A stretch of 64,000 nucleotides of DNA from Mesostigma viride (Eukaryota > Streptophyta > Mesostigmatophyceae > Mesostigmatales > Mesostigmataceae): positions 2,179,315 through 2,243,314 of the forward strand of contig RPFO01000080.1 of the NCBI GenBank assembly GCA_009746045.1, written 5' to 3'. The translations under genes were made by a program, and so were the position numbers. This document shows, piece by piece, positions 1-64,000 of the stretch (position 1 is its first letter; each line of letters starts with the position of its first letter). A model generated the notes under the pieces. That model did not search any database, was not told the DNA's origin, and saw nothing but the letters and a program-made list of their open reading frames with translations.

Positions 1-110
1 GTAGTATATAATTATTTATCTCTAGGTATACTACTATATCTATAGTTAGTATATATATAATTTTTTATCTCTAGGTATACTACTATATCTGTAATTAGTA
101 TACAATCATC
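1..110. repeat. AT-rich 49-bp direct repeat, two copies
   Basis: The core TCTCTAGGTATACTACTATA appears near 19 and again near 68, giving a 49-bp period. It is AT-rich, unlike the GC-rich exons that follow. It probably lies inside a PAF1 intron, because PAF1 exons begin at 831 and the protein's N-terminus is not in the window. Confidence 0.7.
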
Positions 111-490
111 ATCTACTTGTATCGAGGACGCATTTGTGGCATGAATAAGAAGCTAATCATAAACAATGAAGCGGGCGCCTTGCTAAGCCATTGTTGTCAC
201 CCGCTGCCACGGATAGCGCATCCACCTGCAGCTGGGTGGCTATCTATTTTGGTCTTAAGTATATATCTAGTGATAGTTAAGTGGTGGCATGATGATACAC
301 CCACTACCATGGATTGCAGTTGCACCGGCAGCGGGGTGTTAAAAAAAAAAAAAAAGAGTCTTTGATATCATGTGTGAATAAATTGTTGGCTTTTTCACAG
401 CAACCTGTTCTTGGTAGTTTCTTGGACAGCTTTTCGCGATGAGCGACTTGCGCATGTTTGCATACGCATGGCCATCCGAATGTTTTGGGC

Positions 491-760
491 ATTTGGGGCA
501 ACTTACTAAACACCAACCTGACGTTTATGTATGAGTGGCGTGGGTATTGATCGGACAACCAGCGCACGCGAGAATACTGGGTACATGGAATGCGTGTGCA
601 CGTGGTCGTCTCAGTCGGTCGATGCCTCATTTGTGCACGTGCGATTGGTCGTCCCAATCGTTAGATATGGTTTCACGCCACATATGTTTATATTTTGGTG
701 CCCTCACATGGCCCGTGTGAGTTCAGTTGGGGCAACTTCTACGCCAACCTGGTGTTTGCT
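491..760 (+). repeat. Two decayed copies of the PAF1 exon start at 831
   Basis: The exon that starts at 831 begins CTGGGGCGACTTCTACGCCA. A close copy (TTGGGGCAACTTCTACGCCA, continuing through the CCTGGTGTTTG part) lies at about 725-758. A weaker copy (TTTGGGGCAACTTACTAAAC) lies at 491-527. Both are in the intron just upstream of the exon and neither keeps a long reading frame. They look like tandem duplicates of the acceptor side of the exon. Confidence 0.7.
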
Positions 761-830
761 AGTATTCCTTAACTTTGTGCCTGCTGCGGCTCCGATGCAT
801 GTGCACCATCCATGCATCTGCCTCCTGCAG

Positions 831-2292
831 CTGGGGCGACTTCTACGCCAACCTGGTGTTTGACGCGCACCCCCTGGCAGATAGCGAAGTGTACGGGAAG
901 CTGCCGCCGCAGGCGACTGATCGCTTGGCCACTCGGGTACGCGCCGAATGCTTTTTCTTGTTTCAAGGCTAGAGGCTATAAGGGCTGCTTTGTGTGCATG
1001 TTGCAGGCCGGCTGGCCGGCAACGCGGGCACGCAAAGCTGCAGTGTTCCTGTTGGCTCTTGTGACATAACTACAGCACAATCCTGCTTGGTACTACCATT
1101 AGCCTTGCGTAGTCAGATTATAACTACATCACAATCCTTCTTGGTACTACCATTAGCATTGCGTAGCCAGTATTATAACTACATCACAATCCTTCTTGGT
1201 ACTACCATTAGCATTGCGTAGCCAGTATTATAACTACATCACAATCCTTCTTGGTACTACCATTAGCATTGCGTAGTCAGTATTATATCTACATCACAAT
1301 CCTGCTATAATCCCCTCTGTCCCCGCCAAGCCCCTCTGTCCCCTCCAAGCCCCCCTGTCCCTCCAACCCTCATGTATTCTCCAACGCCCCATGCATTCCC
1401 CGACCCCCCATGCCATCTCCTCCCGACATGCTCCCCCTTTCTGGCGATCGTGAGCTTAACCACTCGCCCCCCTCCCCCCAGACACCCCACCCCACCCCAC
1501 CCCACACACACCACCCCGCCCTTTTTCTCCTCTTCCTCCCCTTCGTGTCTTTTCCTCGCCGGTGCTATTCCGCCACATTGCCCCCCTTGCCCTAACATTG
1601 TCCCTTCCCCTGCCGCATCTCCCCCCCCTGTCCTAATATTTTCCCTTCCCACGCACATCTCCCCCCACCCCCTTGCAGGCCATCCTGAGCTTCCATGACC
1701 CGGAGAAGGACGTGCCACTGGAGTTGAAGGTCGGCAAGGAAAAGAGCCTCCAGCTCATGCTGCCCCGCCCGGCCGAGGTGAGCGCTCAATCATCAAGCTA
1801 GTGTGCATTATGATTATGCTGGCAGAGGCAATGAGCATGACAAGCAAGCACTTCAGTTTATTCATTCGCGGGCCGATGTGAGCGCACAATCAACAAGCTT
1901 GTGTGTGTCTATGTCATGCTGGCTGAGATGAGTGCAAGCATGCTAGCCTGGTCATCTGCTGGATGAGGTGAGGGTGTAAGAGGCTAAGGGAAGAGATTTT
2001 GTCTCTGAGGGCAAGCGGTTTACGTTTAGGGGTTAGGGAGGTAGGTTCTCTCCCTCGGCATTCTTCTTACTTTAGGGCCGCGAACTGACCTCTGGGACAA
2101 GGTGGGCTGAGAACGACCCTTTGAGAGCTCCAGACTTGTGAGCAAGACGTGTGTGTATGAGTTTTGTGTGTGTGGGCGTGGGCGTGGGCGTGGGCGTGGG
2201 CGTGGGCGTGGGCGTGGGCGTGGGCGTGGGCGTGGGCGTGGGCGTGGGCGTGGGCGTGGGCGTGGGCGTGGGCGTGGGCGTGGGCGTGTGTG

Positions 2293-2327
<35 letters not shown>

Positions 2328-5300
2328 TGCGTGTGTCTGAGTTTGTGCGTGCATGCATTCCGCTGGTGTGTGTATGCAAAATGTACGTGCGTGTGCGGGT
2401 GCTTGTGCGTGTGTGTGCATCTCCATGGGTGTGGGCGGGGGCGGGGGTGGGGGAGGGGGAGGGGGTGGCGGTGGGGGCGGGGGGGGGGGGGGAGGGGGAG
2501 GGGGAGGGGGAGGGGGAGGGGGAGGGGGAGGGGGAGGGGGAGGGGGAGGGGGAGGGGGGGGGAGGGGGAGGGGAGGGGAGGGGGAGGGGGAGGGGGAGGG
2601 GGGAGGGGGAGGGGGAGCGGGAGCCGGAGCGGAAGGGGAAGGGGAAGGGGAAGGGGAAGGGGAAGGGGAAGGGGAAGGGGGCAGGGGCAGGGGCGGGGGC
2701 AGGGGCGGGGGCAGGGGCGGGAGCAGGGGCGGGGGCAGGGGCGGGGGCAGGGGCGGGGGCAGGGGCGGGGGCGGGGGCAGGGGCAGGGGCGGGGGCGGGG
2801 GCGGGGGCATGGGGGGGATGTTTCTTTTTCCTGCTCATGTCTATTGCCTGTTGCGGATATTCTCCTCCTCTATCCACCCATCTCCCTGTTTTGGGTCCTG
2901 GTTTTTCATTGTGACGCACGCAGGTGGATGATGACAGCGCGGATGAGATGGAGTTCAACTGGGTGCGGGACTACCGCTACCAGGTACGGGGGATGCGTTG
3001 ACAACCACGTTATGGTATCGTGCTGAAGTAGATAGGAGCGTCTAAATATAGCAATAGTAGTATGCCAATATAGTATTCATAACAATGTAATAGATGAGGA
3101 CATGGCATGGCATGGTTTGGAGTACAACAGCGTGTGGGGCTGCTACTCGGTAACCCGCACGCGTGGAGCACCACGTTGTAACCTCAGTCTGCATCAGATA
3201 ACGAAGCTCTGGTATAGATTTGTGGTGAAGTGGTCGGCTTCCAGTGGCTCGAGGGTTTGTTCGTGGTATGGGCTACGAGCGGGTGGCATGGGCCGATGGG
3301 AGCCGACACGGCAGTTCCATGCATGGAAAATATTTGGGGGGAGGCTGTAGATTTTCCACATGGAACCCCCGGCTGGTTTCCGGGATTCTACAATTTCACA
3401 ATCCAACCCCCGTTTCAAAGCCGTCGAATATGTTGCGATGAGGAACCTTGGTTTTCTAACGAGATTCTTATTTTTCTAATGACATTAGCATAGTACTCCT
3501 TGGCATGCCCGTGCGCATGACACGCAAGTACTTACTTATGAGGAACCAGGGGCCGGATGCTTGGGGTATACTTGTGTACAAAAGCGGCTGTCTCGCTTCT
3601 TACACACGCCTGTGCAACTTGACGCAAACCTGTGCATCTTCGCAAAGCTGTGCATCTTTGCAAATCTGTGCAACTTCTTACTCGAACCTGTGCAATCCTT
3701 CTAAACTTCCTTGTCCTCCAGTGGCTATCTCGAGTTGAATATTCATGTAACATTTCTTGAATAGCAGTATATGTACTATCCTTATATAGATATTGTCTAT
3801 ATATTCTTTACGCCCAACCCATGCTGCTAACCGTGGCAAAGTACTGCTAACCCTTACCCCGCTAAACCTGTGCGTGGGTCGTCTCATATATCGCGGGTAC
3901 GTCATACGCACGTTGCTATGTCCTTATGTGCAGGTGAGGTGAAACCATATGTGCAGGACATGCCCGTGTGCATATCCTATGTATGTGCATGTCCTATGTA
4001 TGTGCATGTCCTACGTATCCTTCCCATCGTCATGGTATGCTCCCTTATGTCACTCAACACGATATGCATACGTGCAGGTGAAACCAGCATAGCATGTCAT
4101 GTCATGTCAGGTCACGTCTCATGATGTCATGTTCATGCGATTATGTCCTATATCCTGTGCAGGTGAAACCTGGACCTGCCGACCGCAACACTTTCTGCTT
4201 CGTGTTTGACAGCGACGGCGTGCGCTACCTGGTAAGGCCCACTTCCCCCTCGCGATGACGCGTGTGTTCTTTCATGATAGAATTCATGATGACCATTTTC
4301 TTCATCCATCTCCCCACTTAGCTCCTGCACGAGTGGATGTTTGTCACTCGGCTGCCTGCTTCGATGTTCAACATTTCCTCTCAATTGTTTGACCATTTTC
4401 TCGACATTTTCTTTTCATCTCTCTCGTTACCTTCGGTGACAAAGTGTCAAAGTGATAGAGAGTGTTTAGGTGTTTCCTTTTTCCTTTGACATGTTACATG
4501 CAAGCAAACCTTCAGGACCCCACCCCCCCGCCCCCGCACACACTGGTGACAGCAGTATGTCCGTACCTTCGTTGTTTCGTATCCACCTTTTTGTTGTTTA
4601 GTATCCACCTTTTTGTTGTTTATGGATCTCGGTTGTTTGTGTAGTTTGACCCATCACTCGCGCGTGCTCTTCTCATCGTTCTCATCATTCTCATCGGTTC
4701 GCCCTTCATCCGTGCATGCATCGTTGTTCAGTTTCTTTTTACCCATCACCAGCCCATGCGGAAACGGACTTTTGTGATGCACTTGCCGAAGTGCACTTGC
4801 TGAAGTCCACTTGCCGAATTGTACTTGCTCAAGTGTGATCGGTTATCGAGCTGTCCTTGTTTGTTTTGCTTGACCAGCCCGTGCGGAAACGGATACTCTC
4901 CCACATATCCGTTCCTGCGGACGTCCCTCCCATTCTTGCCAAAAGACCCTCTTTTCAAGGGGGTTGGCTTGCGGCAATATTGGGGATCTGTTGTTCCTTT
5001 GCACACGCGGATGATGGTGATCCGTTGCCCCACCGTTATGTGTTAATCACCCGTTTGGCATCCGCCTCGTTTCTACTTGCCCAGCCAATGCGCAAGCGCA
5101 TGATGATGAACAAGCTGAAGGCCAAGGACGGCAAGAACTTGGGCGAGGAGGTGGCCGACCCGCCGCCATCACGGGTAGGCAGTGAAGGGAGGACGCCTTT
5201 GGGGGGGTTCTTGATACATCCGTTGGATGCCTTAATTTAAATATGTGCACGAGGTAGGTACCGCCGCGGTGAAGCAGAGGCCTTAGGAAAATGTCAAGGG

Positions 5301-8300
5301 GATAGCACGAGAGGGGGGTGTAGGTGGGTCTGAAGTCCGTGATGTCATTATATTGTTTAAATATTTTAAATTCTCGTGGTGTATAGGGGTTGAAGGTTCC
5401 TTTTTTGGTACCCACGTGGCGCAGTGTACTTGATAGTAAAAAATTAATTCTTCAAATAAGGACTTGCGTGGATGGGAAGCCAACGCCAGTCTTGACATGC
5501 TAGATATAATCTCCATCTCTCTGTTTAGTCAGTACTGTGTCCTCCTGGTCCTGATGATATGGCTCCTAAACTGAGGTGGTGGCCCCTCCTAACAACTACA
5601 TAACTCAACTGTAACGGTTCATCCTCGTCCGGTTCCAACGGCGTCACAAGGCAACCCTGTGGTGCCTTGCAAATAGCTTAAGGGGTTGGCTTGCGGTACG
5701 GTTGTTAGGGGTTTTCCTTCTGACTGCTGTTAGGGATTTTCCTTCTGCACCCCGTTTCCAGTTGTGCTTTGTGTCTTTCATTTGTGTTTGTTTGAAACTT
5801 CATCTGCAGTTTCTGTGCGCCTGCAACTAGGTTAGGTCTTTTCCTCTCTGGCTTGTTCATAATCTTGGGGCATGGGTTTGCTTTGCATCACTGAAATTTC
5901 GGCATGGCTTCGTTAATGTATCGCAGGATCGATGTATCACAGGTACCCGCCGAGCGGCTGACAGCTTTAACCTGAGCCCACGTTCTGCATGCTGGCCAAA
6001 TCTCGTTATGTTGCCATGGGGGTTGTTCCACTCGGTCCTCAACCGCAACGGGGGCCTTCCCATTTTTTCGGAATACATGTGTAAATCTCTGGCAGACCCT
6101 CACTCCAATGGGCTGAAGCATTGCAAGCGATGGGTCCGTTCCACACAATCCTCAACGTTGTGCAGGTGACCGTCAAGCGGCGCGCCCTCAACGCAACCGA
6201 AGAAGAGCTGAGGCACAAGCGACTGCGCAAGCTGGAGGCGGTATGTGCTTGAACCTAAATTTGTGTTTTAACCTAGAAATTTTACGTCAGTACTGTACTG
6301 GTAGTGAATCAGTTTCAAATGGATTTTGTGCCAGCAGCATGGAGCATAAGTCCTCAATAATAAATATATGATTGTCAAGGATATGAAATATTTTGCTTGT
6401 TATGCGTGCCTTTCTTGTGACTGCGCCCCCTCGATGGGTGGGTGCTTTCGGGTACGTGCTTTGAAGACAGTTATGTTTTGTGCTGTAAATACTTTCCGTT
6501 CAGCGCGCTCACTGGAGGCTGGTGTCTCATCTTCTGGACGGCTGTGAATAATTGTTTCATGCTGTATGGAAGGCATGCTGTTGTCTCTGAAGTGGTCGTG
6601 GAGGTGCTTGTTAAGCCTGCGCTTCGCGCCTGTGAAGTCTTTGATATGACTCCTTTCCAAATCTGTCAAGTGGCCACCATCGTGGGTGCCCATCAAATAT
6701 TTATGGTCGATTGACGCAGTCATGCGTCAATTAATTGATCATCATGGGTGCTTGTGTAGTGTTTGGCCATTTCCACCAGGGTGCTTGGAGGTACTGCTTT
6801 TCATCCCCGGTTTCAGGGTGACTCTGGGTTCCTGTATTCCCAATTGTTGACATGTAATGCAGGAGGCTTATCCATAAGTGGTAGCTGGTAGTTGACTTCA
6901 TCTTTGTTGTCTTTGCTTGCTGTGCAGATGTGTTCCGCGTGCCTTTGTAACTCAAACGCTACACTGCAAGCGTTTCCAAAATATTTGTGTAATCCTACAT
7001 CTGCATTGACTTTGCCGATTGGGTTTATTCTTTCTCCCCCTGGTGTTTGTGTGGAACATGCAGACTGCGGATGCAGCGGATGACTAATCAGGTTATCGTT
7101 ACGCGTGCGGCGCAACAGCAATTTAATCAGAGGTCTATTGGGCTGTGGAGTTTGTTTCCCAGCTGGAGCAGCCAGGGTGTTGATAAACTAGAATAGGAGC
7201 TCAGAAAGTCCTGGAGCCAGTATGAGAGAGAGGCGAGTAGCATCTTATCAAAGGTAGGCAGCCTTGGGTCGCAGGCCTGAAGTCTGGAAAATACGGATCA
7301 CGGTAGCTGGCACCAAGGGGTTGCCGATGTCTCGTCCTGCTGCTCCTGTGTCGTCCTTTTGCAAAGCAACCCAGGGGATCGACCGTGGTGAAGCAGCCTC
7401 ACGTGGAGTAGTAGCCTCAGAAGCGGTTCCCACCTGTTACTTCTTGACAGTTGTTGATCGCATGCATGGTGTCCATCGAATTGATTTGTGGATTTGCTTT
7501 ACCAATGATGGCTGTAGTTGGGGCCAAATAGCTTGCGCAGCCTTGTGCGCAGTTTTTTTCTAAAACTCGTGTAACCTTATGATCCAAGCACTAATTCACG
7601 TGGGTGCCAATACAGAGTAAAGGAACAAAGGTTCAACCCCTATACACAACAAGGAGGGAGGGCACCCTAGCTTCTCTCACTGTAAAACGACCAAAAATGA
7701 TCATCTACATCATCCATGATCCAAAGTATGAAAGGTCTTTTTACCTGGGTTGCTTTCTTGAGAATGAAGGCTTCACGTTGGCCAGAGAAATGTCGAGATG
7801 GTGATTTCACAGCACGTGGTTTGGTTACCACAACCCTTGCAGACACAACTTAGACCATGCTTAGACAAGTAATATCCTTGACTACCTCTGTGGAACTGAA
7901 AGTGGTCAACGTGCAAGAGGCTTTTGAGAATGGTGAATAAAGCTTAACCTGATTATACCATGTTAGATTAGATCACAACCAACGTCCCAGCAATGGCGAC
8001 CCATACGTCCTGATATCAACGTGCATGTCGAGCACGCTCCAAGATTAGCCTGAAATGGACAAATCAGGTTACAGCAATGTACTTATCCTGCAAAATTCTT
8101 GACAAGAATTATTCAGAATGAGATCATTTGATCATGCATTTCAATAATAGATTCTATGAGCATTCACCAGGTAAGCTATTTCTATCTTCGCCCTGAACTG
8201 TTGTCGCATCGCTGGCGCGAGAGCTCAGCGGTATACAACCTTAATGTACACCTCAACAGGGGCTGCTGAGCAGCGGGACGAGCTAGACATGCGAGAGCTT

Positions 8301-8342
8301 CCGGAGCCTTTCGCCATTCCATTGCGCTACGGTTCAGACTAA
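831..8342 (+). CDS. PAF1: PAF1 homologue, RNA polymerase II-associated factor 1 (C-terminal two thirds, 7 exons)
   Basis: PAF1 is the scaffold subunit of the PAF1 complex, which travels with elongating RNA polymerase II in the nucleus and promotes histone modification and elongation. Exons chosen by GT-AG borders and phase: 831-936, 1679-1777, 2924-2983, 4163-4231, 5085-5174, 6166-6240 and 8271-8342 (stop TAA at 8340). The joined product carries plant-type PAF1 landmarks in order: PLADSEVYGKL, then FNWVRDYRYQ (the conserved W-V/I-R-E/D-Y block), FCFVFDSDGVRYL, the basic PMRKRMMMNKLKAKDGK block, and PSR followed by VTVKRRALNATEEELRHKR. All junctions after 831 are phase 0. The last exon could start at 8271 or 8274. 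The N-terminal half lies outside the window, so the entry is 5' partial. The long acidic tail of animal PAF1 is absent; the protein ends ten or so residues after FAIPLRYG. The introns hold satellites and decayed copies of exon borders. Confidence 0.85.
1062..1304. repeat. 55-bp minisatellite, about 4 copies
   Basis: The unit contains TTGGTACTACCATTAGCATT and ATAACTACATCACAATCC. TTGGTACTAC recurs at 1141, 1196 and 1251, an exact 55-bp step, with a more diverged first copy near 1088. It lies in the PAF1 intron between exons 831-936 and 1679-1777. Confidence 0.85.
2170..2812. repeat. Compound G-rich microsatellite (GGGCGT, GT, GGGGGA, GGGGAA, GGGGCR)
   Basis: Successive blocks: about 20 GGGCGT units (2173-2288), GT dinucleotides (2289-2326), GGGGGA units (about 2440-2630), GGGGAA (about 2634-2680) and GGGGCA/GGGGCG (about 2681-2812). 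The long open frames here are simple-repeat translations (GRGRG, PAPAPA), not genes. The array lies in the PAF1 intron that ends at 2923. Confidence 0.95.
3925..4091 (+). repeat. Decayed copies of the PAF1 exon start at 4163
   Basis: The exon begins after TGTGCAG with GTGAAACCTGG. The same string (TGTGCAGGTGAGGTGAAACC) appears near 3930, and GTGCAGGTGAAACCAGCAT near 4073. Each copy includes an AG acceptor and the first exon codons, then decays. These are candidate cryptic acceptors. Confidence 0.6.
4748..4894 (+). repeat. Two decayed copies of the PAF1 exon start at 5085
   Basis: The exon edge reads GCCCAGCCAATGCGCAAGCG. Related strings ACCAGCCCATGCGGAAACGG (4748) and ACCAGCCCGTGCGGAAACGG (4873) precede it in the same intron, about 125 bp apart. 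They keep the acceptor AG and a Pro-Met/Val-Arg-Lys-Arg coding sense over roughly 20 bp, and then diverge. Confidence 0.6.
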
Positions 8343-8569
8343 GGTTACAAAATGAAAACAGCCGCAGCCGTAGATCGCCGTAGCATTAAGCACAGATTCC
8401 CTGCCCTTAAGGGCAAAAAGACTAGCGCAGTCCCCTTCAAAGCGCAGACTTGAAGCGCATAGTTTGGTGGCATTGCGCTTAGTTTGGTGGCCGTTTCCAG
8501 TTTAAACCGTTGTAACCACTCGCTGTCAGCATAGCGCAATGGAAGGGCAAAAGGCTCCGGAAGCTCTCG
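8292..8569. repeat. Inverted repeat built from the last PAF1 exon
   Basis: The coding sequence at 8292-8329 (GAGAGCTTCCGGAGCCTTT and onward to CATTGCGCTA) reappears as its reverse complement at 8532-8569, with about 2 mismatches over 38 bp. The arms are separated by about 200 bp. If transcription runs past 8570, the PAF1 stop-codon region could fold into a long hairpin with its own 3' UTR. Confidence 0.8.
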
Positions 8570-9671
8570 ATTGCTCTACAAAATCAGTGCAGTTCCCCTG
8601 GAGAACCCCCCCCATCCCCCACCCACCCTGCAGACCAAAGTCACCATCTGCGAACTTCATTCCGTCGATAAACGAAGCGCAACGGCCGCGGCTACTGGAT
8701 GCCTTTTTGCAAGGCGACTGTGTGACCCTTGCTTCTTGTCTCTGCATACGTGCCGGTGTTGACTCTATCGTCAAGACAAGCAGCACTGTCAGGCCTTCAA
8801 GGTTCTCTAGTCCAACACAACGATCCTCCCAAGGCTGGTGATGCCACACTAAGTGTAAGGATTATCTTGCCAGGTGCCACGAAGGCACGCCAGCCCCCCG
8901 CCCCGACCACAGCAAAAATGTTAACGGATCTGCAACCCCGGCACCAACCGAGGAAAAAATATCATGTAATCAGCAACCCGAGGCGGCACAGCATCAACGC
9001 TCTCGAGTCTCAACCCTCTAGAGGCCACCACCCCCTGAAAACATCATCCCTCTGAAGGCCTTAATCTCAAGGATTCAACCCTCCGCCTCTCACCACGGCT
9101 TCGCAAAGCAAGGCAACCCCCTAGACCGAGTATCAACTCTCAAGGAACAGCATCACCCTCTCTCGAAACCGAGCATCGCCGCTGCCAGGTTCTGCCCACC
9201 TTCCTCCACCTGCAACCGCAAACCAATAGCATTCCTGCCACCGCAATAATAATCCTAATCCTAATACTAATAGCATTGCCTGATGCAACATTTCGATATC
9301 GCCAGACACCCTCCCTGGCCCAAACACCCACCCTGGCTCGACCACCTGGTGGAGCACACCCTCCGCAATTCCTTGCAGTTCCCTAGTCCTGCCTGTCCCC
9401 TCCTTGGTCACTCCTTTCCCTTCCCTCTCCAAACGAGCAAGGTACGGGGCAAGGTACCTCCGTAGTAGCTACTCTATATCTGCAGCCTACCTACTCCGTC
9501 CAACAGACTGTCTGTTGGAAATGTCAAGTGCGACTCATCAATCAGTCCTTCATGAGGGTGCGCCTCCCTCCTTTCCTCCGTCCTTTCCTCTGTCCTTTTG
9601 GAGGGCACTGGGCAGGCACATCTCCCTTGTGTCACCTCTTATGTCTCCCTTTTGTCACCTTCCTGTGGTCA
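8570..9671. other. Short intergenic space between convergent genes
   Basis: No exon or RNA gene is recognised here. The stretch separates the 3' ends of PAF1 (+) and the DUF3755 gene (-), so it should contain both polyadenylation regions. Short open frames have no recognisable domain and skewed, intergenic-like composition. Confidence 0.5.
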
Positions 9672-9902
9672 TCACGAGGGCACGGGGCCAGACGTGGGCG
9701 CGGCGGTGGCGGCCAGCGGCGCAAGCAGCAGGTTGCACGCGTCCATCTTGATGCTGACGGGGAGCGGGGGGAGCTGGCTGGTGGAGCCGACGGGGGACGA
9801 CAGCCTGGTAGGGGGGGGGGGGGTGGGTGAGGGTGAGGGTGAGTTGGTGACATTGTCATCAGGAAGGAAAGTAGAGCCAACGGGGGACGACAGCCTGGTA
9901 GG

Positions 9903-9933
<31 letters not shown>

Positions 9934-12632
9934 TAGGGGGGGGGTAGGGGGGGGGAAGGGGGGGGGAGTTGGTACGATTCTGTTCGGGGGAAGGCACATG
10001 ATCGCAAGCTTACCCAACCATTGCAACGAGGCAACCATTGCAACGAGGCAACCATTGCAATGCGGCAACCATTGCAACGAGGCAAAAAATGCAACGAGGC
10101 AACGATTGCAACAAGGCAAAAATGACAACAAGGCAACCATTGCAACGAGGCAACCCTTGCAACAAGGCAACCATTGCAACAAGGCAACAATGACAACAAG
10201 GCAACCATTGCAACAAGGCAACCCTTGCAACAAGGCAACCATTGCAACAAGGCAACCATTGCAACAAGGCAACCATTGCAACGAGGCAACCATTGCAACA
10301 AGGCAACGATTGCGAAGCCGTAGGGGGGGGGGGGGAGAAGGGTTGTGGGGAGTTGGTACCATTCACGGCCTATGTGCCCTGTGGTGTAGTACATTACACC
10401 ACAGGGCACAGAGGCCATGGGGTACACTAGGCTGGACTGTCTAGTTGTACAGGGTTAAGGGTTCCTACATTCCGGGTTACAAACGTGAAGGGTTATAGCT
10501 GTCTAGCGTACAAGGTCAAGGGTTGGGGACGTACCAGGCACGTGCACCCTGGCTAGCAGGCCATGCACTGCAAAAAGCCTACCACTCATACAGGGGCAGG
10601 GTTAGGCACCATCCCCACCCATCCATGCCAGGCCGCGCACGAGCGCAGAATTCACAAGCGCTGGACGCACAGCACGCGCTCACTCACCAGTTCTGGATGC
10701 AGAGGATGTTGTCGCGGCAGAGCGAGAGCTGCTGAATGTTCTCTTGCAGCTGTCACACCGCCATGTCATGGACACAACAGCACACCATGCGAGAACAAAC
10801 AACTCCCCAGCATGTCAATACAGTGGCATGTTTTCTTGCAGCTGCCACCCCGCCACGGCATGGACAGAGCCCAGCAGCACAAGTAACACCGCAGCAAGTC
10901 ACCATGTTAGCAATGACCACAGGACGCTCGCACGCACGCGCGCGCGCACACACACACACAGAGCGCAGCCGCAACAGCCATAACTATCAGAACACACACA
11001 CACAGAGCGCAGCCGCAACAGCCATGACTATCAGTACACACACACACAGAGCGCAGCAGCAACAGCCATGACTATCAGTACACACACACAGAGCGCAGCC
11101 GCAACAGCCATGACTATCAGTACACACACACATAGCGCAGCCGCAACAGCCATGACTATCAGTACGCACACACACAGAGCGCAGCCGCAACGGCCATGAC
11201 TATCAGTACACACACACACAGAGCGCAGCAGCAACAGCCATGACTATCAGTACACACACACACAGAGCGCAGCCGCAACAGCCATGACTATCAGTACACA
11301 CACACATAGCGCAGCCGCAACAGCCATGACTATCAGAACACACACACACAGAGCGCAGCCGCAACAGCCATGACTATCAGTACACACACACAGAGCGCAG
11401 CAGCAACAGCCATGACTATCAGTACACACACACACAGAGCGCAGCAGCAACAGCCATGACTATCAGTACGCACACACACAGAGCGCAGCCGCAACGGCCA
11501 TGACTATCAGAACACACACACACAGAGCGCAGCCGCAACAGCCATGACTATCAGTACACACACACACAGAGCGCAGCAGCAACAGCCATGACTATCAGAA
11601 CACACACACACAGAGCGCAGCCGCAACAGCCATGACTATCAGTACACACACACAGAGCGCAGCAGCAACAGCCATGACTATCAGTACACACACACAGAGC
11701 GCAGCAGCAACAGCCATGACTATCAGTACACACACACAGAGCGCAGCAGCAACAGCCATGACTATCAGAACACACACACACAGAGCGCAGCCGCAACAGC
11801 CATGACTATCAGAACACACACACACAGAGCGCAGCAGCAACAGCCATGACTATCAGTACACACACACAGAGCGCAGCCGCAACAGCCATGACTATCAGTA
11901 CACACACACACAGAGCGCAGCCGCAACGGCCATGACTATCAGTACACACACACACAGAGCGCAGCCGCAACGGCCATGACTATCAGTACACGCACACACA
12001 CAGCGCAGCCGCAACAGCCATGACTATCAGAACACACACACACAGAGCGCAGCAGCAACAGCCATGACTATCAGTACACACACACAGAGCGCAGCCGCAA
12101 CAGCCATGACTATCAGTACACACACACACAGAGCGCAGCCGCAACAGCCATGACTATCAGTACACACACACACAGAGCGCAGCCGCAACGGCCATGACTA
12201 TCAGTACACGCACACACACAGCGCAGCCGCAACAGCCATGACTATCAGTACACACACACAGAGCGCAGCCGCAACGGCCATGACTATCAGTACACACACA
12301 CAGAGCGCAGCAGCAACAGCCATGACTATCAGTACACACACACACAGAGCGCAGCCGCAACGGCCATGACTATCAGTACACACACACACAGAGCGCAGCC
12401 GCAACGGCCATGACTATCAGTGGCAGCGTCGCCCATCCCCGCGGGACACTGTGCGGCAGGCGCATATAGATTTCTGGCCTCCATGGCACACCTAGTACCC
12501 CATACCCCATACTACCCACCCATGTGGCAGTACACGCGCACATGCACACATATGCACACGCACACACGCACACCCACCCACACACACCCACCCACCCACA
12601 CCCACCCACCCACACCCACCCACCCACCCACC

Positions 12633-12695
<63 letters not shown>

Positions 12696-15600
12696 GCGCA
12701 CACACGCACATGGGCAAGAGAACACGTGGTCTGCGCTCATCCAACTAAGGCAAATACAGCGGGATATGTTACACGGAGGCACCACCTGCGATAATCGAAC
12801 TGGAACTGCGATACTAGACCCCATCTGCACTCTGGAAAGGCTTTCGAATGAACTGCTGTCAACCACACCACCGCCTGCGATACTACTAAAGGAACGGCTG
12901 TCAACCACCAAACCACACCACCGGAACTTGGTGATCCCGCAAAAGACCCGGCATAGGGCTCAGGGCAGCCTGCCTGTCTATGCACAGCCAGCATTTCATG
13001 CTTTCTTGCTATCCCAACTTGTTCTGCAGGTAGAGCTGTTAAGGCTGAAGAGTTTAAGATTTCAGAGTTCTATTTTGGGCTATCCAGTACATGCATCTTC
13101 AACGCCCCACTGTCATGTCCCCCAGGTTGAGCTACATGCGATGTTCAGCCCAGCCTCTTGTTCTGCAGGCTGAGCTGTTTAGGATGTAGGGTTAAAGGCT
13201 TAGGCTACATTAATTTATTGCGGTACCCAGTAAACGCAACTTCAGAGCCCCACCTTCATGTTCTGCAGGTTGACCTGGATGGCCTGCAGCACCTTTGCGT
13301 TCTGGTCCAGCAGGTTAGACGGGAATGATTCGGCTGCGGGGGGCAGAACAAATAGGCGAATCACATTTACCATATGAGTAGACATTATGCATTAGAGCAT
13401 CCTTGTCCAGCAGGATGGAGGGTAGCGGCTCGGCTGGGGAGGAAGAGTACAGGCAAGTGAGGCAGTCCGGTGTAGCCAGGCAAGTCTCATACATGAGTAC
13501 TCATGAATGAGTACACAGTATGGAATCATCAGCGATCAGAATAAGATATGGAGCAATCTAATCAATAACATACAATAATTAATTACTACTATATACTTCT
13601 ATTAATTTAGTTATGGGTACACAGTACTTCATGTATGGGGTCACGCAGGAGTGCGCCACCGAACAGCAGTAGGCAGCAATCGGCGAACCAGCTGGATGTG
13701 CTGAGCCAAACATTGGCGTTGATGGACAGCGAACAGTGTTGATTATACGACAAAGAGCACACTTGTCAAGCAGCTTACACGGACTCAGAATTCACACGGA
13801 CTTAGAACACGGTGGGGGTGAAACTAAGCCCCTAGACTTGTTCTCATTCCTCGCCTAAGTAGTTGTTCATGAGAGTTGCCATGTTTGCACATCAGCGGAC
13901 CCTTGAGCGTCCACGCGCCCGCCGCCCGCCTTGGTTCCACAAGTACTGCCCTAGCGCATGCCCCATCACATCCTCAATGATTCTATAGATAGAATAAGTA
14001 CTTTCTATTGCCCCTGCCCTAGAGCATGCCCCATCACATCCTCTATGATTCTATAGATAGAATAAGTACTTTCTATTGCCCCTCCCCTCGGTCCTGCACG
14101 CGTTGCGCAACCAACCCCTCGAAACCTTGGTCCAACCATTAAACTAGTAGTCCTCGCCTTGCTTTTGCAAGGGCGCTCCACAAGTGCCCGTCACCGTGCT
14201 TGCGCATCAGCGAACCAAAAAGTGGCCACGTGCCGGGAATTTTCGCCAATGTGCCAGGCTGCTCACCGTGGTTCTGCATTTGTCGCCCAATCCACCTTTT
14301 AACTACTGCTACTCACCTTGACTCTGCATTGACACCCAAGTAGTGATTCCTGCAAACACAACACATGCACCTCACAAATTGACAAACTCCCTTCGCCCTC
14401 ACCTTGGTTCTGCATCAGCACCATCGCCATGGCCCCACCCGACCCCATGGGGCCCCCATCCTGCGGGTGCAGCGGCTGCGCACGTGACCAAACAGGGCAG
14501 GGCGGGTGACAAGTGGGTTGATGCGTGCGCCAGTATTTAGGGGTCGGCGGAAGGCATACGGGTAGACAGCAGCACGCGCAGGTGCAGCGACTGCACATGA
14601 AAGCAGAGTGAAATATTTTTTTTCTTTGAAAGTGGGGTGGGGTGGGTGGGGGGTTGAGTGGGGGGGAGGGAGGGGAGAGGGGGGGAGGGGGATTCCACAT
14701 ATCAAAGAAGGCCAGAAACCAGCAAAAGATTTATTCTTACTCTTGTTCTCATCTAGTCTGCCGAGCGTGTTGCATGTTGGTGCTGGCTGGCTTGTGAGGC
14801 GCGTTGGCAGCACACAAGATCGCTTAAGAACGATGATTGTCAGTACATAAGAACGGCTATCGTGATAAGAACAGGAAACCCCCTTGCCCCCCTATGTGTA
14901 GCTGCCCACTGCCCACCTTCTTGCTGGCCACCTTGTGCACCGCGATCGCAGCACACAAGCTAATAAGAACGATAAGAATCTAAATAAATATCGGCAACCC
15001 CCTCGCCCTCCCATGCGTAGCTGCCCACTGCCCACCTTCTTGCTGGCCACCTTGCGCACCGCGATCGCAGCACACAAGCTAATAAGAACGATAAGAATCT
15101 AAATAAATATCGGCACCCCCCTCGCCCTCCCATGCGTAGCTACCCACTGCCCACCTTCTTGCTGGCCACCTTGCGCACCGCGTTGGCGTCCTCGCCCATG
15201 TTCTTGCGCTTGTTCGCCTCGCGCTGCTTCTGTGGCAGAAAGCGAGGGTGAGGCGAGACAGGAGGGGAAGATAGCCAGACTCATTAGTTACCTAGAGGGC
15301 AGGATATCTGATTAGTGAAGTGGCTGGCAGCTCGCCTCGCGCTGCTTCTGTGGCCACGAGGAAAAGACAAGAAAAGCAGGCAAAGTAGCTAGATAGCCCG
15401 TGGTTCAAGCTGATAGCTCGCCTGTTGCAGCGTCTGTGAGCGGTAGGCACGACGCCGGAAGGCAAGAAAGCGAGGTCTGCAAATAAATTGTTAGCCAGCT
15501 GCTTGATGGTCCACCTCACCCTATTTCTGCGATCAGAAGGAATAGACAGGAGAATGGCATCGCGGATGCGTGAATGGTTGAGACTGGTTGAGTGACCATT

Positions 15601-18600
15601 GAGATGGCATTGGCCCCGAGCTCCATTGAGAGACGAGGAAAGAAATCAAGAAGGCAAGAGAACACAGGGCAAACAAGCAAACATGCCTTTGCTTTCCGTT
15701 CCTTCCTCGTCACGTGAACACGGACCGGATAACTTTACGTCCGTTTGCCCTCTGCTAAACTACTCAAGGAGCCAACAACGACTCGTTGCGAGCATCATCC
15801 CTATTAATAGAATGACAGTCACAGACAGATAGCGACAGACTGACGATGATCAAATGACAGCGAAACATATCCACAATTGATGACTACTGGTACCATCATC
15901 ATCTACTGGTCAAATCCTCCAAAGGTCACATTTTAACCCCACTAAACACCTTTAATCAATAGATCAGGAGTCCAACAAGGCCATCCATTTGACCCCTGGC
16001 ATTACCACGTCTCACTTCATTGACCTTAGATGAATAGAATGAATCACTTCATTAAATCATTACATATATTACAATATATATTACAATGTAACATTAAAAG
16101 GAAAAAAGCCCATAAGCCAATAAGCAACATCCCAACCTAATCGTGGGATACAACTATACTTGAGTTTCAATCAGCCGTTGATTTCTTGTATCACCGTTAC
16201 AATTTTACTTTAAGAGTCTCTTATCAAACTCAAGCCACAACCTATCAAACTCAACCCACTTGTCACACTCAAGCCACTACTTATCAAACTTATCAAACAC
16301 AAGCCACTCACCGCAAGCCACCGGCAGCGGTACGCCACATCGCGCACGCTCTTGTTCGGGAGCTTCTCCGCCACCAGCAAGTAACGCTCCACCAGGGTTG
16401 AGGCAGGGACCGCGCCGCCGCCATTAGTGCTGCTGCCTACTGAACCGTTAGGGCTGCCCTTGACCGCGAGCGCCTGCAGGGTGTCGTCGAGGATTTTCTG
16501 CTCCTCGGCAGTCCACTCCACGGGCATTGGCCTGGTGGCACACCCGTTGACCCCCCCATTGGCCCCCACGACGCTGTTGCTGCTGTTGTCATTCACGGGA
16601 GCTGCCGAGGACAGGCCTCCCGCCACTATGGCAGGCCCGTTTTGGTTTCCGCCTGGCATGGCATTAGCAATCGACGCAGCTGGTGCACCCCCTGCCCCTA
16701 CCAGCGCATGGTCCTGGGAAACAGGGGTCATGCCACCTTTGGCAGCAGCCGGCGCACCGGGGGTAGCCAGGGTCCCATCGGCCCCCGGCGCTTGCCCCTG
16801 CTGCGGCGGTTGGTTCGGTGCAGCCGGCTTGGCGGGGGATGGCAGCAGCGGCCGTGGCCGTTGCTGCTGTTGCGCCTGTTGCTGCGAACCTTGAAGTTGA
16901 GCCTGACCTTGTGATGAGGGTTGCGCCTGCCCTGGTGGTGGAGGCGCCTGCATGGTCGGGGGCTGACTCGCTGTCAAGGGAGCAACCCCTGGCTGAAGCG
17001 GCGGCCCTGCGGGGGCTGCGCCCACCGCCATGCCACCCCCTGGGTGGGAAGCCACCGCTGGCTCTGCCTTGAGCTTGGCGTCCGTGTCGCCATTGGAGGG
17101 GTGGAGAGGGTCAGTGCTCACGGGCGGGTGGAGGGGGTCGGCCACGCTTGCCAGGTCAGCATCCAGACCCAGCGCCAGGTGGCTGTCTCCCACGTCGTCG
17201 CCGTGCAGGTGCTGCTGCTTGACCATCACGGGCAGGCCATCAAGGACCATGCACCCAGGGAGGAATTCCTGCGGCGGATAAGGGAAGGGGGAGAAAGGGG
17301 TGGGGGGTGGGGGGAGGAAGGAGGAAGGGGGAGGAGCAGAAGGGGGGTAGAAAAGGAGAGGGGGAGGACACGAGGGATCAAAGGGGTAAGAAGTGAGCAG
17401 AAGGGCGGGGAGGAGGGTAAAAAGAAGGGGCGACATAAAGGGGGAAGAGAGAGCGGAAGAGGGGGAAAACACAGGGGGAGGGATGGGGGGGAAGGGGGGG
17501 GGGGAAGGTTGGAGAAAGGGAGCGCCGGGGGGAAGGGGGGGAGGGGGCGAGGGCGGGGGCGGGGGCCGGGCAAGGGCAGAAAAGGGCGTTAAGAAATAAG
17601 TTATTTTCGTGCCTGCGATGGGAGGAGGAAGGGGATGGCTACCAGGTGCATGGGCATGCGATCCAAACAAACAAAACGGAGCATGTCCGCATGCCTCACA
17701 TGCATATCTCACGCTGCATGCCTCGAATGTGGTCCGACGCAGGGGCCGGATGTACCCACACGGGCCAAGAAGGACATCTAGTGAGTAACTTGCTGACTAT
17801 CCACTCAATCACTAGCTCTAAAATTACCACGACCGATGGCCTATCCTCTCAATCACTAGTCATAAAATCACCGCAACTCATGGCCTATCCACTCCATCAC
17901 TAGTTGTAAGACTAGCACACAACTGTTACCACAAGCCACCCACCTCCTTGACAACCGTGCTGCCTGAAGCCACATCCCCCGTCGCCATCCCCCCCGCGCT
18001 GTCATGCGCCGCCAACCCCCTGGCCACGTCCAACTCCACCCCCATGTGCCCCAGCGTCATGTCCAGGTCCACATGATCCAGCGACAGCCCCACCACGTGG
18101 TGAAACCCGTCATCCGTCACCATGTGGTCACCCTCCACGCCGTGCCCATTCCCCAGCACATGGTGGTCACTATGGCCCGCCAGCGGGTCACTTTGGCCTG
18201 CCAAAGGGTCACTGTGAAGACCATGGTCATGGGCCGCGTCCACAGACATCCCCAGCTCAAGTGCCCCATCCTCCAAGGGATGGGGATCTCCCAATACCAT
18301 CGTATGAGCCGCCGCCAGCCCCCCGGCATGCCCCTCCCCACCTGCAGCATCTGGATGAGGTTCGCCGTGGGGGTGAAGGTGGTGATCCTCGTGGGGGTGC
18401 CCGTGGTCCAATGTGATCGACCCCAGGGCAGCCATCGTGGGGCTGAGCGCCGTCCCATCGAGGGTCACGTTCAGCCCGCCCTCCAGCACACCAGCGGGCA
18501 GCATTAGCGATGGCGACACCACCCCTTGGGGGAGCGACAGCCCATGCATGACCTCGTTATTGTGCACCGCTGGCACCGAGGAGGACGCCTCCCCTGGCCC

Positions 18601-19308
18601 CGTCGCTGCAGGGGGCGATAGCCCATTCCCCACTGCAGGTGCCAGAATCTCTGAGGCGGCCCCGTGGGGAGCTGCACTGGTTACTAACAGCCCGGACCCG
18701 TCCACAGTACTAGGTAATGCTGGCACGCCACCAGTGCAATGATCGGCAACGCAAGCCGAGGAAGCACCCAGTGTGGGCGCAGGCAAACCTTCCTTGGCCG
18801 GTATGGCCGCCACAACAGGGGGAATCGGCGTCTCGGCCAAGCAGGCAGCGCCACCTGTCCCCTCAGGGTGCTCGAGCTTCACCGCGACAGGTGCTGGCTT
18901 GGTAAGGTCACCAGGGTGGGCCCCAGGGACGGCGGTTGCTTCGATACCTTTACCGGAATCAGGGTGAGCGGCAGTCTTCGTGGGGTCAGGGCTCGAGGGC
19001 GAATGATCGTTTCCATTCATGACAACAACTGGCCCCCCGTTGGAAGTGACAGCACCCCCGGCCGGAGCTGGGAGTGCCGATGCATCATTGGGGGCTGTGG
19101 CGGCATTCGCGGGGGGTGCACAGGAAGTGGGTCCCTGGAGCGCCGCGGGTGCTGCTGTTGATGATGGTGGTGGTGGTGGTGGCGCGTCGGATGGAATGAC
19201 TGATGGGGAGGCCGTGGCTGTGGTCCCCGCAGTGCGCGTGCGCATGCGGGTGGGGGTAGCCGTGAGGACCGCCGGGGCAACTGCCGCAGGTTTCGCGGTC
19301 GCGGTCAT
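9672..19308 (-). CDS. DUF3755 / SANT-like plant-type nuclear protein (complete, 7 exons)
   Basis: Exons on the minus strand, in order: 17944-19308, 16312-17268, 15155-15229, 14403-14475, 13254-13333, 10688-10749 and 9672-9804. Every junction has GT-AG borders and compatible phases, and the lengths sum to 2745 nt (914 residues plus stop). Residues 1 to about 690 are low-complexity: Pro/Ala-rich, a His/Asp-rich stretch (HGHPHEDHHLHPHGEPH) and a Gln-rich stretch. Then comes the family core: VEWTAEEQKILDDTLQ, an insert of Gly/Ser, and LPNKSVRDVAYRCRWL, matching the plant DUF3755 pattern. After it follow the basic KQREANKRKNMGED segment, a LLDQNAKVLQAIQVNLQ segment, a CRDNILCIQNW segment and the terminal QLPPLPVSIKMD motif, all in the family's usual order. 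The molecular function of the family is not established. A nuclear, chromatin-linked role is inferred from the SANT-like fold. The N-terminal extension is far longer than in land plants. Confidence 0.85.
9868..9905 (-). repeat. Duplicate of the last acceptor of the DUF3755 gene
   Basis: The final exon begins at 9804 after CCCCTACCAG with GCTGTCGTCCCCCGTCGGCT. The same border (GCTGTCGTCCCCCGTTGGCT, also after a CCCCTACCAG) lies about 83 bp upstream on the minus strand. G-runs of up to about 30 nt separate the copies. It could act as an alternative acceptor. Confidence 0.75.
10014..10318. repeat. 17-bp minisatellite, about 18 copies
   Basis: The unit is CAACCATTGCAACAAGG with variants (CAACGAGG, CAATGACAACAAGG). 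The long frames that encode repeated Cys/Leu/Pro/Arg or Asn/Lys/Ala/Thr are translations of this array. It lies in the last intron of the DUF3755 gene. Confidence 0.9.
10367..10416. repeat. Near-perfect 22-bp hairpin with 6-nt loop
   Basis: GGCCTATGTGCCCTGTGGTG at 10367 pairs with CACCACAGGGCACAGAGGCC ending at 10416, around a GTACAT loop, with one mismatch. It sits in the last intron of the DUF3755 gene. It could be a MITE relic or a structured intron element; no function can be read from it. Confidence 0.8.
10736..10870 (-). repeat. Copy of the sixth DUF3755 exon border
   Basis: The acceptor side of exon 10688-10749 (plus-strand text CTCTTGCAGCTGTCACACCG) is echoed at 10831 (TTTCTTGCAGCTGCCACCCCG), about 90 bp away inside the intron. 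The copy keeps the acceptor context and a few exon bases. Confidence 0.6.
10935..12420. repeat. 41-44-bp minisatellite, more than 30 copies
   Basis: The unit joins a CACACACA tract with GAGCGCAGCCGCAACAGCC and ATGACTATCAGTA. It varies at a few positions (CCGC/CAGC, ACAG/ACGG, AGTA/AGAA) and in CA-tract length. It fills about 1.5 kb of the DUF3755 intron between exons 10688-10749 and 13254-13333. Open frames over it are artefacts. Confidence 0.95.
12525..12697. repeat. CA / CCCA microsatellite
   Basis: CACACA and CCCACCCA runs cover about 170 bp with no gene content. Same intron as the 43-bp minisatellite. Confidence 0.95.
13014..13450 (-). repeat. Copies of both borders of DUF3755 exon 13254-13333
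   Basis: Donor side: plus-strand text TTCATGTTCTGCAGGTTGACC at the exon is echoed as TTGTTCTGCAGGTAGAGCTG (13020), GTCCCCCAGGTTGAGCTACA (about 13118) and TTGTTCTGCAGGCTGAGCTG (13159). Acceptor side: GTCCAGCAGGTTAGACGGG then GGCTGCGG is echoed at about 13408 (GTCCAGCAGGATGGAGGG then CGGCTCGGCTGGGG). Copies sit on both sides of one 80-bp exon. Confidence 0.65.
13947..14083. repeat. 68-bp tandem duplication
   Basis: TGCCCTAGCGCATGCCCCAT at 13947 recurs at 14015 (TGCCCTAGAGCATGCCCCAT), followed in both by the same ATTCTATAGATAGAATAAGT palindrome-like stretch. Intronic. Confidence 0.9.
14888..15154 (-). repeat. Two truncated copies of DUF3755 exon 15155-15229 with donor sites
   Basis: The 3' half of the exon and its donor (plus-strand text CCACCTTCTTGCTGGCCACC) are repeated in tandem at about 14921 and 15038, each followed by TTGTGCACC/TTGCGCACC. 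The repeat period is about 117 bp and includes intron sequence (GCTAATAAGAACGATAAGAA). The copies lack the 5' part of the exon. They carry intact GT donors, so they may be decoy donors. Confidence 0.85.
16212..16311. repeat. CTTATCAAACTCAAGCCAC-type short tandem repeat
   Basis: Degenerate units of CAAGCCACTTATCAAACTCA follow directly on the donor of DUF3755 exon 16312-17268. The unit even reuses the donor-adjacent CAAGCCAC string of the exon end, as in the other exon-border duplications. Confidence 0.6.
17281..17580. repeat. Purine-rich (G/A) intron tract
   Basis: About 300 bp of nearly pure G and A on the plus strand (GGGGGA, GGAAG runs), so the transcript of the minus-strand gene has a very long polypyrimidine tract just upstream of the acceptor at 17268. 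Confidence 0.85.
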
Positions 19309-21435
19309 TAAGTTGAGAGCGTTGATAGATGCTATTTGATGCGGGCGTGCAGGAGTCGTGCGGGGCGCCCTGGCGCAGGGACTCCCTGCAGGTGGCGAGC
19401 ATTAGGGTGCGTGACAGGGAGAAAAAAGCACGAGGGACATTCCTTTTGTGAGATCGATACAAACTAAGAGCGAGATACAAACTAACCTAAACGCTAGTCA
19501 CTGTGGTACGATTGAGCGCATGTATTGGAAAAAGCAATCCAATGCATGCATGGAAATGAGGGAAACTAAACACCACGCATGGGATTCGAGCCAGCTGGGA
19601 GTGGCCTAACAAAGCAGAAGTCCTCACAAGAAACATAAAGCAGGAGAGTAAAAACATAGAGCAGGTGAGGGTTGGAATGTGTGGAGTACAAAATACAAGG
19701 TCTGCTGACCAAGGCAGAGTTACCTGAACAGAAACGTAACCTCTGGCTAACGCACGAGCAGGGTGAATGCTTGGGCACAATGGTGAATCCTCTAGTACAC
19801 TGAACACTATTTCCAGACAGGAACACGCAACCAACAAGAGGGGGAAATGAGAAAGAAATACCCGATTAGCCCAAAAAACTTTAATATACTCTCTCTGGGG
19901 CCTGAGAGATACAACCGCCAAGAACAGCCAACATGAGGATATCTAAATGATGGCCATGCTTGCCATCACATTTGCCATCGTCGGTATTTATTCTAGAAGG
20001 GGGCGAAAAACGCCATACCGATGGCTGATTATTGATCATTACGCAAACCAAATCCTAACACTATCTGGGCGCCTTTGCGGCAATTGAAGTTGACTGGCAT
20101 GTCGGGCATTGCCAATTCGACTGCTGAAAATAACTGGTACACGCACAATGCCAAGGTGTTTGGGCCCTTTGCTAAGAAAGAAATTGGCTTCGGATGGCAT
20201 TTCGACCATATTGACGAAAGGCCAATGCACAAGCACTAGCCAGGATGGGGAAGAAAACTCGCAGAATGATGCAACAGGCTTGTGTGGATTTCTGACATCG
20301 CAGCGAGTGCCGAAACCGTCATGCTCGCCGACAATGCGAAATCGAGGTAAGAGATCAGACGGGGTGCATCATACAAAGCCTACACAAGCAGGCGGCCAGA
20401 AAATGAGATAGCCGCACGTTGTAGGCGGAGCGCGAACTTGCCGAGGCAAGCTGTACAGTTAAGGGAGATTACTACTCAAGGAGGAGCGGGCGGATGCAGA
20501 TTGATGTCAAGAACAGACTTTCTTGACGGATTAATCCTAGTAACGACATTTATCCAAGAACGCCCATGGGCAATTTCGTACCTATCGACACCCCACACGT
20601 GCCGTCGTTGACACGGCACCTTCCCTCATAGCTTGACAGTGGTGGAAAGCGGCGCGCCCCATTCGCCACTGAAAGGAAATTTACATCTCATCGGCTAATG
20701 CACTCCCCGAGCACAATGCCGGTATTCGCAATGCACACTATTCCGGCCAACCATACGTAAATATATGTGACGGCCGCAGTCTATCATCGTCAAAATGCAA
20801 CTACACGTGCATGTAGCATTGAAGATCCCTCAGAAGACCACCTTGGAATTAACCATCAAGTCTGGCAAAAAATTGAAAGTATCGACACGGCAACTACCCC
20901 GCATACGCCCACATCTCGAAACGAACATACGCTGAAGCTCTGATATATTTTCCAGCGGCCTCCATTGTCAAGCGCACTTCGTCCACATGATGACAGGTTG
21001 CTGGAATTAGAGACCTCGACTGTCGGCAACGGTCAAAGTACGCACACCGAGCCGTGGCCGCGGATTCCCAGCCGATTCGCACGTGGAATTTTCCATCGCC
21101 CAAGGTCGCCGTAATGTTGTGGCCCCGCATTAACGTTGTGCAAGTTCGACTCGTGATTCGTGAAGACGTGAACTCAGGAGGCATACCGAACTGGGGACGG
21201 AACTCGAAAAGGGAACGCAATTGTGTCTTGTCGTGTCAGAGCATGTCAGCCGTCAGGACTCAGGTTGCCAAAAGGTGATCCGATATTTTTTCAACCACTC
21301 GTAGTTCCCTCCACTTCTGTTAGTCAAATGATGTGCAGCGCCTCCTGAATGGCTTAACAAGTTTCAGCATGGAGGATACTCATTTCCGCTCTCACCTCTT
21401 TGGTCCATAATTGGCCCAAGCAGTTGGCCCAAGAG
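19309..21435. other. Intergenic region, no gene recognised
   Basis: Contains only short open frames on both strands (for example 20109-20411 and 20894-21220) with no recognisable domain and no exon-like GC rise. It is upstream of the DUF3755 gene and should hold its promoter and 5' UTR. A 16-bp repeat, AAGTTTCAGCATGGAG, lies at 21359 and again at 21951. Confidence 0.4.
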
Positions 21436-21893
21436 TTGACGCTATTGGCGAGAAACCGGTCCACGGTAGCAGAAAGGTACATTTTGGCGAATTAATTATT
21501 TTTTTCCCCAAAATGTATCGGATTCCGACCGATTTCGACCCCAATCTTCCATTTTGGACCAAGGTTCGGCCTTTTCATGGCAGATCCTGACCCCCTCACC
21601 GAGATCTATCGATTGCGCTACTTATACTTGAGATCAGACCACCCTACCTCGTACTTGCCAGACTCGACTTTGGCTTACTTGGCGTAAGAGAATGACGTTA
21701 GAGCCATTTTTGCCAGTCTCGTAACAAGTCTATCACCTGGTCGGGAAAGGACATTCAACTACCCGAGGGCAGATTTGGAGTTCCCTTGGAGAGATCTGTC
21801 GATTGCGCTAGTCAAATTTAATTTTGGGGTCGATCTCCGAGGCCCAGTTTCCACTTTCCTTGCGTGGACCGGTTTCTCGCCAATAGCGTCAGT
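21436..21893. mobile_element. MITE-like element with 28-bp terminal inverted repeats
   Basis: TGACGCTATTGGCGAGAAAC (continuing CGGTCCAC) at 21436 is matched exactly by its reverse complement ending at 21893. The 458-bp element encodes nothing. An internal motif, GATTGCGCTA after AGATCT(A/G)TC, occurs twice (21602 and 21790). A target-site duplication is not clear. The pair of AAGTTTCAGCATGGAG strings lies outside, at 21359 and 21951. Confidence 0.8.
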
Positions 21894-22400
21894 TGTTTTT
21901 TAATACACGGAGATAATTAATTGGCTAATAAAATATACCTATTTCCTTGAAAGTTTCAGCATGGAGCGTCCAACGGTGCGGCAGGGACCAGGGAGGCCGG
22001 GTTTCGAACTTTTGTTTTTGTCCGCGCCGCCGCGCCATGCCATGCACGCCACGTGTTTGGCTGGCAACTCGTTTGCTAGCGGCTGTCTCCGTGACCCGTA
22101 TGGCGGTCGTACCACTCGTCACGAAAGTCCATTCTGGAGTCTTATAATGATTAATTACATTGTAAGCTTATATAGCGTGAAATTAATCAGGAAGCCAAAC
22201 TCCCGCCGGTCGACAAGGCACTTTTGAAGATGTTGGTTAACCCTGTTCTGGTGTTATATGAATAAGTTACAGAAAAAGCCGTTGTTATATTCTAAAATCT
22301 AGCTTCGGTCTTGAGAACTGCATGGCATTCATGCAGGTGTCGATTAGTTGGTTGAAAATGTAACGGAAGTGTCTGTTTGCGAAGTTGTGCCGTCACCATC

Positions 22401-25040
22401 ATGGAAGCAGCGCAAGAAGCTGTAGCTGCGCGGATACCTGAGCCTCCTTTGGATCAGCAGATGACGTCCGGGCTTCAAGCTTTGCTTGCGCCTGCTCTGA
22501 AGGAGTGCAGTTCACGTTATTCTACGCTCCTCTTAGGACAGAAAAAGCTCAGTGGCGAGGTTGAACGACTAAACCATGGTGCGTTCTTCCGTGGAGTGCA
22601 GCGTCAGTTTCTAGATTTTCTGTTCCTATTAGAAAAGCTTGCGCATCATGAGAGTGGAGCCGTAGTTTTGGAACACGCCTTTCAGCGAATGATTCTCGAT
22701 TTAGTTTTCATTATTTATATATCCTTCAGCCTTGTCGATTGCACGGTCTTCGGGGCTCTAGTCTACAGCTGGTGAAGCGCATGTGCGGCTTTTCCAAAGG
22801 GCGACGCCTGTCTTTGTCACCTCGGGCAGTCTGTCGACGACGCCCCCTTTTTGCGCTATTACTTACCGGCACCACACCAGGCGTTGGCGTCCAATTGCTC
22901 GGCTACTGGTTTGTTCCCGAAAAATCCAGAGCTCAACAGCCTGTTGTCATCGTCAGCTTCTTTCACAGCTCCCGTTGCACTCTCCTCGCGTGTAACAACA
23001 CTGCTGGCACGTGTGCGAGCCGCATCCAAGGCCCTGAGCGCTGTGCAGGTAATGGTTTGTGACGACGAGAATAGGTTTGCAGTAGACACACGTGAGCCAG
23101 TATTGCTCGCCAGTGTACGCAATCGCAGCACTTGTTGATTTTTTACAATCCTTCGACACCTTTCTGTATGTCCTGGTTAGCACAGAGTATCATCAGTAAT
23201 GGGCATGCTGGAAACCAAAACTTTCTTTAAAGCAGGCCTTTGACTTGAAAGAGGACCTATCGTCGCATGTTGCTTCTATCTTACATAATTTGTTGCTGCT
23301 CGTATGTCCATCAATGTGCTGGCAGCAGAGCTATCTTGAATCACATAACGCAAATGCACTTCGCATGCCCTTGCCATGTCGACATTGCAGCGATTTCTTT
23401 TCGGCAAATCCGTCTCCACCTGAAGCTGCCCCTGAACAGGGCATCACAAAATTTTTTTATATGCAACAGAGTGCATATATAAATTTGCACCATAAGTATC
23501 ATCATGTCCTATGTCTGCCATCCGTTATCACTTTATCAGTTTTACTACCGTCCACCAATGTACATTAGTATTGTTACTGTTACCCTTTGGCACTGCACTT
23601 GAAGAGAGGATTTTAGCACATCGGAGGGTTTTCTGTGCTCCCCATGGCTCTTACATATCTTTGCATGGTAACCACCTTTCCATGTCGAAAAGCCCCCTAG
23701 GCGCCAACTTATTGTAAACAAAACTTAAGTTAGTTCAATAACAAACGAACTTCCAATCTTTGTCGGTGGCCTTGCCACAGGGTTTTCACACTAGGTGTTT
23801 ATTCCGGGGAGCTGTTTCATAAACCTTTTAATTGGTTTCCCCCGACTTTCTGGTGCCAGTAGCAGTCGACGCAATCTGACGCAGAACGGGTCGCTGAGAA
23901 AATTCCCGGAAATTTTCTCATGGCAGCTGGAATCGTTCACCCTTTGCGCACTTCTGCGCTGCAAATTTTTGGGAAATTGTAGTACGGAGATGGCACGGCA
24001 CCTTTGCAAATTGGTGGAATTTCGGTGCGGAAGCCTTGTGGAAGGTTGGGATGTGTTCCAATTTTGAATTACGTGGTGCGGGGTTGGTCAGGCGCAGCGC
24101 GTGGGTCAGTCAGTCACTCCACCGCCTGGTCCGTACTGAGCAGGCAAGACAGATAAGAAAGTACTGCCATTCTTAAGTATATTATATCATAATAAATCTA
24201 TTATAAGTATATTATATGGAAGAGAAACTGAACTGAACTGCCTCGTGGGCCGCTACAGGCGAGGGTGCAAAAGTTGGGCAATTTGGGGTGGAAAGTTGGC
24301 GGAAGAGCTTCGATGCCACTTCCGCCAACTTCCACGGAAGCAATTTCTGCCGAGTTTTGGTGGAATTGATTCTTTACGGGGCATATGGGATCTATCTCGG
24401 GCTATATACTGGTTGGCTTGGGAGTTGATTTGTGAATGCAAGTGGGGAGTATTTCATGGTCAACTTATCCCGAATACCCCGAAATGAACCCCTAGGGTGA
24501 AGATCCCTTTGCGCCCATCTCTGTTTCAGTTAACAGTCCCCTCAATTTATCACTGGCGTCATTAGTTTGCTCTCGCTGCACATGGTCCGCGTTCCCGCCG
24601 CTCGCTATATTTGGACTTCCTCGTAGGCACGCGGATATCGATCTGCCGCAATTCTGGCAGCCGCCCTCATCCGTACCATGTCCTGTCGATTCACGACACT
24701 CCCGACTTGCTCCCGATGAAATATTTTGTACCAATGTTTTCCATGCTCCCTGCCGCTCTTACATACCTTTGCATGGCAGCCACCCTTCCCATGTCCTACT
24801 GGCCACACTCCCAAATAAATTTTTGATACCATTGTTTCTGCTTCCACTTTTTTTTAACACAGACCATGTCATGAACTGCCATTTATCCATGATATTAAAA
24901 TTTTCCCAAGGTATCTGCTGCTACCCGCGCCCCCACCTGCATCCCTACCGCCCCAGGCTCGCCTGGACGCGCTGGTGCCGCTGGTGGCTGCAGTGCTGGC
25001 AGGTGAGGGAAGAGGGCGGAGGGTAAAAGTGTTGAATTAG
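22401..25040 (+). CDS. SNAPIN-like (BLOC-1/BORC subunit) small coiled-coil protein, 3 exons
   Basis: Exons 22401-22578, 22969-23048 and 24957-25040 join in phase (178, 80 and 84 nt) to give 113 residues, ending with TAG at 25038. An alternative acceptor at 22957 is also in phase. The first exon encodes LLLGQKKLSGEVERLN; the second ends in SSRVTTLLARVRAASKALSAV; the third begins QARLDALVPLV after the junction. The pattern of a short heptad protein ending in V-Q-x-R-L-D-x-L resembles SNAPIN, a coiled-coil subunit of the BLOC-1 and BORC complexes on endosomes and lysosomes. The length is close to SNAPIN's (about 136 in animals). The call is based on pattern only. The last exon may instead splice at GCAG|GTGAGG (24999-25008). 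Confidence 0.45.
23643..23685 (+). repeat. Dispersed 40-bp repeat, copy 1 (copy 2 at 24752-24796)
   Basis: GCTCTTACATATCTTTGCAT then GGTAACCACCTTTCCATGTC closely matches GCTCTTACATACCTTTGCAT then GGCAGCCACCCTTCCCATGTC at 24754. Both lie in the second intron of the SNAPIN-like gene. This is probably a segmental duplication. Confidence 0.7.
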
Positions 25041-25065
25041 GTGGCGGGTTAGGGGTCGAGAGTTA

Positions 25066-25500
25066 GGGTTTGGGGGGAGGGGGGATGGGGAGGGGGGAGG
25101 GGGAGGGGGAGGGGGGAGGGGGGAGGGGGGAGGGGGAGGGGGAGGGGGAGGGGGGAGGGGGGAGGGGAGGGGGGAGGGGGGAGGGGGAGGGGGAGGGGGG
25201 AGGGGGGAGGGGGGAGGGGGGAGGGGGGGGGGGGGGGGGGGGGTGGAGGGGGAAGGTTGGAGGGTGGGTAGAGGGTAGAGGGTAGGGGGTAGAGGGTAGA
25301 CGGTAGAGGGTAGAGGGTAGAGGGTAGAGGGTAGAGGGTAGAGGGTAGACGGTAGAGGGTAGAGGGTAGAGGGTAGAGGGTAGAGGGTAGAGGGTAGAGG
25401 GTAGAGGGTAGAGGGTAGAGGGTAGAGGGTAGAGGGTAGAGGGTGGAGGGTAGAGGGTAGAGGGTAGAGTAGAGGGTAGAGGGTTAAGGTTCAGGACTAG
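25066..25500. repeat. GGGGGA array followed by TAGAGGG (telomere-like) heptamer array
   Basis: 25070-25250 is GGGGGA/GGGGGGA. 25258-25490 is about 30 copies of TAGAGGG, with a few TAGACGG and TAGGGGG variants. The flanks contain GGGTTAGGGG and TAGGGTTTGGGG strings. TAGAGGG is one or two changes from the plant and algal telomere unit TTTAGGG. Confidence 0.9.
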
Positions 25501-25979
25501 GGTTTGGGGCACGCACTCCTGCATACAATCTGCCAACTTATTGACTGGAAGGGTGGGCTCTGCGGGGGCACCTGCTCGGTTTGTGAGCCAGAATGTCTGG
25601 ACTGGAGAAGGCAATGGCGTGCTTTGGAGTATGAATGGTTTGTATGGCCTGTGAGGGGGGATTGGTCATGCAGCCTCGGTCAACTCCCAGTTTTTCGGCA
25701 TCAAGGCCATCATTGACTTCAGGAATGTCTATGGCTAAGATAGGTTTTGGGGGAGTGGGAATCGGAGTATGTTGGGACCGTGGTAGTTTTTGGCATCCTT
25801 GGCTGTCTGGCTGGGATCATATTCAAGTTGTGCGCAGTAAAATTTTAAGCAAGGCGACAGAACAACGCTCAGTCACGCCGGGCTATGTGTGCTTGCCGCC
25901 GGGTATGCAACTGAGTGCGCTTGGAATGTAGGTCATTGTCCGCGCCCTACCATTAGATTCAGTAGGCAATGAAGGACAC

Positions 25980-26425
25980 AGGCAGGCAGGGAGGGAAGGG
26001 AGGGAGGGAGGGAGGGAGGGAGGGAGGGAGGGAGGGAGGGAGGGAGGGAGGGAGGGAGGGAGGAGGGAGGGAGGGAGGGAGGGAGGGAGGGAGGGAGGGA
26101 GGGAGGGAGGGAGGGAGGGAGGGAGGGAGGGAGGGAGGAGGGAGGGAGGGAGGGAGGGAGGGAGGGAGGGAGGGAGGGAGGGAGGGAGGGAGGGAGGGAG
26201 GGACGGAGGGAGAGAGGGAGGGAGGGAGGGAGGGAGGGAGGGAGGGAGGGAGGGAGGAGGGAGGGAGGGAGGGAGGAGGGAGGGAGGGAGGGAGGGAGGG
26301 AGGGAGGGAGGGAGGGAGGGAGGGAGGGAGGGAGGGAGGGAGGGAGGGAGGGAGGGAGGGAGGGAGGGAGGGAGGGAGGGAGGGAGGGAGGGAGGGAGAG
26401 AGGGAGGGAGGGAGGGAGGGAAAAG
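25980..26425. repeat. GGGA tetranucleotide microsatellite (about 440 bp)
   Basis: Nearly pure GGGA/GGAG units with occasional GGA slips and one GGGACGGAGGGAGAGA interruption. The long open frames (SLPPSLPP, GREGGRE) are translations of the repeat. Confidence 0.97.
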
Positions 26426-26429
26426 GGGG

Positions 26430-28086
26430 AGGAGCTGGCAGGAAAGGAAAATGAAACTCAGAAGAACAACATTTGTGTGTTGTTTTACCAGGGAGGCATC
26501 CACTGCAGCCCGGCACTTCCAAACCAGGGCTTATTTAAATCTATAATTATAGGAGGCTACCGCTGCCTTTGTGGTAGTTGTGGTACCGGTTTATTTAGTT
26601 TGATAATGCAATGGATCAAATAATGAACGTGGGATGGTGTTGGAAATCGGTACTAGTATACTGGAACTAAAGGTTGTAGTATCTTTTGTATAATGACAAA
26701 GCTAACTTTTTGTATATGAAAATCAACCATGTGATAAGCTTCACGTCACGAAGCATAATCAATGGACGACGAACCTTCCGTCCGCGCCAGGCACAACCAC
26801 TCTCATGTTTAAAGTGCTCACAACTCTCGGCTGACTTGTACATGTGGCTTTGATTATAATGAAGTTTGCCCTCCAGGTTCAGCCCACTTCTTTGAAATGG
26901 CTCTTGGGAGCAAATGGCGCTTGGGGGAAAATGAAGATCATGTCATGGCACTCCTTGTCATGATTTCCTATTTCTGCTCATGCTGCCTGCAACTGCCACT
27001 TTGATTGACTTCCATGTCACTATTGGTACTTCATGCACTTGTTTGAAACAGTAGCTCGAGCACTTCGTTCGTGTTTCACCCCGCGGACCGGCTCATCATA
27101 AATGCGACTACGGGAAGATTCTGGCCCTCGTCTGACGTGCTTGCTTGAGATGACTTAAGGACTCCCTGTGACTTGCCGGTTTCCTGCGAAAGTTTTACTC
27201 TAATACTATGAAAGCGGCTTATTCATCTGATCTATGATGCTGCTCCTTTTTTTACCTTCTTTGCCTCGTCCACATCACCAGCCACAGGACAAACCGAGTC
27301 AACCGCACAAGCAGAGTCGGTGCTGTGAAAAAAAAATTCCAATGTATATAACAACTGATCGCATTTCCGATGCAACGTTGGCTGCTTCGTTGGTCCCAGT
27401 TCCAGTTTCTGGTCGGGAGAACCACTAGATAGGTCTTTCATGGCCACCCAGGTTGAATGAGAGGGTTTGTGTGCACACTGAACCTTTTTGACGCTCTCCA
27501 TGCTTGAGATAGCCCTCCAGGGGAAATTGGGAAGGTGAACCCTGTTTTCTGGTCTGGGCTATTCTATGGAAATGGCCTGCATTCTGCATGCCAGTGCTGC
27601 ATTATGTAACGGTTAGCGTTACCCAAGTCATGGTACGCGTGAGCAACTGAGGTGCATGAGCATCTCTTGGAGAATCTAACGTATTCTGCCATTTCTAGTA
27701 GTCTGCCATGTCATCCTGTCGAAACCAGGGCCGTCCACTGTGTTGATGTCAACTTGTATATGAATGCAAAGTAATGGCCATCTTGGTCTCACGAGCCACG
27801 AGCCACGAGGTAGCCATGGCTGACGGCGGAGCTCATAACTTTCACGTTTGGGCACCAAATTCGGCCGTGAATATCACTATCGCTTCGTCTTTCTAAGACG
27901 CACACGCTGATATCAAGGAGACAACGCTGATATATTTTCCGAAACTAAAACGCAATGTTATGACGAGCAAACGCTCGACTACGCAACCCAGCCTGGCGGC
28001 TGCGATGAGCCAAAAATTCGCCTGCAAATTGGCAGTCCCGAAGCATGCTAGACAAGACCCCTAGGGTAGAGGGCACAATAGATATA
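26430..28086. other. Intergenic region, no gene recognised
   Basis: AT-rich, non-repetitive sequence with only short frames lacking known motifs. Nothing could be supported in it. Confidence 0.4.
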
Positions 28087-28560
28087 GGCCCGGTCTATAC
28101 GAATTTTATTAAAAAGGTTGGGCTCAAGTCACCGTGGACGGAGGCATACGGCGCGTGTGGGGAACAGTACGAAGACGTTATAAGGTGGACGGCAAAATCT
28201 TACAGTCGAGATTCTCCCGCCAACTTTATGTTATGTTGCCGAGTAGCCCATCATATTTTTAACGTGATTTTTAATGACCCCCCTTAAAAATGCGCTGATT
28301 TATTAAAAATCGGACCCATTTTAACTTGAACTAGGTACCGCCGTACCCAGTTCGTACACAGCGGTTCCACCACCTAATTTTCGGGCGGTTATGGGAGTTA
28401 CGTTAGCGTTACGCGATCCGATCTTGCTACGGCCGCATCGATCCCCGCCTTGATGGCTTGCCTCGAGGAGCACCGCAAGATGAAAAATTGGCAAGATCGA
28501 GCCGTCCACGTGTAAATTTGTGCCCTTAAGCTTTTTAATAAAAGTCGTATAGACCGGGCC
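28087..28560. mobile_element. Non-autonomous TIR element (474 bp, 30-bp inverted ends)
   Basis: GGCCCGGTCTATACGAATTT at 28087, continuing TATTAAAAAG, is the reverse complement of the last 30 bp ending at 28560, with one mismatch. The flanks are ATA on both sides (28084-28086 and 28561-28563), compatible with a 3-bp target-site duplication. No transposase is encoded. A 3-bp duplication would fit Harbinger-like families, but TA- or ATA-targeting elements cannot be separated by eye. Confidence 0.85.
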
Positions 28561-28576
28561 ATAGAGTTGGCTTGTT

Positions 28577-29066
28577 GATGTAGATAGATTAGACCGGTAG
28601 GATTGCGTGTACTCTGATCAGGCACTCCGCAAAGGTGAAAACCTTTGCGTTCAGTGCCGGGCCGCGGAAAACGCGATCTGCAAATGAATCCGACCGGAAT
28701 CGAACTGGGGACCTCTCGCACCAATTTTGCTGACTATAGGACGGACGTCTCCGGTTACCATGGCATCGCCAACTGACACCTACAGTCATCCGCAAAAGTT
28801 CTCCTGTCCGGGGAGTGATGCAAGCCTTTCGGATTTGGTACTAGATAAATCACTCGAGATCTGTGTGTAGGAGTACTACACACATGTCTGCACGCGAGAC
28901 TTGTTCAGTCTCGCACCGTGAGACGGGCTGTACTTGCGTGTACGTTCCATCCATCCATCCATCAGGGTTAATGCGCTCCGTGACTCCCCAACGGGAGCAC
29001 GAGTCTAATGAATTAATTAATGGATGGATGGGTGCAAACATGCCTACCGGTCTAATCTATCTACAA
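28577..29066. mobile_element. Second TIR element enclosing a SINE-like repeat
   Basis: TGTAGATAGATTAGACCGGT then AGG at about 28579 is matched by its reverse complement (CCTACCGGTCTAATCTATCT then ACA) ending at about 29064. The element abuts the previous one. It encloses the tRNA-related repeat at 28613-28883 and a TCCATCCATC / GGATGGATGG pair. The same right end (CCTACCGGTCTAAGCTATCT) recurs at about 49703, next to the second retrotransposon fragment, so this is a dispersed family. Confidence 0.7.
28613..28883 (-). repeat. tRNA-related SINE-like repeat, copy 1
   Basis: This 271-bp block recurs almost unchanged at 33518-33799. Read on the minus strand it has a good RNA polymerase III B box, AGTTCGATTCC (28696-28706), within GAGAGGTCCCCAGTTCGATT. 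A 57-nt tRNA-like piece (28689-28745) starts TCCGTCC and ends GGTCGGA, which pair with one mismatch, but there is no room for an anticodon arm. It is therefore tRNA-derived, not a tRNA gene. Confidence 0.7.
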
Positions 29067-29482
29067 CATTAATTAATGGATATGTGTTACCCACGTCGCA
29101 ATGGGCGCACCGCTCACGCCAGGGCCCTGCATGGCATGTCTGTAATCTGGAGGCAGATGGTTCGCAAGGATTAAATTATTAAATTAAATTATAACATGAC
29201 TCCGCTGGGAGAGGTGGCAGGTAGTCATGAAGGAGACCACCCCCAAGTCAGTGGGGGCTCCGCGTGTGACCCAGTTTGGCATTCACAGTGATTCGGGCCG
29301 TGGTGCCCACAACCCCGTAACTAGGTCTTAGATCTAGCCAGCTCCCTCCATCCCATCTCATGATTCCCATCCCATCCCACTCGACTGTACTGAAGACTTA
29401 TGCTAACGCTACTGCGGCGTGTTAATCAATTTATAAATTAATGAAGCCAGGCTCGATCCACCCATCATTAAACAGCCATCGA
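29067..29482. other. Intergenic, AT-rich, no gene recognised
   Basis: AATTAATTA and AAATTATTAAATT runs with no coding or RNA signal. It lies downstream of the histidine phosphatase gene and presumably contains its polyadenylation site. Confidence 0.4.
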
Positions 29483-30691
29483 TCAAGATTTCTCAATATC
29501 CTCGAAGCTGACATGCAGTACGCGCATCTCGCCCGTAGCCAGCCAGTGGCCGATCTCCTTTGGCCGGCACTCGAGTATGCCGCTGCACAGTGCCAGGAGC
29601 AAGCCGCTATGCGAGACCAGCGCGATGCTCTTCTCAGGCCTCGACTGAAGCCACTGCATGAGCTGATACGCGCGTAGGACAACCGCCTCACCGGTCTCTC
29701 TCGAGGACCCATCGCCCCAGAACGGATCCTCCTCCGAGGCGATCAGACTGTAATCTACCCCAGGGAACTGCGCCACTAACTCTGACCGCAGCAACCGCTT
29801 GTCACAACGGTGCAGCCCTGCCTGCTCGTGCGCCAACTCGTGCGCTACAAATGGAATGTGGCATGTCGTATCATTTGCAACAGAAGCAGTTCCGGCCATG
29901 ACTACCCCGCCCGTGGCTGACCCAACCGTTGCAGGAGACAGGTTTAACAGGTACCCAAACCCCTCCACCGCCGTCTGGGTGGCTCGACGCATTGGGCTCG
30001 TTACCACCAGGGAGGGTTGGAGCTTTGGGTGCAGGGCCTTGGCCCGGGTGGCCACCGCCTGGGCTTGCGTGTGGCCCAGCTCGGTTAACGTCGGGTCATA
30101 GGGGCAGTCCGGGTGGACGTAGGGGTCCCCTGGCTTGCCCGCCTTGGCCCATTCGGCACCGAAGACGTTGTGGTGGCCTTGCCCGTGGCGCACGACCAGA
30201 AGGCACAGCCCACCTGCAGGGGGCTCTTGGTCGTCTGGCAGGAGCACGGCGTTCATGCGGACAGTTCGAGGGGGCAGGCATGCCACGCCCCGTTCCACGT
30301 CGGCCATGTGTTTGGCGGCATCCGCGGCCTGTATTGACCAAGATGCCACAAAGCGGGAATCGCACGAGAAATGGCGAGGAAAGAAGGTTGCTTTGTTGAA
30401 CCGCGTTAGCCAAAGAATGGAACAAGAAAAACATGAATACGGTTCCCCTGCATAACTCCTGACAATCACAGCGCATTCCACCTCAACTTCACCGTAAATC
30501 TGGTGCGACCATCCCGTTTCTACTGCAACTGGAAGGGACAATCAGAGAAAGATACATCGACAAGCTACAACCGAATGAAGAAACGCTGAGGCATTATTTT
30601 CAGAGCGCAGGCGCACCTCATGGCCTTTCCCTCCACTGGGATGCTGGCCGTGCTGGTCCTTTACTGGGCTTTGGCTGGCAGTAACGGTCAT
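29483..30691 (-). CDS. Histidine phosphatase (phosphoglycerate mutase-like) family protein, 2 exons
   Basis: Exon 1 is 30617-30691 (25 residues starting MTVTASQSPVKDQ; GT donor). Exon 2 is 29483-30328 (acceptor CAATACAG), joined in phase 0, giving 306 residues. Catalytic features of the histidine phosphatase superfamily are present in order: LLVVRHGQGHHN (the RHG motif with the phosphorylated His), VTSPMRRATQTA, the HELAHEQAGLHRCDKR acid/base and Arg region, and ALVSHSGLLLAL with the second catalytic His. A short loop of low-complexity GSATGGVVMAGT separates the second and third. The plant counterparts (AT74-type) are small cytosolic or organellar phosphatases with unproven substrates, so the substrate is left open. 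The start was chosen because a longer unspliced frame upstream reads through intron-like sequence ending in a clean acceptor. Confidence 0.85.
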
Positions 30692-31790
30692 CTTGGCAGG
30701 CCAATTCGTGCTGTGGACTTTATCGCGGAGTGAACTAGTACAAGTACATCCAATAACAAAATTATTCAGTACGCTATTCCAGAAAGCGGGAGACTGTTGA
30801 AACGGGTGGTGGTGTCCAGGTGCCTTTACCTTGCGTTGACATACGCCAACCGGCTTTCCACCTGTCAATTTGAGTGCACTAAAGTAGTACTGTGGTGACA
30901 CATGCATATGCATGTGCCAAGCAACGCTTGTACATCGAAGTAGAAACGAAATCGCAGGCACGCACCGCTCCTTTCGCTGTGGATAAACTAACAAATGGTA
31001 CACTGGCCAAGAAACCCCGCACTGCAGGTAGGTAAGTGTAGTGCCGCCATGGATGATTTACCAAGAGGAGGGGTGGCATGCCCGGGCAAAATTTCCTGGA
31101 ACCGCGGTACCAGAGAGGGTTGTCCCAGGGGCTGACGGTGGTGGATTTTCGCGGGGCCCATGGTTAACCGCGGGGTTTGAGGGTCAAAAACTTGCCGGTG
31201 GCGGTTCGTGGGCCCTGGGTGATCAGAACCGTGGTTTACTATATGCCAGTAGAAATCTGCCACGTGTAATATATTAGACTAGGGCTGTACGTCACGCCGG
31301 GTTGGCTCAGGACCGTGGTAGCCTATGGACCAGTAGAAGTATGCCACGTGGATAATGTTGTAAGTACTGTACCTGTGCTTGCCACGTGGCTTTTCCTGGC
31401 CGCCACGTTCGAAGTCACTTGAGAACCATTAGTCGCATGCCACGTCATCATGTGCATCATGTGTGCGTCAGGTGTGTGCATCATGTGGGTTTGTTTTGAG
31501 GGCTGTTGCCACGTGGCAGAATAATGGAGTACGGAGAGAGCAGAATAGTATTAGAATGTTCAGTTTAGTGGGTAGTAGGGATAGTTACCGCAAATAGGAG
31601 TCCGAGGGGGTAACCATGGTACCGGCTCTCGGGCTTGCCGGCGGCGGCCGGCGGGTACCATGGTCCTGGACGCTACCGTGGTACCAGCAGCGTTGGGTGC
31701 CGGTTGCGGTCCACGCGTCACGGTTGGACCGCGGGCCCGGCCTTTTTTGTCCGGCGGTGGTGGTTTTTGTGACCGCGGACCCTTGGCTGG
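30692..31790. other. Intergenic, with CCACGTG-containing direct repeats
   Basis: Two related segments, ACCGTGGTTTACTATATGCC ... CTGCCACGTG (31230-31266) and GACCGTGGTAGCCTATGGAC ... ATGCCACGTGG (31311-31352), lie about 85 bp apart. GCCACGTGG recurs near 31381 and 31508. CACGTG is the G-box core, but no promoter claim is made. No gene was recognised here. Confidence 0.45.
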
Positions 31791-32720
31791 ATGCCACCCC
31801 TCCTTTACCAAGTGAGATCTACGCCCTACGGTAGCACACGCCTGCACACTGGCATTCCTGGAAGATCCCCATCGCAGCTTCAGTTGCCACGTATGCGCCA
31901 CGTACGGTCAGTAAATCAGAGATACTACCCCAACAACAACAACAACAACAACAGTGCGGCGTGGGAAACAACAACAACAACAACAACAACAAGGCTGGGA
32001 AGTTGGAACTGGCTTTTTTCAGATCTGCAATATCGAAACAGATCTGCCCCGAGGTGGCCGGGCTACACCTGGATCAAGAACATTACCTTGGCAGTTGATC
32101 ACCCATTGGTTGACAAGCGAGCCACCGACGTCCAGCACCTGCTTATGCATCGGGCCATCGGGGTCAATTCCCAACTGCACCACCGGTACTCCCACGCGGC
32201 GGCGTGCTTATGCAACTTTCCAGATGAAACAATTGAGCACAGATTTCTGGACTGCCAACTCGCAGGGGTTTGGCAATGGCTGCTGGGTATATGGGCCAAG
32301 TGGATGGCTATTACAGCTCCCCCCACCACCGTCACACTATCTACGGTTATTTTCGGCATCACGGGATTACGGGACGCGAGCCTCACAGCCAACCAGATGG
32401 CATGGATATGGCTACGCACGACGATGCTTCACACCATATGGCAAGTTCGCAACGAGACCGTATTCACGTTACGTGCCGCGTACACGAGAGGTGCCGTGGT
32501 CCGCCGGTTTATCTCCTCTTGGAACCTGGCTATGCGTCGTTACTGGCTCCTGGCGACGGAACAACACAAAGTATGGGACCCGGGCCCTAACAATGACACC
32601 CCCAGCCCACTGGAAGTCTTCCATGCACTCATGGGCATGAACCAGGTCTTTACACTTATGCCGGATGACGATATATCTACAGTACACTGGCTACCTTGGT
32701 CGCAGGGCGCGCCTTATTAA
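31791..32720 (+). mobile_element. Non-LTR retrotransposon 3' end (zf-RVT-type C-terminus)
   Basis: The frame encodes Asn- and Thr-runs from a CAA repeat (31937-31990), then HLLMHRAIGVNSQLHHR, a C-x-C ... ETIEHRFLDCQLAGVWQW block and TIWQVRNETVF. This is the C-terminal zinc-binding region that follows the reverse transcriptase domain in many plant and algal LINEs (C-x-C ... E-H-x-F-x-D-C). The frame stops at 32718. No reverse transcriptase catalytic motif lies upstream, so the copy is 5'-truncated. The upstream 150 bp reads as a G/C-rich leader of unknown origin. Confidence 0.7.
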
Positions 32721-32789
32721 TGCGGGCACCCCAATTTAGGCATAACTAGGCATTTCAGGCTATTTTTGGCATACCTGGGTCACCTTAAC

Positions 32790-33060
32790 TGTTATATGGA
32801 AATAAACTCAGTAACACCCATTTCACCGGAAACAGATCTGCCACTGACATCTTGATACCCTAGGCTTAGCAGGGATTAACTTTTGGTTATATTTGGAATA
32901 AACGTACACCTATTTACCTGGAAAATATCGAAACAGATCTACCCGAGGCTTACAGTACTGTAGCAGGGACTCTCTACCCTGGGCTATTGGTTATATTTGG
33001 AATAAACGTACACCTATTTATCTAGAAATTTCGAAACAGATCTGTATATACGCCTAGCCA
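32790..33060 (+). repeat. Tandem repeats in the retrotransposon 3' tail
   Basis: TGGTTATATTTGGAATAAAC then GTACACCTATTTA, ending CGAAACAGATCT, is present twice (about 32884 and 32990), with a more diverged third copy near 32800 (GGAAATAAACTCAGTAACAC). CGAAACAGATCTGCCC also occurs inside the frame at 32035. 3'-tail tandem repeats are common in LINEs. Confidence 0.7.
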
Positions 33061-33517
33061 TCTGTATTTAAATTTTTACACAACATAATTATTGTTGTTC
33101 TTTTTTTTTGGTTGGTTGCATTTGGACTGCGTTATAGTGCTCGCTGTTGTGGGTGCACGTTACAGTACGACCGGCTTCAACGCCCACGTGCGGCGTGGGC
33201 AACAACAACAAACGTCCCGTGACCAAGAGAATTTTGGAACCCCGGGCAGGCACACGCCTGACGCGTGTACATGCGTGCTTGCGAGCGCGCGCGCGTCATG
33301 CTGTGCATGTGCGAAAAATTCAGCGAGGCAGCCCCGCCATGGACGGAAGCGGCCAGACAATCAATTTCCCTTGACAGTTGACAGCCGGCGTGAGAAAGAA
33401 GCGATGCGGTAGAAGAGGACGATATGATATACGTACTGTATATATGCTGGGAGCCACCATGCGGGGCAGCAGGCTGGAGAGGCTTATGTGCGACCTGGCC
33501 TGCAGTGGGATATATAT

Positions 33518-33799
33518 TCTGATCAGGCATTCCGCAAAGGTGAAAACCATTTGCGTTCAGTGCCGGGCCGCGGAAAATGCGGAAAAACGCGATCTGCAAA
33601 TGAATCCGACCGGAATCGAACTGGGGACCTCTCGCACCAATTTTGCTGACTATAGGACGGACGTCTCCGGTTACCATGGCATCGCCAACTTACACCTACA
33701 GTCATCCGCAAAAGTTCTCCTGTCCGGGGAGTGATGCAAGCCTTTCGGATTTGGTACTAGATAAATCACTCGAGATCTGTGTGTAGGAGTACTACACAC
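33518..33799 (-). repeat. tRNA-related SINE-like repeat, copy 2
   Basis: Nearly identical to 28613-28883 and in the same orientation, with the same B box (33612-33622). It carries about a 10-bp duplication around GCGGAAAATGCGGAAAAACG. Unlike copy 1, it is not bracketed by the inverted ends, which suggests the SINE-like unit moves on its own. Confidence 0.75.
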
Positions 33800-35211
33800 G
33801 TGGATATATATTGCCGGCACTAGACACTCCCGGCCAGTTAGGCTAGAAACACACGCCCTGATCAAGCATGCTGTTTCCGGCCCCACCGTCTAGGTCATCT
33901 AGTCGCTCCACACGTAAGCCAGCCATAATTTCAATGCACAAGGATACACATTTCCATCACCATTCATCTTCATCATCCTGAACGACTCGAAAACGCGGAA
34001 AAGATAACGGCAGGCTCGAGCTACCATGGTCCGGATTCTCCCGATTTCTGGCCTGCGCTGGTTGTCTCTTTGATATATTGCCGGGTACGTACGAACGTAA
34101 CGTTCCGACGTTCCTCCGGAGTTATTAGCGGTTTTTTAATCACAGATAATTTGTCGCTAAATTAAATGTAAGCACGTGCCAGGAACACTGCCGCGCATGG
34201 CTTGCTTTGCACTTTTCGGTATAAATATGCGCCGACCGAAACTAGAAGACGGCTGGGCCAGCACTCACTTGCATGGGAGCTTCCAATCCAGTACGTACCT
34301 GCACGCGCTGCAGGACGCGGGCGCCGATATAGAATCAATCGAGCAAGCTTGCAGTCGACTTTCCCCGCGGCCCAGCTGTGATTTTTGTGTTGCAGTACAA
34401 AGCCTACGTACATGTACGTAGCCTGGAGTAAGTCACATGCGCATGCCTTCAAAATTGGCATACATGTAATATTGCCACCGTGCAGCTCATGGTTACTGAG
34501 ATCTGGATTACGATTCACGCCAGTTCCAGTATAACTTGAATATATGGCATGGGCCCGCGGGCATCCGAATGATAATATTTACTACATTGAAGCTGCGACG
34601 CAGGCCGGCTTATAAGTATTAATATATCTTCCGGTTAATTAAAAAATTCTAATTAATTATCCGATCCGGGCGCGTACGCGGCCTCGTGATGTGCCTGCGC
34701 CGTCCTGGCCCCCGCCGCCCCTGTTTTACTTTACTATCCTGCAGCAGCTGCCGCCGGCTGCGCGTCCGCGAAGCTGATTCTGCAATCCGCAATATTATAA
34801 GTCGCTGTCAAATGATCAGGCTCGGGACAATCAAGCTCATGAGGTGGCCTTCGTATCTGAAGCCAAACAGCCACAACGTGTTCCACCACTGTCAGCCCTG
34901 TTGCAGCAGTATTTAAATACAAATTTGCCACTTTGGTGCTGATTGCGGCAGCGCTGATCGCTCTTCTGTTCCAGAACAATCACATAAGGGAGAAGAGATT
35001 CATTCAGTTTGACTCACCTTGGCGCTCCAGGTACTAAGCGCTGTCGGTCATGGTGCATTGACATCGTCGCATTGAGATTTGCCTCTGATAAATGGATTTA
35101 TATATAAGGTGCAGAGGCCGGGGCACCTGCTGTGAGATATATATATGTGTATATATATTGCCGATCTAACATCCGTAATCTATCGTTCTCAATGAATAAT
35201 ATATACAACAC
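33800..35211. other. Intergenic, no gene recognised
   Basis: Mixed composition with short frames only. No domain, repeat family or RNA gene could be supported. It forms the left flank of the virus-like island. Confidence 0.4.
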
Positions 35212-35541
35212 TTAACCCTGATCCATAGTAATTCCAGCAACTACGTGAGCTACCCCCCCAGAGCCTCTGCAGCCCCCAGTCCCCCTAGACCCCCTAGACC
35301 CCTTGGACCCCCCGGAGCCCCCGGTCCGAACAGAAGTCCTGTAATCTCCACCGCCGCCGTCGCCTGTCCCGGCCCTGGGAGGCGGCGAAGGGGCAAACGA
35401 GGGGGAGAAGGTAATCCACCTCCGACCGGCGAGAGGGGCCGGAGAGGCCCCGCCAATTTCGCTCGCCCCCCGCCCCGTCCCTCCCGATGGGCGACGCTTG
35501 CTTGGATTCTCTTGCACTACTTCTTTTTTAGACTCTTTCAA
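35212..35541 (-). pseudogene. Degenerate duplicate of the 3' end of the BRO-like gene
   Basis: On the minus strand the stretch KKEVVQENPSKRRPSGG then TGRGASEIGGASPAP resembles the C-terminal coding or 3' region of the next gene (TDPGRGASEPAATSPAA). At DNA level, AATCCACCTCCGAC ... TTCGCTCGCCCCCCGCCCCG (35415-35485) matches AATCCACTCCACCTCCGATG ... TTCGCTCGCCCCCCGTCCCG (35650-35720). The remainder is Gly/Pro-rich and collagen-like in one frame. It is probably a tandem duplication remnant. Confidence 0.5.
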
Positions 35542-35547
35542 AAATAA

Positions 35548-36684
35548 TTATATGGGTAATGAAAAATTGCAAAGGGTATAGGCTATATATAGGGCTATAT
35601 ATACAGGAATAATATTTCCCGGGGTGGCTGAAAAAGAAGTCGTGCACGAGAATCCACTCCACCTCCGATGGTCGGGGGCGGCGGGAGAGGTGGCGGCAGG
35701 TTCGCTCGCCCCCCGTCCCGGGTCCGTCGCGCCCCGAGTCTGGATGTGTTTGAAATGTCCTTTTCCCTCCTGGAGGGGCGGCGCGGGCGGGTGGGGGGTC
35801 GAGGGTGGATGAGAATGCGTGGTTTCGGTCGGGCTTCTTTTGGGCTCGGATCCGTTCTGGACAGTCTGCGTCCCGGCGCCCCCCGGGCCGGGGTTGGGCC
35901 TAAATGTGGGGGTCATTGTCCGAGAAATTCTCTCCATGGCGGCCACGGGGTCCTCACCGCCTGCCACTGCCGCCCGGAATACGCAGTTCATGAAGAAGGC
36001 CCCACTGTTCATCTCCTCCGTCCACATGTCTCTAACTAGGTCCCCTTTCTTCATGTTCTGGACATGCCTGAACTCGTCCGCGGTCATATTCATAATGGAC
36101 TTGTTCTGGATGCCGAACACCTTGGCATATACCTTGCCATCAACTTGAGCGCGGGGTGTGTTGGATATCTCCGCGGCCGCTGCCTTGACGGACTCGCACT
36201 GTTTGATTCTAGGCTCCTCTGCGACCGCGCAAGGGGGGGGCTGGTACGCACGCCCATGGAGTGCTTCGTAGCGGCCTAACAGCTCCGATATCAGCTCTTC
36301 CGTCGCGTGAAAATAGTGCTTCAGTAACTTCGAGGTGTTCCTTCGAAAGGCCGTAGCCCGAGCCCCGGGCAGGAGCATGATCAACTCGTATACTTCCTCC
36401 TCTGTCATGACCCTCGTAGGCCGTTGATTGCGCCCCGGGAAAGTGTACATGTTATTTGTATTGCTGGCTGCAAGACATTGTTTGTCACTGAGCCTCTTCA
36501 GGGTGAGGTTGGCGTTACCCAGCGCCTCCCTGGCATAAGTCCCGTCCTCTCTCAAATAAATGATACACTTCACGATGTCGGCGGCTGCCACGCGCCCATC
36601 AGGTGTCCTGCGAATCTGTCCACAAAAGATATCTTCAGATGGAGGCGTCCCCTCCTTAGCTTCCAAGTACACGGCGCAGGCCAT
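35548..36684 (-). CDS. Virus/mobile-element-type protein, BRO-N or KilA-N-like (uncertain), 378 residues
   Basis: The N-terminal 120 residues have the layout of a small DNA-binding domain seen in virus-borne antirepressor-like proteins: DGRVAAADIVKCIIYL, then a YAREAL block, an FPGRNQRPTRVMT segment and ELIMLLPGARATAFRR. A second conserved-looking block, DGKVYAKVFGIQNKSIMN followed by MKKGDLVRDMWTEEMN, fills residues 180-235. After about 270 the sequence becomes Pro/Thr/Ser-rich and ends in a hydrophobic tail (VYIALYIAYTL). It is intronless and lies next to other compact genes. The upstream region contains GTGCGCTTATACTACGCC. The specific family is inferred from pattern, not proven, and the C-terminal 100 residues may be altered by the duplication at 35212-35541. 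Confidence 0.5.
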   Translation of the reverse strand: MACAVYLEAKEGTPPSEDIFCGQIRRTPDGRVAAADIVKCIIYLREDGTYAREALGNANLTLKRLSDKQCLAASNTNNMYTFPGRNQRPTRVMTEEEVYELIMLLPGARATAFRRNTSKLLKHYFHATEELISELLGRYEALHGRAYQPPPCAVAEEPRIKQCESVKAAAAEISNTPRAQVDGKVYAKVFGIQNKSIMNMTADEFRHVQNMKKGDLVRDMWTEEMNSGAFFMNCVFRAAVAGGEDPVAAMERISRTMTPTFRPNPGPGGAGTQTVQNGSEPKRSPTETTHSHPPSTPHPPAPPLQEGKGHFKHIQTRGATDPGRGASEPAATSPAAPDHRRWSGFSCTTSFSATPGNIIPVYIALYIAYTLCNFSLPI

Positions 36685-36772
36685 CGGCGCTGGTATTGGT
36701 ATTGCAACACAAAATTGTTGGCGTAGTATAAGCGCACCTCATAAGGACGTTATTCTGGTTAGGTGCCTATGA

Positions 36773-37291
36773 CTACTTGCACTTGGCGAAACCAATCGAG
36801 AATATCTTCTTGGCCTTGCACCGCGCGCTCAGTTTCTTGTTGAATATCGCGCCGAAGAACGCGCCGATAGGATTGTGTTTCAGCGCGAAGTTCACCGGTT
36901 TGCCCACCACCTTGGCCAGCTTCTTGCCCCCCGGCCCCATCAGCCCCAGCACGCTAGACACGCCGTCGGCTATCGACAGCAGAGGGTTGGACGCGATGTA
37001 CGCCGCCTTCTGCCCCTCCACCAGCGCCGTCCTCAGCACCGCCTTGGCCCTCCGCCGCCTGCGGCCCTTGTCCTCGCCGCCCGCCGCCGCCGCCACCGGC
37101 AGCGCGGGAGGGGGCGCGCTCAGGCCCGTCTCCAGAAGCGCCTCGATCGCCTCCGACCGGTAGAGCGGCACGGACTCGTACTCGGGCAGCCGCGCGGTCA
37201 GCAGCGGGTCGGGCTTGGAGGCATCGCGCAGGCCCAGCCACAGGGTGAGGGTGAGTACCAGTATCAGGGTCGCGATCAGATACGCGCGCAT
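36773..37291 (-). CDS. Small membrane-anchored basic protein, 172 residues
   Basis: An N-terminal membrane segment (YLIATLILVLTLTLWLGL, residues 3-20) is followed by a Pro/Ala-rich stretch, a basic patch (KGRRRRRAKAVLRTAL) and a Gly-rich hydrophobic region (LLSIADGVSSVLGLMGPGGKK). It ends CKAKKIFSIGFAKCK. No enzyme motif is seen. Type II or signal-anchor topology is likely. The last 50 nt are duplicated at 37331-37387. It is not recognised as a known family. Small anchored proteins of this build are common among virion or membrane proteins of large DNA viruses, but that is inference only. Confidence 0.6.
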   Translation of the reverse strand: MRAYLIATLILVLTLTLWLGLRDASKPDPLLTARLPEYESVPLYRSEAIEALLETGLSAPPPALPVAAAAGGEDKGRRRRRAKAVLRTALVEGQKAAYIASNPLLSIADGVSSVLGLMGPGGKKLAKVVGKPVNFALKHNPIGAFFGAIFNKKLSARCKAKKIFSIGFAKCK

Positions 37292-37330
37292 GTCGCACTA
37301 CCATAGACGCAGCTATAAAACCGATATCGA

Positions 37331-37387
37331 TCACTTGCACTTGGCCTTCCCGAACGAGAAAAACTTCTGGCCTTGCACCCGGTGCAT
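37331..37387 (-). pseudogene. Orphan copy of the C-terminal tail of the adjacent membrane protein
   Basis: The 18-codon frame MHRVQGQKFFSFGKAKCK plus stop matches the end of the 172-residue protein (RCKAKKIFSIGFAKCK). The DNA strings CACTTGCACTTGGCCTTCCC (37331 region) and CTACTTGCACTTGGCGAAAC (36773 region) agree, and so does CTGGCCTTGCACC versus TTGGCCTTGCACC. It is either a truncated tandem paralogue or a tail cassette. Confidence 0.7.
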
Positions 37388-37436
37388 CTGCCGACAGGCA
37401 TCCGTATCGCGTATACAACTAACCGATCTTTATTAA

Positions 37437-37835
37437 TCAGAAACGTTTACGCTTACCCGCGAGTCCCCGCCTACCAGGCGTGACGACGGTCTTGGCGGCT
37501 CTCATGACCCAATCGACGATGGCGTCCGGCCCTCTATAAAGTATGCCCGCGCCTCGTTCTCTCAGTCCGCGCAGTTTATCCATAGACACGAGCCACGCCC
37601 GCTGCAGGTTCCGCTCCACCGCATTGGCCTCCCGGAGATCTCTCCTGTACTGATCAGGGGGGACATCGCCCTTCGCCGACACCTTCGCCTTCGCCAATGC
37701 CTCCAACGCCCCGCCGAAACGATACGCCAGCATCCCCGATGCAGCGTTGTAATTATGCTCCATGGCCGGCGTCAGCACTGCAGCGGCTCGTGAGCGGTGT
37801 GCGCGTCGTGGGGTGCGCGTTTTCTTTGCCGCCAT
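37437..37835 (-). CDS. Small basic protein, 132 residues
   Basis: Lys/Arg-rich ends (AAKKTRTPRRAHRSRAA and GRRGLAGKRKRF) flank a predicted helical middle (FGGALEALAKAKVS, RREANAVERN-like helix). DNA- or RNA-binding, or a core or scaffold role, is plausible from charge, but no family is recognised. Its start is divergent from the P-loop gene. CACACGCGCGTATTATAAC lies immediately before the ATG, a motif shared with the gene starting at 40613. Confidence 0.6.
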   Translation of the reverse strand: MAAKKTRTPRRAHRSRAAAVLTPAMEHNYNAASGMLAYRFGGALEALAKAKVSAKGDVPPDQYRRDLREANAVERNLQRAWLVSMDKLRGLRERGAGILYRGPDAIVDWVMRAAKTVVTPGRRGLAGKRKRF

Positions 37836-37860
37836 GTTATAATACGCGCGTGTGTTTTTA
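37836..37860 (-). promoter_or_regulatory. Promoter-like ACGCGCGTAT motif before the 132-residue gene
   Basis: On the minus strand, CACACGCGCGTATTATAAC ends directly before ATG. The same ACGCGCGTAT core plus an A/T run precedes the ATG at 40613 (CCACGCGCGTATAAAGAG). It is a shared viral-style core promoter candidate. Confidence 0.45.
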
Positions 37861-37944
37861 TATTCCGCGAATATATGTTTACTAAGCCGGGCGATCTACT
37901 TTGGGAGTGACCATCAAATTTTGTGTGCCGTACGTCATATACCC

Positions 37945-38502
37945 ATGTCGGCGATCGTGCACGTGGAGGGCGTGCCGGGATCGGGCAAGACCTTCCTCTG
38001 CTCCATGCTCAGGATCAAGGCCAAGTGCGTGGACACGGACGACCTGTGGGCCAAGGCCGACGACATAGCCGACGAGAGGAAGCGAGACGGGCAGAGGGCC
38101 GTCAACAAGCGAGCCCTCGTGAACCGCATGATACGAGAGCTCGTCAGGGACAGGGAGCGAGACCGCCCGCTCGTGTTCGTCGGCCTTCACGCGCCCCCCA
38201 GGGCGAACCACAAGTTCTTCATCCGCCTCGAGGACCACCCCGCCGCCTACCGCCGCCTGCTCCTGCGCGAGGTGGACAAGTACGTCACGCGCGCCGACGA
38301 CCTGCGCAGGCACGTGCGCGAGGTCGCGGACCCCAGGGACATCGACATCCCCCGCGTGGCCAACCTCGCGAGCATACCCTCCAACTACCCCGACTTCGTC
38401 CGCAACTACAAGCAGAGGAGGGACTACATGAAGGCCAGGGGCTACAAGGTCGTGCCCCAGGACGCGATCGCCCGCTTCATCGACGCCCTCGGGGAGGAAT
38501 GA
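37945..38502 (+). CDS. P-loop NTPase / nucleotide-kinase-like protein, 185 residues
   Basis: It starts MSAIVHVEGVPGSGKTFLCS, a Walker A (GVPGSGKT) at residues 9-16. CVDTDDLWAKADD follows, with the D-T-D-D pattern of small-molecule kinases, then a Walker-B-like PLVFVGLH and an Arg-rich lid-like segment (RRLLLREVDKYVTRADDLRRH). The C-terminus YMKARGYKVVPQDAIARFID is amphipathic. The family resembles AAA_33/zeta-toxin/nucleotide-kinase-type P-loop proteins found in giant viruses; the substrate is unknown. The start at 37945 was preferred because the longer upstream frame adds 31 residues of poor composition. Divergent from the basic protein gene. Confidence 0.7.
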   Translation: MSAIVHVEGVPGSGKTFLCSMLRIKAKCVDTDDLWAKADDIADERKRDGQRAVNKRALVNRMIRELVRDRERDRPLVFVGLHAPPRANHKFFIRLEDHPAAYRRLLLREVDKYVTRADDLRRHVREVADPRDIDIPRVANLASIPSNYPDFVRNYKQRRDYMKARGYKVVPQDAIARFIDALGEE

Positions 38503-38540
38503 ACACAAATATCTCTGCGTATCGTGCATGACTCGCTCGC

Positions 38541-39077
38541 ATGACTAAGTGCACTTCTCTCACATCCAAGGGCCTCAGGTGCCGCCGCCCCGCCTCAGGT
38601 GCCTGCCATGGTCGGTGCGCCGCGCACAGGGTGCGCGCGTCCAGCACCGAGGCCCAGAACACCTGGGAACGGGGCGAGGAAGCGGTCAGCGCGCCGAATC
38701 GGCGCAGGCCTCGTCCGGCCTCCCCCCCGGGCGGCGCCCCGGTGATGCCCCCTCCGCAGACGTTCCTCGGGATGCAGTCGAGAACGGCGGGGGTCTTCCC
38801 ACCCTACGCGCCACTGCCGCCGCCGCCGTTGACCGCGCAGGAAGCGAATGACCGCATGGCGGAAATGATCCACTCGTGGGGGCCGGCTGGCCCGTTCAAA
38901 CTTCCTCCGCCCGAAGAAGACACCTACGGGTACCAGGCGGGGGGCACCCTTCTGGTTGGGCCCCAAACGAGCTTCCCAGAGCTGCCGCGTGTCAGGTACC
39001 GCCTGCACGAGGCGGGCGCTCCACGCGGAATCCGCAGGGGCAAGGTCAGGACTAAGGGCAGCAGCGTGAGGAGGTGA
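38541..39077 (+). CDS. Cys/His mini zinc-finger protein, 178 residues (paralogous module 1)
   Basis: It opens MTKCTSLTSKGLRCRRPASG then ACHGRCAAH, a short C-x(6-9)-C ... C-x2-H module of the type recurrent at the N-termini of large-DNA-virus proteins. The rest is Pro-rich and disordered, with QTFLGMQSRTAGVFPPY and a basic end (RRGKVRTKGSSVRR). It lies 38 nt downstream of the P-loop gene on the same strand, with TATCGTGCATG before the start. Function unknown. The same module begins the protein encoded from 40613. Confidence 0.6.
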   Translation: MTKCTSLTSKGLRCRRPASGACHGRCAAHRVRASSTEAQNTWERGEEAVSAPNRRRPRPASPPGGAPVMPPPQTFLGMQSRTAGVFPPYAPLPPPPLTAQEANDRMAEMIHSWGPAGPFKLPPPEEDTYGYQAGGTLLVGPQTSFPELPRVRYRLHEAGAPRGIRRGKVRTKGSSVRR

Positions 39078-39106
39078 TCGATACTATAACCTCATCATAC
39101 TGATGT

Positions 39107-39874
39107 ATGGAACGTGACAGACGCCAGCACACCATGGACGAGCTCGTGCGCAAGTACAACGACCAGAGCGCCTACGTGGCCGCGAGCGCCGGACGGACCT
39201 TCCGCCCCGTGCCCCTCGCCCGGGCCGCCCGGGCCTGGACGGGCAGGTGCAGCAGGTGCGCCAGCCCCATCTCCCTGCGAGACCGCTCGGCCGTGTTCGG
39301 CCGCCCCGGCGCGTGGACCTGCTGGCCCTGCGCCCGCCTGCCCCTCGCCCCCCTCTTCGACGAGCTGGTGGAGGCCAGGGACAGGGCGCGCAGGTGCGGC
39401 CTGCCCAGGCCCGTGAAGGCAGACTCCGGCATACGCCCCCCGCCCATCCGCAGGCCGACGGGCGTGCGCCCCGCCGCGTGGGCGCGCGCAGAGAAGATGG
39501 CCAGGAACGCCAACGCGCGCATGCGGGCCGACGGGGCCAGGCCGTGTCTGGGCACCGCGCACGTCACGGCGCTCTACCGCTCGCTCCTGCGCCGACCGCG
39601 GTGCGCCCTGTGTCGCAAGCCGCTGGACATCGGACCCCGCGCCAGGAAGGGGGACCGCCCCTCGCTCGACAGGCGCGACCCGGCCGACAGGAGCTACTGC
39701 GGGCGGAACGCGGCCCTGCTGTGCTTCGCCTGCAACCACGCAAAGCGCCTGCGCGACGGACTGCGCCTCTACCGCCTGCGTCTCCGCCGCGCAGGCTGTC
39801 GCTCGGGGGGTGAATGTAAAGAGGCGATTCGGTCTCCTCGAGATCCTCGGGATCGCTCCCATGATAGTACGTAG
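39107..39874 (+). CDS. HNH-type endonuclease with two zinc-binding pairs, 255 residues
   Basis: An N-terminal C-x2-C pair (RCSRCASPIS) and a second (WTCWPCARL) sit at residues 47-77. After a basic linker comes the HNH-like core: RCALCRKPLDIG, GDRPSLDRRDP, SYCGRNAALLCFACNHAKRL. This keeps C-x2-C, a S-L-D-R-x-D-P strand, N, and C-x2-C-N-x2-K, as in plant and viral HNH/McrA-like nucleases. The start may be 39134 (MDELVRKYN). The canonical His of the H-N-H triad is replaced in the S-L-D-R-x-D-P form, which is common. Expected role: DNA nicking or cutting, either homing-like or in virus replication. It converges with, and overlaps, the 40613 gene. Confidence 0.7.
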   Translation: MERDRRQHTMDELVRKYNDQSAYVAASAGRTFRPVPLARAARAWTGRCSRCASPISLRDRSAVFGRPGAWTCWPCARLPLAPLFDELVEARDRARRCGLPRPVKADSGIRPPPIRRPTGVRPAAWARAEKMARNANARMRADGARPCLGTAHVTALYRSLLRRPRCALCRKPLDIGPRARKGDRPSLDRRDPADRSYCGRNAALLCFACNHAKRLRDGLRLYRLRLRRAGCRSGGECKEAIRSPRDPRDRSHDST

Positions 39875-40613
39875 GCGTGGGCCCCGGGGAGGCGGATCCG
39901 GGGAGGGTGCCGGCCGCCTGCGGGCTGTCTTCCACCGCTATGGGATTGAACGGGTCCGCCCCAGAAAAGGGGTCCGGATCGCGAGGGCTGGTCCTGGCAT
40001 GTCGGGGAGGGGCGTTCACTGGTTGCCGCAAGCTCGGGAGCCCCTGCGGGCTGTCTTCCACCGCTATGGGATTGAACGGGTCCGCCCCAGAAACGGGGTC
40101 CTGATCGCGAGGTCTGGTCCTGCCAGCAGCCGGCTGTCGGGGAGGGGCGTTCACTGGTCGCCGCAAGCTCAAGACCCCGGGGCGCGTGTTGAAGTATCGG
40201 TTGATGACCATTTGCGGCGTGAGGCGGTCGGCGGCCCTTCTCCGGCTGCCGACGTTGATGGAATCGGTGAAATCGGCGTACCTGCCTCTATCCCTCCTGC
40301 TCGCCCGGATCCCGGGAATCGTGGAGGGGACGTCTGGATCGCCGTCCTCGACAACGGGCCTCTCGTAACGATTGTGGACCTCTGCGGGATAGTAATTTTC
40401 GTATGTGGGCGAATTGAACTCGATCGGTCTCCCGTACTCGTCCACGTCGCCCGGCTGGTAGTACGCCGTGCTCGGGTCCCACTCGATGGTGTCCACGTGC
40501 ATCCTCACGGCGTGCGGCCGGGCCGGCGCGTGACGGTGGCGGTGACAAAGCGACCCGGCGGCGGGCCTGTTTCGGCAGCGGCCCGTGCGGGTGACGTGTC
40601 TGCATTGAGGCAT
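39564..40613 (-). CDS. Cys/His mini zinc-finger protein with internal repeats (paralogous module 2)
   Basis: It begins MPQCRHVTRTGRCRNRPAAG then SLCHRHRHAP, the same C/H module as the 38541 protein, followed by VDTIEWDPSTAYYQPGD and a Tyr-rich region. Two copies of a 40-odd residue unit follow (RRPVNAPPRQ ... FNPIAVEDSPQG). The tail from about 39800 down to 39564 is the antisense of the HNH core, with low-complexity Arg/Gly, so the functional stop may have been lost and the natural end is probably near 39800. Function unknown. Confidence 0.55.
   Translation of the reverse strand: MPQCRHVTRTGRCRNRPAAGSLCHRHRHAPARPHAVRMHVDTIEWDPSTAYYQPGDVDEYGRPIEFNSPTYENYYPAEVHNRYERPVVEDGDPDVPSTIPGIRASRRDRGRYADFTDSINVGSRRRAADRLTPQMVINRYFNTRPGVLSLRRPVNAPPRQPAAGRTRPRDQDPVSGADPFNPIAVEDSPQGLPSLRQPVNAPPRHARTSPRDPDPFSGADPFNPIAVEDSPQAAGTLPGSASPGPTPTYYHGSDPEDLEETESPLYIHPPSDSLRGGDAGGRGAVRRAGALRGCRRSTAGPRSARSSSCRPGRACRARGGPPSWRGVRCPAACDTGRTAVGAGASGRAP
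39905..40165 (-). repeat. About 130-bp internal duplication in the Cys/His protein gene
   Basis: GCGGGCTGTCTTCCACCGCT then ATGGGATTGAACGGGTCCGC (from about 39917) recurs from about 40037, and GTCGGGGAGGGGCGTTCACT recurs from 40000 and 40137. In protein, both copies give the PVNAPPR ... ADPFNPIAVEDSPQ unit. Confidence 0.85.
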
Positions 40614-40645
40614 CTCGTGCTCTTTATACGCGCGTGGGAAAATTA
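40614..40645 (-). promoter_or_regulatory. Promoter-like ACGCGCGTAT motif before the 40613 gene
   Basis: On the minus strand, TTTTCCCACGCGCGTATAAA then GAGCACGAG leads into ATG. It shares the ACGCGCGTAT core with 37836-37860. It also looks TATA-box-like (GTATAAAG). Confidence 0.45.
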
Positions 40646-40954
40646 ACGCGCCACCCCGCACACTATCACCCCCATACACATAGCGGCATGACCGGCGACG
40701 ACGGCTGCACGCACGCGCCCACGAACTCGCACATCAGACGCGCCTCGGACAACCAACCCGGATGCATCATGGCGCGCCACTAATATGCCGAACGACGAGA
40801 TTATTTTAGCGCGACCATAAACGCACGCACACCGCCAGCGGAGACTGACACGGACTTGCCGACGTACTCACACACTCGCACACTCGTACTCTCGATCACG
40901 GACTCGCGCGCGGGGGACAGACAATCACGCGCGGGGGGAACAGGGAAACAGACA

Positions 40955-41035
40955 AGCACTCGGCGCGGAACGGGGGGACACGCTGCGGGGGCGCGGAACG
41001 GGGGGGACACGCAGGGGGGAACAGGGGGAAAAGAA
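40955..41035 (+). repeat. G-rich short tandem repeat at the right edge of the island
   Basis: GCGCGGAACGGGGGGACACG occurs twice (about 40957 and 40989), with a partial third copy. It lies between the virus-like genes and the host ferric reductase gene and may mark the insertion edge. Confidence 0.7.
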
Positions 41036-42871
41036 GGGGTCACTCACGCAGTTGCTGGTTGAAGTCATTATAAATATAATATAAATTATATAACTCACAT
41101 ATTTCGCTCGATCTGTGCACATTCAATATTTGCTGAATTAGCTTTTGTGTAAATATTCTTCAATCTCCTGCTCTGCTCAGTATCGTTACTCTAGTAAACT
41201 ATATACAGCCGCAGTTTGTTGTGGAATCAATATGGTTTTTTATATCATAGTTTTTAACTATCATGGTGACTTTCTATAACATTGGTTTTTCTTCATACTT
41301 GAACAATGATGCCCATTTTGCCTCGCCGTCGATTGACGTGCCACCTTGCAGCACCAACCCGCACGCGCTCGTGTGTGGTGGCGCGTCTCCCGCAGCGAGT
41401 CCGGATGGCTCATCTTCACGGCTGCCGCCGCAATGGTTCTGCCTTTCCTGGAGCTGCTCACTTTCATCAAGAAACGCCAGGGGGGCCACATGAGCTCGGA
41501 AGGAGACTCTGAGTCGTGCTCTCCCGGCAGCGCTTCGACGTCGTCTTGTGACTCGGACATCACTTGCAAGGCGATCAAGGCTGCAGAGACCAAGCTACAT
41601 GACTTTTTTCATAGCGCAGCCAGTGGGCAGCTTGACTTGTCTGGCAGCGTTCGCCTTGGCATCGTTACTTCTGTCGTCGATCTTGATGCCAGAGCCAAAA
41701 CTAGCATCGCCAGCATCAAGGGTATCGACTATTCGGGCAAGGTCAAGGACATTGAGATCGCGTACAAATATGACACTGCCACCATTGCGGCCATGAACTC
41801 GGATGTCCTGCAGGGTCAGTCAAGTTTCTTGAGCAGGGTCAGGCGGACGGCCCTTGCCGTTGCCGCGTTCTTTGCTGATTTCCCCAACCGTGCACGTACC
41901 CAGGCTGGCGAAGCGAGCCTGGCGGAAAGTCGTCCCTCACATGAGCTGGACGGCGCTCATTTTCTTCACGCTCTTCCTGCTGTGGAACATCCTCTGCCTC
42001 GCGCTCCCGATGCATTACCGCAACCCGGCGTCGTACAAAACCCCCGCGTTCATCCGCTATTTCCGGCAGGTGAGCCTGAGTCATTGCCGAATGGGTGATT
42101 ATACTGTAGGCTGCTTGGCAACAGGCAATATAAAGCAAGTGGCCAATCATTGAGGCAGCCAATTCATTAAGATATATTAGAACTAACAATAGTAACTGGT
42201 TGCATCTCTTTTTAGTACTTGTCAGATCTATTTTACATCAAGGTATAATATGCTATAAAGGCACAGCCGTCATGAGTCCAGGCTGCCAGCCGGCATTCCG
42301 GTTAACTGCATGCGCGCATGCACCTAAGCGATCTCACGGGCGGCGGTGACGGTGCGGATATATATCCACTCGATCCTGGCCTCGTTTGCATCCCGTCCGG
42401 GCAATTAATCCCGTCCCCCAACTGGCTGCATGACTTTGCAGGCGCACCCAGGGTACGAGTCGTCCCTGGCGGCCGGGCGCACCTACGGCGTGGGGCAGGA
42501 GGCCACCTGGCCGCTCATGTATACATACGCAGTCGCTCTGCTCCCCGTGAGCCGCACGTCCCCGCTGCTGGCGTGCGTGGGTGTCTCGTACGAAGAAACC
42601 CTCCGCTTCCACAAGTTTTGCGGCTGGCTCGCCTTCTTCTGGTTGTTCGTCCACGCAACCTTCACGACATTTCCCACGTTCACGATCGGGTTGGACCGCT
42701 ATGTGGCACAGGCCTGGACGCCGGAGATCGCGGTCGGTGAGTGGGTGTTTGCGGGCCAGATCGCTTGCATCCTGCAGATCATCATGGTGGTGTTCGCGTT
42801 CAAGTACTTCCGGTACGAGTGCTTGGACAATTATTGACGCTACTAGAGCATATCCATAACTCAGAGTCTCA

Positions 42872-42897
42872 TACTACAGTACACGTGTACTGTAGTA
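42872..42897. repeat. Perfect 26-bp palindrome
   Basis: TACTACAGTACAC joined to its reverse complement with no spacer. It lies in the intron just after exon 42442-42812 of the ferric reductase gene. A cruciform-capable site or MITE relic. Confidence 0.9.
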
Positions 42898-44835
42898 CAC
42901 TGTATAATGTCTGCATATTTTTCGAAAAATTTGTGACTATCACTTTTATTATGTATTTACTCGATCTGACACACATGAAGCGTCATGATGGTATCCGAGC
43001 TCGGAGCATTTTATTCTGCCGTATATATAAATTCTGGTTTATTAAATATTTATCATGGCGTATTGTGTCCATCTAACGCCGGGTGGCAGCGATGAGAGAC
43101 TGTAGAATTCGTGTGTGCGTGCCATGGTTTTTCAAGTTAGCCAGAGCCTTAATACTATTTTAGTTGGCATGCTAAGCTTCATGCCTTTGACTGGGTTTTA
43201 TCCTATAGAGCTGATCGCCAGCCTTAACTACTTGCCTTCATCGTGAGGACCGACAAGAGCAACAGCCGCCACCCACTGAGCGACTCGCAGGGCGCCGCCT
43301 GCAGGGCAAGGCGTTTTGTGCCGCTGGCAGCGCGCAGTCATGGGTCATTGAATAATTTTGTCTTTGGGTTCCCCGGGCTGTACTTTCAGTAATAAACCTA
43401 CAGTACCCTAGAACCTTAGAACCTACAGTCAACCTTGGCTTCTATATCTAACACAGTCTGGTCCACTGCATGGTCGTTGATTTCCCTGTCTTATCATTAC
43501 CTCTCTGTTAATTTGAACGCGCAGCGAGCGCTTCTACTGGCTTTTCCGCGCCACCCACTGCCTCTACATCCCCATCTTCATGGCGTCCGTGGCCCACAAG
43601 CCAGTCACTTTCTGGTATTGTGAGTACATTATTATATTTGCAGAATTAATATAGATAATATCTGACAGCTTAGTACTAATTTCATTCATCAGTGGATTGG
43701 TACGACTTTCTCATTGTTTTTCCTGCATGTTTGCACTTAACCTGACGTTCTGACACGTTTTGGCAGTCTGGGTGAGTTTATATGCATGCTAGTAGCTGCT
43801 GAGCGTATGCATGCATCTGGCTGACACATTGGATATAGGACTTAACATGGAAAACAGCTGCACTACCAGCCACTTACTCTAGAGTTTCTTCTAATCCGAT
43901 GGACCGGGCAACCAGAATTCATTCCGTATGGATGGGAGTCTTAGTAGGGTCGCTGGTACGTTAGTGTAATTACATATCGAGCAGTCTTGAGCCACGGTCA
44001 TTGACGCGCATGTCTCAGCAATTAATGCGACGCCTAAGTGCTGTAATGATGACAGCTATAGCGCAGTGCACTAATATTGTGACTCCTAGCAATTCTAGCA
44101 TCAGGACCACTGAAATTTAGTAATCTATTATCAGCCTTTCATCTCTGCTTGCATCGGTCTGACGGCAAGTACGCTGTAGTCTAAGCATCTCGTCTGCATG
44201 CCGACAGTCTCCCTGCCGCGCCGAGCCCCGCCCCCGCCCCGGCGCACGTCTTTGTGTATCTCTCTTCTCACATCCCCCATGCATGCATGTTCCACCCTAT
44301 ACGCCAATGGCATGATGCATAGGAAGCTCAACAGATCCAAACAGGCAACTGGGGTCATCCTGACTTGGCACGTAGACTCCCGCACTCCAGCATTCGCAAC
44401 AAACCAGTAGTGCCAGTCTGTACAACACCGTGACTCCCATTGTTCAATGAACCTAACTGAATATATCGAGTCAGACTGATTGACTGCATCTATTGACCGC
44501 ACATTTGTTACTTGAACCACCCCCATGTTCCTCAATCCGGCCCCCCCCTCCCCCATGCAGTCCAACTGGGCATGATTCTCATCATGGCGGCCGCCGCCGC
44601 GCCCATGTCCCACAAGATCACCGCCACCAAGGCCACGCTGTACCCGACCACCAGCGCAATGTCCAGCCGGAGAAGACGACGATTGTGCACACGAGGGGGG
44701 CGTTCCCCCCGGGCGCATCTGCGGCGCTCAAGGTCCCTGGCCGGTTTTTCTACGTGCAGATCCCCAGGGTGTCCTTCCTCGAGTGGCACCCAATGAGCGT
44801 GGTGCATGCGGACGACGAGGGCAACGTCACGTTCG

Positions 44836-46230
44836 GTGAGTAGGCATAAACACGAAGTGATTGCACGCGGTCATAGGAACAGTCGGTGCATGGGGTACCT
44901 AGTACTGTGGTAGGAGATGACCGATCCAGTATGAGCATGCATGCCGAATGGAATCATGTTTCATATAATCATAGTAGTATTGTCAGAGCTTCAATGGCTA
45001 ATCCATGCATGGAATTAGTCAGTATTGAACATGTTGGAAGCACGCAGATGACAAGGGGCGGGGGTGCAGTTATGTCAATGATGTCTGTTGTTGAGCAGGA
45101 ACATATTCGTCATTGTATAGCGCAATAATCGTAGGCATTGACAATTGACCATAGGTTGACATTTTCTGAGCTATCTGCTCATTTTATAGTTATGTTGCGG
45201 CGGGCTCAAAGGGGGCCGATCTGCCGCCTGTAGCGTAGCTCTACCGTACGTCACCTACACCATGTTAGGTGCTTGTTGTTACTTAGGACTAGAGAGAGAA
45301 AAGGGACCGGCGGTGCGCCGGTACTAGTGCCTACTGGCAACCGTGCCCGCCCTTGATTGAGGGGGGCGCGGCGCCTTGAGACATGTGCTTTGTTTTCCAT
45401 TTTCACACCGTACTTAGAGTGGTGTGGTGAACGTAGGGAGGCCTTTTTGCGCCGGGAGACCGTAGCGGCCACACGGGGGCGGGAAGGGGGGCATCATCAT
45501 GCCAACAAGAGCCCAGCATTCCAAGTGGTTGCGTTCCTACCACCAGGGCTGGAAACGGCCTGGGTGGCCAGAGATGGTGATGTGGGACAAGATTGGACCA
45601 AGGGGGCATGTGCTGGGCCCCAGCATGGTGAACTGGCCTAACTTGACAATGACTTGTACAATGATTTTGAGGGTGTGGCTAGGCTCAACTGTTAAAGCCT
45701 GCACACACTTATTGTAATAAACTTGTTTCTCTGGTAGGAAGGCACTCCAATGGACCTTAGCTTCAGCACCTATCGGATAATGTTTGAGCATGCATGCAGC
45801 GCAGAGATTTAGGGGGTTACTGAAAACGTAAGTGTAGGGTGCCGGGTTGAAACATAAGTAAGTTCTTGTGTCTGTCACGCCACAGCATAGATCAAGGCTG
45901 GCACTTATTGATTGATCGACCGTTGAGTATCTCAGCAATAACACGCAGAATCATACACGCACTAAACATATTACTACTGTCCTAGCCGTCAATCTTTCCT
46001 AGTCTTGAAGCGCTCATTTTAAGCGGCTCATGTGACTGCAAAGCACCATGCCAGGTTATAATTGCTAGTTGGGAGCCACTCTATTTTATCCATGGTCGAT
46101 CATGAAGGCGCTATGACAGCATTCGTGATCCGACGTATCACTTCTGACACCCCGCAACCGACTGTGCCGGATTCCACAATTGCTATATATAATTTTTTTT
46201 TTTTAACTTGTGTATTTGACCAAATTAACG
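44836..46230 (+). other. Long intron of the ferric reductase gene, no further gene recognised
   Basis: A GC-rich patch at about 45200-45500 (GGACCGGCGGTGCGCCGGTA, GGGGGGCGCGGCGCC) stands out from AT-rich surroundings and could be an inserted element end. No domain is visible in its frames. Confidence 0.4.
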
Positions 46231-48869
46231 GTATCAAGACGTACGGCAAGTGGACCAGCGACCTCCACGACCTCGCCAGCGAGGCGCCCGGCATGCGCGC
46301 CCGCGTGCGGCTTGAGGGGCCCTACGGGTACGACTGGGCGGGCCGGGTCGCCAAGCACCGCCTGCTCGCAGGGACACGCCAACCGGGGGGCCACCGTGTC
46401 GTCTTCATTGCGGGGGGTGTCGGGATCAGCCCCTTTGCGTCAGCATTCGCGGATCTGCTCGCCACCTGTCCCTCCGCGTGCTCCTCCCTGTTTGTTCTCT
46501 GGAGCGCTCGCGACGAGGAGGTGCTGGCCATGTATCTGCCGCAGTGCTGGGGCGAGCGGCCGCAGCGGGCGCCCACATCACCGTCCACAACAGTGCACTC
46601 TCGGAAGACCAGATCATGACCTCGGACGCGGATGGGCTGGTCCCGGTGTACTTGGGCCCGACGCCGATTTGCCCACTCCCGACCGCGGGGGCGGGGGCCA
46701 GCATCTCGTCAGAGGAGTCTGGGTCAATGGGAGAGATCAGCGTCCGGTCGAGCAACGAGGCCAGAGAATCCAGCCTGATCGGAAAGACTGGGGAATCATG
46801 CCTCGGATCGTGGTGATATGTATACCGCCGCTGTCTCTGGGCGCTCCCTCGATCAAGTCTTTCCCTAGCTTGGCACTTGGCGGGTCACAGGATGCCTCGG
46901 CCTTGCTGGCAGCAGCCGCTGCATCGAACTCTGATGACAGCGTCTCTGTAGCTGCCGCCCCGAGGACCCAGGCGGACCCACTTGGCAGGGGCCGTGTGGC
47001 GACGAGCTATTATCCAGGGCAGGTCATGGCTGAGGATAGGGCCGCTGTGCCATGGCGCAGTATCGCTCGGCCGATGCCTTGGACGCCAATGCCATGAATG
47101 CCAGTGATTTGCAGGTGGACTTGAACATTAATGCTGACGCCTCCGCCTGTCTGTGGCACGGTGGACGGAAACGACAACTCCACCCTGGATGCAGGGAAGA
47201 GATCCACCTTGTCCCTGGGTGCCCTCAGCCTGGCCCGTATGCGTGGTTCCATGCGTGATCTATTCGCCAGGCTGACCCGAGGGGCGCGCATGGCCCTGGA
47301 ACCCTGCATCCCCCATGTGGGGCTGGTTCACCAGTCTCATTTTGGTCTTTGCTTCCCTCGTGGGCACTCAGCCATGTGGGGTTCATCGCAAGCCGGGCTG
47401 CGTGCGTGTCGTCAAGGGCTGACATTTCGGACGTTCCATTTCACGTTGCGGCCGCGTACAACGCGACCGTGCTGGCCAAATATGCGCTTCTGAACAATGG
47501 CACCGCGCCCAGGGGGGGCTGGCCCAAGGGCCAGAGCCAGTTTGGCGCCATGCGGGTACGTATAGTCCCTCGTTTCATGCAGCTGTCCGCCGGTCAGATG
47601 TGTTGTGTTACTTGCCTGCAATTAGATAGCTGGCTGCAGTTTTCTTTTGTTCAGTCTGAGCTTCGTTTCCGAATATAGGGCATGCAGTTTCTGATGGTGG
47701 CAGTTGCTAATGCCACTGCATGGGCCAAATAATTCAAATATATGGGGTGAAGGGCCGGGTGAAACGTAACAGCTGGGTGGGAGACTTCTTGACGATGATG
47801 GAGGCCATGCATGTGCATGCATGAGGCCATGAGCGTGCCGGCCATGATTGTTCTAGACACTTATCATGTTTCCTTGTTTTGCATCAGGTGGGGGCGCAGC
47901 TGTTGCGATGCAGGATGGATGGGAGGGAAACACTGGTCAAATTGGGAGTCTGATGTATAGCTTTTCAGGTGCGTGCAGATGAGTAATAGGCAAGAGAGTG
48001 TTTGCAGCTCGTGCATCATTGCTTACTGCACTAGCTGGCTGTTGGATGCGTGACTCTGATATCCTGCAGTTAGTAGATGCTTGTTATAGATGTTAAGCAC
48101 TATCAAGATTCACAGGAAGATGGACGGTCTGAAGCACTCAGTTTTGTTTTTTCTGGTTTGGTCAAATAATGCTTACAACTAGCCCATCCATGCGCTTTGC
48201 TTCTGGATCGGGCCGTATCTATGGAACGTGTTTGGCAATGTACAGCCCTACGAGACATACTACTTTGGCCACATGGAGCTTCAGATGCGCTGCGAGCCTG
48301 GCCCCAAAGTGGGCCAATCCGACCCCAAGTGGTTGTACGGTCAGCCCCTTCCCTGCCGCAGCCGTAACCAGGCGATGCTGTGCCCGGGCATCATGGCCCC
48401 GCTCCTCTCCTACGCTTTCAGCTTCCTGCTTGCGCTGGCGGCTGGGATTGTGTTTTACTACATCCGCGCCCGCGCGACGCGATCCACTTGGACGTCATCG
48501 AGCACCGCCGCACTCAATGCCCAGTCCCAGCAAGCCGCCCCCGCCGCGTCCATGAACCGGGCGTTCACGCGTAGAAAGAGCTTTGCCACGCAGCTCAGCC
48601 GGGCCGACAAGCCCCAGCTGTACGCGGCCATTGAGGCGGGTCACGAGGGCGGTGGCGTCCACGTCACCATCCAGGGGGGCAGGCCCAATATCGCCAAGTA
48701 TTTGGAGGTGATCGTCGCGGATTCAAACCTGAAAAAGTCGGCGGTCGTGGACGTGTATGCTTGCGGCAGTGAGAAGATGTCCGACAGCTGCCACCTGGCG
48801 TACAAGGAGAAGGTCAAGTCAATCAGCCGGTCGACCTCGTTCCTCCCGTTGCGCTATGCCATCGGGTAA

Positions 48870-49771
48870 ATTCCCACAGTGTTACATGACTACTACACAT
48901 GCATGACCGTGGGAGTGCGTACCCCTCCCAAGGTACGATAACGACGCTTCCGGAGTGAGGGGGGGGCCTGGGTTTAATTGGGATATCAAGTTTTCCAACA
49001 AAGGTAGCTTCGTGAGACATTACTACTTGTCTCCAACGGGAGGACATATGGATAGCATTAATCTGATGCTCACTTCAATAAAGAGGAGTAGAGAGTGTGT
49101 GACCACGGCACTCTATCAGGATCGCCCAACTGTTGATCGATCATGTTTGGTTAAGCATGTGTGTTGGGCATGGTTTACAGGCAGCACTCTGCACACCCTG
49201 ATATACACTATCCCATTTTGATATGATGGCACAGCCTTGGCCAGCTGTGTGTCAGGGTTGTTCCTTTAGGGGGGGACTCTGTGTGTTTCACAATTTCGGT
49301 GCCCGGACCTACTGTATCGGGCTTTTTTGCATTCAGGGATTCATTCAAGCTAGCTGTGTTATCATATAGTGGTCCATTTGTTGCGTCTTAGTTAGATTGA
49401 CTGCGTTAATTTGGCGGTACTAGCCTGATCGGTACTAGTGGTACTAGCGTTTGGGGTCTAGCCTGATCGCGGATCAGGCTAGAGATTTTGATATCATTAA
49501 TTAATTAATTAATTAATAGACACGTGACTGCGTCACGTGAGCATAAGTCCTCAGTGGGAGTGGAACATGGGATGGAATGGATGATATCATAGGGATCAAG
49601 TAATTAATTAATTAATTGATTGATTAATTAATTAGACTCGTGCTCCCGTTGGGGAGTCACGGAGCATTAACCCCGATGGATGGATGGGTGGGTGCAAACA
49701 GTCCTACCGGTCTAAGCTATCTACGTCAGCTACCTACGAAATCTATCTAACAGCATTACTAACTACAACAT
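48870..49771. other. Intergenic, AT-rich with palindromes
   Basis: TCTAGCCTGATC-GCG-GATCAGGCTAGA (49457-49483), CACGTGAC-TGC-GTCACGTG (near 49521) and repeated TAATTAAT runs lie just outside the retrotransposon fragment. No gene was seen. Confidence 0.6.
49636..49658 (+). repeat. ACTCGTGCTCCCGTTGGGGAG-type repeat, left copy
   Basis: The 23-bp string (core stem CTCCC-GTTG-GGGAG) also occurs at 50574-50596 in the same orientation, on the other side of the retrotransposon fragment. It occurs once more, inverted, at about 28982-29004 inside the TIR element. All copies are next to AATTAATTA-type sequence. Confidence 0.85.
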
Positions 49772-50550
49772 CTATCTATACAGCCCTGGCGTGCCTCCCA
49801 CGGGCTTGCACACGCGGGCGTTCCCCACAGGGGGGGGCTCGTTGTCCTCTATGACCTGGGCCCACTTGGCCTTGTCCATCATCTTCTTCCAAATCACGGA
49901 GAGGCCTAGGCCCCCCATGTCCTCTACTAGCTCTTCTCTGAAGGTGCGGGCCTTGCGGCATCTAACATTAGGGGGCCCGGCCCACGTCAGGAGGTGCCGG
50001 CCAGGCTTAGCTGGTCGCAGTCCTGCGGGGGGGCCACGTGAGGTGTCTACCTGGTTGGTGCGAGCTAGGTGCCCTACGAGCTGCAGGCGCCGCTGCTTAA
50101 TGGTGCTGGTGATATATGGCATGCCCTGGTACAGGTCCTCATTGCGGACATGAGCAGCATATCCTACTCTGAAAATGGAACGCAGCATGTTGGTGACCGC
50201 GCCGTCCAGCTTGCGGGCCAGGTCGGCGGTGAGGGTCCACGTCTCGGCCCCATCATACGTGAGAACAGGAAGGACGAGGACCTTGAACAGGTCCTGTTTC
50301 TCGATCTTGCCCAGGGGCTTGCGCCACAGGGCCCGGTACTGGCGTAAAGCGTGCCAGGCGAGGGAGATGCGGTGGTGCACATCAACCTCGCAGCTGGGGA
50401 GCAGGCTGCCCAGCAGCTTGACGCGGTCCCGATACAGGACTCGAGAGCCGTCGAGGAGATAGAGGGGTGGCGCGGTGAGTGGGTGAGCCCAACCGCCAGG
50501 GCCTCTGTCTTCTTGCTGACCTCAAGCCCCACTGCACGGAATGAATTCAT
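49772..50550 (-). mobile_element. Non-LTR retrotransposon fragment (RT downstream region), frameshifted
   Basis: On the minus strand the frame from about 50540 gives GLEVSKKTEALAVG, then after a shift near 50465 the protein sense continues as LYLLDGSRVLYRDRVKLLGS, HHRISLAWHALRQYRALW, LPVLTYDGAETWTLTADL, NMLRSIFRVGYAAHVRNEDLY and RRLQLVGHLARTN. The Y-G/D-x-E-T-W-T-L-T and R-R-L-x-x-x-G-H-x-x-R motifs are typical of the region C-terminal to the reverse transcriptase in LINE-type elements. It is truncated at both ends. Confidence 0.75.
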
Positions 50551-50573
50551 TAATTACATGTTATATTATATAC

Positions 50574-50596
50574 ACTCGTGCTCCCGTTGGGGAGTC
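50574..50596 (+). repeat. ACTCGTGCTCCCGTTGGGGAG-type repeat, right copy
   Basis: Matches 49636-49658 in sequence and orientation. The two copies bracket the retrotransposon fragment at 49772-50550. Confidence 0.85.
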
Positions 50597-51316
50597 GCAT
50601 GCACTTGATGCTTGTACTGCTACATGGAAGTTACACAGTGATCTACCGGCCACGTGCTTGTGCCTGATTTGGTATACCCAGCGGATGGCATCGCCATTTG
50701 CTAGGCTGGTACTTACAATAAGCAGTGCCATATCCTGGCAATGAGCAGATTTCCTGTTTCTTGTGAAATGTTCGAGCTCGTGAATTAGGACTTGTCGATG
50801 ATTTTAATGAAAATAAGACATGAACTGAACAATCAATAGCTAAAGAATCAATGCCAACATTATTTCCATACACCAAGCAAGGGTCAGTACGTGACACTCA
50901 TTTTCACTGTCATCAGGCAGGTAGTCTTAGCACTAGCTTGACTCGTTGTTATAGACTTGTGCTGGCTGACTACTTGTAAAAAAGTTGCCGTGCCAGTTAA
51001 ACAGGGAGCTTAGCGCAATCACCCTGCTGGCCCGACAACCGCACAACTTGGCCAGCACCTTCTCATGATTGATGCATGCACATAGGCCTTGACGAAGTGT
51101 GCGGGTGAGGTGCTCCATAGTCCACCCTAATTACTTACTGTAACCCGGCTCTATAAGTTCATATGGTAGGGACAAGACATGCAGGATTTGCAGCAAACCT
51201 TTGCAAATATTGTGGGCCACAGCAAGCTTGCCAAGGCTACTGTTCGAACTTAGAATTTACATCAAGCCCGCCTGGCTGTGGACATATCTCCCATGACCAT
51301 GTCATGTGAATCAATT

Positions 51317-54300
51317 TCATCTCTCGCTAAAACCGGGTAACCACCCGGTTGTCTGGCCATAGTCCAATCCATCAAAGTCACCAGTACCCAGCACTGCAGG
51401 GCCGACACCTGGGATTGTCCCATTGGCATCCCAGGTGCTCGTGGGCTCTTCCATCTGCTCCTTGACTTCCTCCATGGGCTCATTGTCCACCTCATTCCCT
51501 CCGTATTGTTGGCCTGCCATGCCCAGTCATGAAACGAACAAGCGCAACAAGTCGGGTAGGTCAGACTAGCAGGAACAACACCACAAGAGGTGGAAAGGGC
51601 CAAGAAACATTGCGACCCCATGCACCCTCCGGCGCTGCGACTCACAAGAAATAAATGAGTGCGCCGATCAAGTAGTGATGGCGCCAATCGGTGTTACTTT
51701 TAAGCAGATGCAGCTCAGGTGCAGTCAATCATCCCTTCCATACTGTGATTCTTATAGTGATCGTCCCCATAATGTTTGGCCCATCAAACATGTAAAGGCC
51801 AAGTTCTCCCTGGCTCGGTGAATGATGATCATTCTACAACCCACAGGTAGGTGCCTCACTGTAGGTTTGTTTTCAAAGCCTCCAAGAGCCACCAAGAGCC
51901 TCCACAAGCCACCAAGAGCAGGGTTGCTAAAACGGAAGTAAAATTATGCGGTGTTGCAAAGTGGTAAAAAATCCTTCAAACATAATAAAGACCTTACAGG
52001 AATTGGCCTCTGACCTTTTACAAAATCGCCATGATAGTAATTCCCACCTCACCAAGTGAGCTCATACCGCAAGGCCATCGTCAACTACTAGGAACTTCCT
52101 AGCGGCAGATTTACTGTAAGCTTATTTCACAAAAAAACACGCGATAAAGCAGTTCATTGAAGCGTAGGTTGACGTTCGCCCAATGCGCTGGTGCAGCAGA
52201 TTTACCAGTCCTTCACCTTCAGACATGAACTAATACTATATAGCAGCACTATCACCCCCTTATTCCACTTCACTTGGGGTCAACTTCACATCGGGTCGAC
52301 TTCACTTGGGCACATGCTATATACAGCAGCGCGCTCACCGTAGGTCTCGCGTCCGATGGGTGGCGGCACCGCGCGGTCATCCGGCCGTTGCCTCACCCAG
52401 AACTTTGTCATGTGGTCGTTGCTGCCGCTGCTCAAGGGGCAAGGCCGCCAGAATAAGCATATGGGGAGTGCAAGCAAGCATGCATAGGGCGAGCGCCACG
52501 GTCATGTGGTACTTGCTGCCACTGCTTGGCATCACAGCATCGTTACGCGTAGATCGACTAGGACAGCGACAACATGCATCAGCAAGCAGGACGAGACCAT
52601 GTGGTCGTTGCTGGCGCTGCTCATGGGGCAGGGCCGCCAGTATTAGCATGCATAAGGCCGCCAGTATAAGCGTGCATAAGGCCGCCAGAATAAGCATGCA
52701 TGCATGCATAAGCCAGAAAAGTGCAACAAGCATACCACTAGCAGATAAAGAAGAACTTGGTTGTTTCTACCGCTTGTCAGGGAAAGGTCGTCGCCAGTAT
52801 AAGCAAAAGGGATTGGAGATAAGCATGTACTACAATTGAGTTTAAATGCAAAGGACTTGGGATCGTAGCTGTCAAAGCTGGGGGCCGTCCCCCAACGCTC
52901 TGCAAGGGTGACCCCCCCACGGAAGTCACTTTGTTGCAGAGTAAGAGCCCCCAGAGGAATACGCCATTGAAGCAAAATATGCCAGCACCATTACACAAGT
53001 CCAAACTAACAAGATCAAACTAACATAACTGATAACATGATGAGTAAGCATACCTAAGACCATGATGAGTAAGCATACCTAAGACCATGATGAGTAAGCA
53101 TACCTAAAAACATGATGAGTAAGAATACCTAAGACCATGATGAGTAAGCATACCTAAGACCATGATGAGTAACCATACCTAAGACCATGATGAGTAACCA
53201 TACCTAAGACCATGATGAGTAACCATACCTAAAAACATGATGAGTAACCATACCTAAAAACATGATGAGTAAGAATAACTAAGACCATGATGAGTAGCAT
53301 GCTTTGAGCCAAGGTCGTAAGCACCGGCTTATGAGCATGAGTACACAAGTGAGCATGCTGTACTAGGCCAAAGCTAGTCGCGAGCACATGCGATAGATAG
53401 TACTGACATGCGTTACAAACACCGGCACATTCAACAACCAACACAGGAAGCCAGCTGGCACTAGAAGGCCCGCCCAGGACGCGGCCCGACGTCATAAACA
53501 TCACTGTGTCCGTAACTAAGCTGTTGAAGCCAGCTGGCACCGCCCACCTGCACAGGATGTGGCCCAACGGGTGGAAGGCGAGGCTCCAAACGCTGCTCTC
53601 ATGTGCGCCAGTCACCTCAACCTGTGGGGTGGGGAAGCTGCCGTAGAAAAGTAACGGCAATAAGGAGGACAAGGAGAAAGTAGAAGAATGAACGGCCACG
53701 AGGAGGACACGGAGAAAAAGCAGAAAAAGGAGGCAGCAGAAGACGGAACGGCCAGAAGGAGGAAGCAGAAGAACCAACAAGATGCAAATTAGGATGGGGT
53801 TGGAGCATGGCGAGTTGCCACATCCAAATAGTGCGCGGGAATGCTTCCACGAAAAAAGGTCTGGTGTGCTACACAGGTCCTTCACCAACGTCTGGTATGC
53901 TGTACAGGTCTTTCACCAACGTCTGGTATGCTGTACAGGTCTTCCACCAACGGCTGGTATGCTGCACAGGTCTTCCACCAACGTCTGGTGTGCTGTACAG
54001 GTCTTTCACCAACGTCTGGTATGCTGTACAGGTCCTTCACCAACGTCTGGCACGCTGTACAGGTCTTTCACCAACGTCTGGTATGCTGTACAGGTCTTTC
54101 ACCAACGTCTGGTGTGCTGCACATGTCTTCTCAAGTGCATAACAAAGCCAAGAGTGAAGGGAGCACCTCATGTGCCAGTCACAGGGACCAAATGATCAAA
54201 CTCCAACAGGGTTTGACTTGTCACTTGTGAAGCCTTGCAAGTAGGCCTTCTGTCGTGATGGCAGCAAAGTCAACAAGGGAGCACGAGCATTCTACCGCAG

Positions 54301-57300
54301 ATGCCAGCAATACCGGAGGATAGCTAGGGCGTGGCCTTCCATAGCACATAAGTACATACTACAAGCATGTCACGGGAACGCGCACGCTACCTCATGTGCC
54401 AGTGGTAGACAAGGATAATAAAGCATACGCCTTCAAACAGGGGAATAGGGGAAGCCTTCTACCTCATGTGCCAGTGGTAGATGGCGCCGTCGTAGCTGCC
54501 GCTGACAAACACCTCCTCTTGCACGGGGTGCCAAGCGATCGCTGCAGAGGGCAGAGGGAAAACCAGGGGAGAAGAACTTGTCGGGCACTAGTCATGACTA
54601 AAGCCATCGTGGGCGCCACGCGATTGCTGCACAGGGTGAACCGAGCCCATGGCCAGGGACATGAATGAGAGGGGGCATCGATCATAGCAATCGTCTTCTA
54701 CTACCATCGTCCTCTATTACAATCGTCTTCTACTAGAATTGTCTTCTACAGCCGTGAGGTCGTTGCGAGAGATTTGGCCGAGTGAAGAATTTCATGCATT
54801 GATAAATCAGAAACCGTCCGTCAGATGTAGAAACCATTGGCCCGATAGCTAGGTCCATACTTTTCTACACAGCAACAAATTTTCTACAAAGTGATTCCTC
54901 CTAAAATAGGGGATCCTCCTTGTGGCCGAGCTGGGAAGCAAGTTCGAGGACAACAGGCACCAGAAAGGTTTTCGCAGCAGGGGATTGCTGCCAGGAGGCA
55001 AGTGGGGAACATTATAAAGCAACATCCTAATTAATTACTGCGTTCCATTCCTATATTCCATTTATAAGTCAAGCATAGGTATAATGTAAGGCACACAGCG
55101 AGCGCTCTCTACAGCCAAGATGACGCTGCCACAGAGGGGCAAGGCCGCAGAGACGGCCAAAATCTGGTAGAGTAAGGACGTAAACTGCAACGGTGTGCGA
55201 TGCCAGAGGGCAGCGTAGGGTGGGGAACTCACAGGAGACCTAATGGATGCCAATAGATCACTGGATAGGTCACTAGGATTACAACAAAAGCTTTGAAACG
55301 AAAAGCGTGTGAGGGGCGAAACGAAGGCGAGGGTGAAAAAGAACTGAAGGTTGCAAGAAAACAGCGCTGCACAAAAACAAGGCCATTTCTCATGAATTGA
55401 ATCGACAAGCTGACGAATCAGCCCTTCCAGCTCTTCTGTTATACTTGTGCCAAACGACACAAGAGATTATTAAAAGGAATACGAGTACCATCTTCATTTG
55501 GGTAACAATTGATGGAGAAACGTACATATCATCATCTCTTGTGGCGATAGCCAACACGAGCCAAGACCAACACGAGCCAAAAAACCAAGCATCAGTATGC
55601 ATGCTCTTATGTTGACACACGACACAAGGATGGAAAACCGTTACTTACTGAAACAAGCTTTCGAGATGGGGTTAGTTTTTGACACAACGTTGCAGGTTGT
55701 CATCTCTTCTATAGGCAACCTTAGCCAAAATGAAGCAGGAGTACGGATGCCCTTGTGTTGACACGAGACACCGATGGAAAACCGTTACATATTGAAACAA
55801 ACAAGGAACACAGCAGTAAGCCCGGATGCTATTCCTCTCGGCAAGGGATGCTGCTTTATGAGAAACATAGAAGTCGCCTCTTCGGTTGAGCACCAGCACG
55901 AAACAACCGACCAACACCAAGACACACACAAGAATGTACTGGTCACCTCATTTGTGAAGAACAGAGAGGACAAACAGACACGCCGAACAGACATGGCCAA
56001 CAGACACAACGAACAGGCACGCCAACCTGACGCAAGAAACGAAAGGATGCAAGGGGGCGTACCGGTCACCTCCCGGTGGTGGCCGCGGTACGTCGCCATC
56101 TCTCGCATAGTGCGGATGTCGTAAACCTGGCGGCACGACATGATAAAGATGGTACACAATAAACAAAACAAAGATCGCGTGACACAGTGAACATCATACA
56201 CTAGTAAAAGGGTGAAAACAAACAGAACATCACATAATACATCAAGCGCTGCATAATATACTAGAACATCATATAATACTGCAAGGGTGCAAGGGTGATG
56301 AAACGTCGTCCACCTGGCAGGGCGACCAAAACAAATAGAGCATGAAAGCATGGATGACATAGCATGAAAACACGTAGTCCATACGCAAACCCTCACCCTG
56401 GTAGTAGTATGCCTTTATGTCTCAGCCCACCCGTAATCGCTTACTTATTGCTTACTTGTATTTCATATCACCGGCCTCGCCACCTGCCAGGATACAACAC
56501 CGACGCCAGCAATAAGCTTCAACGGCACTTTACATGAAGCGCGATGCCCACCCATTACATGGGTGGGATTACATTTTACCCACCCATTACATCACTCACC
56601 TTGACGAGCACATTCTACCTACCCATATTGTAGCAACAGGCCTACAATTGTGTACAAAAAAGCATAAGCAGCGCCGACCCCTCAACTTAAACGAGCGCGC
56701 CCCTCTATTTGGAGAGCCACAAGGTGCAAGGCTCTAGGCCACACGTCTCCTGATGCCGCCCGCATCCGTTTGAGTGCTGGCCCACAGTAACGTCCCAACA
56801 GCTGTGACTCCCGTTCACTAAAATATTTCCAAAGAAATCCGATTGTTGAATAGTTGGGTTATATTCCAACACCAGCATCAGCAGCAATGGACCCCTGCCC
56901 CTCACCTTGACGAGCATGTCGCGGGATGCCGAGAGCACCCAGTTGCCGTTCTGGTTCCACTTGACCGACATGACGGTATTCTTGTGGCCGTGCCTGTGGG
57001 GTCATGCCAGGCAATATAGCCACCACAGCAGATGATATAGTGACCACAGCAGATGATATAGTGACCACACCAGATGATATAGAGACCACAGCAGATGATA
57101 TAGAGACCACAGCAGATGATATAGTGACCACAGCAGATGATATAGTGACCACAGCAGATGATATATATAGATATATAGTGACACAGCAGTGATAAGCGAC
57201 TACAGCAGATGATAGATACACAGTGACTGGAAACTATATAAACATAGTAACAAAAACCACACTACCATATAATGACAAAAAAATTGTTCATCACAAGAGA

Positions 57301-60300
57301 GACATGATGGTGTTCTTCTGGCCATGCCTGCGTGATCACATGACAGATAATATAGTGACCACATGACAGATAGGATAGTGACGAAATGACAAAGGAGACC
57401 ACAAGGAGACGAAATGACAAAGGAGACACCGTGAAAACAATGGACAGCAAACCCCCGATACTGGTAACGACAAACTTGTCACTACCGAGGCGACCTGCAT
57501 CTACCGAACTTCAGCTACGCTTCGAAATGCTCATGCCTCCGCACGCGCTTGGTATCGAGTACATTCAGTTGCTTAAAAGTTTTGAACTCAACCACTTGGT
57601 CAAAATTGGGGCTGGATTTCCAAAGCATGGGCGCCGTGGAGAGCACGAAGAGCTGGGGAGTTGTTTCTCGCCCTTGAGTTGCCATATACCTAATGCGTGT
57701 ACCTCATACCTCGCAAGTGGCCCCGACCACTTTCTTGCATTACCTTTTGCATGTGGCTTCAAGGGGCAGTAGCAAGCCTGATTACATCGTGGACAGGCGA
57801 GACAGCTGACAGGGGACCTGGCAGCGCGATTGCTGCCAGGCAGATGTCTCTCGTGCGCGCTTTGCACCGACACCAATGAAAGAGATGAACGAAATGGGGA
57901 CATTACGATAAAAATTGGGACCATTTGTTCCTTTCAAGCCACCAAAAGGGCAGCATGGGACACCTCTCACCAACGCCTCTCTAATCACCTATGGTTTTGG
58001 CAACCTTTCACGAAGCGAGGGCTTTAAGACTTCCACTGGACAGTTGCTTGTTTCCTCCCAGAGAAAACAAGGCGAACCCATTCCTCTCACCTTCTTCTCC
58101 TCGGGCCTTTATTCTCACCCAGACAATTGTAAAATATTTCATCGATCAACTCATTGGAGGCGTTTAGATGAATTTACCAAGATGAATCATTACTTGATTG
58201 GGGGGGGGAGGGGGGGGAAAGGGGAGGGGGGGGGGGGGGGGTAACGTCATCCCATTGAGTGTCTCAAAAACGTGCGAACGTGCATATGCCTGGTGGGCAC
58301 GTACAGGGTGTTTATGCTGCTCCCCGACGCAGGGTCCCAGAACTTGATCAGGTTATCCTTCCCGCCCGACACCACAAGTGCCTTTGTGGGGTGCCAGTCG
58401 ACACACTTGACATCCCAGCCGTGGCCTGATGTTGTATTGTATTGTATTGTATTGTATTGTATTGTATTGTATTGTATTGTATTGTATTGTATTGTATTGT
58501 ATTGTATTGTATTGTATTGTATTGTATTGTATTGTATTGTATTGTATTGTATTGTATTGTATTGTATTGTATTGTGTTGTGTTGTATAGAATAGTATTGC
58601 ATAGTATTGTATTGTATTGTATTGTATTGTATTGTGTTGTGTTGTGTTGTATAGAATAGTATTGCATAGTATTGTATTGTATTGTATTGTATTGTATTGT
58701 GTTGTGTTGTGTTGTATAGAATAGTATTGCATAGTATTGTTTGTATGCATTTTTGTACACGTGTGTATGTGTGTGGTTGTGTGTGTGGTGGGGGGTTGAG
58801 CAGGTGGGGGAGAGAGAGAGGCAGAGAAAGAGCGAGAATGGGGAGTGTAAGTGTACATGTGTGCCGATGAGGGGTGGAGCACATAGGCCTGGCCTTATCA
58901 CCCACTATATAGTAGTACTACTTTAATACTAGTAGTGTAATACTACAATACCATATAATATCTAGTTTATATTTTGTCGTGTTTTGCAAACTGATCCAAG
59001 GCGAGATCCAGTCTAGCTCATGCCATCAACCACGCCCACCTCACCCGCCAGGAGCCGGCCACCTCCTCACCTAAGTCTGCCCACGAGGCGGGGGAGGAAC
59101 CTCACGATGCCACCTGTCCTCCAAGCTCATATCCACCTCACATCATCCAGACATCTCCTCGCACGCTACCAGGTAGGAAAACCCGTGGGGCGTTCTCTGC
59201 CAGGAACAACTGCTTTAGTGTCGCCCTTTCCTGTAAAGTTTATGTCCATTTCGGAGTGCCCCAAAGTCACCACCAGTCAAACCCACCTCACCAGCCTTGA
59301 GCTTGCTGTCTACTGAGTCCGTACCAGACCTGCCGCCACATGGCACCACCTGGCAGAGGTGCCACCTCATGGCACCACCTGCGATCTCATCACCTCGACT
59401 GGTCCAGCACTCACACCTGTAAGGTTCATGTCCACCTCACACCGCCCAAAGTCCCACACTAACAGGAAGACTGTCCGCCCTCACTGGTCAAAACTCATCC
59501 ACCTTTTTAGAGTAAGACGAGTCCCCACCTGTCAAATTCATGTCCACCTCGCACCGCCCAAAGTCCCAAATCTTCAGACTCGTGTCATCAGAGCAGGAGC
59601 AGTACTTGAGGTCGGTGGGGCAGAAGCTGCGCGCGAGGGCAGCACAGACATACCAGCGATGTCATGGAGGCAGGATGCGTGATACCTAGCAATGAAGCAG
59701 TCCTGTGCGTGGGCTTCAGGTCGTTGGGGCAGACGCCGAGGGCAAGGATTGTAAGAAAGAGAACAGGGAAAACAGCACGGGGCTTCTCATGCGCTCTTGT
59801 GCTCTTTCTGTGCTCATGTGCTCTTTTTTCTGAGAAATATCAAATCAAGTTAGTACTTGTATTGGTATTATTTGGTGTCGCCTGCATGGACCTGGGGCCG
59901 GTCGGGCAAACGCTGCGCGCAAGAATAAGAGAAGTACGAGATGGATGGGGAGGGAAAGTGAGCATGCAACACGCATAAATCAGCGGGCAAGAAGCTGAGG
60001 GCGAGGACAAATAGAAACACACAAGAGGACGAGGAGGGGCACCCATTGTATAATGCGTGAAATGCGTGAGATCGACTGGTGAGGGATTGGCCGGAACATG
60101 AGGGACAGTAGCCAATAAAGCCAGAAGATAAGCAAGCATCCCCGTATAAGGCAGATTGATAACGGGATGGGGCTGTAGCCAATAAAGCCAGAAGATAAGC
60201 AAGCATCCCCGTATAAGGCAGATTGATAACGGGATGGGGCTGTAGCCAATAAAGCCAGAAGATAAGCAAGCATCCCCATATAAGGCAGATTGATGACAGG

Positions 60301-63300
60301 ATGGGGCTGTAGCCAATAAAGCCAGAAGATAAGCAAGCATCCCCATATAAGGCAGATTGATAACAGGATGGGGCTGTAGCTGGGTGTGAGGAGGACAAGG
60401 AATAAGCCATTTTACGAAAGCATGACGGTAGCATTGCCATTGGTATCAGGTAGATGTAGAGCGTTGGCATTAACATAGCTTGAGGCATTGGCGAGACCAC
60501 AGCTCAGAGGCAGTGGCAAAAGCACAGCCGTAAGGTGTTGGCACAAAATAACCGTAAGGTGCTAGGCTCTAAACGCCGTACCTAAGGCCTCGCACGGCCT
60601 CCTTGTGTGCGGATGGGTTGGCCTTTACGTTGTTCATGTTGGTCTGCCAGTACCTGCAGGTAAGGGGAACAAGAAGAGAGGAAAAGGAAATCATGGCAAT
60701 CTCCTCCGTTGTGTCATCAGTACGGTTGCTGCCAGTACCTGCAGGAAGGGAAAGCATGTTCGGCATACAGGGACTATCACAGGCACGGGGCTACCACTGC
60801 CATAGGGCTCATCACAGACAGGGGCAACTTCTTGGACATCAAGCTCCACTCCCCCCTAATCCACAGCTGGCTCGAGATTCATCACAGTTGGGGCCACCCC
60901 ACAGACTAGAAGCCAAATCCCATAACTACATACGCTTGGAACCTTATTAGACTGAATCTTGTTCCCATATCTACATACGCTTGGAACCTTATTAGACTGA
61001 ATCTTGTTAGGATTGATCATGACATACATGCTACAGAGGAGACCAAGGCAGCCCAGCCAAGTGTGCTCAGAGTGAGGGGCCATGCAAGCTTACCTGCTGT
61101 ACAGCTCTCTGACATTCTCTAATATTGTAGGAATCTAGATTCTTTAATGCAGTACCACTGTGGTATAAGTCAAATGTGAGGGTCAGATATAAAACGCTCG
61201 ACCCATTACGTGCCATCTGAACAACCCATGAAGCCACAGCAACACGGCTGCCTTAAGCCCGTCCATACACGCGCTTGGCTCCCCCACCAGCCAACACAGA
61301 AAAGGAAGCACATGCCACAGGAAATGGGTCCAGGATTCCTGGGCTGATATGGCTTGACGATTAGTTTCGATACCATTTCCACGCCCCACTTCCTTATGAC
61401 CCACTGCCATACCCCGCCCCAATAAGCATAGCACGGCGTGGTTCTGTAAGACAAGGGTTTGACGTTTACTACTTGCGTTTTGTTGCGTCCTCTTACTCTG
61501 TAACATCCATTCATTCCTTGTCACCACCCACTTACGTCGATGTGGCTCCACCCCCCTGGCACGCCGCTGGCGCCGACCACTGTGCCTATTTGTGATGATT
61601 AGAAAGGCAGCGCCCCGCTTACTTTATGCATCCGCCGTCGTCCCCCGTCACCATCCAGTTGTCGTTGTGGCTCCAGCACATGGCACGCACCGCCGTGTCG
61701 TGTGCCTGCAGTTCGCACAAAAGGAAAGATTGTTAGATATAAGGAGGGCCTGGATGATTATGATTATGATTATGATTATGATCATGATCATGATCATGAT
61801 CATGATCATGATCATGATCATGATCATGATTACGATTACGATTACGATTACGATTACGATTACGATTACGATTACGATTACGATTACGATTACGATTACG
61901 ATTACGATTACGATTACGATTACGATTACGATTACGATTACGATTACGATTACGATTACGATTACGATTACGATTACGATTACGATTACGATTACGATTA
62001 CGATTACGATTACGATTACGATTACGATTACGATTACGATTACGATTACGATTACGATTACGATTACGATTACGATTACGATTACGATTACGATTACGAT
62101 TACGATTACGATTACGATTACGATTACGATTACGATTACGATTACGATTACGATTACGATTACGATTACGATTACGATTACGATTACGATTACGATTACG
62201 ATTACGATTACGATTACGATTACGATTACGATTATGATTATGATTATGACTATGGTTTGGACATGGGACGAGCAAGAGCATGAAGGCTTTTCCACTGGTG
62301 AGATGCCTGTGGTGAAATGCCTGTGTTTTGCCACCCGGATATCTACAGGGGAGAACAAGCTAACCGGTAGGTATACTGCCAGTAAAGACGAATGAACAAG
62401 GCTGCAGGGTCAGCACCGAAAGTGACCGGATAACTTGGTTGAAGGTAGCTTTGAAAGGACCTACATCTCATCCACCCATAGGGTTGAAAAACAAAAAACT
62501 AATGGTGCCACAACGCCCACTCCCGCTACCACCCTCCCCCTCCCCCCTCCCCCCTCCACCCCAGAGAAAAATTTACTCAGTTTAATAGGGATTACCAGGC
62601 TTTTGAGTCGGTGATTTCAAAAAGAGCAGCGTCAAGGGTGATGCACGAAATTAGGCATGTGCCCCACAGCACAATGAACTGCTTTTCCCTCCATCTCAGT
62701 TGCTTGGGCCAGCTATTCCATGTCCTCATGCTCTGTGACATACGTAAAGGATTGTTGTAATCTTTCCTGAATACAAACCTTTGAGAATTGTTACGACACA
62801 GGCTGATTGGAGCTCTACTTATTTTTCAACTAGCATCACATCGCACAATTGCCTTTGTTAGAAAATCAGCAGGCCGGGTAGCTTTCTGCATGTACTTTTG
62901 TCGGTCGGCAACATGTCCGGCACCTGCGCATGCTGTCGGACACCCAGCTTCTCTGGTTTCAAAATGGAAAACTATGAACCCTAACCTACACCTAACCCTA
63001 AGCTACAAACCTTAGGTATAAACCCTACGTAACAAACCCTAAGCTACAAACTCTAACCTGTAAACCCTTGTCAACACACCCACCTGCAAAATCGTCTCAA
63101 AGTTGAAGGACTGGCCGTTCCATAGCGTGAACTCGCCGCTCATGGTGCCCGTGATCAGCCGTCGGCCCTCGGGTGTCCACTGCAAGCACGTGTACACGGA
63201 GAGGGAGCAAAGGAGACGAGGGAAAACTAAGCAATAAGCAGCGACTGCATAAGGGAGAGGAGGAGAGCCAGAAAGCGGGTGTCCACTGCAAGCATACAGA

Positions 63301-63945
63301 ACTCGAGAGATCAAAAGAGAGGAGCATAACTGCATTCCATTAGAGCAGGAGCATATAAGCAGGAGCATATAAGCAGGAGCATATAAGGAGGAGCATATAA
63401 GGAGGAGCATATACGGAGGAGCATGGAAGGAAGCATGCAGGCCATGAGGGAAAAAACAAGAGCGTGAGGCAGAGAAGGGGAGAGCCGTAGAAAGCATGTT
63501 TATATCCCTTGCCAAGCCCGAGGGCAAGTATAAGCATCGACAGGGACAAGGGATCGCGAATGCATGCAACATACAGAAGAGCACAGGAGGAGGCTCGCAC
63601 ATCGTGCAGGAGCAAAAGGGAGAGTAGGAATCAGTCATGCTACTACGGTAAGTACGTAGTAGCCATGTGTAGCATAAAAGGGAGGACGTAAGCATAAGGA
63701 AGCATGGGGAGCATGGACACCATGCAAAGCAAAGCAACTCCATACAAACCCGCCATCTGCAACGCCACACTCCCCTGAATTCTGCGCCCGTGAAAGCATG
63801 GAAACCGTCCGGCAGAACTGCCACATGCGACACAGCTCACCTGCACCACATTGATGGAGCATCGCATCTTGTTCATGCTCTGGTGGACGAACTTGGACGC
63901 AAAGCAGCCCCCTGGCAGGTGCTGGTAGCATCGCGGCGGCAGGAT
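51317..63945 (-). CDS. FY: FY / WDR33 homologue, WD40 subunit of mRNA cleavage-polyadenylation machinery (12 exons, 5' partial)
   Basis: FY (Pfs2/WDR33) recognises the polyadenylation signal region within CPSF in the nucleus. Exons on the minus strand: 63841-63945, 63084-63179, 61623-61705, 60582-60653, 59529-59626, 58305-58425, 56906-56993, 56063-56126, 54463-54541, 53548-53621, 52339-52427 and 51317-51513 (stop). Signature blocks in order: [196 protein letters not shown]; and the tail [12 protein letters not shown]. All phases fit except between 54463 and 53621, where one exon of 3n+1 length (about 22 nt) appears to be missing. The C-terminus is short compared with plant FY, lacking the long Pro-rich tail. 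The N-terminus lies beyond 64000. Confidence 0.9.
52500..52650 (-). repeat. Copies of the FY exon border at 52427
   Basis: The exon end reads, on the plus strand, CATGTGGTCGTTGCTGCCGC. It recurs as CATGTGGTACTTGCTGCCAC (52504) and CCATGTGGTCGTTGCTGGCG (52598). AAGGCCGCCAGAATAAGCAT, from the adjacent intron, also recurs at 52672. A roughly 95-bp unit covers the acceptor side. Confidence 0.75.
53033..53300. repeat. 25-bp tandem repeat, about 10 copies
   Basis: ACCATGATGAGTAAGCATAC then CTAAG, with variants AACC and GAAT. In the FY intron between exons 52339-52427 and 53548-53621. Confidence 0.9.
53445..53505 (-). repeat. Copy of the FY exon border at 53548
   Basis: GAAGCCAGCTGGCACTAGAA then GGCCCGCCCAGGACGCGGCC at 53449 mirrors GAAGCCAGCTGGCACCGCCC then ACCTGCACAGGATGTGGCCC at 53527. 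It includes the donor side of the exon. Confidence 0.75.
53870..54130. repeat. 30-bp tandem repeat, about 9 copies
   Basis: CACCAACGTCTGGTATGCTG then TACAGGTCTT. Open frames here repeat YRSFTNVW or similar and are artefacts. FY intron. Confidence 0.95.
54155..54410 (-). repeat. Copies of the FY exon donor side at 54463
   Basis: CTACCTCATGTGCCAGTGGTAG (exon end, 54459) recurs as CTACCTCATGTGCCAGTGGTAG from 54389 and as GCACCTCATGTGCCAGTCAC at 54164. Together with the acceptor-side copy near 54614, copies flank the exon on both sides. Confidence 0.8.
54610..54640 (-). repeat. Copy of the FY exon acceptor side at 54541
   Basis: GGGTGCCAAGCGATCGCTGC then AGAGG at the exon is echoed as GGGCGCCACGCGATTGCTGC then ACAGG at about 54610, 70 bp away. 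Confidence 0.75.
56585..56630 (-). repeat. Copy of the FY exon donor side at 56906
   Basis: CTCACCTTGACGAGCAC (56596) echoes CTCACCTTGACGAGCATGTC (56901). It is short, but keeps the GT donor. Confidence 0.6.
57010..57180. repeat. 21-bp tandem repeat, about 8 copies
   Basis: AGCAGATGATATAGTGACCA then C, with a few substitutions (CACCAG, AGAGAC). FY intron, next to exon 56906-56993. Confidence 0.9.
57295..57350 (-). repeat. Copy of the FY exon acceptor side at 56993
   Basis: GACATGATGGTGTTCTTCTG then GCCATGCCTG (57301) mirrors GACATGACGGTATTCTTGTG then GCCGTGCCTG at the exon (56967). It continues into intron sequence (CAGATAATATAGTGACCACA versus CAGGCAATATAG). Confidence 0.8.
58433..58742. 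repeat. TATTG pentanucleotide microsatellite with higher-order blocks
   Basis: TATTG repeats, interrupted three times by a GTGTTGTGTTGTATAGAATA / TTGCATAG block spaced about 80 bp apart, which shows higher-order duplication. Open frames ([19 protein letters not shown]) are artefacts. FY intron. Confidence 0.97.
59115..59470 (-). repeat. Three decayed copies of the FY exon donor side at 59529
   Basis: The exon edge, plus-strand text ACCTGTCAAATTCATGTCCA then CCTC, recurs as ACCTGTAAGGTTCATGTCCA (59416), TTCCTGTAAAGTTTATGTCC (59229) and CTCCAAGCTCATATCCACCT (59119). CGCACCGCCCAAAGTCCCA versus ACACCGCCCAAAGTCCCACA extends the match into the exon for the nearest copy. Spacing is 110-190 bp. Confidence 0.8.
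59705..59930 (-). repeat. Two decayed copies of the FY exon acceptor side at 59626
   Basis: ACTTGAGGTCGGTGGGGCAG then AAGCTGCGCGCGAG (exon, 59605) recurs as GGCTTCAGGTCGTTGGGGCA (59713) and GACCTGGGGCCGGTCGGGCA then AACGCTGCGCGCAA (59889). With the donor-side copies, one 98-bp exon is flanked by at least five copies. Confidence 0.75.
60107..60375. repeat. 67-bp minisatellite, 4 copies
   Basis: GTAGCCAATAAAGCCAGAAG starts at about 60107, 60174, 60241 and 60308. FY intron. Confidence 0.95.
60727..60750 (-). repeat. Copy of the FY exon acceptor side at 60653
   Basis: GCTGCCAGTACCTGCAGG (60728) echoes TCTGCCAGTACCTGCAGG (60643). Identical AG acceptor context, 85 bp apart. Confidence 0.75.
61753..62252. 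repeat. GATTAC hexanucleotide microsatellite (about 490 bp)
   Basis: Starts as GATTAT, then GATCAT (about 8 units), then about 66 GATTAC units, then GATTAT. It lies 48 nt upstream of exon 61623-61705 in transcript sense, in the intron after exon 63084-63179. The frames encoding YDYD, TITI, NRNR and VIVI are artefacts. Confidence 0.97.
62980..63075. repeat. Degenerate CCCTAA/CCCTAAA (telomere-like) string
   Basis: ACCCTAACCTACACCTAACC, CCTAAGCTACAAACCTTAGG, ACCCTACGTAACAAACCCTA and similar follow one another for about 90 bp, ending at the donor of FY exon 63084-63179. Confidence 0.65.
63270..63297 (-). repeat. Copy of the FY exon acceptor side at 63179
   Basis: AAGCGGGTGTCCACTGCAAG then CATACA (63276) echoes CCTCGGGTGTCCACTGCAAG then CACGTG (63168), about 108 bp away. 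Confidence 0.8.
63338..63428. repeat. 15-bp tandem repeat
   Basis: GGAGCATATAAGCAG / GGAGCATATAAGGAG, about 6 copies. FY intron. Confidence 0.9.
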
Positions 63946-64000
63946 CTGTGGACACGCACGCCCGTGCACCAATCTTGTATTGAACGGTCATACGCATGCA

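Follow-up and report, generated by a model that had tools for sequence, protein, structure and literature searches.

The lengthening of introns is usually credited to transposons and simple repeats. An interferon-induced human gene reportedly contains a minisatellite with multiple splice donors; each tandem unit carries a donor, like the 48-bp array of a CCT chaperonin gene described below, but the case is a single gene and not a genome-wide pattern. In human genes within segmental duplications, variable internal tandem repeats occur at exon-intron boundaries (PMC2812944). These repeats are a minisatellite expansion that straddles exon-intron boundaries, multiplies splice sites and elongates introns. 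Arrays across junctions and extra splice sites also occur in the DNA studied here, where introns would have lengthened likewise. However, the human repeats are young, variable arrays in recently duplicated genes, whereas Mesostigma viride has many single, dispersed and decayed copies in old housekeeping genes. In the potato RdRp gene, the duplicated segment held an intron-exon structure complete with branch site and polypyrimidine tract (PMC4974935). Intron gain of this kind (reviewed in PMC3443670) likewise involves local duplication that includes splice signals, but there the product is a new intron, while in M. viride the old intron stays in place and gains copies of its own exon edge. No description of systematic exon-edge copies was found in the literature, as judged by titles and the openings of abstracts. 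The process is known; its scale in M. viride is unusual.

The results presented here concern a window of 64,000 nucleotides of M. viride DNA and additional genes of the same organism. Gene models were rebuilt in the window for seven exons of PAF1, 12 of FY and seven of a gene called DUF3755 in a first-pass annotation, giving 23 complete introns with open frames. The FY model is identical to an annotated M. viride protein across the 386 residues compared. The DUF3755 label is unconfirmed, as the product of exons 2–7 hit no Pfam family at an E-value of 0.001. Each junction probe consisted of 40 nt of exon and 10 nt of intron, and its target was up to 500 bp of its own adjacent intron. Mean scores were 27.5 in the own adjacent intron versus 14.7 in other introns for acceptor probes, and 25.8 versus 15.5 for donor probes; none of 20,000 permutations reached the observed mean for acceptors or donors. 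The earlier claim that at least 15 edges have nearby intronic copies is borne out, with copies above the 99th percentile of other-intron matches at 21 of the 47 exon edges of the three genes. A score of 30 was reached by 16 of the 47 edges and by none of the sampled other-intron pairings.

The first-pass annotation had held its reading incompatible with shuffled or random intron segments matching exon edges equally often or exon middles being copied equally often; neither is the case. With arrays masked and a score of 24, copies were found for 20/46 junction probes versus 2/34 exon middles, and for 30/419 intron-interior and 16/431 intergenic tests. The copies are in direct orientation and centered on junctions: outside arrays, direct-repeat pairs in the three genes at a score of 26 comprised 28 that span a junction, 14 in intron interiors and four that reach into an exon but include no junction. 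Inverted pairs in these genes were absent at junctions and occupied six rows elsewhere, each pair being counted twice. Chance and matching to the splice consensus are ruled out by the other-intron permutations, the exon middles and the inverted controls. The exon-edge copies in adjacent introns are real.

Copies in the three genes are 14–63 bp long, with one of 120, and lie 72–368 bp from the real edge (Table 1). The exons at 59529–59626, 54463–54541 and 13254–13333 do have copies on both sides, as had been noted at first. Elsewhere in the window, two other gene models were free of copies (0 of 7 edges). Nearer copies are not invariably the younger ones, since at FY edge 52427 the copy at an offset of 94 matches at 23/26 positions and that at 189 matches at 31/33.

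Table 1. Exon-edge copies and the junction-spanning array in the window (coordinates are window positions).
Feature	Position	Strand	Real edge	Match	Remark
PAF1 acceptor-edge copy	724..758	+	831	33/35	
PAF1 donor-edge copy	1871..1927	+	1777	48/58	intron part included
PAF1 donor-edge copy	3118..3177	+	2983	44/63	
PAF1 acceptor-edge copy	4072..4085	+	4163	14/14	
Acceptor-edge copy, last exon	9871..9896	-	9804	24/26	
Acceptor-edge copy	10828..10866	-	10749	34/39	flank homologous
Donor-edge copy	13018..13133	-	13254	86/120	includes 97 nt of intron
Second donor-edge copy	13149..13177	-	13254	24/29	
Acceptor-edge copy	13402..13446	-	13333	34/46	
Donor-edge copy	14262..14279	-	14403	17/18	another at 14312-14329
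119-bp x 2.6 tandem array	14877..15182	-			across donor 15155 (exon end and intron)
Acceptor-edge copy	15332..15354	-	15229	23/23	
FY acceptor-edge copy	52501..52526	-	52427	23/26	
FY acceptor-edge copy, second	52598..52630	-	52427	31/33	
FY donor-edge copy, outer	54165..54179	-	54463	15/15	
FY donor-edge copy	54387..54409	-	54463	23/23	
FY acceptor-edge copy	54611..54636	-	54541	22/26	
FY donor-edge copy	56595..56610	-	56906	16/16	
FY acceptor-edge copy	57301..57330	-	56993	26/30	
FY donor-edge copy, outer	59230..59268	-	59529	30/39	
FY donor-edge copy	59414..59456	-	59529	39/43	
FY acceptor-edge copy	59714..59747	-	59626	27/34	
FY acceptor-edge copy, second	59890..59923	-	59626	27/34	
FY acceptor-edge copy	60729..60753	-	60653	24/26	
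FY acceptor-edge copy	63276..63294	-	63179	19/19	

Edge copying extends beyond PAF1, FY and "DUF3755" to CCT genes and to predicted exons in the flanking sequence. The CCT chaperonin genes, picked by Pfam as a further gene set, have copies at 8 of 34 edges, with few at acceptors (1/17), and their pairs at junctions were 14 direct and none inverted. One CCT donor is spanned by an array of 10.1 units of 48 bp with 97% matches. A series of acceptor copies is evenly spaced at -87, -172 and -256. Among blindly predicted exons in the flanking 200 kb, a strict threshold gave copies at 14/262 edges versus 1/263 middles; a score of 24 gave a weaker set (edges 25/262, middles 13/263, inverted 10/525), and the "other" control for this region may pick the very exon under test.

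Local direct duplication across the junction, with the copy spliced out and left to neutral decay, is the best explanation, and we hold it with moderate confidence. Exon-intron junctions in M. viride would repeatedly undergo short direct duplications of local sequence and expansions of the minisatellite type, and an extra exon edge with its splice site would end up inside the intron. The intronic copy would be spliced out because the exon-attached site is the one used, probably through exon definition, the exons being short and the introns long. Nothing would maintain the intronic copy, so its decay would follow the neutral rate, whereas the exon persists. As such events recur, dead copies may line up in the intron, which would gain length close to its edges.

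In favor of this explanation are the comparisons of own with other introns and their controls, the purely direct orientation of the junction pairs, the even spacing of the acceptor series and the recurrence in further genes. Fresh head-to-tail arrays span the junction at donor 15155 and at the CCT donor; the dispersed single copies lack such an array. Of 37 window copies, 11 have an intron flank homologous to the one at the real junction. Copies and exons differ at 26/244, 22/238 and 40/241 sites of codon positions 1, 2 and 3, as expected if the copy decays freely and changes in the exon are largely silent, and protein-level constraint on the copies is not seen in these mismatches. Donor copies retain GT in 28 of 35 cases. 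It counts against the explanation that donor copies with changes are stronger than would be expected if they had changed at random (P 0.002); silent substitution in the real site could produce this, as could some maintenance. Two allele-like copies of a CCT gene (C1641 and C887), 2–3% diverged, differ by a 43-bp tandem duplication inside an intron; on reading the sequence, its derivation from a nearby exon edge was rejected. For one stretch of FY and one of a CCT gene, a search for a second version of the locus without the exon-edge copies found none. The initial proposal, in which tandem duplication spans the junction and the copy then decays, is partly supported by the two arrays, the homologous flanks and the constraint-free decay, but plain tandem duplication is insufficient, as half of the selected copies lack flank homology. 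The two gene models without copies, the scarcity of copies at CCT acceptors and the loose relation of nearness to age also count against local direct duplication. Nor does it account for the junction excess or for the lack of flank homology in roughly every second copy.

These last two features speak for a copying process that itself favors junctions, a possibility that we entertain tentatively. Segments of ~20–50 nt centered on the junction, comprising the exon edge and splice consensus, would be templated into the nearby intron while their flanks are left behind; template switching at splice-like microhomology could achieve this, or nascent RNA could be involved. It is conceivable, with the same reserve, that splice junctions are hotspots of a short-range copying process that deposits exon-edge-plus-splice-site segments in the adjacent intron; introns would then grow at the edges and preserve their own junctions as fossils that can be dated. 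Among 20 of the better copies, selected by hand from the whole set, 10 have flank homology; the 10 without detectable flank homology are nevertheless identical to the exon at 275/300 positions of their exon parts (two are borderline, p 0.057 and 0.063). Simulated tandem copies of that age hardly ever look like this: with one-sided divergence, flank similarity was lost in 1% at 10% divergence and in 9% at 15%. The match fades 5–8 nt into the intron, although the short intron part is partly due to how copies were selected. The spacers are mostly unique, which also argues for junction-favoring copying. However, clear junction-spanning arrays and the flank homology of other copies speak against it, as does the absence of inverted junction copies, unlike a frequent outcome of template switching or end joining.

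The copies without flank homology resemble intron gains in which direct repeats surround unrelated filler, but those repeats flank a whole new intron, whereas the M. viride copies lie inside an old one. The geometry of intron gain by tandem duplication was not seen, as only one of 46 far-end tests for a copy at the opposite intron end reached a score of 24, at 25. Insertion of a shared introner-like element or transposon was not seen either: the 18 spacers compared gave one weak pair, and what the spacers matched in the window was low-complexity sequence, apart from one weak hit and a single local repeat.

It is improbable that ordinary local tandem duplication acts without junction preference, and that the edge excess reflects how sequence was masked, genes were chosen and pairs were counted. 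In favor of this reading, tandem repeats abound in the genome (70 rows in the window), unmasked intron interiors often match themselves (28% of 591 tests), junction and interior pairs in CCT genes are about equal (14 and 15), and the cluster of offsets at 70–125 bp is not clearly distinct (junction 16/28, interior 4/14, p 0.11). However, a uniform tandem duplication model predicts 0.08–0.17 junction events per interior event, and about 0.6 or more were observed, a roughly 4- to 10-fold over-representation that argues for junction-favoring copying as well. Junctions remain several-fold above expectation even with 19 interior arrays counted, and the simulated detection lifetime of junction-spanning copies is just 1.06–1.16 times that of interior copies. 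The difference between masked interiors (30/419) and junction probes (20/46) also counts against ordinary duplication. That selection keeps the copies as decoy or regulatory splice sites is very unlikely: AG or GT is retained in most copies, altered donor copies have the excess strength given above, and pyrimidine-rich sequence precedes acceptor copies like real acceptors (0.678 versus 0.696), but mismatches of ~10% at codon positions 1 and 2 and a GT loss of the same order (7/35) make the copies look unconstrained, and retention for the pyrimidine tract is weakened by a position-matched control, in which the difference from YAG sites at matched distance is marginal (p 0.046).

Finally, a sizeable share of exon edges carries probably dead self-duplicates, which would record, with dates, how introns grew close to their splice sites. 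A question of splicing also arises, as the CCT array presents the spliceosome with some ten donors that are nearly identical and recur every 48 bp; use of a downstream donor would add 16 residues per unit in frame. Should junctions really be favored as sources of copies, this would point to transcription or splicing being linked with local DNA duplication.

Many exon edges in PAF1, FY and the gene first labeled DUF3755 are accompanied by decayed copies in their own introns. This had been proposed by the first-pass annotation, and it stands up to comparison of own with other introns, to permutation and to exon-middle controls. Probes of 40 nt of exon and 10 nt of intron from the 47 edges of the three genes were aligned to the adjacent intron (at most 500 bp of it), with same-side segments of other introns as the control. 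Mean scores in the own intron were 27.5 for acceptors and 25.8 for donors, versus 14.7 and 15.5 in other introns, and none of 20,000 permutations reached the observed mean. The 99th percentile was exceeded by 21/47 edges (13/24 acceptors, 8/23 donors), and 16/47 scored at least 30, versus none of the sampled other-intron pairings. With tandem arrays masked and a looser score of 24, junction probes matched their own intron in 20/46 cases, exon-only probes in 11/47, intron-only edge probes in 8/37 and exon middles in 2/34. The corresponding counts were 30/419 for intron-interior tests, 4/69 for long-exon self tests and 16/431 for intergenic tests. The fraction of positions covered by local direct repeats was highest at the junction, with 0.41 immediately on its exon side and 0.38 immediately on its intron side. 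Within the intron it fell to 0.07 at a depth of 50-60 bp, rose to 0.31-0.38 at 70-100 bp, the site of many copies, and was 0.10 beyond 100 bp. Outside arrays, 28 direct-repeat pairs spanned a junction, 14 were intron-interior and 4 touched an exon without its junction; no inverted pair in the three genes spanned a junction. Junction-pair offsets were 72-368 bp (n=28), with 16/28 at 70-125 bp versus 4/14 interior pairs (p 0.11); since interior pairs also occur at that distance, the cluster is not clearly special to junctions.

Three gene models were rebuilt in the window (C1106:2179315-2243314, in a genome totaling 439.9 Mb). All three rebuilt models have open frames, with introns of 661-2504 bp; a published mean for M. 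viride is 1142 bp (PMC6947507). Over the 386 residues compared, the FY protein is identical to an annotated M. viride protein (JGI Mesvir1). A Pfam scan did not confirm the label DUF3755, given earlier to the third gene: the product of exons 2-7 matched no family at E 0.001.

Gene models, selected exon-edge copies, arrays and neighboring features (window coordinates unless a locus is named; for copies, the position given is that of the real edge)
Feature	Position	Strand	Description
PAF1 model		+	7 exons in window; Pfam Paf1
FY model		-	12 exons
Gene first labeled DUF3755		-	7 exons
Copy of PAF1 acceptor	831		33/35
Copy of acceptor	15229		23/23
Copy of FY donor	54463		23/23
Copy of FY donor	59529		39/43
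Fresh junction-straddling array	14877-15182		119 bp x 2.6
Fresh CCT-donor array	L028 (CCT locus; G000 C1702) 4683-5169		48 bp x 10.1; unit of 31 nt exon end and 17 nt intron including donor
Open frame through CCT-donor array	L028 4312-5207		
Minisatellite	10948-12421		44 bp x 34, in intron of gene first labeled DUF3755
Open frame	29486-30541	-	352 aa; histidine phosphatase domain
Open frame	31773-32717		weak zf-RVT match (zinc-binding domain of reverse transcriptases), under curated cut-off
Clustered long GC-rich open frames	35500-41000		6 scanned: 5 without Pfam family at E 0.01, 1 with weak AAA-type matches
Annotated gene Mv07129	46092-48866		three exons matched by database protein P0121, which contains part of a ferric reductase NAD-binding domain; model looks incomplete
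Second annotated FY isoform (P0002)	53229-53637		exon 10 donor read through into intron
Extra segment of CCT copy on contig C1641	L032 about 3446-6569		~3.1 kb, absent from copy on contig C887 (L033)

The copies contain the exon edge together with its splice signal; the exon part has a median of 19 nt and the intron part one of 8 nt. Among 24 copies found with exon-only probes, the real base was kept at A -2 in 10/12, G -1 in 10/12, G +1 in 11/12 and T +2 in 10/12; at 5-8 nt from the junction on the intron side, matching neared the background level. Some edges have several copies, as in a CCT acceptor series at -87, -172 and -256. Given the open frame through the 48-bp CCT array, use of downstream donors would add 16 residues per unit.

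The pattern reaches past the three genes, to CCT chaperonin genes and to predicted exons in the flanking 200 kb. The CCT genes were chosen solely by Pfam PF00118 (58 matches), and splice sites were resolved in 17/29 used gaps between consecutive matches in six genes. Copies at score 24 accompany 7/17 donors and 1/17 acceptors, versus 1.5% and 0.4% in other introns; 5/34 edges have one at the strict score of 30. A further 23 CCT edges, defined by the ends of family matches and including two additional genes, gave 8/23 at score 24 and 5/23 at score 30, versus 1.3% and 0.9% in other introns; 2 of these 8 have offsets under 50 bp, where low complexity is possible. An exon predictor built from the three genes, which exactly recovered 14/21 known internal exons at a comparable threshold, returned 134 exons of mixed quality in the flanking 200 kb. 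Score 30 was reached by 6/132 acceptor edges, 8/130 donor edges, 1/263 middles and no inverted match. The contrast was weaker at score 24 (25/262 edges, 13/263 middles, 10/525 inverted). Four of the 14 strict hits, on the plus strand and at most 6.4 kb upstream of the window, probably belong to the 5' part of PAF1 itself and so are not fully independent. The window's other two gene models, which are uncertain, have copies at 0/7 edges.

We read the copies as dead duplicates rather than maintained decoys. Exon-part mismatches at codon positions 1, 2 and 3 number 26/244, 22/238 and 40/241 (p 0.011), about 10% at the first two positions versus 17% for the last, the pattern that a copy decaying without constraint would show against an exon whose changes are mostly silent. 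GT is retained in 28/35 donor copies. In the 18 pairs that differ at +3 to +6, the score is 0.37 for copies and 1.53 for real sites, versus -1.07 for the same number of random changes (P 0.002). Change on the real-site side explains an intermediate score; some maintenance of the donor copies may also contribute. Upstream pyrimidine content is 0.678 for acceptor copies, 0.696 for real acceptors and 0.509 for other YAG; YAG at matched distance has 0.591 (n = 14), leaving a marginal difference for acceptor copies (p 0.046).

Plain tandem duplication fits the copies incompletely. Intron flanks share homology with the flanks of the real junction in 8/32 window copies, or 11/37 with a mismatched-pair null, and as a set they are more alike than permuted pairs. 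Among 20 better copies hand-picked across all sets, flanks were homologous in 10 (p <= 0.01) and not in the other 10. The 10 without homologous flanks, 2 of them borderline, have exon parts that are 275/300 identical. In simulated tandem copies, flank similarity was no longer detectable in 1% at 10% one-sided divergence, 9% at 15% and 28% at 20%. Spacers within the window are mostly unique. A second simulation modeled tandem duplication as uniform and decay as neutral: copies at junctions and in intron interiors stayed detectable for nearly equal times (ratio 1.06-1.16), and 0.08-0.17 junction events are expected per interior event. The three genes have 20/47 junctions covered and 28 junction pairs, versus 14 interior pairs and 19 interior arrays (period at least 20, our own count from the tandem-repeat table, two low-complexity rows excluded), a roughly 4- to 10-fold junction excess over that expectation. 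The CCT genes, masked more lightly, yielded 14 junction-spanning and 15 interior pairs (34 junctions, 13 kb of intron), an excess of ~4-fold by our scaling. A strict outward ratchet is not supported, since farther copies are sometimes less diverged (FY 52427: 23/26 at 94, 31/33 at 189).

The local duplication process appears to be live. The aligned parts of two copies of one CCT gene, from contigs C1641 and C887, show 2.1-2.4% substitutions and three indels of at least 8 bp; one of these indels is an intron-internal 43-bp tandem duplication (98%). Searches with one FY and one CCT stretch turned up no second copy of either.

In young human duplicated genes, tandem repeats at exon-intron boundaries are known to lengthen introns and increase the number of splice sites (PMC2812944), and the origin of new introns by tandem duplication is well established (PMC4974935, PMC3443670). 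M. viride differs from both in the proportion of exon edges of old housekeeping genes that carry copies, in that many copies are decayed, dispersed and single, and in an apparent excess at junctions. Exon-edge copies go unmentioned in keyword passages of the two M. viride genome papers, and our literature search found no description of them as a systematic feature. The most likely explanation is junction-spanning local duplication followed by neutral decay, which would be a variant of a known process at unusual frequency. The points that merit following up are the excess at junctions and those copies whose flanks are not homologous.
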